Assembly (NCBI GenBank): GCA_003008705.1
Contig: PDUO01000003.1
Coordinates: forward strand, 1,620,793 to 1,684,792
Origin: Pezicula radicicola
Lineage: Eukaryota; Ascomycota; Leotiomycetes; Helotiales; Dermateaceae
Length of the DNA stretch: 64,000 nucleotides
Direction of reading: 5' to 3'
Below are positions 1 to 64,000 of the stretch, piece by piece (position 1 is the first letter of the stretch; each line of letters starts with the position of its first letter). The notes beneath the pieces are model-generated. The model had not been told where the DNA came from. It did no database searches and was given only the letters and a program-made list of their open reading frames with translations. Both the position numbers and the translations under genes were made by a program.

Positions 1-2927
1 TTAATTATTGATTGATTATTGTCCAGGTTGTCATCCCGTTACCACACTTAATATTAGTGGGAATTTCCACGAGCATGGTATTGGACCTTGGAAGTGGGGG
101 TTACTCATTCAGGGGCGGGAGGGCGAATCCCTTCTCATTATTCTTCACTATGCTCTTTACAGTTATACATCGTACGATTTTCTCGCATCTTGCGTATTGG
201 AGAGTACTAGCCATGGTAAGCTGTGAACAGGTAACCCACTGCACTGTATTATTACAGGTCTGCAATCTGCAGTCTGCTGGCTCAACCAACCTCATCCCAA
301 ACCTTATTTTATCGGGTCGCCTAGATTTCTAGTCTCAAACCGGCAGTTGAACAAATCACATCACAACGGCGGTTGCTGTCGGTGACCTTTGCTTGACTTT
401 TCCGCACCGTACTCGCAGTTGACCTCGTACTTTTATCCGCCGTAGGCCCGAAGGAAAGTGTATCTGGGGAGAGATAATGTAGGTTCATAGGAGTGATAGG
501 ATCAGGTTCACAGTTGAGGGTTGGCTTGTAAATTATTGAGCCAAGGATACCAATGTGTCTCACTTCTTGCAGATGGACATAGATGGACATAGATGGGCAT
601 AGATGGGCATAGATGGGCATAGATGGACACAGAACTTCGCATGAAGCGCACAGCAGGGTACGTACGAGTATGTAGATGCAATACTGCACCGTACTGTACA
701 TCAGTGGAGTTGCGTATCAGAAAGATGTCCTCGCACAAAAACGGATTCAACGACGGTCCGGTCCGCTATGCAATAGTAAGATGGAGAGAGGAGAGCTGGG
801 AGAACTTCGTGCTTGGCAGTGCCTGAGAGAATTAACCAATGTGCGATGGCTTGTCACAAAAGATGGCCGTTGCAAATACGATATTATCATGTCTGAAGCA
901 GTGACCAACAGTAGGTGCAAGCTAGGAAGAGATACTTTTGTAGTGTTGGAAGGTCATTCCGAAATGTAGAGTCTATTACGCGTTAACTTTCTGCATCGAA
1001 TCGACGATGGCGCCTACTGCAGGCGCTGACTTCCTATCGTAGTGGTCTTTTCAATTCTGCGAACTCAAAAGTATGTTCTACAGGCCGGGGAACGGGGGTT
1101 TCTTGCAGTTCTGATCAACCTGGGGCTCGTGTGCTGCATCAAGGCCACGAAGCCCTCAAACATCACTTCGTAAATCGTAATATCACACCAGAAAATAGAC
1201 TTGGGCTGGGATATATTCCAAATCGTTAGATCCACGGCCACATCCTCGGAAACAACATCACATCAAACAAGATCCCCCTAAGATTGTGAGATGCTGGGTT
1301 CAATTGAGTCACGTGTGTCTACCCCCTAGGTCGTCCTGTTCACCTCTTTGTTTCAATGACCTGGCTGAGGAAATTTAGGGGTCATGGGGCTTTATCAAGT
1401 ACGTAACCCAGGCTAAGAGTGATAACACTACCGAGGCAAACGACCTGCACAGAGTTGTCATTGGGCTTGGTACAGCAAAACTTAGAATTCAAGCCTTTGG
1501 CAATCAGTACCATACGCATAGCTCCGGGCTTCAAAACACCATGTGCCAGGTTCTCAATCCATATTCAGCTACTTCCTCAACCAACAGGGTCCGGAAAGAT
1601 ATTCCACGAAGCCCTAAAAGGTTAAAAGATGGTATCAACAATGCATGCATGCGCTACTGTGAGGATTCACAATCTATACTTTCGCTAAGTTGGAAGATGA
1701 ACTCTATCCAAACTCTTCTTGCAACTTGCCCTAACATTTTTGCCTAAGCTGAAGATGGTTCATGCTCTTTCAAAAGTTGTCGGTAATACTACTGGCTAGG
1801 TTGGGCACTACTCTATATTTGTAAGTTAAGTTAACCGGTATCTCAAAAACAAAAAGCCGATGTCTGCAAACTGCACAGTGCACACCTTGTCGGCGGATTA
1901 GAGTTTACAAAAGTACAGGATTTGGTTTTAAGGAGACATCCGGGAACCCTGGGCCTGCTTGTCCCATGTGCTTGTCTACCTTCTGTATTTGTCGTTGTTT
2001 ACATAGATCGGTCGAGACTTGGGGCATATGAAGTTCAGGGTTTGTAGCACGTGCTTGATCTCTGGCCCTATGAGACTGTTGGACCTTTGAAACCCACGCA
2101 AGTTATCCTAGTATATTAAGAGCGCTACATTGCATTACTTTAAGTCATATCCCTTGCCCAAGCTATAGTCGTCGGCTACCTGAGAGCCGATGATTTTGGC
2201 ACGAGGACAGAGTACTGGTACAGAGTACAGAAGAACGTAGTCGTCAGCTCTGCCTCGCTGCCAGTACGATCATGGAAACATTTTTTATATCCCGCAGTTT
2301 AATACTCCGGGTCAACTACGTTTTCAATTTTTTACAATATGCGATATCTCATGTCGCGCATTTTTTCAGGTGTCGTGCTATTTTGTAGTACTTGTAGAGT
2401 ACATCGCTACCCCTTTTCCCTGCTCGCTTAATTTCCCTCCCTGGCGATACTTCAATATCATCCCGTGGCTTCTGATGCTTGGAACACCGGTCTCAAGAAA
2501 AGGAAAGGAAAAATTAGCGAGTATCTAACTTGGGTCCTGATACGTGTATGATGCTACATTTGACATTTGACACATGCAGTAGCGCTTCGTGCTCACCACC
2601 CTGTTAGGTATCTAAATTAAGTGAGTTACTCATATCTCAAACTATTTGAGTTCTAGTTATTAGAGACGTGGAAACTAATTTTACGTATTTTTATTACTAC
2701 CTTAATAAAATACTAACAGCTCTCACGTGGCATTATTCAAATATCAATTTCGGCACTTTACAGAGTACAGGTATCGAGAACCGGTAAAGGCTCAGCATCC
2801 ATGATGAAACTTTATTTCCACTTCCATCCAAAGATATTACAACTCATCCTTTCTCACCACAAACTTCACAATTTCCGTCCTACGATACCCCTGAACAAGT
2901 TGTTCATACTTTTGACTTAGACTCTCA
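1..2927. other. gene-poor region, no supported gene
   Basis: I see no reading frame with family resemblance here. Open frames of 60-126 codons occur on both strands but overlap each other and lack intron-exon structure or recognisable motifs. The stretch contains one short tandem repeat (listed separately) and several AT-rich patches near its right end. Confidence 0.55.
571..630. repeat. 10-bp tandem repeat, six units
   Basis: Six head-to-tail units of agatggRcaY: two with 'gacat', three with 'ggcat' and a last 'gacac' unit, with no spacing. The unit is not a multiple of three, so it is unlikely to be maintained as coding sequence. Confidence 0.9.
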
Positions 2928-3122
2928 TATCCCTTAGTCTGTTACTTTCCACTTTGGTCAGGGATTGGGCACCCCCCCTTTAAAAAGCAAGCGGGTGATC
3001 TTCAAGCACAAACCACGCAGGGTAAATTCACACCAGACCCAAGGTTTCGGCTGAAGAGGCGGGCCTCGCGAAGGGCACGTCCTATTCGCCCAAGCTTGTG
3101 GAAAGTAACAGACTAAGGGATA
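2928..3122. mobile_element. MITE-like element with perfect 25-bp terminal inverted repeats
   Basis: The 25 bases at 2928-2952 (starting tatcccttagtctg) are the exact reverse complement of 3098-3122. The ends read TA-TCCCTTAG and CTAAGGGA-TA, consistent with a TA target duplication as made by Tc1/mariner-type transposases. The 145-bp interior has no open frame and contains a run of C followed by T and A (caccccccctttaaaaag). The element is short, non-coding and bounded, which fits a MITE; its autonomous partner is not in the window. The 1517-bp mariner relic at 13.5 kb has different ends. Confidence 0.8.
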
Positions 3123-4451
3123 ACGGCTTAATTGCTTTCATATTCCGATTTCCTATCCTTCAATTCGCGTTCTAGTTCTTCTACGTGCTGTTTCTACCTC
3201 ATTCGAAACGTCCTCTGAGATTCACGATTTTGATATCTCCTCCTCTAGATGAACACAAAGATTAACTGTTACAGTTTTATGATTAGGGTATCAACTTGTA
3301 CCTCTCTAGCTGGAGGATAGATTTGATATGGTTCTGATTGTCCTCGCTCGTATGTATGCTTTCTTGGTCGTCCTAGTTTCCCACTTTTAGTTGGTGGAGC
3401 ATATTGCTACTTAGGCTCAGACTCAAGAATTGGAGAGCACCCTGCAACCATGTTACTCGTGTTCGGACTTGGTAGTGATATCGAGAATTCCGGAGCAGAT
3501 AAAAGTGTATGATGCCATTCAAAGAATTGCTTTTGCATATTTTTAGCCTTTTCTATCTGAAGCTGCGAAGGATATTAAATCAAGTTGATATGTAACCTCG
3601 ACGGCATTCCATTCAAAATCAAGGGCAGAAGTTTCGTTGAAAGTTGTTGAGCTCGACATATCCATAATGTTACTGTCAGGAAAGTCCCGCATAAAACTAT
3701 TCTCATTGTTCATGACGAGGGATAGTTTTAATGCTTGTTAGGATAAAATATTTTGAGACCGCAAAATAGAGACGAGGAAGAGTGATTATACTAGACTGCA
3801 GCATACTCAAGAGTAAGGTTCGTTAAGAGGGCTTTGAAAAGAAAGACATTTTCAAGTTCTGACATTGCGAGACGAGTGACAATAAAAAGAGCTAAGAGTA
3901 GTTAAACGCCAGGTTTGGCATTCAATGCTTGTGGGGTTGAACAATGTTTTAAGAAACCACACTCTTCTTCGGCAATCTTCGATCAGTATTTAGATTGAGC
4001 ATTGTCCTCTTCCTAGTATCAATCGCTCGATTCTAGTGCGCTCAAAACAAGATCGCTAAAGTTTCATGCTTGCTAGGTACGAGCTGACCCAATTTAAAAC
4101 ATGGAAGCGTAAGTCTGATTCGCCCAAAGGCTCTTGGGAAATAGAAGAATATTCTCAAAGTAATCCTCTTCTAGTTTGATAAGCATCTCACTTATTTCCA
4201 GTCACGATGTCTAGATTCCTCAACAACACTAGTGCTTACTCAGTGCCTGTGTTTCCATGGAGGCTGGCTGATTCATCTCTACTTGGTCCAATGAAAAAAG
4301 CCTTTAAATTCATTATACGTGAAAGCGGCCGCAGGGTCGTCGCAGGGTCGTCGCACAACGTTGACACGGACATGTCAAAAACGATTAAGGACCTATTTAG
4401 GATAACAATGAAGTATCATGATAGTCCAAATACCTCAATAATGCGTAAACA
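3123..4451. other. intergenic / 5' flank of the transcription factor-like gene
   Basis: No supported gene. An 87-codon frame beginning at 4207 overlaps the putative 5' UTR of the downstream gene; it has no recognisable motif and ends 18 bases after the real start codon, so I treat it as a chance frame. Confidence 0.5.
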
Positions 4452-6290
4452 ATGGACGCATCTCAGTTAAACGCCAGCTGTACGTATAGCCATATCATAA
4501 TTCTACCGCTCTTAAATCCTGCTATCAGGCGCTCTAGCTAACCATTACTTCCTCTTTCTGGAATAGTTCAAGGGGATCAGCCTCTTGACACGAGTCATCC
4601 GACAGCCCAGATCCACTCTACCACACAGAATCCCAACTCACGACAGGACGTCCCACTCAACCAAGATTTCGAATGGATACAGCATGGGGACGCGAGTGCT
4701 CGTCGACGGGTTCGAGCACATGTAACGAGAGAGTTTAGAAGGCAGAAGAAAGCTGCTCTGGGCGAGTCGACAAAAGGAGCCAGGGTCAACAAAAGGGGCA
4801 GTGAAAGTCCAGATACCGAGATTGAAGAAGTAGTCTCTCTCGCGGTTACGGGGACAAGCATATCAATACCACACTCCAAAGGCGAGGCTGATGCCAGCGC
4901 TATAATCCAGGTCCTTCAGTCTTCTCTTGGCTCTGGACGAACAGATCCATTTGCAAGCTTGCCCATTCAGCTGAGTCCTGAGAAACATGCATTATTAGAT
5001 CACTGTAAGCGCCTATCTTTTAACCATTGCTTTTAATGTGTCATTTGTAGATACTAACCCTCATGAAAGTCTTCTTCGGCGTGGCACCATTAAGTTATAC
5101 ACTTGATAGACGAGCAAACTTTCAACACGTGAAGACGCTCAGCTTCAACGTTGCCCGCCCGAGCATCTCAGCATTACATGTCATTTTATCTGCCGCTGCA
5201 AATGATATTGCAGTATTACAAGGGAAACAGGATTCAGAAGATGCGATTATGCATCGTTCTGTAGCTCTAAGTCTTGTTAACAAGCAGCTCGTTCAATGGA
5301 AAACAAGTCCTACAGATGCCAATCTAGGTGCAGTAGCTCTACTTGCAGGTAATGAGGTCAGTTATAGAGGCCTTACCCTCACAGTCCAGTCTAGCTAATA
5401 ATCCATTTACGACAAGCTTCTTTTTGGAACGCCTCAAGATTTCAACACACATATGGACGGTCTTTCAATCATGCTCCAACTCAGAGGAGGTCTCGAAGTC
5501 GTACGCGTTGAAAATCCTCAATTGTACTCTATAATAATCTGGTACGTTCGAAAATTCAAACCAGACGAACACATACATACCTAGGTTGGCATTATACTTA
5601 CATTACTGAAACAGGTTCGACTACTCTGGATCATGCAATCTAGTTTCCAGACGTCGTTTTGGCCCTGCGCAAACAAATGATAACCTTCAGTTACGTTCGG
5701 ATCCACACGACGTCCCTAAATCCATCCTAAACCATCTTCCTGCGAAATATGACCTCTATGAAGAAATTACAACCACTTTTTCGGGACTACAGACAGTAAC
5801 TGCAGTGCTCCGATCTGAGCAACCCAGCAATTCTCAAAGATTGGAAAGCTCGGGATTTGTCAGCCAGATGGATTCTGATTTATACAGGTCAATATGTGCA
5901 CCAGAACGAGAAGGAAATCGAAGTAGGAGACAATATATCCTTCAGACATTTAGACTTGTCGCTTTAATATATACAGCCATAGTCTCTGAGAATGTTGGAC
6001 CTTTGACTGTAGTGTTTCTCAGCAGGCTTGAGAATCTCTTGAATATTGAGGCAGCGGGTTGGGGAACTGAGATCGTCAGTTTGTTTCGGCTAATTATGGG
6101 CAATGATGGGCTTCTGCCAGATACGTATGCAGTACAGATGGGAAAATTAATTGATTCATCGATACCTTTAAACTGGGAGTCTTGGAGGGCTATCAAAAAG
6201 GCTTTACTAACATTTCTCGTGTGTGATGATGTTTGTAGTGGACAATTACAGGGGTTATGGAGGCATAGAATTTTCACAATTAATAGCTAG
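4452..6290 (+). CDS. fungal-specific transcription factor-like protein (DUF3468 type), 517 aa
   Basis: Five exons restore one frame: 4452-4479, 4567-5004, 5070-5356, 5417-5541, 5615-6290 (1554 nt). The second intron has a perfect TACTAAC branch site and an acceptor at 5068-5069; the nearer AG at 5050 would break the frame. Residues about 44-68 contain FEWI followed by ARRRVRAHVTREFRR, a basic N-terminal block common in this fungal family. Next comes GSGRTDPFASLPIQLSPEK (about 131-149), then LGAVALLAGNE, HMDGLSIMLQLRGGL and W.DYSGSC...RRRFGP, all in the family order. The family is usually annotated as nuclear regulators with a fungal-specific domain. I see no Cys6 zinc cluster, so DNA binding is not shown. 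The start at 4452 is chosen because its 28-nt exon splices in frame; the first exon is the least certain part. Confidence 0.8.
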
Positions 6291-7620
6291 TTCAAGATAA
6301 AAACTATATGGTCTGGTGAACGCCACATAAAGAGCTACGAGATTATGAGGAGGACATAAACATTTGGAGAATCAGACTTCTTGATCTGGCTGGTTATACT
6401 ATATATCCGGAGTGAACCGAAAAGCATTGTACAACAACCACGATTGCAAGATGGATACGAAATCTCAGAGTTTAGTTTAGGTGCTAGAAGCTGAATCTCA
6501 AATGTATCACTACATGAGAATACATAGATTGACGTGTTCCACAAACTGCGCCATCCGGTAGCAGCGCATCAGTTAATTTTCATCACCGTACAAGACTACA
6601 CAAAGTATTTAAGTTCTCTCTATACATACATGCTATAAATACAAGTATCACTTATATAGAATTGAATGCTAAGGTTATGTCCTAGAGGATTTCAAGTATG
6701 CCGTGTCTAGTGCTGGCTTCAAATTACACTTTCCCACGTCTTAGAGGAAAAGGCCCCAAGAATTACCACTTTTCTGAGTTGCTTTCTTATAGGGGCATAG
6801 TAGCTCACTTGATTTGAGTAACTATCGCCCACTAATCACGTGCTATTAGCATAAACATTATATTCTCATTTTCGTATATTGTCTGAGCCCCGATTAGGTC
6901 AATTACGTGGCTATATACGCAGCTCTCGTACGCAAGCTTCATGTATCGAAATAACGTCATTTTGTATGGCATTTAGGCCTAATCCAATGCCTCCTATTTT
7001 GTAAATAGACCCTGGCCTCTGCTCTTGTAATTCAGAGGGCAAGTACTCACAATTCACTCATGTATGCATATACCACACCATTTCCACAATATCGAAGTTC
7101 TACAGTAACCCACTTGATTTGAGTAACTTGCTTAATCTAAATTTAAGTGGCTGAGTTGATTTGAGAATCTGACCTAGACTTGAATCTTAGCATCTCACTT
7201 AGTTTGACTTACCTAATTAAATTTAATATACTGTAACTCACCTTGCTCATACAAACAAAAGCTTGTCTATAGATATTGTATCTCCTGTAAAGGACAATCC
7301 CCACCACGGAACCTTAACGAAGAGTCTTAGTAAAGTAACAGTCACGTAGAAGTATACTTTAATCAATTCACTTTATGTTATTTGAGTAGTTGATTTGAGT
7401 AACTCATCTAATTTAGACACATAAGTCAATTCACAATGAGAGTGGTCTGGAGAAAGAACTCATATTGGTAAGTCAATGGCAGTAGAAATATTCTATTACG
7501 ACTTCTTCTAGAAGTGACTACCTCGCTTCATTTATCTGATTAAGTTCAATTCTCTTGTTCGACCTCGGTAGCTTCAGCCTCTGCTGGAGCTGCAGCTTTC
7601 GTAGCTTGGTCATTTGCAGC
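6291..7620. other. intergenic with copies of a short AT-rich repeat
   Basis: No gene supported. The stretch holds several imperfect copies of a unit close to cacttgatttgagtaac: about 6806-6825, 7109-7128 and 7388-7407, with looser versions at 7150 and 7187. Two adjacent copies at 7109 and 7187 continue with similar sequence (taatctaaatttaag and taattaaatttaata), suggesting an old direct duplication. Confidence 0.5.
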
Positions 7621-8767
7621 TCAATTTTGAACCTTCTGACCATTCTGACCGACCTCAATAACCGTTACTGCTTTGGCTGCACCTTTTTTTGCTTGTGTGG
7701 CAGCATCGGCGGCATTAGCTGTTGCATTTTCACCTCCAGCGGCCGCCTCTTCCTCGTTAGCCGCTTCCTCATTGGCTGCTCCCTCGTTAGCCGCTCCCTC
7801 GTTAGCCGCTTCCTCATTAGCCGCTCCCTGTGCACCGTTTTCACCAGCTGCTGCACCATTATTAGCATTCGCTGTTCCATTTTGAGCGTTTGCAGCTTCA
7901 TTTCCTCCATTGGCTTCTTCAGCTCCTGCTTCGGCGCCTGCTATGAAGTTTGAAGTGTTAGTAAGCCATTCATTGAGAGAGTAGAATTATAGAGAAAGCA
8001 GATGTGAATTTTTGGGAGAAGGGTAGCAAGCGAAAACCAAAAAGGTACTATAGCAGGTTGGATTGTGGAGTTAGAAGATAGAGAATAGAGTACGAACCGG
8101 CTACTGCTTGGGCGGCGGCGGTAAGGTCTGTTCCAGCCTTTTCAACTGCGGCTCTTAAGGCCTCAAGTTGGGCAGCAGTGTCACCAGCTGCAGCTATTTT
8201 GTTGAGTTATTAGTATTTAGATTCACAAGCATGTAAAACTCTGGAGAGATGAAATGGAAGTGAACACTTCGAACCATAATGGCCAGAAGGAAACAAGAGA
8301 AAGGGTGAATTTTGGAGTTTGAAGATGAGTATTTGAGTACGAACCTGCTGCTTCATTGGCATCGGCTGCTTCGTTGGCATCGGCTGCTTCGTTGGCATTG
8401 GCTGCTTCATTGGCATTGGCTGCTTCATTTGCTTTGGCCTGTTTTTCTCCTGCAGCTGTACCAAATAGTGAGTTAGTATATTCCAAATTGATCGTCTGTG
8501 ACTTCGTGAAAGCTTAAGAGATTTTGAAGTAGATGAGAGAAAAGGGGTTTTCATCGGCATGAAAGCACGAAAGTGAAAGAACTAACCAGCTGCTGCTTGC
8601 TCAGTTTGAGCAGCAGCGCCAGCTTTCGCTGCCTCTGCTTTATTTCTGGTAGAAATTCTTCGGTTGAAAACATCTAAGTCACGAGTGGATGCGACCTGCG
8701 CTGGTGCACCCAGGACCGAGACAGCCTGGGAAGCGACGAGAATGAGTGAGAAAATTGCGGTCTTCAT
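7621..8767 (-). CDS. secreted Ala/Asn/Glu-rich repeat protein, 234 aa
   Basis: Four exons: 8587-8767, 8345-8455, 8098-8193, 7621-7937; all three introns are phase 1. The product starts with MKTAIFSLILVASQAVSVLG, a clear signal peptide with likely cleavage after Ala near residue 21. Exon 2 encodes five repeats of A-(N/D)-A-N-E-A, exon 3 a short heptad-like Ala/Leu helix (AAQLEALRAAVEKAG), and exon 4 AANE(E/G) repeats followed by a conserved-looking tail AVTVIEVGQNGQK. Exons 2 and 3 both begin CTGCAG, and introns 2 and 3 begin with the same 10 bases and stay alignable for about 45 bases, so exon plus intron was probably duplicated as a unit. The last acceptor is a NAGNAG (tagcag), allowing a one-codon variant. 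I do not recognise the family; a secreted or wall-associated role is inference from composition. Confidence 0.82.
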
Positions 8768-10814
8768 GTTGATTGACAGATAGTCGTGTGTACTTTGGCT
8801 TGTTTAAATGTTCTACGTTTAGGGAAAGTGTAATAAGTTCGATTATAAGCGAGTTAATGAATGTTTGTAAAAGTTGAATGTCGACACAGTCGAGAATAGA
8901 ATGTAGAAAGAGAATGAACTTGAAGATGAAAAGGGAACTTCACTTGTGTTGTTGAAGTGTTTATATAGCGAAATCTAAGTCTGAGTACCTTTGTACAGTA
9001 TGTCAGCGCTAGTAGGCACATCCTGGTCCATCTCCCCTCGCTCCGTATTTTTAGGGCGAAGATTGGCACATACCAAACATAGTTCGTCTCCAAGGAACGA
9101 CAGATTTTCTTATTTCTTGTCGTCTAGCTTAATTCTTTCGTCTTACTCGTGATGTGCTTGTTCCCACTGACGTACATTTCTTTGCCCAGTCTACGGCTTT
9201 GTGTCATCCGAAGTCTTGGAGTCAAATCCGAAGTCTTGGAGTCAAGGTGTTTCGTATCGGCTTCGTCTCAAGTAGAGTGACAAGCGCAATCTTTAGCGAT
9301 CGACCCCATGAAACCTAGATTTTTTTAACCTTATCTAGTTATGCCAGCTCGGTTTCTTTCCTTTTTGGCGCGATTTTGTGAAATAAGCAGCTGTGCATGA
9401 ATGATCCCTTGGACCTCCCCGGAAAATCGGTGTATCAAAAGAGGTAAATCCTCTTTCAGGAAGATCTTGGCTCTTGTTGAATGGATTAAGACAATGTCAT
9501 AGACAGGCATTGAAAGGTGTAGTGATAGGACACACTTGCCTACATAGTTATTAGAATACATTATGCCAAGAAACAGCCAACAAGAGAATCCGACTCCTCG
9601 AAATAAGCCTTGCATATCACTGCCTAGCACGTCAAAAGTGCTTAGATAATCTGATGCGTTTGTTCCTACGCAAGGACCAGGATTCAGTTAAGGTTAATCT
9701 TTAGCTCTCAGAGCAGACGCCGGGTAGATGTCACCGACGCTCTGAAACAGCGCCCAGAACCATCCGTATTGTTCGGTCCACACTTCGCTTAACCCCTCAG
9801 TCTTCTAACGAGTTTGTTTTAGCACGCCTCTACAGCATCCCGCCAAATATATTCTGTTCTGTAAATGTTTTCCAAGTCATTGAATTTGTTGTGAGATTGT
9901 TGAACTTGCGATCCAGCCTTTAAGTGCATTTATACTTCTATTTCTATCAGACTAATGCAGGACGCGCTTTAGTACGGTCCAAAGTGCTGTCATGACCATC
10001 ACGTAACATTAGATCAACTTGATCAAATCAGGCCCATTACTTAAGCCAAATAGGTCGCCAAATGGACAGCTGCCCAAGTCAAGTCAGTTTTCAAGATAAC
10101 TTAGTTACTGACGTCAAGCTAGTCACATGGCGCTTTTGATTTCCACGGAATATATTTTAAGGCCACTTTAGTAGCTCCAAGTTTCGCACTTGTAAAATAT
10201 ACAAGTCCTAATAGCCTCAAGTAGGAACTAAGACATAATTTGCACTTAGTGTAAATAGTGCTAGATTATCATTTAGTAAAACATTTACAGCTAATAGCCT
10301 TCTTCTGTGTTGTCGCTTCTGCTATCCTTATCCGTGCTCTTATTCTGTTAGGTCCCTTCCCCCTCGATTTCAACCCTGTCATTGATATGCTCCTCTTCAC
10401 CCAGATGGCCCGCATAGCTCGAATTATCCTTATCGACAATGGTGTCTTCCTTACTACATAGACTAGCTCACAGCTGATTCCAAGATTTTAGACTTCATGT
10501 GTTTGGCTATAGGAAGTTTAGAGGTCAGAGAATACGCCTACCTAAACTGGTTTGAATAGTTGTAAATAACGAAGCGCCATTAATCACTTAGATGCCCAAA
10601 TACTCCGACATGCTAAGTCTGTATTTATTTCCAAGCAGATTCACTATCTCAAAGATGTGATCGAATTTTAAGGAGCCTGTGTTACGCTTGCGTGGTTACA
10701 AAATTGGCCCCTCTCAATTTAGTATGAGAAAGCATCCTATTTTGGATTGAGGAATAAATATCCATTATATTTTGTAGATATGTCAAGTTCTTTGCACCAG
10801 ACAATAGAATGCTA
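8768..10814. other. intergenic region, no supported gene
   Basis: The right half of the upstream region of the secreted repeat protein. Open frames up to about 100 codons occur but without motifs or splice structure. It contains a 2x20-bp tandem repeat and loose copies of the cacttgatttgagtaac-type sequence near 10075-10130. Confidence 0.5.
9206..9245. repeat. 20-bp tandem duplication
   Basis: Two identical adjacent units of atccgaagtcttggagtcaa. Confidence 0.9.
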
Positions 10815-11983
10815 GCTTTGAAGACTACAGGAGCAATATTGCAAGAATATGGGCAAAGTAGCTGCTAAGCGACTTCGTAGTTCATCGCCTCTCTCACAGG
10901 AGTAAAAGTTTATTATCCGTAGGTAATCGATGGGTAGATTGGATTTAAAAATTAAGAATAGTCGTAAATCTCTCTTGTCGTTAATTATATATACATATAA
11001 TAGTGAAATAGAAATCCATTCCCTATCATAATGCATTCTTCTATAAGATCGAAGTGCGAGATAATAATTTAGACGCCGCCCAACTCCTTGTTTGTAAGCC
11101 CCGAAGCCTATCACCAAGTATCGAACTTCTGCTGGAAGACAACGCTTGTATACAAATGATTATCGTTCTTCTGGGTATTAAAACAATAAAGCTTCACTCG
11201 ATGGAATCCTGTAAATTCCGAAATAACTCCTACAACAACGTCAAGGATCTCTTGCACGGATTTAGAGCTTTGAAATTGTCTCTGTGCTTGGCTCATAGCG
11301 TTAACGATATCCAGGGAAGAAAACTCTCTAAATCTTCTTTGCCTTGCGATCTCGATCGATGACTGGAAGCGGTTTGCTTGCGCTTGTCGTGCTTTTCTCA
11401 ATTTCCTCTGGCGAAAAATTGAGGCCAGTCGGACGAACCCGTGTCACTTGTAAAACCTTGGCCCTACCAACGTCTTTCAAATAAAACGCATTTGTATATT
11501 CCTCGAATTCGCATATCACCAAGCCTTGTGGGCTTGGCGCAAGATGAATAGCGCACCAGAGACGAGTCTCAGGTTCATATGGAAAAGTGATAAACATCGG
11601 GAAGACATCGAGCCGAGATTCCTCTTTCATTGCATCGGGGTTTTGTAGAGCGTGTTGATTCTCGCAACCATCTAGTCCCGCACATCAGCATTCAGGATAT
11701 CGAGAAAGGACTTGAGTGCAAAGAGTTGCTCTGGGCCATATCCTAGAACTTTACGCGTGTTCTCACTAGCAATCCTTACTTCGAGCTGGCTAGTCGTATT
11801 GTACTTGAGGCTGACCAAAGCCCCGTAATTCTGGACCGCTCCTGGTATATGGATGGGCTCGTCTTCGCATCGCCGGTACGCGGGCTTGTTGTCATCCGCG
11901 ACTGCACCTGGTAGTACACCTGGAGCCCCCGATATCGATGGATTGTAGCTTGAATCTCTCTGAGACCCTTCTCGACTCCCCAC
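10815..11983 (-). pseudogene. broken 5' part of a fungal phytochrome gene (PAS and partial GAF)
   Basis: Reading the minus strand from 11983, frame one gives RRCEDEPIHIPGAVQNYGAL, the hallmark of the phytochrome N-terminal PAS domain including the conserved Cys before DEPIHIPG that binds bilin in fungal and bacterial phytochromes. It stops at 11672-11674. Homology resumes in another frame (LDVFPMFITFPYEPETRLW, CEFEEYTNAFYLKD, STTSASKPLPV) and shifts again near 11350 into FREFSSLDIVNAM and SEFTGFHRV, the entry of the GAF domain. Thus one stop and at least two frameshifts break it. Further down the match fades to YRRMHYDRE and LAATLPIFLQY, weakly like the end of the GAF domain. The PHY, histidine kinase and receiver parts, expected over roughly 1000 further residues, are absent, and only AT-rich sequence follows. 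Limits are approximate. Confidence 0.85.
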
Positions 11984-13496
11984 TATCCTGTGTTCCAGTA
12001 ATACCGCTACTAGGGTGCGAGCTTAGGGTCGATACCGTGTGCCACCTTCCTAAGACGTCTGTTATGGAACCTCAGTTGCTATCTCCTCCTGCTGTAAGGA
12101 GTGTGCTGAACTTACTGTATTCTCATTTATGGTAGTTGCCTCCGGATCGAAAAAAAGATTGCGTTTGGGGTACAGACGCTCAACGGCATAGTCACTAGGT
12201 GCCAAGAACACCCCGACCTCAGACTCAGATCATCTAGGTTGGACATCTCAAGCAAATTCCTATGGAGCCTAAAAGCTCTTTGATTTTGCTCTGAAGGTTC
12301 CTAGAGGACAAGTGTCATCCGTTGGAACGATATTAGAAATGCAAGAATAATATCGCAAAAAAATGTTTCTCACTTATGGCAGTTTTGCTCTTGAGCCAAG
12401 ACGGGAGTGCAGCCTGAGCGGTTTTAAAGTTCCAGACCAACACTCGCACGACTTGATCCCGTACTCACCTCAGACTTCAATGTTGAACTTTCCGTTTCTA
12501 ATTCTACAATCCTTGTTGTGAAATTTTTTTCTGTTCTCGCCAACAATATATGCTAGAGAGAAAATTAGCTCGCATCTTAAATAATAGACAGGAATTTATA
12601 CTTCTCCGGCTATGGCTTTAAACGAAGCCCTAATAGAATGCTTGCTTAAGCTCTTCTCGAAGAAGTGCTCTCTTGTTAGTAGATATTTCTAAGAGTAAGG
12701 ATCCTCTTTATTTGCTATTAAACAGACTTCCAAAGGATCGATTAATATTCCTAGCTTGCTTTCTTTTGCGGCTTAGTAATCTAAATTAGATTTGAGCCAA
12801 CGTAGTAGGGCTTACTAATGTACTCTAATGGCTTTCCCGACAATTAGTCCTTTATTTAGCACGATCCACGTTGCTTGGTCGGGGTGAGGTCATTTTGTGG
12901 TAGATAAATATGTTTTATAATAATAAAGGCATTTAGGTTATTTTATATAGGTTAAGATAGTTTTTGAGGAAGATTTATCCTCTATACTATAATATACGAG
13001 TGTCTTTTATATTTGACCACAATGTAGGGGAGCCCGAACGGGTCCCCTTAGAAATAGATATTTTAGCGTTGTTCCTAGGGCTTACAAACGGTTCCGGAAT
13101 TACCCGCGTGACTTCATTCAGCCGAGCCAGCAGTATATTGATGACAATCTCCAGAACGCAGTATAGAGGTAGCGAAGCGTATAAGTAAGGAAATAAGGAC
13201 GAGAAAGGAGGCTCTTGTAATTATTTTAGAAGCATTAAAGTATCACTATCTTAATCATAGTATTAAAAAGTAGGTGGTCTTAGTGATCTAACTAATAAGA
13301 TCTTATAATTATCTTTGGGTTTGGCTATAATTGAAACAATATTTGCTCCTAATCAATAAGGCGAACAATCTAGTTATAGCAAGCCAAAATCAAATCCTTT
13401 AAGACATCTGTCCTCCTTGCAACTTGAATTCTTCCCGTGATCAATCACCGCACAAGGTTCTGTTCAAAACAGCAGGGAACAACATCCTATAATATA
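11984..13496. other. AT-rich intergenic DNA between phytochrome relic and mariner element
   Basis: The first ~150 bases may be the eroded N-terminal extension of the phytochrome. From about 12500 the sequence becomes AT-rich with stops in all frames, as expected for old repeat DNA. No gene or bounded element could be delimited. Confidence 0.5.
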
Positions 13497-15013
13497 CGAA
13501 GGATAAATTCATTAGTAATAAGCGTAGTCTAAGCGTTTTTAGTTATGTGACCTAAATAACCTTACTTGTAATTTATACTATTCTAAACTTCTAGCCTATA
13601 TTATTAACTACTATAATACCTAAACACCTATATCTTAATAAAGCTAACAAGGGTGTCTTCCTTAGGCGTATTAACAATAGAATAGACCTTATGCCGGCAG
13701 CAAAGAGAGCTTAAATCGATCCTTAGACTGTACGTCGAATTAAAAGAAAATTAGACGAAATTCAAGTATACAATAACAGCTACAACCTCCCTCCTCCTTT
13801 AATGTACAACCGGGTAGCTATTAAGCCAAAGCTAGGGAAGCTACGAGTAATGTCTAAGATAGATAGGAATCGATTAAAGGAGGGCATTAAGCAGGATAGG
13901 CATTATTAAGAGATAGGACAATATAAGGTAGCACAAGAGCTTAGAATTCTAGGATCTATATCTACTATTCGGAGGGAGATAAAGGCACGCTATATTAATC
14001 GAGTTAAGCCTACAAAGAAGCTTACCCTTACTCCTATACAAGAAGCCTAACAATATAAGATTGTATTATTAAGGAAGCATTAGACATTAGATAATTAGAA
14101 AAGGGTAGTATAGACAGATAAGGCTACAATACTTGTTAGAGAGTACTAGGGTAGACACTTAATATTATAAACGCTAGATAATAAGTACAACAAGGATTGC
14201 ATTAAGGTTAGGTATAATAACTATAGCAAGGCAATGTTCTAAGGCTTATTTTTATATAATTATAAAGGACCTTACTATATCTACCTTAAAGAAACACCTA
14301 AGCAAAAAGCGAAATACTAAGATATTATTAATAAATATAATATAGTTTTACTACTATATAAACAAGCAGAATAGGCCCGTCTACAAGCTAAAGATGTTCT
14401 TAAGTAGCAGAGGCTTAGAAGAAAGAAACTAGGCAAGCTAGCAATATAGGAGGTGTTTTAGAAGAAATTAATAATAAAGAGAGGGGAGGGTAAGGGAGGA
14501 GTTAATCTTATAAGGTATTATTAAGAGGTTGTTGTTCCTATACTTATTCTATTTATAGATAGGCTTAATTTAATAGATAGGCTACCTTTTATTCTCTAAT
14601 AAGATAGTGCCCTATCTTACACAAGTTAATACACCTCTCTATTATTTAAGCAGAAGGGCTATTTAATACATAAACACCCTAGGAATTTACCTAAAATAAA
14701 TACAATTAAGTATACTTAGATACTAATAAGGATAGCTATTACGAATAGATAGAATTAGCCTTATATATTAGAATAGACAGAAAGGGCATAGTATACGGAA
14801 TAGGATAAAATAGATTAAGATACAATAAGGGAATAGGTTTCTAGACAGATAGATATTAATTAAAGGATCTTAGACGATAAGGGAGGTAATAAATTTTATA
14901 GATAGAGGTTAAATTGCTGTTGCTATTACTATTAGAAATAGAGGTAATTTTAATGATTTTAATGCTATTCGGAGTGTACGGACCACGCTTATTACTAATG
15001 AATTTATCCTTCG
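13497..15013 (+). mobile_element. RIP-damaged Tc1/mariner-type DNA transposon, 1517 bp
   Basis: The left end begins cgaaggataaattcattag and the right end is its reverse complement; the first 29 bases match exactly and the next few differ by transitions. Both ends are flanked by TA (13495-13496 and 15014-15015), the target duplication typical of Tc1/mariner elements. The interior carries a degraded transposase frame (listed separately). The length fits a Tc1/mariner element with a single transposase gene. The element must be immobile by itself. Confidence 0.88.
13691..14940 (+). pseudogene. degraded Tc1/mariner DDE transposase
   Basis: One reading frame starting at the ATG at 13691 runs for about 415 codons with numerous stops, mostly TAG/TAA at places where CAG/CAA would fit, the pattern left by C-to-T repeat-induced point mutation. 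Family landmarks survive: VAQELRILGSISTIRREIK resembles the helix-turn-helix part, QTDEATILV resembles the first DDE aspartate block (W-T-D-E-S), and HPRNLPKINTIK corresponds to the W-P-G-N-S-P-D-L-N-P-I-E block, where the catalytic Asp is now Lys. The preceding QDSALSYTS resembles the QDNAPAH block. The copy cannot be active. Confidence 0.82.
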
Positions 15014-15929
15014 TAGTATTCTTTACTTACTAATTAGTTATTTTAGCTTTATAAAATAAACCAAGGAAAGATACAGATTTTTTAATAGTTTAATTATCTT
15101 ATAAGGTTAAGAAGTATATAATAAGTAAAATTAGCTAGGAATTATAAGTAAAGAAGCAAAAGTAGTTCGGTCTTGTATACGGGGTTTCTTAGTAAGGCGA
15201 ATCTGATTAGTAGTAGGAACCCTATTACAACCACCCCGTTTCCCCTAATACCTACTAGGGTTTAGTCTCAGATCTGGGAAATGTGGCAGCTGACTGATCA
15301 AACCCCCTTGGTGGTACGATTATTAGGGCGTGGTTTACTAGATCGAACGGGCGGGATAGTATTACTGCACATGAAAATCGGCCGTGACTCTCCACGATTT
15401 GTGGTTGGATAGAACGTAAGCGATCGATTATGCCTTTCCTAACCGTGGAGCTGAGTCGGCTTGGGCCGTAATCTTAGCAGAGAATAAGTGGCAGGGAGGT
15501 TATCATTCTAGTCAGTCTACGGGGGCTGGCTATAAACACACTAGTGGTTGTCTAATAGAGGCTAGCTACGTCCACCAAGTTCAAGCAGCTTCTTTACACT
15601 TTAGAATCTGGCCTAAAATATCTTCTAATATTCTAGAACACGGCTCTGAAATCATTTGTCGATTTGTGGAAATAGGAGCTCTGACGCCACAAAAGTCAAA
15701 TGTTGCTTGGACTGGTCACATTTTCCAGAACGCCAAATATGGCTTGTGGTCAGTTATAAGTCTCATAAGACACACCTATTGTCCTTGGAGGAAAGAGAAG
15801 TAAAGAATCTCTCCCAGGTGTTCCGCCTTTCCACACCTACGCCGTGACTATTGTCATTCTCTCCTCCTTCTCTCCCCTCCTCTCTGCTATCTCTTTGCCT
15901 TCCTTGAATCCGCCAATTTCTTGAGGAAA
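15014..15929. other. intergenic, promoter side of the rhodopsin-domain gene
   Basis: No gene supported. The left third is AT-rich like the neighbouring repeat; the right end is pyrimidine-rich (about 15850-15920), which suits a fungal 5' UTR just before the ATG at 15930. Confidence 0.45.
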
Positions 15930-17308
15930 ATGGAATCGGCACTCACAAATCCCGAAGTTGACGCCCAGTCCAAGGTCTCTTTAATCTTGGCCGTCCTCAT
16001 TGTCGGAACCATCCTCTCGACCACCGTCGTCGTCCTTCGGCTCGCCACTCGCCTTACCCTTCTCCGAACCGGCCTTGATGACTGGACTATTGTCGTTGCG
16101 TTGGTATGTCTCGGATCGTGGTTATTCCAACCTTCAATAACTGACATGTTGTTTTACAGGTCCTCGCGATTGGCTCGACTGTGGCAATCGGATTAGGTTC
16201 GTTGGAAAGCTTGGCTCTATTGTTATAAATATTGACGTGTTTTTTCTTAGAGACTAAATTTGGGCTGGGTCGACATGTGTGGACGCTCTCTCCAGCAGAT
16301 ATAGTTTCGTACCTTAAGGTAAATGGGCTCTATTTCTTACTCTCGGGAGATGATGTTAATCCGGCGTAGTCGTTCTATGCCAGTATTCTTGTTTATAACG
16401 CTGCTCTCACTTGCGTCAAAATCTCTATTTTACTCCAATACCGCCGTATTTTCACAGTGCCGGCAATGCAGCGGGCCACCGCCATTGCTCTTGTTATTAT
16501 TGTCTGTTGGGGCATCGCTCTACTTGCTATGTTAGGCATGATATGTGTACCCATCACTTCGCTTTGGGATCCAACCGTCCATGGGAAATGCATCCCTACG
16601 CTACCGGCATATTACGCTCCAGCCACGATCAATATATTCACCGATTTTGGTATCTTTATTCTCCCTTTAACGGCAATCAAGTCCCTGATGCTGCCTAAGA
16701 AGCAGAAGATTGCCCTCTTTATTACCTTCGGTCTTGGTTTTTTGTAAGTTTTTCCTAGCCCTGGTGTTACTGTATGTAACTAATAAACCCTAACTAGGAC
16801 CTGCATCATTTCCATCGTCCGCCTCGCTACGCTCTGGGTCATCGCAAAATCAACCGACCCGACGTGGGACAACGTGAATGCGGCGATTTGGTCGTATGCA
16901 GAACTCAGCTGTGCGATCCTCGCAACGTGCCTCCCAACACTTCGGCCACTCGTGGTCAAATTCATGCCTCGATTGATGTCCGGCCTCTCTGGGAACGGTC
17001 CCAATTCAGGTCGCTACGAGGGATACTCCCACTCGACTGGGGCATTAGCTAAAACTACGAGCATACCTAGCGGACCAACCGGCACATCGACGGACAGCAC
17101 TGATGCCTTGCATAGCCACGTAGAGTATGGCCTTCGGCAACTTCCCCCAAAGAACGCCGAGGCCGAGGAGGCCTACACAGCAACTGTAATTTACGGGGGC
17201 AGCTCCGACGCCAAATCGTTTGGTGGGAGTATGCGGTCTGGCCAAGAGAATAGCAATGGGATCAGAGCTGTAACGGTAGTCACACACGGAGTCCAGTCAA
17301 GAGAATAA
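15930..17308 (+). CDS. rhodopsin-domain integral membrane protein, 387 aa
   Basis: Five exons: 15930-16103, 16160-16196, 16251-16318, 16370-16743, 16798-17308. The product matches the fungal rhodopsin-like seven-helix domain family: an extracellular N-terminus, a first helix (KVSLILAVLIVGTILSTTV), RLATRL, DDWTIVVALVLAIGS, ETKFGLGRHVW, YNAALTCVKISILLQYRRIF, an IALVIIVCWGIALLA helix, DFGIFILPL, ITFGLGFLTCIISIVRL, and AAIWSYAELSCAILATCLPTL-RPL. These are family signature blocks in the usual order. The C-terminal tail of about 110 residues is hydrophilic and Ser/Thr-rich. Members sit in the plasma membrane; ligands are mostly unknown. I see no retinal-binding Lys context, so this is not an opsin. 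The gene lies between a mariner relic and a MITE but is itself intact. Confidence 0.9.
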
Positions 17309-17982
17309 CAGTTTATCTCAAAGATACTCCTGTATATACCTGTTCAGTTTCAATGTCTAGTAGTTTCCCTAGGTTGACAGCTAACTAGGATAGAGGAACC
17401 AGCTAGGAGAAACTATGTTCTAAGCTAGATAGTCTTTTGGTATATTTAAACCCTCCTCTGTTGCATGTAAAGGATATACAAGTGTTAATGAATATAGAAC
17501 AACCTAAGGCGCTTTATACTAGTTTTTATATTATTGTAGCTTAATAATACTTTTAATAATTAATAAATTTGTTTATTCTATAACTATTAAAAAGATATAT
17601 AACTTATAGTAATACTTAGTAAGTAGAGATAAACTTAAATAATATATAATTAAAATAGTATATAAGTAGAATACTATAATTAATTAAACTTCTTTATAAA
17701 AGATAATTATAAGTTTTATTATATAAAGTTAAAACTATTATTGGTAGTATTATTTATTTACTTTTTTAATACTTTTACTTAGATTATATATAAAGTAATA
17801 TTATTACAATAAAGAGAAGTGGTTTATAGGAGAGACGTGGTTTTCTGTTCTAGGGTCGGGTGCCCGATGATGATCCCCGCCAAGCGGGCATAGTCACGTG
17901 GGCGGCGTGCAGATTAGCGAGCGGCTAAGGCTGCGTAAAACAATGACCAAAACCTGCTGAATTCGGCAGCCCAACCGCAGTA
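17309..17982. other. AT-rich, likely RIP-affected intergenic DNA
   Basis: 17500-17820 consists almost entirely of A and T with short TAATA/TATAA words and no open frame. From 17830 composition turns abruptly GC-rich. No element ends could be identified. Confidence 0.55.
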
Positions 17983-18247
17983 CGGAGGTTCTAGTTAAAT
18001 GTCGTGCAAATACAGGCCATAGGCCTGTAGCTTAGGGGTAATAGCGTATTAGAGCCTATAGATTACCGCTTAAATATACTAGCTTCCCTTGCCCTCTAAA
18101 GGGTGGAGTTTTGCATAAAGGCCCTATACTATCCTACCTTTAGCGTCTAAGCACCTTATGGTTATAGGCCTGCAAGAGGACGCTATAGCCTTAGGCTACT
18201 ATAGGCTTTGTAGCCTATATTCGCACGACTTTTAACCGGAACCTCTG
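17983..18247. mobile_element. MITE with long imperfect terminal inverted repeats, 265 bp
   Basis: The left end CGGAGGTTCTAGTTAAATG and the reverse complement of the right end (CAGAGGTTCCGGTTAAAAG) align for about 50 bases, through GTCGTGC(A/G)AATA(C/T)AGGC, with mostly transition differences. TA dinucleotides flank both ends (17981-17982, 18248-18249). The interior is non-coding and rich in inverted 'ataggcctgtag'-type words, so the whole element can fold. Size, TIRs and TA sites fit a Tc1/mariner-class MITE. Confidence 0.8.
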
Positions 18248-19040
18248 TACTTTGTTATAAATTAAAATAATAACGTCGAAGGTAAGTTTACTTAGATAGT
18301 AGCGTAGCTTCGATCCGAGGCCTTTTTATGTCGAAGCATATTGTTGCGAGTACGAAGTGGTACTTACCTACTATGCTGGGTTATTTTGGATACCGGAACT
18401 AGGCGAGGTATGATAGGCTGTACCGTTCCACACTAAGGTACTTATTTTCCATAAGTGAATTCACGTGCTGGTAGCTGTCTGAAGTGCTAAGCGAGCGAAA
18501 AGAAAGTGCCGTCTTCATGTCCAGTAGGGGTTCTTTGCTTCAATCATCTATTGGCACCTAGATTTTCTTAGCGACCTCTCTAGCGGGGATCACAAAAGGT
18601 AGTTACATCATACAAGAGATTTTAAACACTTAGCTTCTGCACGTCAGCATTGGGAAGCAACAACGCGAGAAATAGCATTTGATAATCTATTATTTCCGCG
18701 GTGCAGTTGAGTGGGGAAACCTTATTCAGAACGCAGCTTGGCAGACGGCTCAAAATCATCAGATATTACATGGATCATGTACGAAAGTTATTACTTGTGG
18801 CAGTAGTCCACTCGGTTCGTGCAATTGAGATTCCGTCGCTTGGCAAAATGCGGGGGTGGGGAATGTGGACCTTTGCCACCAAACATCCACTCTCCTCTTA
18901 TTACAGTAGTTAGTACTCTGGATACTTTTAAAGGCCCCCGAGTGTGCCGAAAGCCCAAATCTCGATCATTTTCTAGTCCCCTACGTAAGTACTAAACTAG
19001 TGAAACTTGAGATCCAAATTTCAACATCCACGCTTCCAAA
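18248..19040. other. intergenic, upstream of the cleavage oxygenase gene
   Basis: No supported gene. A TTTTAAAGG box near 18927 lies about 115 bases before the ATG and could act as a TATA-like site. Confidence 0.4.
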
Positions 19041-20822
19041 ATGCCGAGCACGAAGACCATAGAAGAAATCGAAGGCCAGTTAAAGTATCCTGCGGAAGTA
19101 GATTTCCCTCCGACTCCATTTTTCCTAGGGGCAGAAGAGCCATGTCGATTCGAGGGTGAGGTATACAATTGTATGGTGCGCGGGAGAATTCCAAAGGAGA
19201 TCGATGGAACGTACTATCGTTGTATGCCTGATGCGTTGTGGGCTCCCTTGTATGAAGATGATATTTCCATCAACGGCGATGGAGCTATCGATGCTATTCG
19301 CTTTAAAGATGGCCATGCAGATTTCAAGCAAAGATTCGTCCGAACCGAGAAATTTCTTATTGAGCGAACTGCGAGGAAATCTGTCTTTGGAAAATACAGG
19401 AATCGTTATACTGACGATCCTCGGGTAAAACACAAAATTCATTCTACTGCAAATACTCATGTCGTCTATTTCGAAAAGCAACTCCTAGCTCTCAAGGAAG
19501 ATTCTCGTCCATATGCAATGGACCCAAATACACTAGAAACAAAAGGTGTGTTCTATTGATCTATTGATATAATTTGTCTACCGAATAGTCCTAACAACAC
19601 CCAGGAAATTATGATTTTCATGGGCAATACACGGCTCCCACTTTCACGGCACATCCAAAGATTGATCCCCGGACTGGAGAGATGATTACTATGGGCTATG
19701 AGGCAAAAGGTGATGCGTCTACAGACGTGGTATATTACCTGTTTGACAAGAACGGCAAAAAGCTCGAAGAGTGCTGGTTCAAAGTTCCGTATGCTTGCAT
19801 GATGCATGATATGGGTGCATCTGACAAATGGGTAATATTCATCGTCAATCCATTAGCAACGGTACCCATGACCATGATGGAGAAAGGTCACAAGCATTTT
19901 GCCTGGGATGATGATAAGCCGCTCATGTTTGGCATTCTACCTCGGCGTAATCCCAAGCCTGAAGACCTGAAATGGTTTCAACATCCTAGTGCATTCTACG
20001 GTCATACTGGAAATGTTTTTGACGGTGAAGACGGATGCGTATATCTTGATGCTCCTCTCACCCATGGAAATAAGGTATAGCCCAACTTTCAGTACCCTTT
20101 CTAGGGAAAAGCTGATCATTCAAAGTTTTGGTTCTTCCCACCACTAAAAGGTGACCCGAAACTAAATACCCAGCAATTCAAAAGCCACTATGTGCGATGG
20201 AAGTTCGATCCGAAGTCCAACGATCCAAATGTAAAACCGGTGGAGCTCTTTGACTTACAAGGTGAAATGCCGAAGGTCGATGACCGATTTTCAACGAAGC
20301 CGTACAATACTTTCTTTCTATGCATGACTGATACTTCTCTGAATCGTGATGCTGCAGTTCTTGGTGGCACTTATAATTCAGTTGCTAGATGCGATATTGA
20401 CACCAAGTCACGTACACATTGGTGTGCTGGCGTTAATACAGCATTGCATGAAGTGGCATTCTGCCCTCGCTCAAAGGACGGTAAGTCAATGCCACTCAAA
20501 CCTTGTTTACCTGCAGATGGAAATGGACCTTATTTTACACAAGCTAACATCATATATAGCGCCTGAAGGTGATGGTTGGGTAATGACCATCGCTAACCGT
20601 CGCGACACCAGGCTCTCCAGCCTTCTGATTCTTGATACGGCAAACATTAGCCAAGGGCCAATCGCTATTGTAGAACTACCGTTTCGACTACGAGCAGGAG
20701 TCCATGGTTCTTGGGTTCCAGCTGAAGATCTTGGAGAACGCTTAGATCTTTGCGATATGAGTGGCATCACCGATGAGATGCGGAAGGAGTTTGAGAATAC
20801 TAGGGTTAATCTGCCATTGTGA
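19041..20822 (+). CDS. carotenoid/stilbene cleavage oxygenase family protein, 530 aa
   Basis: Four exons: 19041-19545, 19605-20074, 20126-20480, 20560-20822. The protein is a full-length member of the carotenoid cleavage oxygenase (RPE65/lignostilbene dioxygenase) family, a seven-bladed beta-propeller with non-heme iron that splits a C=C bond with O2. All four iron-binding histidines can be placed: H185 in FTAHPK, H236 in MMHDMG, H302 in FYGHTGN and H492 in GVHGSW. N-terminal landmarks include VRGRIPKEIDGTYYR and GDGAIDAIRFKDG. No signal peptide or organelle target is evident, so a cytosolic enzyme is likely. The overall style resembles fungal enzymes that act on stilbenes such as resveratrol or lignin-derived stilbenes rather than the torulene or carotene cleaving type, but the substrate is inference. 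No carotenoid genes are adjacent. Confidence 0.92.
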
Positions 20823-21574
20823 ATTGGTATTAGGAAGCCTCGTGGAGTATGTAATTGAACTATGTAACAGCAGTGTTTAATTTCTCATGGCTGTCTTGGG
20901 GTCCTTTTGCTAGTGTCATTCTAGCTCAAGCGAATGGTAATTCATTACTTTTATGTTAAGGCAAATCTTGCCTGCCCACGAAGAAGGTAATTCTTGAGAT
21001 TGGATAATGAGATAGGCAAGATGAGATTAGCGATGAGTGACTTCTTCAAAAAAAAAAAACTATTTCAGCAAGGGTTAACAGGCAACACCGAGCCCTCTTT
21101 ACAGTACCAAGACCACTGGCGGGGCCTCAAATAATGGAACCTATGCTAGTTATCCTCAAGGTCTCACACTTTAGAATATCTTCATAGACGCTTGCTTGAA
21201 GAGATCATGGGATCGTTGACTGTAAGCATCTATTGGATTTAGCGAGCATATCACCAGCCATTGAAATAACGAAATAAGAAGAAATAAATTCATCTTTGAT
21301 TTAAAGGGACTGATAATTTAAGTATTTTAAACTCATATCCAAATAGCAACCATCAGTAAAGGACCGGTAGTAGTTGAATTTAGGCGACGGCGTTCATAAG
21401 GAGGACGATCAAGTGACGTATCAGCCACTGTAGCTAAGACCAACTTACTTTCTGGGGTAGCTTCCTTCTGTACATTGTCAACGTAAACAATCTCAGAAGT
21501 CCAGTACAACACCATAAAAACTCAATCCGTGAGAATGAAATAATCCTGCCTGCACAATTCTCACAATTACTAGC
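20823..21574. other. intergenic region, no supported gene
   Basis: Contains the 3' flank of the oxygenase gene, a poly-A run at about 21048-21060 and no frame with recognisable motifs. Confidence 0.5.
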
Positions 21575-22795
21575 TTCTGCAGTCAGCGGATAAGGCCGAG
21601 GAGCCCGATGCCCCATTTGCTTGCGAACAACAAATTGTCGACCAGGCATCTTCTTCCCTCTACTCTCCCGAACTCCTCAATTCACCCATTGCCTCCGTCA
21701 ACAGCCTTCAAAACGAAGTTAGTACCCTTCGTAGCGATGTCTCGTACCTCCAACGAAAGAATGCTACGCTAGCTACGAAAGTCGACATTCTGCAATCTAA
21801 TTCAGGTATACTGTTTCGTCGTTTCCCTGACTTGCCTTCAGAGATTCGTTGCATGATCTGGGAGTTTGCTCTTGCTGCTCCGTAGATCCTCAGGTTTTCC
21901 GAGGAGGTGGTAAGCTGAAGTCAGGTCAATGTTACGATGCAAGCGTGCAAGGAAGACCGGAACACACTATTAAAGATGCAGCTACCCTTTTTCAGTCTTG
22001 ATGAACACTTCTATTGGCCGCGCACATTAGGAGCGGAGCAGCACTGGCAGTCTTTTTTAAAAAAAAACTACGCCAATCTCTCATCGGATATCATCTGGCT
22101 AGGAGATGAAGAGCAGGACTATTGCCTTGGCCGAGGCATATATTTCTATTGTGTTAAATGCATCCGTGATAACAAACCATCCTCATCACAGGTTTACGTA
22201 GAACCCGGCATAACTAGACGGACAATTCCCGAATGCGGACACGAATGGCTGAAAGGCGTGGCTATCAATCATTCTACCTGGCGAGATCCCGAGGTCATAG
22301 CCCTCGACCCCGGTGATCTCTCGATTCATTCTTTTAACAGATTCCTTCATCATGAACTCAATGGACACTTTGCAAATGCCCCGAAATGTCCGCGAACTGT
22401 ACCTGGTGGTTGGAAATACCAAGACACTATACATGGATAGAAATGCGACTTTCATACGCCCAAGACTTGGTCCGAAGCGCCTTATTGGGCAAGATATAGC
22501 TAAAAATCGTACATGGGAAGATCTTCGGGCTGAGAAAGTTAGTGTTATGGAAACATTCAAAGCTAAACTTAAAGCTACGAGAGAGAAGTTAATGAAAGGT
22601 ATTTAACTAGCGTTCAAAAAGATCTGTTATATTGTTATTTATCCTAGCCTGGCTTCAGAATTGCCCACGTCTGAGACAGTACTATACGTATATGATGACC
22701 GGCGCTCCTTCGAAGACTGGGAAGTTCCCAAGGTCACATATGTCGAAGTAGTCACGAAGGTCGATGATTACTTCTTTCAGCGCGAATACGAGTGA
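21575..22795 (+). pseudogene. broken 2EXR-domain protein gene with N-terminal coiled coil
   Basis: From about 21580 one frame gives a Leu-heptad coiled coil (VNSLQNEVSTLRSDVSYLQ, KVDILQ) followed by FPDLPSEIRCMIWEFALAAP, the signature opening of the fungal 2EXR domain. A TAG then interrupts the frame (CAG-to-TAG would restore Gln), and a TGA follows within 40 bases. QACKEDRN, the usual ACRESR block, follows. Around 22375 the frame must shift by one base to reach MPRNVRELYLVVGNT. A 60-bp intron at 22599-22658 links to VLYVYDDRRSFEDWEVPKV and the final stop. Two stops and one shift, both stops compatible with C-to-T mutation, indicate a pseudogene. The true 5' end and any first exon were not found. 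Confidence 0.72.
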
Positions 22796-23701
22796 TTCTG
22801 TGGGCGTGACAAATTGCTCTTGGACAGATGCTGAGATACAGAGACCACAACATATTATTCACGCACAGGTATCTTTTCTAGAGTTGGGTTTCTAGGTAAT
22901 CACGCCAGATGATCTATTTCACTTCTTCACTAACGGTTTTTGCTATTGCTCCACCCTCGCTTCAAGATTATCTGCGAACCTTACTTCTAGGGCTTAAAAC
23001 TTAGCTCGAAGATGCTGTTCTAAGTGTTTTTACAATACTGACACGTCCCATCGTTACCACTACCTGCCGAGTTGTCTGGTGTTTTTGCCCGAGGTTGCCA
23101 CGGCTTGCACCTGCAGGAAGAAGTTTCTTCGATATCTATAGATGGCTTCCTTTAGCAGTTATACACAATGCCGTTGTAACCTCAAAATAGTTACCCGGAG
23201 CATTAATCTCGGCCTTCGAACGTAGCAATAGGTTGATAATGGCGGTATCACCACTAGTAATCGACTCTGCAAAGCTGTTACACCTTTATATTAATCGGAA
23301 TAACAATGAGATGTCTTGTACTAAACAGATTTTGTTTATAATCACATCTCTGTTTCATTTAAAATTACCTTAGGTAAGTATCTAGCTATGTACAAGAAAA
23401 GTCTTATAACAGATAATTGACGCCAGAGTATACGTAATGCCTGCATCAGAAAAGCAAGCCGAAATGCGAGCATTCGGTGTATGGGTATCGATCGGTATCC
23501 AACTCCAACATCACACGTAACATATCTCCAATCCTCTCATCATCTAATCCTTCGAATCATCAATAAACATCAACATCTTCCTCAAACCCACCCCGTCTTA
23601 CCTCATCTCACCCCATTTCAACAATTAAACATTATTCCACCATCCACAGCCTTCTCCCTCAGAATTTCATCTCACCACCCCAACCCCCCACTCAACTCAA
23701 C
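22796..23701. other. intergenic region, no supported gene
   Basis: No family resemblance on either strand. The right end is strongly C/A-rich (23520-23720) and includes ACTCA pentamers that run into the stop codon of the next gene. Confidence 0.5.
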
Positions 23702-24708
23702 TCAACTCAACCAAGCCCAACTCCCCGTAACCCTCCCCAAATCCTCATCAGCCAACTCCTCAAACATCGTCAAACTCAAATCCAAATCGACAGCCTTACA
23801 CCCCACACAACGATCCACAACCGTAACATCAACACTCCTATTAGAACCCACACTCTCATCATACCTCTGAATCCGAATCTTCATTCCACATAATGGATTA
23901 GCATTCGGATTTCCAGAGGTACTAGCTGCGTCGAAGATGACATGTGAGACGGCGCAGATGGAATCGGTGGAAGAGGATGTGATTCCGCAGGCTCCGAGTC
24001 CGGGCGCGTAGTATGTTAGGTCTCCGGTGAAGATTCCGGTGTTGGAGGGGAGGGGGAGGTTTTGTGAGGATCTAGGAGGGGACGTTATTGTGTTAGTTTT
24101 AGGTTCTTTATATAGATGATCCGGCTGAGAAGATGTAGAATGAGAGGTGAAGCTCTTCTCAGCCAGGAATAAATCATACAAATCATATAAATCATAAGAC
24201 TGAAGAAAAGAGTAATATGAACGTACTTGTGCTTCTTCAACCCCAACCCCAATCCCAACCCCAAAATCAAAGCCAACAAAACAACAGCCACAATGGCCCC
24301 CACAACAACCATCATAGTCTTCCTACTTCGTCCATAATACGTCCTATCAACCGGAAAAGAATTATTAAACCGTCTCGAAAACGCAAATTGTCCCGGAGCA
24401 GGAGGACTCGAAATCTTAGTCTGCGACGGAATCTCAGGATCAGAAGAGACAGCACCAGCACCCACACCAGGGATCTCGGAATCAGGTTCGCGCTGATCTT
24501 CAGCTTCGACTTTGGTTGCGAACAGTCCTTCTTTTGGTTGTGAGGATGAAGAGAATAGATTCGTGAAGAAATTGCCTGTTTTGCTATTTCTTGTCGTAGT
24601 GGGTGTTTTGCCTTCCCAATCTGGGAGTTGATGTTGTATGGTGGTAGCTGGCGCCGTCGCCGTCGCGCTGGTCGAGGGCGGCGCGTGTGAGGAGAGGTCA
24701 ATAGGCAT
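23702..24708 (-). CDS. membrane-anchored RlpA-like double-psi beta-barrel protein, 283 aa
   Basis: Two exons: 24227-24708 and 23702-24071, intron phase 2. Residues 1-130 are hydrophilic and Ser/Thr/Pro-rich; residues about 131-157 form a single membrane helix (MMVVVGAIVAVVLLALILG plus a Gly-Leu run); there is no signal peptide, so type II topology with the C-terminus outside is likely. The C-terminal ~115 residues form a double-psi beta-barrel domain: GDLTYYAPGLGACG, CAVSHVIFDA, NPLCGMKIRI, VDVTVVDRCVGC and AVDLDLSLTMFEELA are the usual blocks, with paired Cys. Secreted relatives (expansin-, barwin- and RlpA-like) bind or loosen wall polysaccharides; a wall role here is inference. The stop codon lies inside a run of ACTCA pentamers. 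Confidence 0.87.
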
Positions 24709-25338
24709 TATTATGATAATCGGTGTAGTTGTCCAAGTACGTGCGATTGTAATTGCATAACGAGGGTATCGAGTGAGGGTATATTATTATGTAGGAGGGA
24801 CGAAAGTCGCTGACGCGCTGAGGTCTGCGAGATGAGAGAAGAAGTGGGAAAAGTGGAAATTTCCAAGGGTCCGAGTCCTGTTTTTTTGACAAATTGACGC
24901 CAAGCTTTGTGATCGATTCCCGTCGGCTCCGCATATCGCTACTTTAGCGCCATCGTCTTTCAGGGGGTGGCGCTTTTAAGTACACCAGTAGCAGTTCGTC
25001 GGCTGTCTTAAATTCTGACTTTATTCTTATTTTTATTCTTATTCTTATTCCCCCAGTCCATCACAGTTATCTTCTAGTTGGTAGCGTGTGAAGGAAACTA
25101 GCTACAATAACTACTACACGGAGCAATACAACTCGTGTGCTCTCGAAAACTCAACTGTCAGACTTACTGGGACTCCCTAAAAGTTGCTAGACTTCACCAC
25201 CAATCACTTACTACTCCACGACAACAGCGTACAATATCCACAAATCTAACAAATAAGCATACTTTTAATTGCCGTTTGCTTCATTATCTACTTGCTTGCC
25301 GCTAAGATTATACCCAAGATATCAATAAATGATTCACA
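24709..25338. other. intergenic region between two minus-strand genes
   Basis: Holds the upstream region of the barrel-protein gene and the 3' flank of the next gene. A ttattctta repeat (about 25020-25050) is the only structure seen. Confidence 0.45.
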
Positions 25339-28300
25339 TCATATCCTACCTCCTTCAACAACTTCCCTTAAACACTCTAATTCTCCACTCTCCGCCGTCC
25401 TCCTACGTTCAAGAACCCATCGTCGCCCCTCAACTGGGTCATCCTCCTTCAAATAACTAATTGAATCCGAGCTCTTCCCTCGTTTGTGTGTCCTCCTGAT
25501 ATCTCCATTGCCTTCGCTTGGTGAGACAAGTGGCGACGCAAGCCCTGGAGCCGCAGGAGTACTCATAGTCATAGTAGGACTGACAGGGGCCGAGGCTGCA
25601 GGACTAGGCTCCTCGCTTACAAGACTAAATGTACTATTTTGCCTGCGGTGATTGTGGGAACCATTAGGCATGGGGGCAGGACTTGTCAATGCTGATCCAG
25701 ACCAAGGTGGTATCTGGCCCATCGGACTACTCGTCTCTTCACATGAAGGACTTGCTCCCCTAGGACTACCAGTGCTGCTATGCACGCTCGCCTGACTGCC
25801 ACCCCAAGCCTTATTCCTTAATCTCATGAGAGCATCTAAGCTCATATCGCTATCGTTACCATAGCGATCAGCATGCATCATAGCGAGCTGTGCTAAGCCA
25901 GGACTGCGTAAATCGGCAGGAAATGGGCTATGGAGTTGAAGTGACATGAAGGAGTTACGATTTGAGTATTCGGACCGCTCCGTGATGGGCGTGAGATTGG
26001 GCTCTCGTAATGCAATTCGGCCACTCTGGCTTCGATTCACGGCTTCTCCGCCCCTAGGGCCAAAGTAGCCGCCGTTGGCATATTGGGCTTCGCTTGCAGC
26101 GGGGGCAGAATAGAAGCCGAATTCTTGTCCGTAGAACCCGTCACAATCATTGGCAAGTGCTTCAGCGTTAGCAGCAGCGATGATTGGATCGTCTTCGAGA
26201 GCGTCATCATAGTCAAAGTCGTCATACGTAGGTGAGAAGGGTTCATATCCGGAGAAGGTTTCGCCAGAATCTCTCACCAAACTTGGTTGACTTTCTTTCT
26301 CGGATGAGATGCTCTCTCGTCGAAATTTGCCACTTGCTTCTGCTGCTTGTGCAGCAGCAGCAAGAGCAGATTGATATGCCATTAGGGTATCTTGAGTCAG
26401 TCCCTGGCTCGTTTTTGCGCCAATTACAGAAGGCTTAGGAGCGAGGGCACCAGTAAACGTGCTGCTTGTTGGAGAAACAGCTGCACCAAACGCTGCACGG
26501 ATTGCGTCCATGGTCTGTTGGGATGATTTATTATCCACGGTCTCTTCGGATGGTTTATTGTCTTTGCTCTCCTCGTCCTTACTATCCTTTTCTTCTTCCT
26601 TTTCCTGCACAGACTGCATCGGGGTCTCTTTGAGCATAGGCGGCTCATACAGCGTTGATAAAGTCGAAAAGGGTTTTAGTGGTCTGCCATACTGATCAGT
26701 GTCAATGGTGTCAAAGACTGACTCATCAAACTCGACATGGTCAGCCCCGTCATCAGGCAAATCGATGATCCCATCGTCAAAATAAAGGTCGTCATCGTCT
26801 ATCCCCGACACCGGCCTGGGGAACTCTGTGGCGGCGGTGATGCTGTGAGACTTTTCTATCTCATTTTCTTGCTCCTGGCCAACATCAACACCATGCAGAC
26901 CCAAACCATGTATATCATGGTCTTTGCTGGGGGTTCGGGAAAGGTCGGGAGATGCTGATGAACCAGGAGATGTGTTGGACTGATGACTAGTATATAACGG
27001 CGAGTTCATATGAAGATAAGGAGATTCCTTTGTCATAGCAAATCCAATGACTTCTCCGTTGGCATCTCGAGGTGTGCTTGCCATGCCAGGGCTGTATGGA
27101 CTCATTGGACTAGTCAAAGAAGACACTGCCTGCTGTTGAAAAGTGAATCCCGCAATATTCTCCATATCATCCAAGCGGGCACCATCATCTTCATCATTCT
27201 CAACGTTGACCCCAGGAATATTCTCTTCCAAGTCGTCAAAATTTTCTTCCTCCAAGTCAGCATTGACACCTGGTATTTTTTCCTCCAGTCCATCGTCGTC
27301 ATCCATATTATCATAATCATATTCGTCGTCTTCTTCATCTCCGTAGTCATTCCATTCTTCGCTTGCATTTTTCTTCCTCAATGCCTTTTCACGATGCCTA
27401 TCCTCAAGAATCTTTTCCTGCTCTGCGGCCCCTAACATATCAAAACTGAATCGAGAGGATGTACTTTTGGTGCTTTTCATATGCTTGGGAAGGCCCAACA
27501 ATGCCAATTCTCTGGCCGACACCTCCGAAACATTTCGAGATCGTCCCTTTTTAGATGGCGATGATTTGCGTGGTGTTGATGATGGATCTATGGAGATCCG
27601 TTTGTTCTCCACAGGAAGTTCGGATTCGGTTTTAGGAGGAACTGGTGGGCCAATATCCATTCCAGGGTTTTCAAGGCTCGCATTTTTCGTGTCAACTTGC
27701 TTTTCCGTTGTATGAGCACTCTGTGCTGTATTTTGTTCGGGGCGTTTTTGAAACCCATTGGCATAGGGGGGTTTTGGCAGAGGTAAGTCCGAGATGTCAC
27801 TTGCTTTCCGCACATGAGGCCCTGCAGCTGGATACTGTTCCTCCTCGAAGTTTTCTGTGAACACTGGCGTATGATTCCCGCCACTCCATGGGCTTCCAAC
27901 ACTTTCATCTGTACCTGACAAGCCTCCATACTGGCCGCTTGGGCTTCTGTGGTAATGCCTAGAAATGGTGTTGTTATCAGGGCTCCTTATGTCACTACTC
28001 GAAAGATTCCTCCTAGCTCTAGGTGCACTAAAGTCATGCACAACCGTACCCCTTATCCGTGGATCGAAGCTCCCGGAACTTGAACTGCCCTTGCTGGACA
28101 CAATTGACACGGGTGCAAGTTGGGCCACAGCTTGGGATGTTCTTCTGCGGGCAAGAAGCGACATTGGATTCAGCAGGTTCAACCGCGCCTTCCCGGACCG
28201 TGGCTGTACTGGTTCGAATTTTGATACTTGAGCCTGTTTTTCCGGTGGAGGAGTAGGTAACCGTGTACCAGTTGGCCTTCGACCCGTTTTCTGAAGGGGT

Positions 28301-28824
28301 TGTATATCTGCAGCTGTATTTGAGTCGGGAGACTTTTGTTTAGAACTCTTCTTTTCCTTCTTGTCGCCCGCCGGGGCTGACCCTAGTTGATCAAAACTTG
28401 TAAACCGAGATGAACTAGCTTCTCTCCCTGCTGAGTACGGTCTCTGCTCTGTCGCATAGGGTCTCTTAAAATCGCTGTACTCGGGAGCTTCTTGTGGTCT
28501 TGTGTTCTCTTTCAACGTTTCTCTCCCTTGTAATTGTTGATTTGTTTCGCTCTGCCTCGACTTCGTCGATTCAGCATTATATTCTGGCGGCGATGCGGGG
28601 CTGGAGAACGACAGATTCGCAATGGGGGGTAAGACTGGTGGCGGCGACGACGCCGACGTGCGTTCTTGAGGGCTATCATTTTGTAATCGTGGAGAGTGTG
28701 CATGGTCGGAGGAGGAGAACTGTAAGGGTGAAGGTTCTCCCCAGGCATGTAAACCTTCCGGTAGTGCTGGTGAGGTTGGATTCGAGGATGGCGTCCGCCG
28801 ATGCGGTCGAAGGTAGGAGAACAT
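25339..28824 (-). CDS. large, mostly disordered conserved-looking fungal protein, 1161 aa
   Basis: A single uninterrupted frame of 1161 codons. The first ~450 residues are Ser/Pro/Lys-rich with no predicted fold by eye. A short ordered-looking block, ARELALLGLPKHMKSTKSTS followed by RFSFDMLGAAEQEKILEDRH, precedes a very acidic stretch (about residues 488-545) that contains two copies of a LEE(K/N)IPGVN motif. A second ordered block with PITERSEYSNRNSFMSLQLH and LDALMRLRNKAWGG lies near residue 950-1010, and the end has SISYLKEDDPVEGRRWVLER. Arg-Arg/Ser-rich sites suggest phosphorylation. I do not recognise a named domain; a scaffold or regulatory role is speculation. Antisense frames of 140-170 codons over its 5' end are shadows. 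Confidence 0.85.
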   Translation of the reverse strand: MFSYLRPHRRTPSSNPTSPALPEGLHAWGEPSPLQFSSSDHAHSPRLQNDSPQERTSASSPPPVLPPIANLSFSSPASPPEYNAESTKSRQSETNQQLQGRETLKENTRPQEAPEYSDFKRPYATEQRPYSAGREASSSRFTSFDQLGSAPAGDKKEKKSSKQKSPDSNTAADIQPLQKTGRRPTGTRLPTPPPEKQAQVSKFEPVQPRSGKARLNLLNPMSLLARRRTSQAVAQLAPVSIVSSKGSSSSGSFDPRIRGTVVHDFSAPRARRNLSSSDIRSPDNNTISRHYHRSPSGQYGGLSGTDESVGSPWSGGNHTPVFTENFEEEQYPAAGPHVRKASDISDLPLPKPPYANGFQKRPEQNTAQSAHTTEKQVDTKNASLENPGMDIGPPVPPKTESELPVENKRISIDPSSTPRKSSPSKKGRSRNVSEVSARELALLGLPKHMKSTKSTSSRFSFDMLGAAEQEKILEDRHREKALRKKNASEEWNDYGDEEDDEYDYDNMDDDDGLEEKIPGVNADLEEENFDDLEENIPGVNVENDEDDGARLDDMENIAGFTFQQQAVSSLTSPMSPYSPGMASTPRDANGEVIGFAMTKESPYLHMNSPLYTSHQSNTSPGSSASPDLSRTPSKDHDIHGLGLHGVDVGQEQENEIEKSHSITAATEFPRPVSGIDDDDLYFDDGIIDLPDDGADHVEFDESVFDTIDTDQYGRPLKPFSTLSTLYEPPMLKETPMQSVQEKEEEKDSKDEESKDNKPSEETVDNKSSQQTMDAIRAAFGAAVSPTSSTFTGALAPKPSVIGAKTSQGLTQDTLMAYQSALAAAAQAAEASGKFRRESISSEKESQPSLVRDSGETFSGYEPFSPTYDDFDYDDALEDDPIIAAANAEALANDCDGFYGQEFGFYSAPAASEAQYANGGYFGPRGGEAVNRSQSGRIALREPNLTPITERSEYSNRNSFMSLQLHSPFPADLRSPGLAQLAMMHADRYGNDSDMSLDALMRLRNKAWGGSQASVHSSTGSPRGASPSCEETSSPMGQIPPWSGSALTSPAPMPNGSHNHRRQNSTFSLVSEEPSPAASAPVSPTMTMSTPAAPGLASPLVSPSEGNGDIRRTHKRGKSSDSISYLKEDDPVEGRRWVLERRRTAESGELECLREVVEGGRI

Positions 28825-30029
28825 ACTTCAACCCCAGTCCAGAAACTCGCAATAGCTTGATCGGGCGTCGTTGCGGGGCAGAGAGACTCAGAGTGTGTTT
28901 GTATATCGATGCTGGCGTTCAATTGACGTCTCGAGCGCAATCATTATTATTTTACAGCCGTCCTTCCACCTCTTTCGTCAAGTCGCGACCGGGATTTTTG
29001 TAGCTGGGAGGGAGATGTAAGATGCTGCAAGGAGCCCTGGGTGTTAGAGGGGGTGAAGTGGTGAAGGACGGAGGTTTTCAAAGCATGTGAAGTCTCTGAG
29101 GCATGATGTTGGGCAGCGTTTCCCTTTCTTTCCCTTCTCTTTCCCTTCTGTTTCCCTTCGTAAGCACTGCAGGATGGTGACGTCGAAATTTACGAGAGGT
29201 TGAGATAAGGCTGCGTAGGCACGTTGATACCGCAAGTCACCACCCAAGTCCGTAGTAGTAGTAGTAGTAGTCAAGAAGAATAACAACAACAACAACAACA
29301 AGAAGTTAGGAGGTGCAAGGCGGGCCTCTGGGTATCTAGGTAGTATCGTCTGAAGTTTCGAAAGAGCTCGCAAGTCGTAACGAATCTTATGGACATCAAT
29401 CGTGATCTGCGGCTTTTCGCAGGCCTTTGCGACGCGTCCCATCAGCGGGGGCCCAAAAATAGATCCACAAAACTCTCTGACGGGCGGGTTGCTGTGCTGT
29501 GCTTCTGCTGGTGGCACCACCCACACACACTAGAAGCACAGACATCCACCACGACTTGATGCAATTTAACAACACCACTCACTTTTTTTTTTTCCCTTTC
29601 CCCATCCAACCCTCTTCTTTTAAAATTCTTTTCTATTATTAATACCAAGCTCCTTCTTTTAACTAGACTTCTTGAACTAAACTGGCTGGTGGAACAGACT
29701 AAGTCAAGGTATACTCGCTCGTATTTAAAAGAAGGGAAAGATTCTAGACTCTCCACACATTGAAACAGCTCCACTTCATTACCAAGCTAACAGAGGACGA
29801 GACAAAGACATTGTACAACCAAGTCTCGTCAGCCTCGCCTCCATCTTGCCCATTGAATCTAATTCTTATTCAATTATACAGTATACAGTACCAAGCATGC
29901 ATTATCTGGAGCTTCTTGGCTCACACCGGACTTAAAGAGAACGCCTCAAAGACTGCATTTATAAAGTTTATATACGACTGGTGCGAATCCCGAATGACCT
30001 CCAACAATGCAATAAGTACTTGGTTCCAC
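28825..30029. other. intergenic, long 5' flank of the 1161-aa gene
   Basis: Contains pyrimidine-rich and triplet repeat tracts (listed separately). Minus-strand frames of 110-160 codons cover parts of it but look like low-complexity UTR sequence (LLLLLLFFLTTTTTTT-like translations). Confidence 0.5.
29252..29301. repeat. adjacent (GTA)6 and (AAC)6-type microsatellites
   Basis: Six GTA units at 29252-29270 are followed, after a short AAG-rich spacer, by six AAC-type units at 29282-29301. Confidence 0.85.
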
Positions 30030-32138
30030 TTATGAACTTCTCTTTCCATAAGGCTCAAACGGGAAGCACAGCGCAACAGCCGCCATTGCAACATACAAAG
30101 CGGCGCAGAGATAAATGGGAACTGGAGTTGCTGTGTTGGCCACGGTTGCAATGACAGCTGACAAGATACCCATAATACGATTGCATGCCACAGCAACTCC
30201 ATTTCCTGTCGCACGGTGAGCAGACGGAAGCACCTCCGGAGTGTAGCCGTAGAGGGTGCCATAGTAGATGTTAAGAGAGAATCCGATTGCGCAACTGAAG
30301 CCGACGTTCTGGGGTTGTGTGCGAACTTGGGTGTAAGCAAAGAAGAACGCCATTGTTATCAAAGCACCGACTACCATTGTGTACTTGCGACCAAGGAGTT
30401 TCCAATTGGCCATGTATCCTGCGAGCATAGGCCCTGGAATACCACTAATGTTAACAAGGGCATAGTTCCTCCAAGTATCGTAGGTAGAAATGTCTCCGAA
30501 GTTAGCGCCACGTGTCTCGAGATACGAAGAAAGGAAGACGTAGAAAAGAGGATAAGCAAGTCCGATGAGTGCCCATGATATCCAAATGAGAACCGTCGAT
30601 AGGGCGATTTGCTTGGTGGCGAACAATCCCCGAAAATGAATAGTTAGTTCCGAGACTGAAAACCTGCTCTTTCCATGAGCTCCTCCTCGGAGAGGTCCGC
30701 AAGCTTCGAGTTGTGCGACCGTGATAGAGCATGGTCGGTTGTATTTGGTGGCCATCGCTTGGAAGGTTGCAACAAGTTGCTCTTCCTTGCCGTCACCCAA
30801 CAAATATTTCGGAGTTTCCTTCAAACGGATAACAGTGATACGAGCGACGCTCATCACAAAGACTAGTGCTCCAGACGTATACATAACGTACCTCCAGCCC
30901 CTATCAGCCAAAAACTCGGAGTTAGTTTACTTCTCGATAGATCAGGAGTTACTCAAGTCAAGTGAAATTCTCAAATTAAATGAGTAGCACAAGCATGCTT
31001 CTACCGCAATGAATGATCCACTCGAACGGCGAGTCCTATTCCCAGAAATGAACGTACATATTGTTTCCGTAAGTACACGCAATACCAGTGGTTTCGGGGG
31101 CACAATTCCATTTGGCAGGGGCTAATTGAGCTGTTAGTTTTCACTTTGCTTTGTATATTCTACTCATGAATCACTCAAGATCACTGAGAGTATATGTGAC
31201 CTACACATAAATCCCCATGCAATAAAACCTGCAATTGCTTGGCCAAGCCCCCACCAAGCAGCGAGCCACGCTATATATTGTTTAGCATCAACAAAGGAGA
31301 GTTCTCGGGGGTATGTGCATACTTAGAACCCACTGTTTATTCGAAGGAAGGTATTCTAGGAATACAGTAGTGCTATAAAACATTGGGGTCAGTAGCGCAG
31401 AAATAAAGGTGGGGATGAATTTGCCAAAGGTGTCAGGATGATTCCAAAAATACGTACTCAAGGATAAGATTTCCACCTCCACCAAAGCCAGTCATAGCAA
31501 TGAAGAACGCAAGCGATTGCCAGCTCGGTGCTGCTCCCGCGACGATGACGGCAATAGAACAGATGAACAGAGAAATATTGAAAGCATATTTTCTGCCCAC
31601 AATGTCTGCGGTCAAACCCCAGAATAAGGCTCCAAGTAGCATACCAATATAAACAGCGATTGTGAGAGCTCGTCCATAGGCAGCGTCGAATTCAAGGGCA
31701 GCCGAACTGGCAATAATAGACTGGAGAAGGAGGAGAAGAGAATCAACTGCGTATCTGGTTGGGGGGTTTAGGTAGTGAGCAGGCGGAAAACGATGATATA
31801 TAATGGCGACTTACCCAAATCCATTGAGGACGAAGAGCTTCCAGTGGTAATTTGTCCATCCTATCTCATCAATGGCCTGCGCAACAATTTTCTTAGCTCG
31901 GAACCCCAAATGGACCACCAGAACGATTTCATCTTGGTGCTTCTGGGCTCACATTGTTCACTAAGTGCATTTTGGCATTGAGAGCGGGGTCTAGGTCTTC
32001 CTGGGCAAGAATGTCCTGTCCCTCGCCAATGGAGGGAACGTCAATATCGCGCTCCGGAGCAACATTTTCGGTGTCAGTTTGCTTGGGGAAATCTCCTTTG
32101 TCTTTTACATCTTCGAAAGACTGTGATTGGGTTGACAT
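30030..32138 (-). CDS. MFS transporter, SV2/sugar-porter-like, 531 aa
   Basis: Seven exons on the minus strand: 31953-32138, 31815-31876, 31458-31754, 31323-31372, 31205-31270, 31058-31121, 30030-30900 (1596 nt). The start at 32138 gives MSTQSQSFEDVK. The N-terminus is hydrophilic to about residue 60, then DPALNAKMHLVNN, DEIGWTNYHWKLFVLNGFG, YAVDSLLLLLQSI, MLLGALFWGLTADIVGRKYA (the MFS motif between helices 2 and 3), FLEYLPSNKQW, LAAWWGLGQAIAGFIAWGF, RGWRYVMYTSGALVF and GYTPEVLPSAHRATGNG. These blocks match fungal SVOP/SV2-like members of the sugar-porter branch, with about 12 helices and a large central loop (around the LKETPKYLLGDG block). Plasma membrane uptake or export of a small organic molecule is likely; substrate unknown. 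The sixth intron is 157 bp and contains an AT-rich repeat seen elsewhere in the window. Confidence 0.9.
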
Positions 32139-33639
32139 GATGGCAATAATGGTGTAGGTGTAGTCGTAATCCGTAATACTAGCGTAAAATCTCAAGCTCG
32201 GCCAACGATAGTAGAGTAGAGTAACGGAATAAACTGTAAGAGCAATGCTTGGGCAAGGAACAACCTGTACTTATACCTCACAGTTCTACTCAGGTACGGA
32301 GTGCGTAGTAGAGATTGCAGTTGCAATAAAAAAAAGTTGAGAAGCGTATTCTCTTCGACTTTATCTCTTGGGTGTTGACCAATCGATAAAGTTTCCTGGC
32401 ACACGGCAAACCCGATAGCGTGCGTGGGCTTGTGATACCACGTTGTGATAGGAGGTCTCCCACTCCCACTCCCAGTCTCGAGGATAAGAGGCTACTTTGA
32501 ACGCCAGTCTGCAAAGAGCAATCTTGGAAGATCTGGCGCGTGAGGTTCCACAGATACAATGACTGGTAACGTAAAAGTAATCCAGAATATAATATACTGT
32601 GCACGTGCCTCGAGTTCTAGCCTCGAGTTGGACAAGTAGATCTTAAACAACAAGAGAGCCGCTGTGAAGCGGTGAAACAACGGTTCCGCACTGGGTACTT
32701 CGAAGTTTGTATAACCTCTTTGTGGAGAAAAGGAGCAAAGGAGACTTGAGTGCCTGGCGGAAATGCATCTACTGTGTATTGACACACTGCCTTCGCTGCC
32801 GTTTAGGTGAGGGCTGTACTCCGTACCTAGCGTTGAAAACGCGCTTCAAAGGCCCAAACGTTCCTGCAGGACATAACTACTGAAAACAGAGCCGGGAAAT
32901 GCGAGTAACTTGCAGGCCGATCTGCAGGTTGTAGTAGTCGCCGCACGTGTTGGAACGATTGGGCAAAGTGGAGAACAACATGGATATCTGACTCCTGCTT
33001 CTTAAGCACTAGGCACCGTCTCATAGGCGGCTTTAGAAGAGATAAGAAGCTCGAAAGCCTTCCAGAATCTCAACTAACTATTTGCTCTGCTCTGTTTGGC
33101 TCTACTGAGGGCTTCGCAGCAAGGTACGTACGCGCATCGTAGAAGGTCCAAGAGAGTCAGCGTTCCATGAAACCAAAACGCGATAGTTTTCCTGTTAAGG
33201 AAGTCGATACGGTAAGAGAATGAGAGGTTCAAAGTCCAAAGTCCAAGACTTCGTGATAAGGATCTGCTTGGCTTGACGGTGAAGTGGTATGTATTCCTGT
33301 CCTGTGCAGAGAGTGATCGTACTTGGGAAAACAAGTCCTCTCTCGTCATAAGACCGATACTAGCGTTTCTCGGCTAGGTTAAGCGCCAAATAAACAATGC
33401 GATCGTATCTCTACCTCCTCACCTCCTCACCCCAGCTCCTCTCTCCCTCCACCCTGTCATATCTCCATAATCGCTGCGACAGTCCTAGGGATTGGCATAC
33501 CTCACCCTTATATATCTGACCGAATCTCGCATCATCAACATTCAGCGATAACAACAGTGGGCGAAGTGCTCAATGACCAGCCTTGTCTGAGAGAGAGCTT
33601 CTCTTGGAGCCTCACCATCTTCCAGGCCATGCTGTCACG
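32139..33639. promoter_or_regulatory. 1.5-kb divergent intergenic region between MFS transporter and DLT1
   Basis: The two flanking genes are transcribed away from each other, so the stretch holds both promoters. A C/T-rich tract at about 33400-33470 precedes DLT1. No specific binding site is claimed. Confidence 0.5.
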
Positions 33640-35004
33640 ATGAGATTCCGTACAGCATTTCGTATCTTCTACTCGACCTTCTACTACGTCCTCTATATCG
33701 TTCTCCTTGTCCTATGTCTCGTCACTCCCGCAGATCTTGTCCGACAGGCCTACGCCCGCGATAACCATCAGTTTTATAATATAATTGTCGTATGTGGAGC
33801 TGTTGGTCTGACGCTCTGTCTAGCATTGCTCATAGGCATTACAAGGTGGAAGACCAATTCAAACGTACTCAAAAGTATACCGAAGCAATGGATACCTATC
33901 GAGAAGGACGACGTGAACAGATCGGTCAGGAAGATGGTAGTCGCAAGCCTTAGCAGAAGCGCTGCCATTGCCTGGGATGCTCGTCCGCGCGTAGATCCAC
34001 AGCCACCCACGATCGTGTCTGGGCCGGATACAAGAGATGCAATTGCGAGACCTCCAGAGCCGGGTGAGGTGAAAAAGAAAGGGCGTGGGTTTTCTCGCAA
34101 GCGCACTAGGAGGACGGAGACCGAAAAACCAGTAATTGTCATACCATCTTATAAGCCAGTTTGGGGAGACATATCCCACAACGGGTGGTCATCGCCTACT
34201 TCTCCAGATCTTCCAAACCTTCAATATGTTTCTGTCGTTCTGGAACTCCCTCACCTCATCGAAGCAAAGGCCGTTTCTCTCGCCCCTCCAGATCCAGACT
34301 CAACTTCTGATCCACCAATGCCTGATATACAAGTGGTTGAACTACTCCAACGGCCTGCTGCAATGGGACTACGAGATTATATTGGTCACCTAATTAATAT
34401 TGGCATCATCACATCCGCAAATATTGCAACAGACTTTCTTAATGCATACGAACACGCGCGCTTCTCCGCTCAACCTCTGTCAGAGCAGGAATTCCGAGAC
34501 CTCATGAAGCAGTTCGCTGAGCTACTTCGCAGTATGAATAGTCTTGATGCCAAGGAGTTCGACCTTGAGCCTCCCGAAAGTGACATAGACGATGATGGTT
34601 CGTCGTCGTTAACGCCGGCTACACCACGTAGCCGGTCCATTGCCTCCTCGAGAAGTACTACAAGCCGCAGCCCCAGTGAAGGGACAATCCGCACAGCACC
34701 CTCCCGGAGACCAGGCACGAAAAACACTAATCGGACGACAGAATTCGGAACTGCACCCGCCACTCCAAGGAGCAGAAAGACCTCACGAGCTATTTCAAGA
34801 TCTCCAAGTTCCCACAGTTTTGCCCAAACCAGGCGACCTTATACCAGTAACAGCGGTACCTCGAGCGATAGTCTGAGATCGGGCAGTCAGGGGAGCGTAA
34901 TCAAGCTGAGTCGGACGAATGAGAGTGGAGATTTGCCTTATACCCTCACTGTGCCGGGAGCGTCTTCACAGAAAACTTATTCCTGGGAATCACGCCCATC
35001 CTGA
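33640..35004 (+). CDS. DLT1: defect at low temperature protein 1 (Dlt1) homologue, 454 aa
   Basis: Single exon. The ATG at 33640 gives MRFRTAFRIFYSTFYYVLYI, the usual Dlt1 start; an upstream in-frame extension lacks an ATG. Two membrane helices lie at about residues 10-32 and 49-68, separated by a short loop (VTPADLVRQAY...HQFYN). The family block after helix 2, IPKQWIPIEKDDVNRSVRKM, is followed by SLSRSAAIAWDARPR, both strong matches. A further conserved part reads LRDYIGHLINIGII...FLNAYEHARFS. The last ~130 residues are Ser/Thr/Arg-rich and probably disordered. The yeast member is linked to growth at low temperature; its molecular role is not known. Confidence 0.9.
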   Translation: MRFRTAFRIFYSTFYYVLYIVLLVLCLVTPADLVRQAYARDNHQFYNIIVVCGAVGLTLCLALLIGITRWKTNSNVLKSIPKQWIPIEKDDVNRSVRKMVVASLSRSAAIAWDARPRVDPQPPTIVSGPDTRDAIARPPEPGEVKKKGRGFSRKRTRRTETEKPVIVIPSYKPVWGDISHNGWSSPTSPDLPNLQYVSVVLELPHLIEAKAVSLAPPDPDSTSDPPMPDIQVVELLQRPAAMGLRDYIGHLINIGIITSANIATDFLNAYEHARFSAQPLSEQEFRDLMKQFAELLRSMNSLDAKEFDLEPPESDIDDDGSSSLTPATPRSRSIASSRSTTSRSPSEGTIRTAPSRRPGTKNTNRTTEFGTAPATPRSRKTSRAISRSPSSHSFAQTRRPYTSNSGTSSDSLRSGSQGSVIKLSRTNESGDLPYTLTVPGASSQKTYSWESRPS

Positions 35005-36098
35005 GCCGAACAAAAGACGATGGTTAGCTCAGTGTATCATTTTGATTTTTTCAATGAGTTTAGCGATGGCGTTAAGGAGATTGGGAGAAGTTTGGGTATA
35101 TATCCCTGGTTCGTATTCTATAATGTTCAATAATAATGTTTCTGTTACTGCTCATTGCTGCCTTTATCCGCTGGGTCCATTTATTTTCAGTCCATCCCTT
35201 TTCGTATCCTTCGCCTGCACTCCATGAAAAAACAGACCGGGACTGAAGCGCCCAAAAGTTAAGCGGGCTCTGTCACCCATTTATCATCTATATCTCACTA
35301 ACACCGCCATAGATGCTACCAAGCAAGTTCTTCATCTGCCAAATCGCATCATTGAGAGCAAATTAACCTCCAATCAACAACGCTGCTTTAGAATACCAAA
35401 GACGAGCCACGCCTGTCCAGACTTGATCCTGCCCTAGCATCGACATCTCAATGGTCTTCGTAAGCTGACTCCCCTCGGAGGAATCAATTTTCAGTCCATG
35501 ACCTCACGTGCTGGTACAGTGTTAAACAAAGGAGTTGTTACGCACGAAAGGTAGATGCGAGCCAGCATGCGCTCCACTACCCTCAGGAGTCCGAGGAAGT
35601 TGTGGTCAGCATAGCGTTATAGTCTAGCGGGTTCTAGAGCAGCTCGTCCCTGCCGCGACCCTCGAGTATTCGATTCAGGTTCTTTCAAGTATTGTATGGC
35701 CTTGTCCTGGATAATTTGATACGGAGGGCCTGATATCTAGTACGCGAGGTACATGGGAGCTTATCCAGAGACGGGCGTATTTTGTTGCCTTGAGATTTTC
35801 GACACTGTGGACATCGTAACCTATATCCTGGAGAGCTTCGACAGCCATTCTGTTCCGACCAAGATCACCTAGACATTCAATCCAGGTTTCCTCAACGGCT
35901 TGATGCATGGTTGGCAGCCAGCATATACTCTAGGTGTGTCTTGGTCCGAGAAGCTGTGAAGGCCGCTGTGATATATTCTGTATAGCGTGGTAAGTGAACA
36001 AGCTCTCACACCAGCAACTAGCAGGACTTACCTCATATCCTATCTTATTCTAACTTTTCCTCTTTTCTTCTTTTTCAATCATATCATCCTTCGATATG
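35005..36098. other. intergenic between DLT1 and the first small-family gene
   Basis: Contains a weak minus-strand relic (listed separately) and otherwise no supported gene. Confidence 0.45.
35675..35908 (-). pseudogene. possible short relic of a larger fungal protein gene
   Basis: The minus-strand frame opens with ETWIECLGDLGRNRMAVE, which resembles the 'WIECLGDLxRYRMAxE' block of a fungal EST1/TPR-like protein family; after this the similarity is lost and stops occur on both sides (the frame ends at 35675). The block of under 20 residues is the only support, so the assignment is tentative. Confidence 0.3.
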
Positions 36099-36509
36099 TC
36101 ACTTCTTCCCCGACTTGGCAAAAGTTTTGTCGAAGTCGTCAAGGTAGTTCTTCATGTTGTTTTCGTGGGCTTTAACGCTGTCTTCTTTTTTGTGGTGTTG
36201 GAAGCGCGGGTTCGAAGAGGTTGAGTCTTGGGTGTAGGTCGTAAGAGGGGTTGTGGAGTGGGTGGATGTTGAATGGGTATGGGTAGGGGTTTGGGTTTNG
36301 GTTTGGGAGTCGGCACTAGGAAGATAGAGATGTGGTCAGACAGAAGTACATGGGCAAGAAGGCGCAGGATGAGAAATGCATGATGAGAAGGGCAGGCTGA
36401 GAAGGGCAGGCAGAGTATTCATCTTTGCTAAGAAGAGTGATAGAACGTACGCATCGTGAGAAGTTACTGAGCCGTAGTTTGCTTTGGTGGAGGATGTGCT
36501 GGATGCCAT
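36099..36509 (-). CDS. small-family copy A, 91 aa
   Basis: Two exons, 36451-36509 and 36099-36315, joined by a 135-bp phase-2 intron. Exon 1 encodes MASSTSSTKANYGSVTSHD, the family N-terminus. Exon 2 begins with a Thr/Pro/His-rich stretch (THTHSTSTHSTT) and ends in TYTQDSTSSNPRF, then KKEDSVKAHENNMKNYLDDF-DKTF, the family C-terminal helix. No signal peptide, Cys or membrane segment. One base is unknown (n at 36299), affecting one codon in the Thr-rich stretch. I do not recognise the family; function unknown. This is the leftmost copy of the array and has the most divergent, low-complexity middle. Confidence 0.75.
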
Positions 36510-36768
36510 CTTGAAGAGTGTTGTGAGGTGAGGAATAGTGAGGCAGGTATGGCAAGCTAGATATAGTGTGTCGAAGAGGTATGGTGAGGTATAGATGGTA
36601 GGTATGATGACGGAGAACGGTGCACTTGGATGTGTTGACGCAGCACGGTACGGTATGGTACGGGAACAGTACACGTGAAGATGCTCTTGGGCTTGGACGA
36701 GTTGCTTGAAGAATTGGGTACGGGTACTGATTATCATTCTACACTTGTGAAGAGTGGTGGGCATGGCA

Positions 36769-36777
36769 CTTCTTATA
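36769..36777 (-). promoter_or_regulatory. TATAAGAAG box upstream of copy A
   Basis: On the minus strand the sequence reads TATAAGAAG, followed by GTGCCATGCCCACCAC, 260 bases before the ATG of copy A. The same box, followed by ACCATGCCCATCACC, precedes copy B1, so the promoter was probably duplicated with the gene. Confidence 0.5.
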
Positions 36778-38392
36778 CCATTTGCTCGAGAGTGTGAACG
36801 ATTCGATTCGCCTGCAGAAATAATAATTCTTACCGTCACCTTTGCAAGACTCGAGGAATATTTGCCTTTCTTTCATACTGAGTACTTAGTGGAGTGAGCT
36901 ACACTGGTTGCCTTAATGCGCGAACCACCAAATTCGTGGTAATCCTTCGAAGAGGGAACACCCACGCCGAGATCTCGTATGTAAGCCTCCCTAGCCTTTG
37001 TGTCCTCTCTAGAGATTCCCCGTCCTTTGGGAAAGCTGGGGGGTGGTGACGTGACAGCGGGCGTCCTTGCCCTAGGCAAGGATTGGGCAGCCAGCAGCGA
37101 GTAAGAAGTTGAGACGCACCAATTATCCTGGCTTCGTTAACAGTTCAGCGCAGCCTTATTGGCCTTGAACGTGGCTCATAGGGTAGCTCGCATGCTTAGA
37201 ATGCTACCGTAGAGAGAGCACGGCCTCTGCGGAATCATTCCCCAGTGCCCGTTCCCCGTTCCTCGTTGACCGGGGTTTCCAACTATCCCCTCCCTAAATA
37301 AAGGTTATATTTTTGGCTGGTGGCAGGGCAAGCTGATGATGCATGGACCTTTAACGGATGATATCCGGGAAAAAACGAACTGCACTTGTAAACCACAAAA
37401 CTCAGGTTGTGGGCGCAGAACTCCTATTATTGTAGAGGGAAAAGATGTGGAGATTTGCCTTATGACACAAAAGGTAGATAAAGGGCAATTTCTTACGTGC
37501 GAAGTTGGAAGGGTACAGTAATCAGTAATACTGTTTTTTTTTTATAAAATATATATATATATATAATAAAAAATATAAAAAGACGTGAAGCGGCTGACAG
37601 ATCTCTTGGGCTTCGAGTCGATCTAGAAGCTAGTGACAGGAAAGGAAATTACGAAAGTCAATAACTTATCCACTACGAGTTGGGCGCCTTGTCTACTTAC
37701 TGCATTGGATACTTTCAGCATTAGGGTAGGCGCCATCCTTGTCGTCGGCTTCTTAGCGCCGGAAGTGCCATCTTTTCTCTGACCATATGCAGCCATAATT
37801 CAGGTGTTCAGGGTTGCGTGTAATACCGTTGCAACGTCTTCTGGGACCTTCTTACTGCTCGGCCGCGCGCTTCTCTGCTCTGCTTTGGGACATCGTGTTT
37901 CGGTCCAAGGTGAAATTTCAACACTTGGTTCCTCCTATTGCAATGACCTACTCCTCCTCTCCTCCGTCCTGCTCCGTTCCAACTTTTACCTCAACGTCAC
38001 GTACAAGGTACAAAATCTAGAGCATATCGTACTGCTTTTGCCCATTTTCTGGTCACGCTCATGACCGGAATGCGGGGTCCAGATCCCCGATCAAATATCA
38101 CGGCTCAGATGTACAGTAAAGTGCCTCGAGACAAACCCCATTGCCTTTCCGTGTGCCAAGTCTCGGCCACCAGAGGTGCCATTGACCTATACACTATACA
38201 GGGGATTCTGTCAGAAGTGACATTCTTTATCCATTGTCATTATTACTCCCCAGTGCAGGCGCCGGTAAAATAACCGTTGTCGCCCAACGTCAATTTGTGG
38301 CTGGTGGACTGGTGTTGCCTCCTGCATTATCTCCCACTTCCGATGGCAGCTGTCGCCTTATTACCTTGAAGCAAACTTTCCTTGTTCCATTT

Positions 38393-38452
38393 CTTGCAAC
38401 ACATTTCCTTGCAACACATTTCCTTGCAACATATTTCCTTGCAACACATTTT
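38393..38452. repeat. 15-bp tandem repeat, four units
   Basis: Four adjacent units of cttgcaacacatttc, the third with a c-to-t change and the fourth ending in t. Confidence 0.9.
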
Positions 38453-40390
38453 CCTTTTGGCACATTTTCCTTATTCCATTTTCCTCTGTCGCCTTATTAC
38501 CTCGTAGCACCTTGCATTTCCTCTCCGCTGTATCGATGATTAGCACATGAATCTCCGATACTTGGTCGAGCTGATCGCCCAAAAGGCCCCAAACCTGGCA
38601 GATGCCTCACGAGACCGTATCGCGCATAGTAAGCTGTATGATTTCGAATGAATCACTCTCAGAAAGTAACAAGTAGAAGATGTATCAAGCCACTGAATAC
38701 GCATCCCTGTAACTTTCAAAGTTACTGATGAGCGACAGGTACTTAGAGCAATCTATAGAGACATTCTTAGGCCTCGCTCCCAGTCGTATCTAGGTGCTGT
38801 AGCACTTTCTTAGAGGAAGAGAATGTCCTTTGCGAAAACTCCTAACCGAATCAAAAAGCCTATTAACATGAATACTTATTACCGACTCTTTAATTTATTA
38901 TATTGCATTCCTACCTTTGCTTCAGAACTTGTACGAAGCCAACGATGACCTGGATAGAAAATCCGTTGTTTAAACGCCGCATATTGTCCTACTGCGGGCG
39001 AGGCGCCGCTGAGGAAGTTTTGAGCAGGAGGTGTTCTTTCTGCCTCGCCATCGCGATGTGATCACGGTGTGTGCGCTATGTTCGCCTTTGTCAGGTCGTA
39101 CTCGGACCAGCAGAAATAATAGCATGGGTTGTTTCTGTTTGTGCATTTGACTGGTAGGAGTGGAAGGTGAAGGGTCGAAGGAATGTCTTGTGAGTTGGCG
39201 GCGTCGCGCGGGGCTGTGGTCGGTGTAGAAGACGCCCTCCGTCGTCGCTGGCTGCAGGGCCTTCTCCCACATTACCGGTGGCTTATTTATGGACTTACGC
39301 CGGACTTCGTACCTGCCAATGATCACTTGTTGGTTTCTTGGATCCCTTAGCCGGTAGTGCCCTCCCTCGGAGTAAGGCCGCCTACCCGTCAAAATCGCGC
39401 ATTCGGCATGTAATAATGTACGGAGTGGTCAGAGCCAGTCTGACGGTGACAAACCCGAGAAAATTATCATATCCAAACCGCATGCATCGTTTCTTAAGCC
39501 TGTACCAGGCGCACAAGCTCACTCATTCCTCATTGTTGATACCATTATTGCAAGTGGTAGCCTCTCACGCGTAGTACACGCATTCTGCAAAAGAATATTT
39601 ATTACTTCTTCATTCGGATCTTGGATACATTGTTGAGTTTTGCAAAGTTGCGTCGCGTATAATAATAAATAACTCTCTCGTCTAAATACGAGTAGTAAAC
39701 AATAGTCCTAAGTATTCGCAATTGTATTCCTGCGAAACAATTATTACCTAGTTGATCGTCGTATAGCTCATAAACTTGCATTTTTAACTGCAGCCCTTAC
39801 CTGTATCTACTATTATTTCCTTACTTTTATTAATCGAGGGCGTGGCGCGAAAGGAGGCCAATATAGAACAAAGTTTTTTCTATATATTCCTGGAGGCTAC
39901 GCTATTAAGTATATAATAGCTTTTCAGGACAAAGGAGTGTCAATGTTCAGAGTGGAGATATATGGAAAATATCAACGCGATGTCGTTTATATTAATTATT
40001 AGCGAGTACTACTTCACAAAGCCAAGCATGGAATGCGACCAGGCAAAAACCTTTTATTTTATAAACTCTCAACTATTTTCTAAGTCTCTAGCTTTACTAC
40101 AATCTCTCTGTGATTCTTAAATCTCATTGTTTAAGGGGCCACATTTACTTAGCGCGTTAGCGAAGACAGTTACTCGCCAATTCCATATTATCAACAGGAA
40201 GATCTTTAGGCCGCTCATCTTCTACTGTTACAGAACTAGCTACTTTCAGGTAGATATTTCTGATATCTTCATTATTAATGTTATTGATTATGCCTAAAGT
40301 TTTTAGCGTCTGATTAGACTTACTACTTCCTCGTGTACTAAGTACTTATTCTTGCTATACTTCAAAGCCATTTCGCAGCAGTACTTAAGT

Positions 40391-40756
40391 TCACTTATAG
40401 AAACTCTGGTCGAAGTCGAGAAGGTCATTTTGGATCTTAGTTATGTGGGCTTGGATGATTTGTTTAGTGGGCGAGGACAAGTATGGTGATTCCTCGGGGA
40501 TTGAATTGATGGGGTCTTGGGCATAACGGTTGATTCTATGTGTGGAGTCATTGGTAGTTGAGGAGTGTTGACTTTGGCTACTGTGGATATTGGGTTAGCA
40601 TTCGCAGAATGAAGGGTACTCGTTGAATAATATATACCTATTGGCCGATCCATTTGCTGAGACATCGGTAGCGACGACGCTTTCCGAGAAGTTCACCACG
40701 GCCGATGAAGGATGATCTTCAGTGCTAGAGGAAGAGTCAGCCTATGATGACGACAT
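40391..40756 (-). pseudogene. small-family copy B2, damaged at its 5' end
   Basis: Exon 2 (40391-40580) is open and in family register: SQHSSTTNDSTHRINRYAQD, then IPEESPYLSS, KQIIQAHITKIQNDLLDFD. A 57-bp intron (40581-40637) with a GCTAAC branch site joins it in phase 2 to an upstream stretch ending VSANGSANR, which resembles the family exon 1 end (A-x-x-G-S). The only in-frame ATG upstream (40754-40756) is followed by a stop after four codons; the nearer ATG is in another frame. The copy therefore lacks a usable start as read here, unless an unseen first exon exists. It sits 17 bases beyond the stop of copy B1. Confidence 0.6.
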
Positions 40757-40772
40757 GAGTCTCTATGCACAC

Positions 40773-41128
40773 TCACATCTCACAACCAGCCATTGCCTCA
40801 TCGAATTCCTGTAGGTGTCTCTGTAGTCGGGCCGTGTGCATATGGATACTGTCTTCGATAGAGGACTGTTGGTTTCGGTGGCTTGGCACGGCTTTGTCTT
40901 GGATGTAGGAGTTTATGCGCTCCGTAGAGTGGTCAACAGTTGGTGACGAGAGATTATTATTGTTTCTGCGGTTAAATATATGATTAATGGGGGATCTTAA
41001 AAGGTGGGTAGAGGATTTAAGAGAGACAGAGAGAGAAGGATATAGAGAAAGAGTAATTCAACATACATCTCGATATCAGACGAAGTAGAGCTATAGTTCG
41101 CATGTGTTGAGGATGTAATAGATGGCAT
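40773..41128 (-). CDS. small-family copy B1, 84 aa
   Basis: Exons 41067-41128 and 40773-40965, intron 101 bp, phase 2. Exon 1: MPSITSSTHANYSSTSSDIE. Exon 2: PTVDHSTERINSYIQDKA, then SSIEDSIHMHTARLQRHLQE and FDEAM. All family positions are present: ERI-x-x-Y, S-I-x-x-H, L-x-x-F-D. No signal peptide or membrane segment. Immediately followed by the damaged copy B2 in the same orientation, a tandem pair. Function unknown. Confidence 0.78.
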
Positions 41129-41312
41129 TTTGAGGTACTATAAGGCGAGGTATGATACGTTATGATAAAGTATAAAAAGATGGGCTAGAAAGAAAATATA
41201 TAAGGAATAGTCTACACGGTAGAGTTCTTGTAGTTCGCTTTAGAAATTGGTACAAAGTACGGTAACGCGAGTAAACTTGTCCTTTTGCATAACTACAGGT
41301 GATGGGCATGGT

Positions 41313-41321
41313 CTTCTTATA
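41313..41321 (-). promoter_or_regulatory. TATAAGAAG box upstream of copy B1
   Basis: Minus-strand TATAAGAAG, 185 bases before the ATG, followed by ACCATGCCCATCACC. Same box and similar flank as copy A. Confidence 0.5.
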
Positions 41322-41889
41322 ATCAGGTCGTGAGCAGTACGTGTAGTCGCAGTGGAAAAAAAATGGCACGCAGATGCAATTACTTCCTTGCCTATTTCCT
41401 TTTACATTGTCCGACATGGGTCGAAGAGTAACGTTCGACGCAAGTACTTAGATCGCGACGCAAATAGGTTCCTGAATATCCCAGTATTTGATCCCGAGAC
41501 GACAGCCAGCAAAGAGAGGGGGCAAGAGGCTGTCAGAGCGAAGCATGGACGCAAAAAGCGGCTTTGACAGGCAGGGACAGCGATGGCCGCCAGATTGGCA
41601 CGCCGCGGGCTAGAAATCCTGGGTTATTGCCGTATGGTTCCTAAACACCCTAGTATTTGACGCCGCGGCTAGAAATCCTGGATCGCTAAAGGCAGTATGT
41701 ACATACAAGTACTTCACCCCTGTGAATTATCTGGCCAACCTGCTACACACCACACTCCACCACTAGCGCCATTGTTCGTCCTGCATCATGGGTCCTGAGC
41801 AAGCAGGTCGGTACGGGGAAGAAGAACAATACGCAACGTTTGACCTGGCGCGTAAGGATAGCGGGTGCCACCCCGCTGTCACGCTTGCT

Positions 41890-42144
41890 CCATCTGTAGC
41901 TCAGATTCTCAATCAATTACTGTAGAGCCGTCCGACCCGAGCTCCAATGCATGGTTATTGGAGCGGGCTAGCTCAAATTCGGTTAATCATCTCCAATAGA
42001 CGGGCCATTGGATCTTGCAATCTACGGCTATCGCTCGGGCCATCTGTGTTCAGGTTCTCAATCAATTAGAGGCGTCCGACCCGAGCTCCAATGCATGGTT
42101 ATTGGAGCGGGCTAGCTCAAATTCAGTTAATCAATCTCTAATAT
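41890..42144. repeat. direct repeat of ~105 bp, spaced by 150 bp
   Basis: 41890-41995 and 42040-42144 align from ccatctgt through aattc(g/a)gttaatca, with near identity over ccgacccgagctccaatgca and the following bases. Each unit contains gctccaat...attggagc, an 8-bp inverted repeat able to form a hairpin. Confidence 0.8.
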
Positions 42145-42666
42145 TACTGTGGTCGGCATTTCGTGGTTGTGAGATGGGTCCGACGATGTGCCCGTATGCT
42201 CTACGATTAGCTATTCACCATACCTCAAGATTGTCCCGACTCCCTCACGCCTCTAACTGTTTATGATGCATTATTTCCCTTGTACTTATTTCCTGCCTAT
42301 CCTAACTTCTATATTTTCTAGCATTAACAGTTCCAGGGGCATAACCTCTGTGGCCCTACTTTCGGTACTCGTACGGAGTAACTTAGTAAAAATTCCAAAA
42401 ATTCCAAAATGGACCGCCTACACTACACCCTACGTACCAGCGACACCATTGTACCAATTTCTCTTCTTTCGTCGCTGCACCGAATGCACCCGTGGTAACG
42501 TTCGCCATATGGGGACAATGTACTGTGCTTCCGGAGTCCATAGTTGCGTTCAGATATGAAAGCGGAAAGCCCCTTCACGATGCAGGTTCAGCATGTTAAT
42601 TGTCACCCGTGTCCAGAACTTCCCAAACCGTATCATTACCGGTAATCGTTCCGGAACCGATAGTAA

Positions 42667-42963
42667 TCATGATTGAGGACTTTCTTTTCTTTTTGGACTC
42701 TGGTCTGTAATTGGTTGCTGGCCTCCGAATCTGAAATATCGAATGATTCTTTCCATTCTATAGCTAGAGGTGTGGCGTAGGGTAAGGCACCACCGTTTTT
42801 GACCGTTTACTTCTTTCATCACTATAGTACAGTATGCAATAGCAGCGGGGTTGACCCAAAAAGGTGCCGGCGGCAGGCAGGGATCTTTCGCAGCTAAGGA
42901 TGGCTGCATGACCAGCATGACTTCATTTATACGCCGTTCGCTAATAAACGAGTACTCGAACAC
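42667..42963 (-). pseudogene. possible diverged small-family relic (copy I)
   Basis: A minus-strand frame ends SSYRMERIIRYFRFGGQQ followed by SPKRKESPQS and a stop. The ER-I-x-x-Y spacing fits the family core, the E-S near the end could match the E-x-S-I part, and the C-terminal helix is missing. On the upstream side a box TATGAGAAG at about 43091 sits in the same relative place as TATAAGAAG in intact copies. Each clue is weak alone. Confidence 0.3.
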
Positions 42964-44292
42964 CCGTACGAAAGAACCTACCGCGCATTATAAACTGAAT
43001 GGTGAAGGAGAACAGTGACGCGATGTTCTGTTTAGGTGCAGGTTGCGTAGCTCTATGTTTTAGGTTCAGGAGAGCGATGGAGTATGATACTTCTCATACT
43101 ATTTCCTTGAGAGGTTACAAGGGTGAAATGTTAATAATTTACTGCCTACCGGAATCACAATACTTACGGTGACAACACAACCTTTGCAAAGACCAGCATA
43201 AAAGACCATATATACAAGTCGGTAAACAGCTAGGTCATGCGCACAGGGTACGGCGACAAATTGGTGCGCATACATGTGAAGATTAGATGATATATTGGAA
43301 GCCCTATCAGCTTTTCACAAGCTCCAAGACTCACTTGCGAGAGGTGAAAAATATAGGTAGTTTGGATTTTAGTGGCGAACATTTCGTACAGTGAGGTTCT
43401 TGATGAAAGGCTGAAGGATATTTCACAGTTTAATTTTAAGTGGCGAATGTTTGATAAGTCTCTCTGCTGTTTCTACAGTATGTTCCGCATCCGGTTAGGT
43501 TTGAGAGCTGAAAACACGCACCCCAGCACCTACGAAGCGCAATTTTTGGTCTTGTCCGTATGGACCTGTACAAGATACATGGGTTTATTAATATCCTTAT
43601 TGTTTCCGTACACTTGAATATGCGGAACACTTAGTTTAAGAGAGAAGGATTAACTAGTAGGCTGGATTACTTAGTGAACGAATTAGCTCGCTTATCACCT
43701 CAGCTATTATTTACTACAATGACAGTTATTCAGCTTAGATATTTTTGAAATCAGCACAAACTGGGAATCGATGTTTATGACGTCAGATGAAAACGATTGT
43801 AATGCTATGCTTCTCATAGCGCAACTATAATTTTAACAAGATTGCAAGAGAACCACTACGACTCGCTTGCGGCAACAAACTCTTTTGGCCAGTAACTGCG
43901 TTATCAGATCAAACCTCCGGCATGCTGTTACTCCCAGCTATTCTCAACAACACATTGAGGGACCGAAAAAAAGAAATAGGAGGCTCATGCCAGTAGCGGT
44001 ACAATAAACACCAGAAGGTCTATTCTATATCGAAATTGTTGCCCAGAACGATCCCTCACTTCGTTGCCAGGGAGGCCAACCTATCTTCGACAACATGCCA
44101 TCGAATGAAACTCCAAGAAAAGGTGCTGGACCTGAGAGCTATAACTGAAGAAACAAGCAGCTGTCCTCGCCTGACGTTAAACCTTCTAGAACCATTTGCA
44201 GAATCCCCAGTCCCTATTTGCATTAGCATTTTAACTTTGCCATGTACCCGTCCTCACAGCACTTACGATCATTGTTTTGTTTTCCTTGAAGC
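42964..44292. other. intergenic region, no supported gene
   Basis: Short motif-free frames only. The stretch 43085-43200 resembles the upstream region of copy A (shared acctttgcaaagac), suggesting an old duplicated promoter segment. Confidence 0.4.
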
Positions 44293-44806
44293 TCACTTCT
44301 TGTAGAATTTCTTGTTGAAGCTATCGATGTGGGTTTTGGCTTTCGCCTTGTGAGCTAGGACACTTTCTACGATGGATGTATTGCGATATTCAGGGTTCGG
44401 ATTGGTGGACTCTTTGACGTAGTTTTTGATGCCAATAGTGCTGTTGCCAGTAGCACTGGGTAAAAAGTTGATAGTGTCTCGAGATGGCGGCGAGTTTGCC
44501 GGGGAATATGTAAAGTGGCTATAGCTGATGAAATTAGCTGGCTTCACCACTACTAGCCAAGTACTAGGGTCGCTCTAGTAGGACCATCAAATGTAGTCCC
44601 AATTTTAAGCGAAGCGACTAGGATCGTCGAGTGCTGGTACCTTCCAGTAAAACTTGACCGGGGGTAGCCGCTGGGATCTGAGTGGTTTTCCATGTAAGCT
44701 GCAGGATGCGGTCAGCACGAAGCATAACAGCAGAATAATTATCGCTTAGCACACCTTGTCACTACTATGCCTTCTTGATCCCTGTGAGCCTTTAACGTCC
44801 GGCAGG
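44293..44806 (-). pseudogene. small-family copy C, exon 2 intact, exon 1 without a start codon
   Basis: Exon 2 (44293-44524) is open: GIKNYVKESTNPNPEYRN, then SIVESVLAHKAKAKTHID and SFNKKFYKK before the stop, a clear family C-terminus. Upstream, GTAGTGACAAG followed by the donor gtgtgct at 44755/44754 is nearly identical to the exon 1 end of copy E (CTGTGACAAG, gtgtgtt), so exon 1 can be placed at about 44755-44806; but its frame (TLKAHRDQEGIVVTR) has no ATG in the expected place. The intron would be 230 bp, the longest in the family. Either a pseudogene or a gene with an unseen start. Confidence 0.6.
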
Positions 44807-45677
44807 ATGCGTAAAAGTACACAGATGACACACCCTTAGGCATTGGCTTACCAAAAATTTATAGCTCCTTCGTAGCGAGAACTTCTCCCACATTTCACTT
44901 ATTAGCCATATACCATGATCTATTGGCTTACTTGGTTTCCAAGGTAGACTAGCTGCCTGTCACAGCCAGCTTATAGTTCACCACCACGAAAGCCAATACC
45001 TTTTAACCGCAAAACGGCCCCTATATACAAGGACACACATTGGTGATATAGGTACACAATTCTCTCCAAAACTTTACGAGGTCCCAAATGCATCATCAAC
45101 TATGTAAGAGCGCAAGATCCTTAATCAGAATACCAAAAAGTCTTTAGGGCATAAAACTTTGTGCTACCGAACTTGAAAAGTTCGTATATTTCGGAGTATT
45201 CAATTAACTAGGGTTCATACTGGGTATCAAAGAGTAAGTGTGTCACTCGGCCACTGTTGTGCATCAACAAAAACTTGTCAGATATTCTTACCTGGATCTC
45301 CAAAATTTTCACCAAGAACAGAGCACTATAAAATGTCGATTAAATGACTTCATTACTTGAATCAAGTTACCTTCCTTATGTCGGCCGTAAATTGTTCTAG
45401 AACCCTCAACAATCTCTACCTTCTAGACAGTTGCTGCTTCGATACAACCTGCCAGTCACATCAATGGCTTATAATGTGCACACATATCTCCAAACTTTTT
45501 GATCATAACATGTATACCCGCAGTTTTCTCAACCACCGTACATATCAAAGAACTTCTATTTCTTGTTTTCTCAGTCCCTGTTCGAGTTTTATGAATGTCC
45601 GTACACTTACCATCTGTTTTCCAGTGTACTCGCTTGTTCCTATTCAATTACAAAACTCGTCGAACAAGCTATTGTTC
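44807..45677. other. intergenic region, no supported gene
   Basis: Upstream side of copy C and 3' flank of copy D. Nothing recognisable on either strand. Confidence 0.45.
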
Positions 45678-46001
45678 TCACTTATCCTTTTTCATAGCAT
45701 TGTCGAAGTTGTTAAGATATTCCTGCATCTTGATCGTGTGTACTTGAACATTTTCTTTCGAAGTGTACTGGTGTTTTAACTGTGGATTGGAAGGGGTTGG
45801 GTCTTTGAGGTAAGTGCTAATGCGTTCGGTAGAGTTGTCGACGGATGTGTGAGAGCGATATTCATTACTGGATACACTATTAGTACAGATTGGGAACTAT
45901 GGATCTATGATAACTTAGCGAGGAATCGGGAGGACTTACATCGTGTCAGGGCCGGCCACAGAGCCTTTGTTGGCTGTTGTAGAGGATATGCTAGACGGCA
46001 T
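45678..46001 (-). CDS. small-family copy D, 83 aa
   Basis: Exons 45940-46001 and 45678-45867, intron 72 bp, phase 2. Exon 1: MPSSISSTTANKGSVAGPDT. Exon 2: SVDNSTERISTYLKDPTPSN, then KENVQVHTIKMQEYLNNFD and AMKKDK. A compact, complete copy and the best reference for the family layout: a short Ser/Thr-rich head, ER-I-S-T-Y core, Pro/Asn linker and a charged C-terminal helix. No signal peptide. Function unknown. Confidence 0.8.
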
Positions 46002-47976
46002 ATTGGGACAAGGTGGGTCTTGGATGGTGATCGAGGTATATATGTATTGGGCTGCAAATAAGCGTATAATTTCAGGAGTGAAGGCAGTGTCAGCGGTATT
46101 CGAAAGCTTTGAAAGTAGTAATTACTTGTTTGGAGCGTTCGGAGTAATGGATTATTTCGATTTCTAAAATACAGGAAAACAGAACACTTCTTATACAGCT
46201 TCGTAACAAGGCAGCATGCAGGGAAAACTGGTAGCCTTGATATCAAAACTCATCAAGTCTTCAAATTTTCATACATCGCGCATTTGGCCATATCGTCCTA
46301 AGCAGGCTTACCTTGGGTCTCGCAGGGAATATCCTAGTAGAACGCTACCGAACTGCCCGATTCTCTGCAGCAAGAAAATAATGACAGATCAACATCGGGT
46401 CTGTGGGCTACCAGGAGTGGGGGATGTTCGCTGGTACGTAGGGTATAGGCGTGTATGCAATAGGACAAGCTCTCAACCACCCGCACAGGCTGCTTCTGGC
46501 GCACAGATAGACGGGACTACTACTGCATTCTGCCTCTAACGGTATGCCAGTGCTAATGTGGCTATGGCAGCTCTAGCAGGAGGATGCTATCCTTGGAATT
46601 GCTCTCGCAGAGGCATTCCACGCATCACAAATGGGACCTGTCACACTTTGTCACCATGCATTGTCATGAACGCCCCTCCATTGGCTTCCCCATACCTTCA
46701 CCGGTCTGCCCAAACCAGTCTGGGCACCTTCCACGCTTCTCTAAGTTCACCATGTCTCTGCGAGCTGCAGGCAAGGACATGGCCTTAATGCTATAGGGGG
46801 CTGAAATTGTCTTTATTTCTACTCTAGATTACTCGTCGCTTAATTAGTCACTGAAAAATTCGAATTAAATTCTAAGAAGATCAACTAACGTTGGCGGTTC
46901 CTTTCTATTTTAAAATATCGTAAGTTCCAGATAGAGACATCCGTCTACTACTAGAGCCGAAAAAAAGTATTTGAATCAAATCTGTAATTTGCTCGCTTAT
47001 TTAACCACTGAAATGACTTTGACGTGTTTGTTGTGGTATTTGGTACCAAGAGGCTTAGAATAAGATCTTGTGATATATAGTGTTCCTATAATTTTCGAAT
47101 AAATTTTGTGCAACAAATTTCTTGTTGGTCATAATGTACTTCTCGAGTTAGAGTGAAATCTTCAAGCTTCGGTCGCTTATCACAATCGATTTTACTTTAA
47201 GATTTATGGTATCTTTCACTCTCTGAGATTTACTATAGTTCTAATTATTATTAGCGATCTCATTACCTTAATACAGAAATACATCTAAGATGTAGGTACT
47301 GAAATTGGGGGCTGGAAAAGGTGGGATACCAAATGCAGGTGCTCCGTCGCTTAACCCACCAGTAAGCAGTTAAGCTGGTTTATCAGCTTAAGGTGGGCTC
47401 TGGCGGGGTAAACATGAGAAATAAGCTTCAATGACGTAGCTAAATTTCATATTATATCTATTGGATTCATCCCGTATCTTTCCTCATCTCTCAAGGACTC
47501 AAACCACTCTTTAGCCGACAAGCACAGCACCGGTCAGTACACTGCGGTACATGATACCTATCACCACTAAGAGCAAGACTTCCTGGGTCTCAGCCTACTC
47601 CTTCGACACTCTTCTTTGTCTTCAATTCTACTACTTGACCAGAGATCCTTCAACAAAATGATATGTTGACTGAAATGCTGACTAAAGTTTTGTCGAAGTG
47701 GGGAGCTACTGCGAATAGCATTGGGTTGCAACCACAGAATGCATGACTGCATCCTCCAGGAAGTCTCCAAAGGATATTGCAAGACTGCTTCATGTAAAAA
47801 AGAAGCATGAATAGTGTTCTGTGTCTAGCAAGAATCTTTTTTCCATCAGCTCCAGAATTCAAACTAGCTTGTGATTATATTACGATTGTAAAGATTTCGC
47901 AAGTAAATTTGTGTCACCTACCATCTAATACCATCAAACTATTATCGTCTATTTTTGGAGATGGAAGTACAGAGTT
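46002..47976. other. intergenic region, no supported gene
   Basis: 46200-46800 is relatively GC-rich and has fragmented open frames on both strands (for example AILGIALAEAFHASQMGP on the plus strand, interrupted by stops further on). This may be an old gene relic, but I do not recognise a family. The remainder is AT-rich and without structure. Confidence 0.4.
46187..46195 (-). promoter_or_regulatory. TATAAGAAG box upstream of copy D
   Basis: Minus-strand TATAAGAAG, 186 bases before the ATG, nearly the same distance as in copy B1. Confidence 0.5.
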
Positions 47977-48368
47977 CTACTTGTTATAGTTTGGCATACT
48001 CTTGTCGAAGTCCTCAAGGAAGTGCTGCATCTTGGCGGTATGGGCATATATGCTCTCTTCAACGGAGTCGTGTTTGTATGCAGGGTTTGGGTCGACCTCT
48101 TCTTTAACGTAGTTTGTGATGCGCTGCTTCGAGACGACTTTGTAGTCAAGCTTTAAGTCGGCTTTCGAGGTTTTCTTGGAAGAGCTGGCACGGGAAGCAT
48201 ATGATAAGTAAGCACTTTATCTTTGCCTCTCCAGAATACTAGTGCTTAAGAAACCAAGCCGGGGATGATTAATGAAGTCTACCGCAACGGTAAATGACCA
48301 AATATTTCAACACACCTTGTCACAGAGCCATGAGTTGCTCGAGCAGAAACGGTAGAAGTGGGAGGCAT
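47977..48368 (-). CDS. small-family copy E, 86 aa
   Basis: Exons 48316-48368 and 47977-48184, intron 131 bp, phase 2, donor gtgtgt. Exon 1: MPPTSTVSARATHGSVT. Exon 2: SSKKTSKADLKLDY, then SKQRITNYVKEEVDPNPAY, KHDSVEESIYAHTAKMQHFL and EDFDKSM. The C-terminus is the clearest version of the family helix: S-V-E-E-S-I-x-A-H-x-x-K-M-x-x-F-L-x-D-F-D. The middle is Lys-rich, unlike copies B1 and D. No signal peptide. Function unknown. Confidence 0.8.
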
Positions 48369-48789
48369 AGTAGGTTGGGAGGAATGATAAGGATGGCTGC
48401 GTGATGAATTACAAATACGCGTAAAATAGATGATGCCTAGGGTATTGGAATTGGCATGCAACAAAGGGGTTTTGCATTTATTTCAGTTCTTAAATCGAAG
48501 GTTTGAGAGCACTGCACTATCCTGGAGCGCATAACATTTCTTATATGTTGTCAGTGAACAACTTGACAGAAAGTCAAGTTGGCTGCCTCACCAAGCCAAC
48601 ATCCATTTAGGACTTTCTCTTTTCCATTCAGTAACCCCGTGTTAAAGGACATAATGTGATAATTCCATGCAATGGTACGACACTCGTAAGATAGTTGAGA
48701 GAATGCGCCTGATTTTGATTGGCTTTTCTGACATCATGGGGGACACTGTCGCTTCTCCCCACGCCAAGCCATCCATAAAAAGCATCATC
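48369..48789. other. upstream region of copy E
   Basis: No gene seen; contains the TATA-like box listed above. Confidence 0.4.
48537..48545 (-). promoter_or_regulatory. TATAAGAAA box upstream of copy E
   Basis: Minus-strand TATAAGAAA (one mismatch to the box of copies A, B1 and D), 169 bases before the ATG. Confidence 0.4.
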
Positions 48790-49240
48790 GCACATACCCG
48801 GATTTGCCTCCTCGGCTTTGAAGTTGAAGAACTTGGTCTAGATTTTGGAGTTCATGTCAGGTGTAAGGCTGACAGAGAACTGTGGCACAACTGGATCCTT
48901 CAGGTAAACGGCCATACCTTTCAGCCACAGGGTCTTTGGTGGTCGAGGCCCAGACCAGAGTCCAGACCGTTTGGCTCGTAAACATTGCTTCGTGTGACCT
49001 GGAAGCGGGGATAACGCCGGGGCGAGCCTCCCGTACAACACCACTGATATTCTGAACAGGCGCGTATGAAAAGTTGTCGGTACCCTGTGGGTTTAGCAAA
49101 CTTATTTCCGCGCCTACAGTCTTCCCTCCAGCACCCAGAGTTGGTAACACAATACGGTACCTATGCGACTTCTTAATTTCGATATGACGCGGAGTTAGAT
49201 GCCAATTATCTTTACACCCATCACTTTCTTGGAAGTCATG
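48790..49240 (-). pseudogene. possible eroded small-family relic (copy H)
   Basis: Minus strand: KGMAVYLKDPVVPQFS resembles the QRITNYVKE..PNP core of copy E; after a gap DMNSKI, a TAG (CAG would give Gln) and TKFFNFKAEEANP resemble A-H-T-A-K-M-Q-x-F-L-x-D-F-D. A short ATG frame at the upstream end (MTSKKVMGVK, near 49240) could be the remains of exon 1. Stops and missing segments mean it is not functional if real. The alignment was made by eye. Confidence 0.32.
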
Positions 49241-49467
49241 ATTCCATCTTCACGGCGGCCTTGAGAATGTGCTGGCGAGATGAGAACTCGATCATGTAGT
49301 TTCTGTGTCCCGAGTGCTGACGAATAATAGCCTTATGAACGGCGGATCTGTCATCATAACCATAGCCTTGCAGTTCTGTCTTCAGATGTTTCCTTTTATT
49401 GTGTTAGCCTTGCGGTCATGAATGCGAGTAAACGTCGGACTGACCATCTACCCCACTTTATTGTCGC

Positions 49468-49872
49468 TTAATTGTATGCCATTTTATCGTCGAATTCTTG
49501 AAGAACGGTCTTCGCTTGGGTGATATGGCTTTGGATACTCTCTTCTGTATTGGAGTGTTCATACGTGGGGTTTGAATCGGTTTTATCATCGATGTAGGTG
49601 GATATCCGTTGTGTGGAGTCACTTCTGTGAGAATCGGAGTTGGAAGAAGAGGTTACATTGTCTTGCGAATATTTTGTTTTCAAATTTGCTTTCGTATATG
49701 AGCTATGACTATACAAAATTAGCGTTGAAAGAAAAATAGCACACCTTCCTCAGAGCAACAGAGGATTGCTTGGCCTTCCCTTAAGAACACGACCCAGCCC
49801 ACAACGTCTTCTTACGTACCTCTTTATCGACCCATGAGTGGCTTTTGTAGATGTGGTAGAGTTGGGAGACAT
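49468..49872 (-). CDS. small-family copy F, 97 aa
   Basis: Exons 49820-49872 and 49468-49708, intron 111 bp, phase 2, donor gtacgt. Exon 1: MSPNSTTSTKATHGSIK. Exon 2: SYTKANLKTKYSQDN, a Ser-rich stretch, then RSDSTQRISTYIDDKTDSN, NTEESIQSHITQAKTVLQ and EFDDKMAYN. The family residues ER/QR-I-x-x-Y, E-E-S-I-x-x-H and F-D are present; M of the K-M pair is replaced by K. The intron holds a second exon-1-like end (49745-49775), see findings. A TATATAAAG box lies 164 bases upstream. Function unknown. Confidence 0.8.
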
Positions 49873-52800
49873 TTTATATCCAACCTGAAGATACGTGGGG
49901 AAGAAAACAAGTCTCTAGTTGGGTGCTGCAATTCATGAAATAAGGTTACGATGAATATGCCAGTGTTTGACCTCTCGTTCTTCAAGAAAATTTTCTTACA
50001 TTAATCAAACTAGAAAGCTGATGGTTGCCAACAGACTTTATATAGAATAGGCAAGGTCGGCTGAAACTGAGCATTGCTGCTAGTGGTTTAAGTACTGCTG
50101 GACTTCGAGGGTTGCAATTCCTCTATTCTACAACACCTACATACTTTTCCCAAAAGGATTGCAGGGTTAAAAAGCTCGTGCTGTTTGTTGACAGGGGTCG
50201 ATGGACAAGTCCCAGTACCATCATATATACCCTGATTCCGTCTTGAGATTTGGGTCGTTCTATTGGAGCATGGGGTTTGGAGTTCTGCGCCCAACTGTCA
50301 GTAAACACTGTCTTTGGAATTGGTACTTTCTACAGGGCGGTGCGACTCGCACCATGCGAGCCTGCCAGCCTATGAACTTACTTACGGGACCTAACAGGTC
50401 GGTGACCGATCACAAAGGCCCTGACACCCTTGCGGCCCACAATCCTGGTGGAGCAATCACAATCACTAAGCTAGGAGCGCAAGCTACGCCATCAAGTAAA
50501 GCAACCAGGGAACCCCCCAGCTACAGGTAGTAGTGTCCCGCAACGCGGCAACTCTGTGCATCACTGACGTCCGACCAATTTGAGAAACAGCGTGTGTGGT
50601 TCAGGCCACGCCGAGTACCACACTTGGGAGAACGGAGGGGGTAGAATTGGTGTGCTTGAATCCTGCTTTGCTGGCTACTTGCTGTGTCAGAAGAAGGTTA
50701 GCGTGCCAGCTGGCAGCAGTCTTATTTAAGCGAGTAACTGAGTAGTCCAATTATTTGCTACATACCGTCGCAGCACGAAAGAACCATGTTTAAGCTTAAT
50801 TGTCAATGGCTCCATACGGACGAAATTTGATTGATCTAAGCGCTTGGAACACCTTTTTGACAGCCAATTAGACCCAAATCGCACTTTTCTGGATAATAAT
50901 TCGTCAACTACCCTGCCATACAACCCCGCACCTACCGCTTGGTCTGCACGCCACTATGTCCGAAAATCAAATCTTCAGAGGAAAAGTCTCCTTGTGCCTC
51001 TCGGCATCACCGTGCATCCGTAAAGGCCGACCAAATAGCAAGAAGGGCATAAGGTCGGGAAAACAAAAACTGTTTGTTTCACGCCAACTTTTCATGCAAG
51101 GAGTTGTAGAAATGACATGTGATTCAGAGCCTCACCTACTCGCCCGACTACTCTGTACGAGAGGGAGAAGTTTACGATGGACTCGGTTTTCGCCGGAACA
51201 CTGTGACAGCCGTTTATGTGCGAAAATCCATAATATGTCTCGTACTCGTACGCTTATGATTCAACAAACCACATATTGCCTTGCCGATTTTTGCATCACT
51301 AAGGGGGCACAAGGCTATTACCAAGAATAACGGCCACTACATTGACAATCTTTCCTGAGCCCTGTTAGATGGCATGCACCATACCCTGTGTTCATACTAC
51401 AACAATCTTGCGTTTGTTTAACTTTTCGGGTGAAATACTCTATTGGTGTGTTTCTTTATTACGATATGTACTCCAAGCTATTCCAAGGTTGACTCTTCAA
51501 TATTTGCAATTTGAAATGCAGTCGAATAATTCTGCCGATGACTTTATTCAAGTCGACTGTACGAATTAAATGCTGCAAAGTTCTTACAGAGTACACCTTG
51601 CTTCGTTTGGAATTAGAAATACTAGAAAATAAACGATAGGCATTATAGCAACTAATTAACCATCTTGTCAGGAATTGCTTAGTAATCATGGAAACAGTAG
51701 AATGCTTGGCATTAGTCTTTATATGGTGTAGCAACCCCACATCTGAATAGCTTCATCAATTCAATCAGTTCTTTATCTATTTATAACACATCTAAAACTA
51801 GATGCGTCTATAACCATCCCTAAATCGTTCTCAACTATGCCTGGAAGTCAAAACGCAAAGCAAGTGGTTGCACGTGACGACCAATCTTGAGCAGAATCAC
51901 GTGATCATACTTACATGATAAGTACTTGTGGTTCTGTGCTCAAATTAAAGATCGGTATATTCCATGTATTCCTAAATGTGAACCAATGTCAGGAAAACTA
52001 CTTGATGAACTTGAAATTTACAGGGGTTTGTCTTGGCACGAGACGGCATGTATGATTTCCATTGTAGAACGGACTTAACCAAGCCAATGAGAATTCTATA
52101 ATTAAGAGAGAAGCTCTCTAGATTCTTTATTCTAATAGATTGTAAATAACTGCCTTTTCAAGATGGGATGAAGTTTACAATAGTTTTGCTACATCTGATT
52201 AATTATTACAATATCCAGTCACATGAAAACTGTAAAGTTATTAAAGGTATACAAAACAAATGCATACTAAGATTTGACTTACTACAGCACTTGATAATCA
52301 TTTGAACGAAGCCTTATACGAAAATGACCGTAATTCATCTGCGGGACGAACCGTCGCTAAGGCCGAGGTGATATCCTAAAGAAGCAGCAGCGGCAAAAGA
52401 GTTTCCAAGTTTCTCGCTTATCTTGATATTGAAGCTTCTTCCAACGACCGTTGATACCAACCTTCATCACGCAATTACTAATCTTTTGTTTGGCCCCTAT
52501 TCTCAATTTTTATAGAGAAGCTTCTCAGTTCTCCTGCTTCTTTAATTTCATAGGTGTAGTTCCACAGTCTTAGCAAAGCATCAACCATTCCGCTTCTCTA
52601 CTGCTCCTGCATCTGCCAAGCAACTCCCTCCTCTGCCCTTTCTCCCTTTAAACTCTAATAGTATGCATACACCTAGCTTCCGATTAGGTATTTGAAGTTC
52701 ACCTGTTTGCCTGGGACATTATATGGAGGCTGGCTTTAAGATCTAAGAAGCATATCCACACGCCATCGAGTCTGACCAAACAGCAATACTTAGTCCACTA

Positions 52801-54526
52801 TGTGCCGACCACCAGCCGTCCAACTTATTGCAAACTACGAAAAGTCATCTCTTTGCACATTTAGTATGACGAAGTCATAATTGGAGAAGTTTTTCTCTCT
52901 CGCTATTATTGAATGTGTGTAAGATCATTAGCACCTTCACATCCAAAGGCTTCAGCATATCATTAAAAATGAACAATATCCTCTAAGTTAATTTTAGTCA
53001 AAAGCAGAAACATATCCCGTGCACTCTCCTTGACTCTTGGACTTCTGTATTGGAAGAAATTTGTCTAATTCAGCCGAATTTATTCCAGGCCTGTTGCAGT
53101 AATATCTGATGCCAATAAAGGCAAAATGTTAGCCTACCTAAACTTTGCTTTTCCTTCCACACACTAACGCTTTATGTAATGAGAACAGTGGTTTCCAAAC
53201 CGTTGGAGAATATGGTTTTGTCTCGTAGAGTCGGCAAAATGGGAATATTGGGATCAAGTCTACATCAACTACTCTTGTCTTCCGACCGATAGCGCCATAA
53301 TCTCATCCCCTGGAAACTCCGAATGCACTATTTTGCTACTAAGGGTGTTCGTAGATAGAAGCTATTCAAGATTATTAGCGAATATTTTTCTACAGAGCGA
53401 TCGAGACCACCATCAGCTTCGGAATGAGTCGTCTTCGCCATAGATAAGAACGTCCGATCCAATCATCAACAACTACTATATTACTACCCACTGAAAGTTA
53501 CAGCACCACCTTGATCCTCTCCCTAGCGTGGTTCGACAATCGTGGTGTGTTTTCACGGGCTTGTTCCGAACAAGGAGAACCTGAGTCAGTCTATCATCCA
53601 CAGTAGTGGTACTTACTAAATATTTTTGCCATTTTGACATACGGCTTCGTAAAGTTCGTTATGCCGAACACCCCTCTTAGATCTACTGTGCAAACAACGG
53701 TATTCGTGCAAGCGGTTGTTACGGCAGAAGTCAGTCGCCACTACCGGCATACATATAGCGGGAAGGTCTCCACTTTTATACGGGGATCTTTTGTAGCGGT
53801 TAATCTTCCCATATGCACGTCATTTATTCTGACCCTCTCTAAAATTCTGTGATCCGCGCTTGTGTATAGCGGTGAGTGATAAGAATTCTACAGTAATGAG
53901 AGAAGTATATACTAAATTATATAGAAACTTAACAAAATATATATGATAAATCGGTATTGCAAGCCCCTTGAACGACCTGCAATGTATACCAAGGGCTTTG
54001 TGCCGCTCGATACGTTGTGCAGACATGACTCGTGTTAATTGAAGAGATAATGACATAATAGATAGTGGATCTGCTTTTAGATGTGCTTGAAGGTATGGTC
54101 GCTCCTCGGTAGACAAAAAGGGCCGCAACAAACAAATCGCTCTAAGAAAGTACAGCATTTTGACGAAACACCTACTTCGCAACTTCGCAAGCGATTTTTT
54201 AATATCTCTGATTACCCATATTTTCTTTTTAATTGCGGAATTCTTTTGACTCCGGCTGCGGGCGTGAGCTTTTGGTCTTTCAAGCCTGCTTATTTTCAAA
54301 TAATCGACCGAAATAGTGGTGGCATCCGGTGTTTTTTGGCCACCGAGGGTGGTTTTTTGTAATCGGCCTAGTCATTAATATTATATATATGGTTCGATAT
54401 GCTAGGTTATTGTTCGATTTCTTCTTCTTACACAAGACTCAGTGCTCTCTCTTGTACCGCAATTCAATTTTCTGTAACCTCAAGCTACTGTATCTCTAGA
54501 TACTCCGCAGTCGAACTTCACCAGCG
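49873..54526. other. 4.6-kb gene-poor stretch before the A-T-R reductase
   Basis: The first ~200 bases are the upstream region of copy F. Frames of up to 159 codons (minus, 53820-54299) and 124 codons (plus, 50956-51330) are present but show no motif or codon pattern I trust. 51.8-53.5 kb is AT-rich and stop-rich. The final 150 bases are pyrimidine-rich, suiting a 5' UTR. Confidence 0.5.
50036..50044 (-). promoter_or_regulatory. TATATAAAG box upstream of copy F
   Basis: Minus-strand TATATAAAG, 164 bases before the ATG; position matches the TATA-like boxes of copies B1, D and E (169-186 bases). Confidence 0.4.
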
Positions 54527-57500
54527 ATGGATTACCAACTCAAGAAATTTACTTTAGATCCCAAAATTCCCTACGGGCAGCGCTTGCTCCCAACTGTCGT
54601 TGATGAAATCGCCAAAGAAAACCCGGACCGCGTTGTTTGCAAGATTCAAAAAACGGTCGATGTACGGAAGGGATTTTTGCACATCACCATAGGACAAGTT
54701 GCAAAGGCGGTCGATTACATGTCATACTGGCTTGAGAATCAGCTCAAGAAGAACAATGGCCAACAATCAACAATTTCCTACATGGGCTCTGCCGACATCA
54801 GATATTGGATTATGATTTTGGCGGCTATCAAGATCGGATCACCTGTGGGTACAACGATCAAATTTCAAATGTCTAACAAGGCTGATTTGTATGTAGATTG
54901 TTCTCCCATCTTTGAAAAACTCTGTTCCAAACAACGAATCGCTTTACAATGCTACCAAATGCCGCACTCTTTTCTACAGCTCGACCAACGTACACAGAGC
55001 AACTGATCTTGCATTTGTTATGAACAATGAATTACAAACTTCAGAAATCCCAACATGGGACGATATGATCACCCAGAACCCGAAACCCTACCCGTACACC
55101 GATACCTGGGAAACAGCGGCTAAAAAACCGATCCTGGTCTTGCATACCTCCGGGTCTACAGGAAATCCAAAGCCTATCACATACAACCATGCATTTGTGA
55201 ACACCATTGACACCGCAAGATTGGTCCCGGCTGTTGGTGGGCAAGAGCCATTATCCCCCGCCATTCTTGAGCAAGAGCCTGGTTCGGAATTTTACCTTGG
55301 ATTTCCGTTCTTCCACTTGGGTGGCCTAGCATTCTTCTTCCTACCTATATGGTATAATACCGTTATGGTGCTTGGACCAACAGAAGTTCCTGCCAACGGT
55401 AAGGCTCTTATCGATCTCATGAAGCACAACAAGTTGACTACTATCGCGAGTCCACCGAGTTTGCTAGAAGATATTGCGAAAGAATACATAGATGAGTTTG
55501 AGAAGTATTGCGGACACACAAAGATTATTATTTACGGAGGAGGCCCACTTGCACCATTCGCTGGTGACTACTTTTCGAAGCATATCCCCGTGATGGCGCA
55601 AGTCATGGGTTCCACTGAATCCGGGTTTCTTCCGTTAGTTTCTAAGTCACCAGAAGAGTGGCAATGGCTTTACTTCCACCCGATGATTGGTGGATTGCAC
55701 TTCGAGCAAGATGAGGACCAACCCGACCTCTACGAGTTAATTATCAAGCGCAGCCCAGGTCAGGAATGGATTCAAGGAGTTTTCCAGACCTTTCCAGAAC
55801 TGAACATATGGCGTACGAAAGACCACTACAGACGTCATCCAACCAAAGAGCATTACTGGTGCTTTGTAGGTCGTGTAGATGATATTCTTGTTCTTTCCAA
55901 TGGAGAGAAATTTAATCCTGTGGGTATGGAAACTTCAATTGCTCAGCATCCTGCTGTCAAATCCATAATAGTTGTGGGACAAGCACGTTTCCAATGCGCC
56001 ATGATCATCGAACTAAAAGACAGTGTACAATGCGATCCAACTATCATCAGTGATATATGGCCCGTCATTGAGAAGGCGAATATGAATGCTCCTGCCCATG
56101 CGCAGATTGATAAAGATCTAGTCATCCTCGCCGATCCAAAGAAGCCTTTCCAGCGTGCTTCGAAGGGTACCGTCCAACGCTGGAAGGTTAATAAAGACTA
56201 TGCTGCTGAGGTAGATGCTTTGTACGAAACCTTTGCAAGTAGGGCTCCAGGGAACAGTATTGAGTTTGAGCTATCTTCCGCTACGGATGAGTCTGCAGTG
56301 CACAAGTTCTTGGAAGACATTGTTAGCCAAGTTTTGCCTGGGAAACCGATCAAGGACACAGACGACTTCTTCGTTCTCGGATTAGATTCCCTCCAAACGT
56401 CTCAACTATCCAACAGTATTAACAGAACTCTAAAGGGACACCTCGAGGCTAGCAAAAATATCTCCACCAGATTTATTTACGAGAACCCATCCATTCGCCA
56501 GCTCAAGACTGCTATTCTCGCCCTCACAACGGGTACTTCTGCAGGCACTTCTGAGGATATTGAGGATCAGATGCGTGCTATAGTAGAGAAGTGTACCTCT
56601 CATCTCCCAGCCAAGGTTGCCTCCAGGCCTAACGCCAATGGCAAATTGAATGTGGCACTCACCGGAAGCACTGGTTCTCTCGGTTTCTACATCATCCTTG
56701 CCCTGCTCGCCAACCCCAAGTTCGACCAGATCTACTGTCTCGACCGCTCGCCCGCCGCCGAGACGAAATTCGCTGAGCGTTGGGCAGTTTTAGGAGAAGA
56801 GCATTTGACTCCCGCACCAGGAAGGCTGCACTTCTATCAAGCAGAGTTCGGCCACCCTACATTTGGTCTTCCCGATGCAGACTACTCTGAACTTTCCAAC
56901 AATGTTAATGCTATAATTCACAACGCTTGGAAGGTCAACTTCAACCATCCACTTAGCAGTTTCAGCAGCCAGATCGATGGTGTCGAGGCGTTCACTCACT
57001 TATCACTAACCAGTCCTCTACATCCAACCTTCTACTTTGTCTCCTCCATTTCATCCGCTGGCTCTTATCCTAGTATTATCCCAGAACAAATTCTTACAGA
57101 CTACTCAGTTCCATCACCCATGGGGTATGGACGTTCCAAGTATGTCTCTGAGCGTGTCATGGACGTCGCAGCCCGCAAAGCTGGTGCCAACATGACTGTA
57201 TTCCGTGTAGGACAAATTGGTGGTCCAGTCCTGAATGGACTGAAGGGTCAATGGAATTTACAGGAGTGGTTCCCTTCCCTGGTCAAGACCTCTGGGGAGC
57301 TTGGTATTATGCCTGATACCCTTGGAGCCATGGACAACATCGAGTGGATTCCCGTCGATGTCTTAGGTCGTGTTATGGTTGAACTCATTCAGATCCCACC
57401 AAATAACCCAAAAGTTGAGGGCGCAAGGGTTTACAACTTTGTGAATCCCCATTTAGCTTCGTGGAAGAATTTGATTCCTTCAATTCAAGCCTATTATGCT

Positions 57501-57758
57501 GCTAAGGGAAAGGAAATTAAGGTCGTGACATTCCAGGAGTGGCTAGCGAAGATTTCTGAGCTTGGGGAGGATGAGCTCACGCTTGAGAAGTTCCCGTCTA
57601 AGAAGATTCAGGATTTCTTTGAGAGTATCAGTCAGGAGAATGGTATGGGTGGTGGGTTTGAGACAGATCGTTCAGTGAAGGATTCTGAGACTATGAAAAC
57701 TCTTCCGCCCGTTGGGAAGGAATGGATTGAACTTTGGTTAAGTCAGTGGGCTTATTAG
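54527..57758 (+). CDS. A-T-R adenylate-forming reductase (NRPS-like), 1059 aa
   Basis: Two exons, 54527-54844 and 54897-57758, with a 52-bp phase-0 intron holding a CTAAC branch site. Domains: adenylation (about 20-530) with the P-loop-like core LHTSGSTGNPKP (residues 188-199), MGSTESGFLP, WRTKDHY, GRVDDILVLSNGEKFNP and KGTVQRWKV; carrier (T) domain with FFVLGLDSLQTS, Ser at about 604 for phosphopantetheine; thioester reductase with VALTGSTGSLG (nucleotide binding, about 693-702), YGRSKYVSERV (Tyr850, Lys854) and FRVGQIGG. The enzyme would activate a carboxylic acid with ATP, load it on the carrier and release it as an aldehyde or alcohol using NADPH. There is no condensation domain. Cytosolic. 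Substrate not predictable by eye. It stands alone, without an obvious cluster. Confidence 0.93.
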
Positions 57759-58681
57759 TTCTCTCATTTGTATGATACTTCCCAACTACATCGAGCGTAG
57801 TGGCCGACAAGGTACTGCTAAGCGAGTGCGCAAAACATCAACTACATTAAGTCAGTGGCCTGTTTGTAAATCCTTGTACAGGCCAACAATCCCTACCTAA
57901 TTCTAGTTATTTTATCAATGTAGAACTTAGTAACCACGATTTATTGAAAGTAGTTAGGTATGTGTACTTTGGTTATAAAGGTATTGAAAAGCATACCTAG
58001 GTATATATACACACAAGCGATACCACACGTGACTGTAACTATTAGAACAAGCCCTTACTAAGTGCTTGTAGGCCGATGAGCATGCACTTCTTATTTTGTA
58101 TCATTTTGTAAGGTATATAAGTCGGAGGATCATATACCAACACCGAATTGTCTTAAGGTTGGTACCGTATAAAAAATAATTCTCTGGCATTGGCTTCGAC
58201 GCGTTAGCTAATTTAACGTCACATTAGCCAAAGTGATGTCTGTCTCGTCCACTCCTTTATATAAGCTAATAAGGCATTACATTGGTCTACACGACGCGTC
58301 ACAGTAGCCAAAGTGAATGGCGAACGCGTCTGAACAACGCGCTAAATAAAAATGTACTTAGGTACGCGACACAGCCTTCACAGTTCTCAATAAAAAACCA
58401 ATCATCCATAAGGAAATGTCAAATTGTTTACTTTCCAAAAGGGGAAAGGTCCCTAAGACTTAATACACCAGTAGTAATTGATATTGTAACTGTCCAAAGT
58501 CTCGGGGATATGCCTTCGCATTTGCTTTCGATATTTCATACAGGAACTAAATTCAAATTTGGTTCTTCCGTAGACCAAGAACACGCCTAAGCTTCAACGC
58601 CTATTCGAATTAATATGTTAACTAGTCTGTTCTAAACTTCATGTACAGAATAGACTAACCCTCGCGTTCTCCCAGCATGGC
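57759..58681. other. intergenic region, no supported gene
   Basis: 3' flanks of two convergent genes. A ~25-bp word (cgtcaca(t/g)tagccaaagtga) occurs twice, near 58217 and 58298. A 102-codon frame (58282-58590) has no recognisable feature. Confidence 0.45.
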
Positions 58682-59111
58682 TTATCCCTCTCGACAAATG
58701 TTTTCGTTTTCTCCCCAGCGAGTCCTGTCGATGTTGATGTTGTTGAGACTTCTTTTCATCTCTGCGATATGTTCAATGATGCTCTCTTTTACAGCAAAGT
58801 ATCGGTATGTAGGGATCTCGTTCGTTTTGTTCTTGGTGAAAGAATATTCGAAGTGAGAGGAGATAGGTTGAGATTTGTCGTACGACTTGAGGTTCGAGGC
58901 AGTGAGTGGCGACGAAGGCATTTTCAAACTATTAGATATACGTGAGCTTTTCCATAGTCGTCAATGTTGAGTACTCTGAAGCGGTGTAATTTGGCCTTGT
59001 TTCCAAAATAGGTCCAGTGGGTAGGAAAGTTGAAGAAAGGGATGCCAGATCTACTTACGAATGTGCTGAGCCAGTTGCTGCTCTGGCCGAAGACGTATTG
59101 AAAGGGGGCAT
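58682..59111 (-). CDS. small-family copy G, 99 aa, diverged
   Basis: Exons 59059-59111 and 58682-58928, intron 130 bp, phase 2. Exon 1: MPPFNTSSARAATGSAHS, close to copy E (MPPTSTVSARATHGSVT). Exon 2: PSSPLTASNLKSYDKSQPI, FEYSFTKNKTNEIPTYRY, then AVKESIIEHIAEMKRSLNNI and a unique tail RTRWGENENICREG. The E-S-I-I-E-H-x-x-x-M-K part of the family helix is kept; ERI has been lost and the terminal F-D is replaced. It lies about 9 kb from its nearest sister, beyond the A-T-R reductase gene. Confidence 0.7.
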
Positions 59112-61464
59112 GTCAGTCGGATCGAGTAGGTAAAAGAGGTTATCTATATGGTCTTGCCTTGAGTGGTAGTTGAGTTGGTAGTATGAAGGATGTTGATAGA
59201 GTTGCTTGTCTCAATGGGAGGGCTTGTAACTCCTCATGCATATTAAATCATGTCCATATCTAATCCGGTGCGTGTTACAACAACTACAGTTGATTTGAAC
59301 TACGCCCGGCTGCAAAGCATTCCGGATATCCCGATAGCAAAAATCCGACAAGTCTGAACTTATTCGGTCCGCTTCCGTTGACAAAGAAAGCCACCTGTAG
59401 CTTCGTGGTTCTCGGACCCATGCTGTTCAGAAGAACTCGCACACCAAATCCCTCCTCTAATATCTGTACAATTTCGTTACTAGGATAAGTAGGTTAGTGT
59501 AGCTTGCAATAGACAAGGCTGTATAGAAATAGTGCCTGGTTGGTCTACATGACGAATTACGGCCTCATTGCTTCGGCGACTCACAAGCAAAAGGGGGAAC
59601 AATCGCCAATCATAGCACCTAAAAGATGTACCGCTGTCAGATGTTGACATCAATTATATCCTTGTGGTCTTGCCTTCTGCGGTTTTCCCAATATTGGCTG
59701 CAGACAAACTCTGATGACCAACCGGAACTCTACCAGGAGAACTGTTTGAAACCATTGCTGCATTCGCGCTCCGGGGAAATAGAGCCCCTGGATTTTGAGG
59801 TTTTCTATCTTGGCCAATATTTGGATCGGACTTTAATGGCCTAAAACCTACTCAGGCTAAATAAATGTGCAGAAAATTATGCAATATTTTCTAAATGGAA
59901 GTCTGCGAAAGTCATAAAAGAAATGAGGCGGAACTCGAAAAAATCAATATATGTACATATTACTGTGGATCAAGTAGAACTAGGGTTCGTGGAATACAGG
60001 TTGCGTGAAAGAGGAATAAAGTTTATAGAGGATGTAGGTAGTAAGAACAAAAATGACAAGAAATATATTAGTAAGGTAGGTACTTTGAGAGGTGTATGGA
60101 ACTAGGGCGCAAGAATAACAAGGGTGCGTGGAAGAACAACAAAGGTGCGTGGAAGACTAAAGGTGCTTGAAAGACTATGGGGGTGTAAGAAAGCATACAA
60201 TAGACGAGAGTGCGTGAAAACATGCAAGACAAGTAGGCAAGGGTGTGTGAAAGACTAGGAGGTGCAAGAAAATATGCAAAAAACATGCAATAGGTAAAGG
60301 TGCAAAAAGCATGCAATATACAAGGGTGTGCAGAAGTTATAGAACACATACTTAGAAGTGCAAAAAGCAACACACAAGCAGATCAATGCACAATCTAGAG
60401 TTCTTAAACGGTTGGGCCTAAGGAGAATTTGTGTTATAGAATGACGGTGTAGAAAAGTAAGAAAGTGCAAATATTCGATATATAAAGAAGCTGAAAATTA
60501 ACACAGCTGCGTAAACACCTTGTGTTTTAAGGCTAGGAGAACAAGTGTAAATACAATGCATTAATCAGAAAAACTCAATTATTTTAAAGTTCCCAAGTTC
60601 GAAGTAGTTGCAGTAGTGTATTCTTCTGTAGATTGGAAATAAGTATAATTGTAGTACACTTCATAGAGTTTGATTTGCTCTAGACAGACTCCCTTAGCAT
60701 AAGCTATTTGTGAGAGCGATTCTACAATATACATAACCTAGCCTGATAAACAATCCTCTATCGTTTAGTATCTGACTTTTCACCTAACGGATTTCCAAAG
60801 AAAAGCTTAAACATTGTTCTAAAGCATTAGATACTCTAAAATCTGGGTTTTAGCAGTAGCTTGGGATGGCTATATGCTATATAAAAGAAGTCCTTCAGAA
60901 ATCAGGCACCTCGCATCTTAATTGAGCAGCTTTGAATTGTTTAGAAACTCGACAAACAAACTGCAAATGTATTTATAATCAGAGACTTTAGTATAAGATG
61001 GTACCGGAAGTGCATACTATAATTTCTTCGTAAATGACTACATTAAAACTAAGGTATCTATTGAGATATAAGAGCTAGACTTGACTAGCTTGGCGTACTT
61101 GAGTAGCTTACTTGACGACTTAGTTTATAAGTTAATATAACCCTAATTAAGATGATGTCTTGCAAAGCAATTCGTACAACAATGGTTAGGTAAGCGGACA
61201 CCAAAAAAGATAGGGGGGCTGCTCGCTTAAAAGCCCTGCTTAGGTCAGGTGGTTTACCCCTGAAATCTAGACCAGCACGATATGTTCCTCGCGACTTCCG
61301 TAATATGTGGGGTCAGGCGATGGGAAAATATCTTACTCGGTGACTTTTCTATTCCCGTTCCCCATTGCCCACTCTTCATTCATAAATCTAAATAACAATA
61401 AATCTTTACAAGGCCCTTTCTTCCAAAAACCTTCATCATTGACAGAGATTGACTTTCTTCCAAG
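59112..61464. other. intergenic with a degenerate minisatellite
   Basis: No supported gene. Holds the purine-rich repeat at 60100-60400 and, near 61078-61140, loose copies of the acttgagtagcttacttg-type repeat. The last 90 bases are pyrimidine-rich ahead of the DMT gene. Confidence 0.5.
60100..60400. repeat. degenerate purine-rich minisatellite
   Basis: About ten diverged units built on (a)aaggtgcgtgaaaga/acatgcaa, with spacing of roughly 20-35 bases. Units in the left half keep GGTGCGTGGAAGA; those on the right read AGGTGCAAAAAGCATGCAA. Strong strand bias: purines on plus. The 100-codon minus frame across it is a by-product of the repeat. Confidence 0.65.
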
Positions 61465-62747
61465 ATGGGTCCTCTAAATAACAATATCGAGTCCCAAGAG
61501 GAATCCTTACCACTCACACCGACAGAAGCTAAACGGCCCAGTGCATGGAGATCAATATGGGAAAACAACAAGGGAATGTTCCTTATTCTACTATCTGAAA
61601 TAGCTGGATCGTCTATGGATGCTATTGTACGGTTTTTGCAACAGGGTGGCCATGGAATGCATCCTTTCCAGGTTCGTGAACTCTTATAAATGGGTACCCG
61701 AAAGCTTGTTAATTAGAGCCTTGCCATAGGTTATCGTCGCCCGTATGGGCATGACACTTATTCTTAGTACCGCATACATGTGGTGGACACAAGTTCCCGA
61801 TTTTCCTCTCGGAAAACCAAGTGTGAGAGGATGGCTGATTTTGAGATCACTATTCGGGTTTGGTGGGCTGTTTTGTTTGTATTGTAAGTCTCGTTTATGC
61901 AGTACTACTCGTGTACAGTACTACTCGGAATTTCGAAACACAAAGCTTATGTTTTCTAGACTCGGTACACTACTTACCGCTTGCGGAGGCTACTGTCTTC
62001 AGATTTCTAGTGCCTATTGTTACGGCATGGGCCTGTTCGGTATTCCTGGGTCAAGCCTTCACACACAAAGAATTGATCGCGGGGATCGTAGCCTTGATCG
62101 GTGTGATCATCATTGCTCATCCAGCCAGTATCTTTGGCAAGGTCGAGGATAGTATCCATGCCACTAAAGCCGGAGAAGTCGATCATGTAACTCCCACGCA
62201 ACGTCTCATCGCCATTGCCGTTTCGGTTCTAGGAATCTTTGGAGCTTCGGGAGCGTATACGACAATCAGAGTCATCGGCAACAGAGCTCACGCTCTCATG
62301 TCTGTCAACTATTTCGCCATTCTCGGTACCGTTGGCTCTACGGTTGCTCTTCTCGTAATTCCTGGTATCGGATTCGTTATGCCTCATGGTGCCAGAGAGT
62401 GGATTCTCCTGTTACTATTGGGTGTCTTGGGATTTATTCTTCAATTCCTCTTGACTGCTGGTCTACAGCTTGATAAGAGTAGCAAGGCAACGAGTATGAT
62501 GTATACCCAAGTTTTGTTTGCCTTGTCATTTGACTGGGCTATTTGGGGTGTTCTCCCAGGAAAGTGGAGTCTTTTCGGCGGAGCTATTGTCATTGCCAGT
62601 ACCCTTTGGTCAGCATTACAGAAGACCCAGAAACCCGCTCCGCAGACTCAAAAGTCTGCAGCTATTGATGAGGAGAGTGCTCTTCTTGGGGCCCAGACTG
62701 AAGGTCTTGATGAGGTGGCGGATAGAAGAGCAAGTATCAGTGCTTAA
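61465..62747 (+). CDS. DMT superfamily (EamA-type) transporter, 382 aa
   Basis: Exons 61465-61671, 61730-61883, 61960-62747. About ten hydrophobic helices in two repeats: GMFLILLSEIAGSSMDAIVR (helix 1), VARMGMTLILSTAYM, RGWLILRSLFGFGGLFCLY, YLPLAEATVFRFLVPIVTAW (a conserved EamA block), ELIAGIVALIGVIIIAHPAS, then RLIAIAVSVLGIFGASGAYT, AILGTVGSTVALLVIPGIGF, WILLLLLGVLGFILQFLLTA, KATSMMYTQVLFALSFDWAI and LFGGAIVIASTLWSALQK. A polar N-terminus of ~35 and a C-terminus of ~45 residues lie in the cytosol. Members export or exchange metabolites, often across the plasma membrane or Golgi; substrate unknown. It is the nearest transporter to the A-T-R reductase. Confidence 0.9.
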
Positions 62748-63177
62748 GAAGACGAGCATTTAATACCTACTTAGGTAAACACGAATATTTGATGGTCAGT
62801 TAGGAAAACTGTCCAGAAAAAGGTTCTTGGAAGACGGTAACAATCAGCAAGTTAGTTGATCCTCTTAGCGTTGCACTTGTTTGGCATACAAACACATACC
62901 AGACATAGACCTTTAGCATTAGAGAAGGCTTAGCCCGGTAAATTAATGATACACATGATTGGGACGCTAATATAATTAATTCAGATGGTTCTCAAAGTCT
63001 TCTTAATATTGTCGAAATTTGTACTGAGGCCAAACTAAAATAAAAAGGAGTTTATCAATAAACCAATAAGGACTCTACAACCTTGAACGAGTTGAGTCAT
63101 GGGATCTTATAAGCAGCATTAAATATCATCTGACCACATCTAGAAGTAGCTTAGCTCCAGCTTACTGTCATCAGCAA
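62748..63177. other. short intergenic region
   Basis: 3' flank of the transporter gene and 5' flank of the hydrolase gene; nothing recognisable. Confidence 0.4.
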
Positions 63178-64000
63178 ATGAAGCTACATACGTTCTCTAC
63201 CTCCATTAAAACACTAAAACAAGATCCTATTCTACCAATGGCAAAACCCAGCACCTCTATCGACTGGAATACAATCCCATCCGCATCCTCCCTAATCTCA
63301 ATTGGCACCCATTGCCTGTACCTCTCTATCTCTGGTCCGCCACGCCAAACACCAAATACACCACTAGTAATCATCTTCACAGGCGCCGGCGATGCCTCCT
63401 TATCCTGGACCGCCGTATCCCAACTCATCTCACCCACATCCCGTATCCTTCTCTACGATCGCACAGGTCTCGGCCACAGTAACCCACGCCCAACCTTAAA
63501 CTCCCAAGAAACACACACTCCACGTCCCACAGCCGTAACAGCCGCAGAAGAACTTCACGCATTACTTGAAGTAACTAAACTCACACCACCATATATACTC
63601 TGCGCCCATTCCTACGGCGCCATCATAGCACGAGAATTCCTACATCTCTGGTCCGATGAAATAGTAGGTATGGTCCTAGTAGACGGATCTACAGAACGAC
63701 AATATCAATATTTTCGTATTCCAGACCCCAATATCTCAGCCGTTTTAGGAGACTTGAACTATGCGAGGGTCACGGGATTAAAAGAGGAAGCGAAGATTGG
63801 ACAGGAAGAATGGAGAGAGAGAGCTAAATTGATAGCTGGTGGTTTTGAAGCTGCTACTGAGGAAATGAGATCTTATGTAGAAGTTTGTGAGACTTTGGGT
63901 GCGAAGAGACAGTTTGAAAGGAGGGTGTTGGGTGAGAGACCTTTGAGTGTTATTAGAGCTAGTGGGAAGAGGGATTCTGAGAGGATTTATAAGGCTGGTA
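63178..64000 (+). CDS. alpha/beta hydrolase, cut by the window end
   Basis: The frame is open from the ATG at 63178 to the last base, 274 codons; a second in-frame ATG at 63238 may be the real start, as it precedes the conserved part more closely. Hydrolase fold landmarks: PLVIIFTGAGDASLSWTAV (oxyanion-hole loop region), RILLYDRTGLGHSNPRP, ELHALLEVTKLTPPYIL, then CAHSYGAIIAREF with the nucleophile Ser in A-H-S-Y-G, and VGMVLVDGSTE. The nucleophile elbow starts with Ala rather than Gly. The acid and His of the triad lie beyond or near the window edge and cannot be checked. Cytosolic; substrate unknown. Confidence 0.88.
   Translation, partial: MKLHTFSTSIKTLKQDPILPMAKPSTSIDWNTIPSASSLISIGTHCLYLSISGPPRQTPNTPLVIIFTGAGDASLSWTAVSQLISPTSRILLYDRTGLGHSNPRPTLNSQETHTPRPTAVTAAEELHALLEVTKLTPPYILCAHSYGAIIAREFLHLWSDEIVGMVLVDGSTERQYQYFRIPDPNISAVLGDLNYARVTGLKEEAKIGQEEWRERAKLIAGGFEAATEEMRSYVEVCETLGAKRQFERRVLGERPLSVIRASGKRDSERIYKAG

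What the first reader, a model, noticed from the sequence alone, without database searches (positions are those of the whole stretch)
36099..59111. Unrecognised family of ~90-residue proteins expanded in one array, all on one strand
Six intact two-exon genes (A, B1, D, E, F, G), two damaged copies (B2, C) and two possible relics (H, I) share the same structure: a 17-20 codon first exon beginning M-(P/S/A)-x-(S/T)... and ending near G-S, a phase-2 intron, and a second exon with ER-I-x-x-Y, an N-P linker and a helix S-x-E-x-S-I-x-x-H-x-x-K-M-x-x-x-L-x-x-F-D. They lie in about 23 kb, always minus strand, while non-family genes are nearly absent until the A-T-R reductase. I know no named family with this motif. 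The middle segments vary widely (Thr/His-rich in A, Lys-rich in E, Ser-rich in F) while both ends are kept, suggesting a conserved C-terminal interaction helix and a free middle. Birth, divergence and death of copies are visible in one locus.
Basis: partly seen in the sequence, partly recalled or inferred. Interest (0 to 1): 0.85.

Follow-up and report, generated by a model that had tools for sequence, protein, structure and literature searches.

The report
Unnamed small-protein gene array in fungus
A filamentous fungus carries, in one 23-kb stretch, eight divergent copies of a small protein of unknown function that matches no catalogued family searched here; selection has kept its tail helix, so it looks like a real but undescribed gene family.

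Summary
The array is real. I find eight family units in seven genes, all on the minus strand (36099-59111), with nine GT-AG phase-2 introns. Held-out profiles recover all eight second exons (E 2.5e-16 to 3.6e-5; best unrelated ORF 0.15). Copies share 20-43% identity in the conserved block, yet pN<pS in 28 of 28 pairs. Four of seven genes keep a TATAAGAA box. No other copy was found within 100 kb, or in the 61-Mb genome with six protein queries. No significant Pfam or PDB match. One relative turned up among 5.8 billion proteins (E 2.3e-6).

Corrections: 'damaged' B2 is more likely the second module of a four-exon gene B, whose first-module stop lies inside a GTGAGT splice donor. I found no further relics.

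Most likely: small intracellular proteins with a Ser/Thr-rich flexible front and a C-terminal amphipathic helix that docks to a partner or itself. The helix is predicted; its role is inferred. The family is undescribed in what I searched, but lineage-restricted tandem orphan families are a familiar kind.

The parts
36099..36509 (-). Gene A: exon 1 36509-36451, intron 135 nt, exon 2 36315-36099; 91 aa, Thr/His-rich middle; one N at 36299
   Evidence: held-out profile E 9.9e-15 for exon 2, 0.049 for exon 1
40391..41128 (-). Gene B, two modules: exons 41128-41067, 40965-40777, 40724-40638, 40580-40391; 175 residues with three phase-2 introns (101, 52, 57 nt)
   Evidence: held-out E 2.9e-13 (B1) and 4.2e-10 (B2). 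Splicing between the modules is inferred
40771..40776 (-). GTGAGT donor that contains the B1 stop codon TGA (40775-40773): unspliced gives the 84-aa single module, spliced the two-module form (inferred)
40742..40756 (-). ATG-like start of B2 followed by a stop at codon 5, 16 nt beyond the B1 stop; falls inside the proposed 52-nt intron
44293..44693 (-). Gene D: proposed exon 1 44693-44641 (weak), intron 122 nt, exon 2 44518-44293 (intact); 92 aa.
   Evidence: exon 2 held-out E 5.2e-13; exon 1 not found by the held-out profile
45678..46001 (-). Gene E: exon 1 46001-45940, intron 72 nt, exon 2 45867-45678; 83 aa
   Evidence: E 3.8e-14
47977..48368 (-). Gene F: exon 1 48368-48316, intron 131 nt, exon 2 48184-47977; 86 aa, Lys-rich middle
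   Evidence: E 3.3e-16; structure prediction of exon 2
49468..49872 (-). Gene G: exon 1 49872-49820, intron 111 nt, exon 2 49708-49468; 97 aa, Ser-rich middle
   Evidence: E 2.5e-16
58682..59111 (-). Gene H, most divergent: exon 1 59111-59059, intron 130 nt, exon 2 58928-58682; 99 aa
   Evidence: E 3.6e-5
36770..36777 (-). TATAAGAA box, 268 bp upstream of the A start codon
41314..41321 (-). TATAAGAA box, 193 bp upstream of the B start codon
46188..46195 (-). TATAAGAA box, 194 bp upstream of the E start codon
48538..48545 (-). TATAAGAA box, 177 bp upstream of the F start codon

Best explanation
A genuine, selected, lineage-restricted gene family, spread by old tandem duplication of a whole transcription unit (TATA box, short first exon, phase-2 intron, second exon) in a filamentous ascomycete. 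Each unit encodes a small protein with a Ser/Thr-rich, probably disordered front and a C-terminal amphipathic helix of about 22 residues. The helix most likely acts as a docking or pairing surface, to a partner or to another family member, while the variable middle is a flexible spacer that diverged freely. In gene B two units lie in one transcript: splicing from a donor that overlaps the first stop codon would yield a two-helix protein, and leaving that intron in a one-helix protein. Shown: the family, the gene models, purifying selection, the shared promoter element in four genes. Predicted: the helix. Inferred: intracellular location, docking role, the two B forms.
For: Held-out recovery 8 of 8; nine of nine phase-2 GT-AG introns; pN<pS in 28 of 28 pairs, dN/dS 0.16-0.71 in the 17 pairs where it could be estimated and saturated in 11; block pN 0.42 against middle pN 0.62; DNA similarity gone outside coding sequence (two short matching pairs in 24 kb, one of them A against F coding DNA), so the open frames survived long divergence. 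TATAAGAA: 5 sites on the minus strand and 0 on the plus strand of the window, 4 of the 5 lying 177-268 bp upstream of A, B, E and F. AlphaFold2: helix 41-62. Hydrophobic moment above shuffles at p<0.05 in 7 of 9 sequences. An outside relative, P0001, aligns colinearly through both exons.
Against: No transcript seen. The alignment was made on protein, which lowers pN. Helix moment not significant in E (p 0.09) and H (p 0.14). AlphaFold2 had nine sequences, pTM 0.37, mean pLDDT 68. Splice sites were chosen by hand; first exons of D and B2 have no profile support. Two of nine introns lack a branch-site-like motif and that of H lies only 4 nt from the intron end. D and G have other TATA-like sites and H none within 400 bp.
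Confidence: 0.5

Rival explanations
1. A decaying array: one or two functional genes and several drifting pseudogenes, B2 and D among them.
For: The B2 start-like ATG meets a stop at codon 5; D's first exon is unsupported and H is very divergent.
Against: All eight second exons are open through the whole conserved block and pN<pS holds in every pair, those with B2, D and H included. B2 lies 16 nt from the B1 stop, and the two introns joining B1 to B2 carry GTGAGT/GTATAT donors, GCTGAC/GCTAAC branch-like motifs 13 and 15 nt from their ends, and AG.
Confidence: 0.2
2. Stress or spore proteins of the Con-6/hydrophilin sort: small soluble disordered proteins acting as chaperones or space-fillers rather than by docking.
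For: Small, 21-35% Ser+Thr, 0-1 Cys; several TATA promoters, which in fungi often mark inducible genes (recalled).
Against: No Pfam Con-6 match up to E 1; the genome's only Con-6-like match is on another contig and below cut-off. Gly 1-4%, below the >6% that defines hydrophilins (recalled).
Confidence: 0.2
3. Helical relatives of a known fold; the A1 profile put two TCTP (translationally controlled tumour protein) chains on top.
For: PDB profile search with A1: TCTP helical region, E 0.38 and 0.44.
Against: Not significant; the match disappears when the outside relative is added and only second exons are used (best hit is another protein, E 0.48); no Pfam match to TCTP.
Confidence: 0.03
4. Small secreted effectors or processed peptide precursors.
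For: Lineage-restricted tandem arrays are typical of such genes (recalled).
Against: The front is Ser/Thr-rich with no hydrophobic signal stretch by eye, and Cys is 0-1 per unit. No signal-peptide program was available.
Confidence: 0.05

Closest known systems
P0001, unnamed protein from a 964-base public contig
   Same: M-A-S-M-T-S-S-T-H-A-T-H-G-S front and S-I-E-D-S-I-Q-A-H-T-G-R-M-K-M-E-L-M-D-F-D tail, colinear through both exons
   Different: Longer middle; organism and expression unknown; no intron-like insert at the junction, so it is either a spliced transcript or an intronless gene
Con-6 (Pfam PF10346)
   Same: Small soluble fungal proteins with an N-P followed by a helix (recalled)
   Different: No profile match; no family unit is found by PF10346
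TCTP helical hairpin
   Same: Weak profile resemblance over Y-x-K and L-x-x-F-(D/N)
   Different: Not significant, lost with the extended alignment; no TCTP beta domain in these 83-99-residue units

Membership tests
Con-6 (PF10346) | Match to the Pfam profile | tested here: not met
   No match at E<=1 in six proteins or nine second-exon rows
Hydrophilins | Gly above 6% (definition recalled) | tested here: not met
   Gly 1-4% in nine sequences
TCTP | Significant profile match and beta domain | tested here: not met
   E 0.38 only, absent; units of 83-99 residues
Transposon-derived ORFs | Dispersed copies or transposase/integrase domains | tested here: not met
   No family copy outside the array with six protein queries (best candidates only, so a lower bound); no Pfam domain
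Secreted effector | Signal peptide | not testable with these tools
   No predictor; by eye no hydrophobic N-terminal stretch in the models
Lineage-restricted tandem orphan family | Clustered paralogues, no named homologues, purifying selection | tested here: met
   fungal proteomes could not be searched, so the breadth of the family is open

The most novel reading that the evidence does not exclude
The array is a set of paralogous helix-pairing proteins that combine with one another, with an invariant His on or next to the helix's hydrophobic face as a pH or metal switch, and with gene B making one-helix or two-helix forms through a stop codon hidden in a splice donor, so that the locus sets the valency of the assembly.
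Probability: 0.1. Interest if true: 0.6.

Novelty: new member of a known kind. Interest (0 to 1): 0.38.

Why it matters
It adds a clean, selected protein family with no match in the family and structure libraries searched, compact enough to study whole: eight units in 23 kb that keep both ends and a shared promoter element while the middle diverges. Gene B offers a simple test of how a neighbouring copy whose own start meets a stop can be taken into the gene beside it by splicing. Units this short may also slip below the length at which repeat-induced point mutation acts in such fungi (recalled; not tested).

Tried and rejected
Con-6: profile search of the own genome gave one sub-threshold match on another contig (E 0.0043, 23.5 bits); rejected. 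TCTP: lead, checked, rejected. Off-array hits of the genome searches (C109 E 0.023, C108 E 5.6, C124 E 2.05): the family profile gives no match up to E 50 in the C109 and C124 loci and E 3.3 in the C108 locus; treated as chance. A third protein search with second exons only found nothing up to E 10 and did not recover P0001 either, probably because of its length limit. tRNA and Rfam scans of the window were empty. FastTree of nine units: supports 0.23-0.84, so the order of duplication is unresolved; B2 groups with P0001 (0.805) rather than with B1. Paper searches: 0 papers; 5 listed; 4 listed; 76 papers, 8 listed; listings only, none opened, none describes this family as far as the listings show; that is weak evidence of absence from print.

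Full report
What is there. Eight copies of one small protein module lie between 36099 and 59111, 8 of 8 on the minus strand. I read them as seven genes: A, B (modules B1 and B2), D, E, F, G and H. In these hand-made models all nine introns are GT-AG and phase 2; a branch-site-like motif lies in the last 70 nt of seven of nine, though in H it is only 4 nt from the end.

Is it more than chance. Building the profile from seven copies and searching for the eighth among 10857 ORFs of 264 kb recovered every second exon (E 2.5e-16 to 3.6e-5); the best unrelated ORF over the eight runs had E 0.15. First exons are too short to carry the case: E 0.049 to 41 in six, 550 in B2, not found in D. Support for the two-exon layout comes from outside: a profile of window copies only finds P0001 among 5.8 billion proteins (E 2.3e-6), and the match is colinear from the M-A-S-M-T-S-S-T front to the L-M-D-F-D tail.

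How far it extends. The 9-row profile finds no other unit in 100 kb on either side, and a stop-tolerant scan finds no extra relic in the window (nothing outside the units above 5.6 bits; reversed-sequence control 7.0). Six protein queries against the 61-Mb genome returned the array; the only hits elsewhere, one at E 0.023 and two above 2, are not supported by the family profile. The tool scores only its best candidates, so very distant copies could be missed. The host is a filamentous ascomycete by a MAT alpha-box match (E 4.3e-31) and at least 168 fungal-rhodopsin matches; that these mark ascomycetes is recalled.

Selection. Pairwise amino-acid identity in the conserved block is 20-43%. pN is below pS in 28 of 28 pairs (means 0.42 and 0.71); dN/dS is 0.16-0.71 in 17 pairs and cannot be estimated in 11 because silent sites are saturated. 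Before the block pN rises to 0.62 with pS 0.73. Alignment on protein biases pN downward, so the contrast between block and middle matters more than the absolute values. At the DNA level the copies no longer match: in 24 kb compared with itself only two pairs passed E 0.01, a local duplication at 41882-42143 and a 33-base stretch of A and F coding sequence. The duplications are therefore old.

Promoters. TATAAGAA occurs five times on the minus strand of the window and never on the plus strand; four of the five lie 268, 193, 194 and 177 bp upstream of the A, B, E and F start codons. In the 264 kb both strands together hold 21. The word was chosen after seeing it, so I give no p-value. D and G have other TATA-like words at -170 and -172; H has none within 400 bp.

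Gene B. The B1 stop TGA (40775-40773) sits inside GTGAGT (40776-40771). Sixteen nucleotides further is an ATG with a stop at its fifth codon, which is presumably why B2 looked damaged. If the 52-nt intron 40776-40725 is removed, the frame runs on through an exon of 87 nt, a 57-nt intron with GCTAAC 15 nt from its end, and the intact B2 second exon, giving 175 residues. Sixteen nucleotides leave no room for a promoter, so B2 is probably transcribed with B1. B1 and B2 are 33% identical, within the range of separate genes, and do not group together (weak support): more likely two old neighbours joined than a recent internal duplication. All of this needs RNA-seq.

What the protein looks like. AlphaFold2 on the F second exon with nine rows gives a short helix at 20-23 and a helix at 41-62 with block pLDDT 88-90; the rest is low (mean 68, pTM 0.37). 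The helix is amphipathic: the moment exceeds shuffles at p<0.05 in 7 of 9, not in E and H. Mean hydrophobicity peaks at spacings of 7, 4, 3 and 4 (helix positions 5, 12, 16, 19, 23); the invariant His lies three residues after the first peak, which would put it on or next to the same face (inferred). Ser+Thr make 21-35%, Cys 0-1, Gly 1-4%.

What it is not. No Pfam family reaches its cut-off (best E 0.023); no PDB chain is significant. A TCTP lead at E 0.38 vanished with the extended alignment. Con-6 and hydrophilin definitions are not met.

Judgement. That the family is real and selected I hold at about 0.95. The docking-helix mechanism is an inference, at 0.5. The family has no name in the libraries searched, but fungal proteomes were out of reach and tandem orphan families are common, hence moderate interest.

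Noticed in passing
51666-51788: Short dispersed repeat: 35 of the 40 rows listed (40 of 58 candidates scored) match this stretch, mostly a core of about 50 bases near 51712-51761, at 84-96% identity across the genome. No tRNA or Rfam match.
   Followed up: partly
41882-42143: Two adjacent copies of about 115 bases, 87% identical, in the gap between B and D.
   Followed up: no
41490-41599: About 110 bases 98% identical to a place on contig C81.
   Followed up: no
54500-57758: Adenylation-carrier-reductase gene on the plus strand between G and H: AMP-binding, PP-binding and NAD_binding_4 domains; no sign that it belongs to the family.
   Followed up: partly
16211-16957: Fungal-rhodopsin-domain match over the Pfam cut-off with five stops inside, probably introns.
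   Followed up: no
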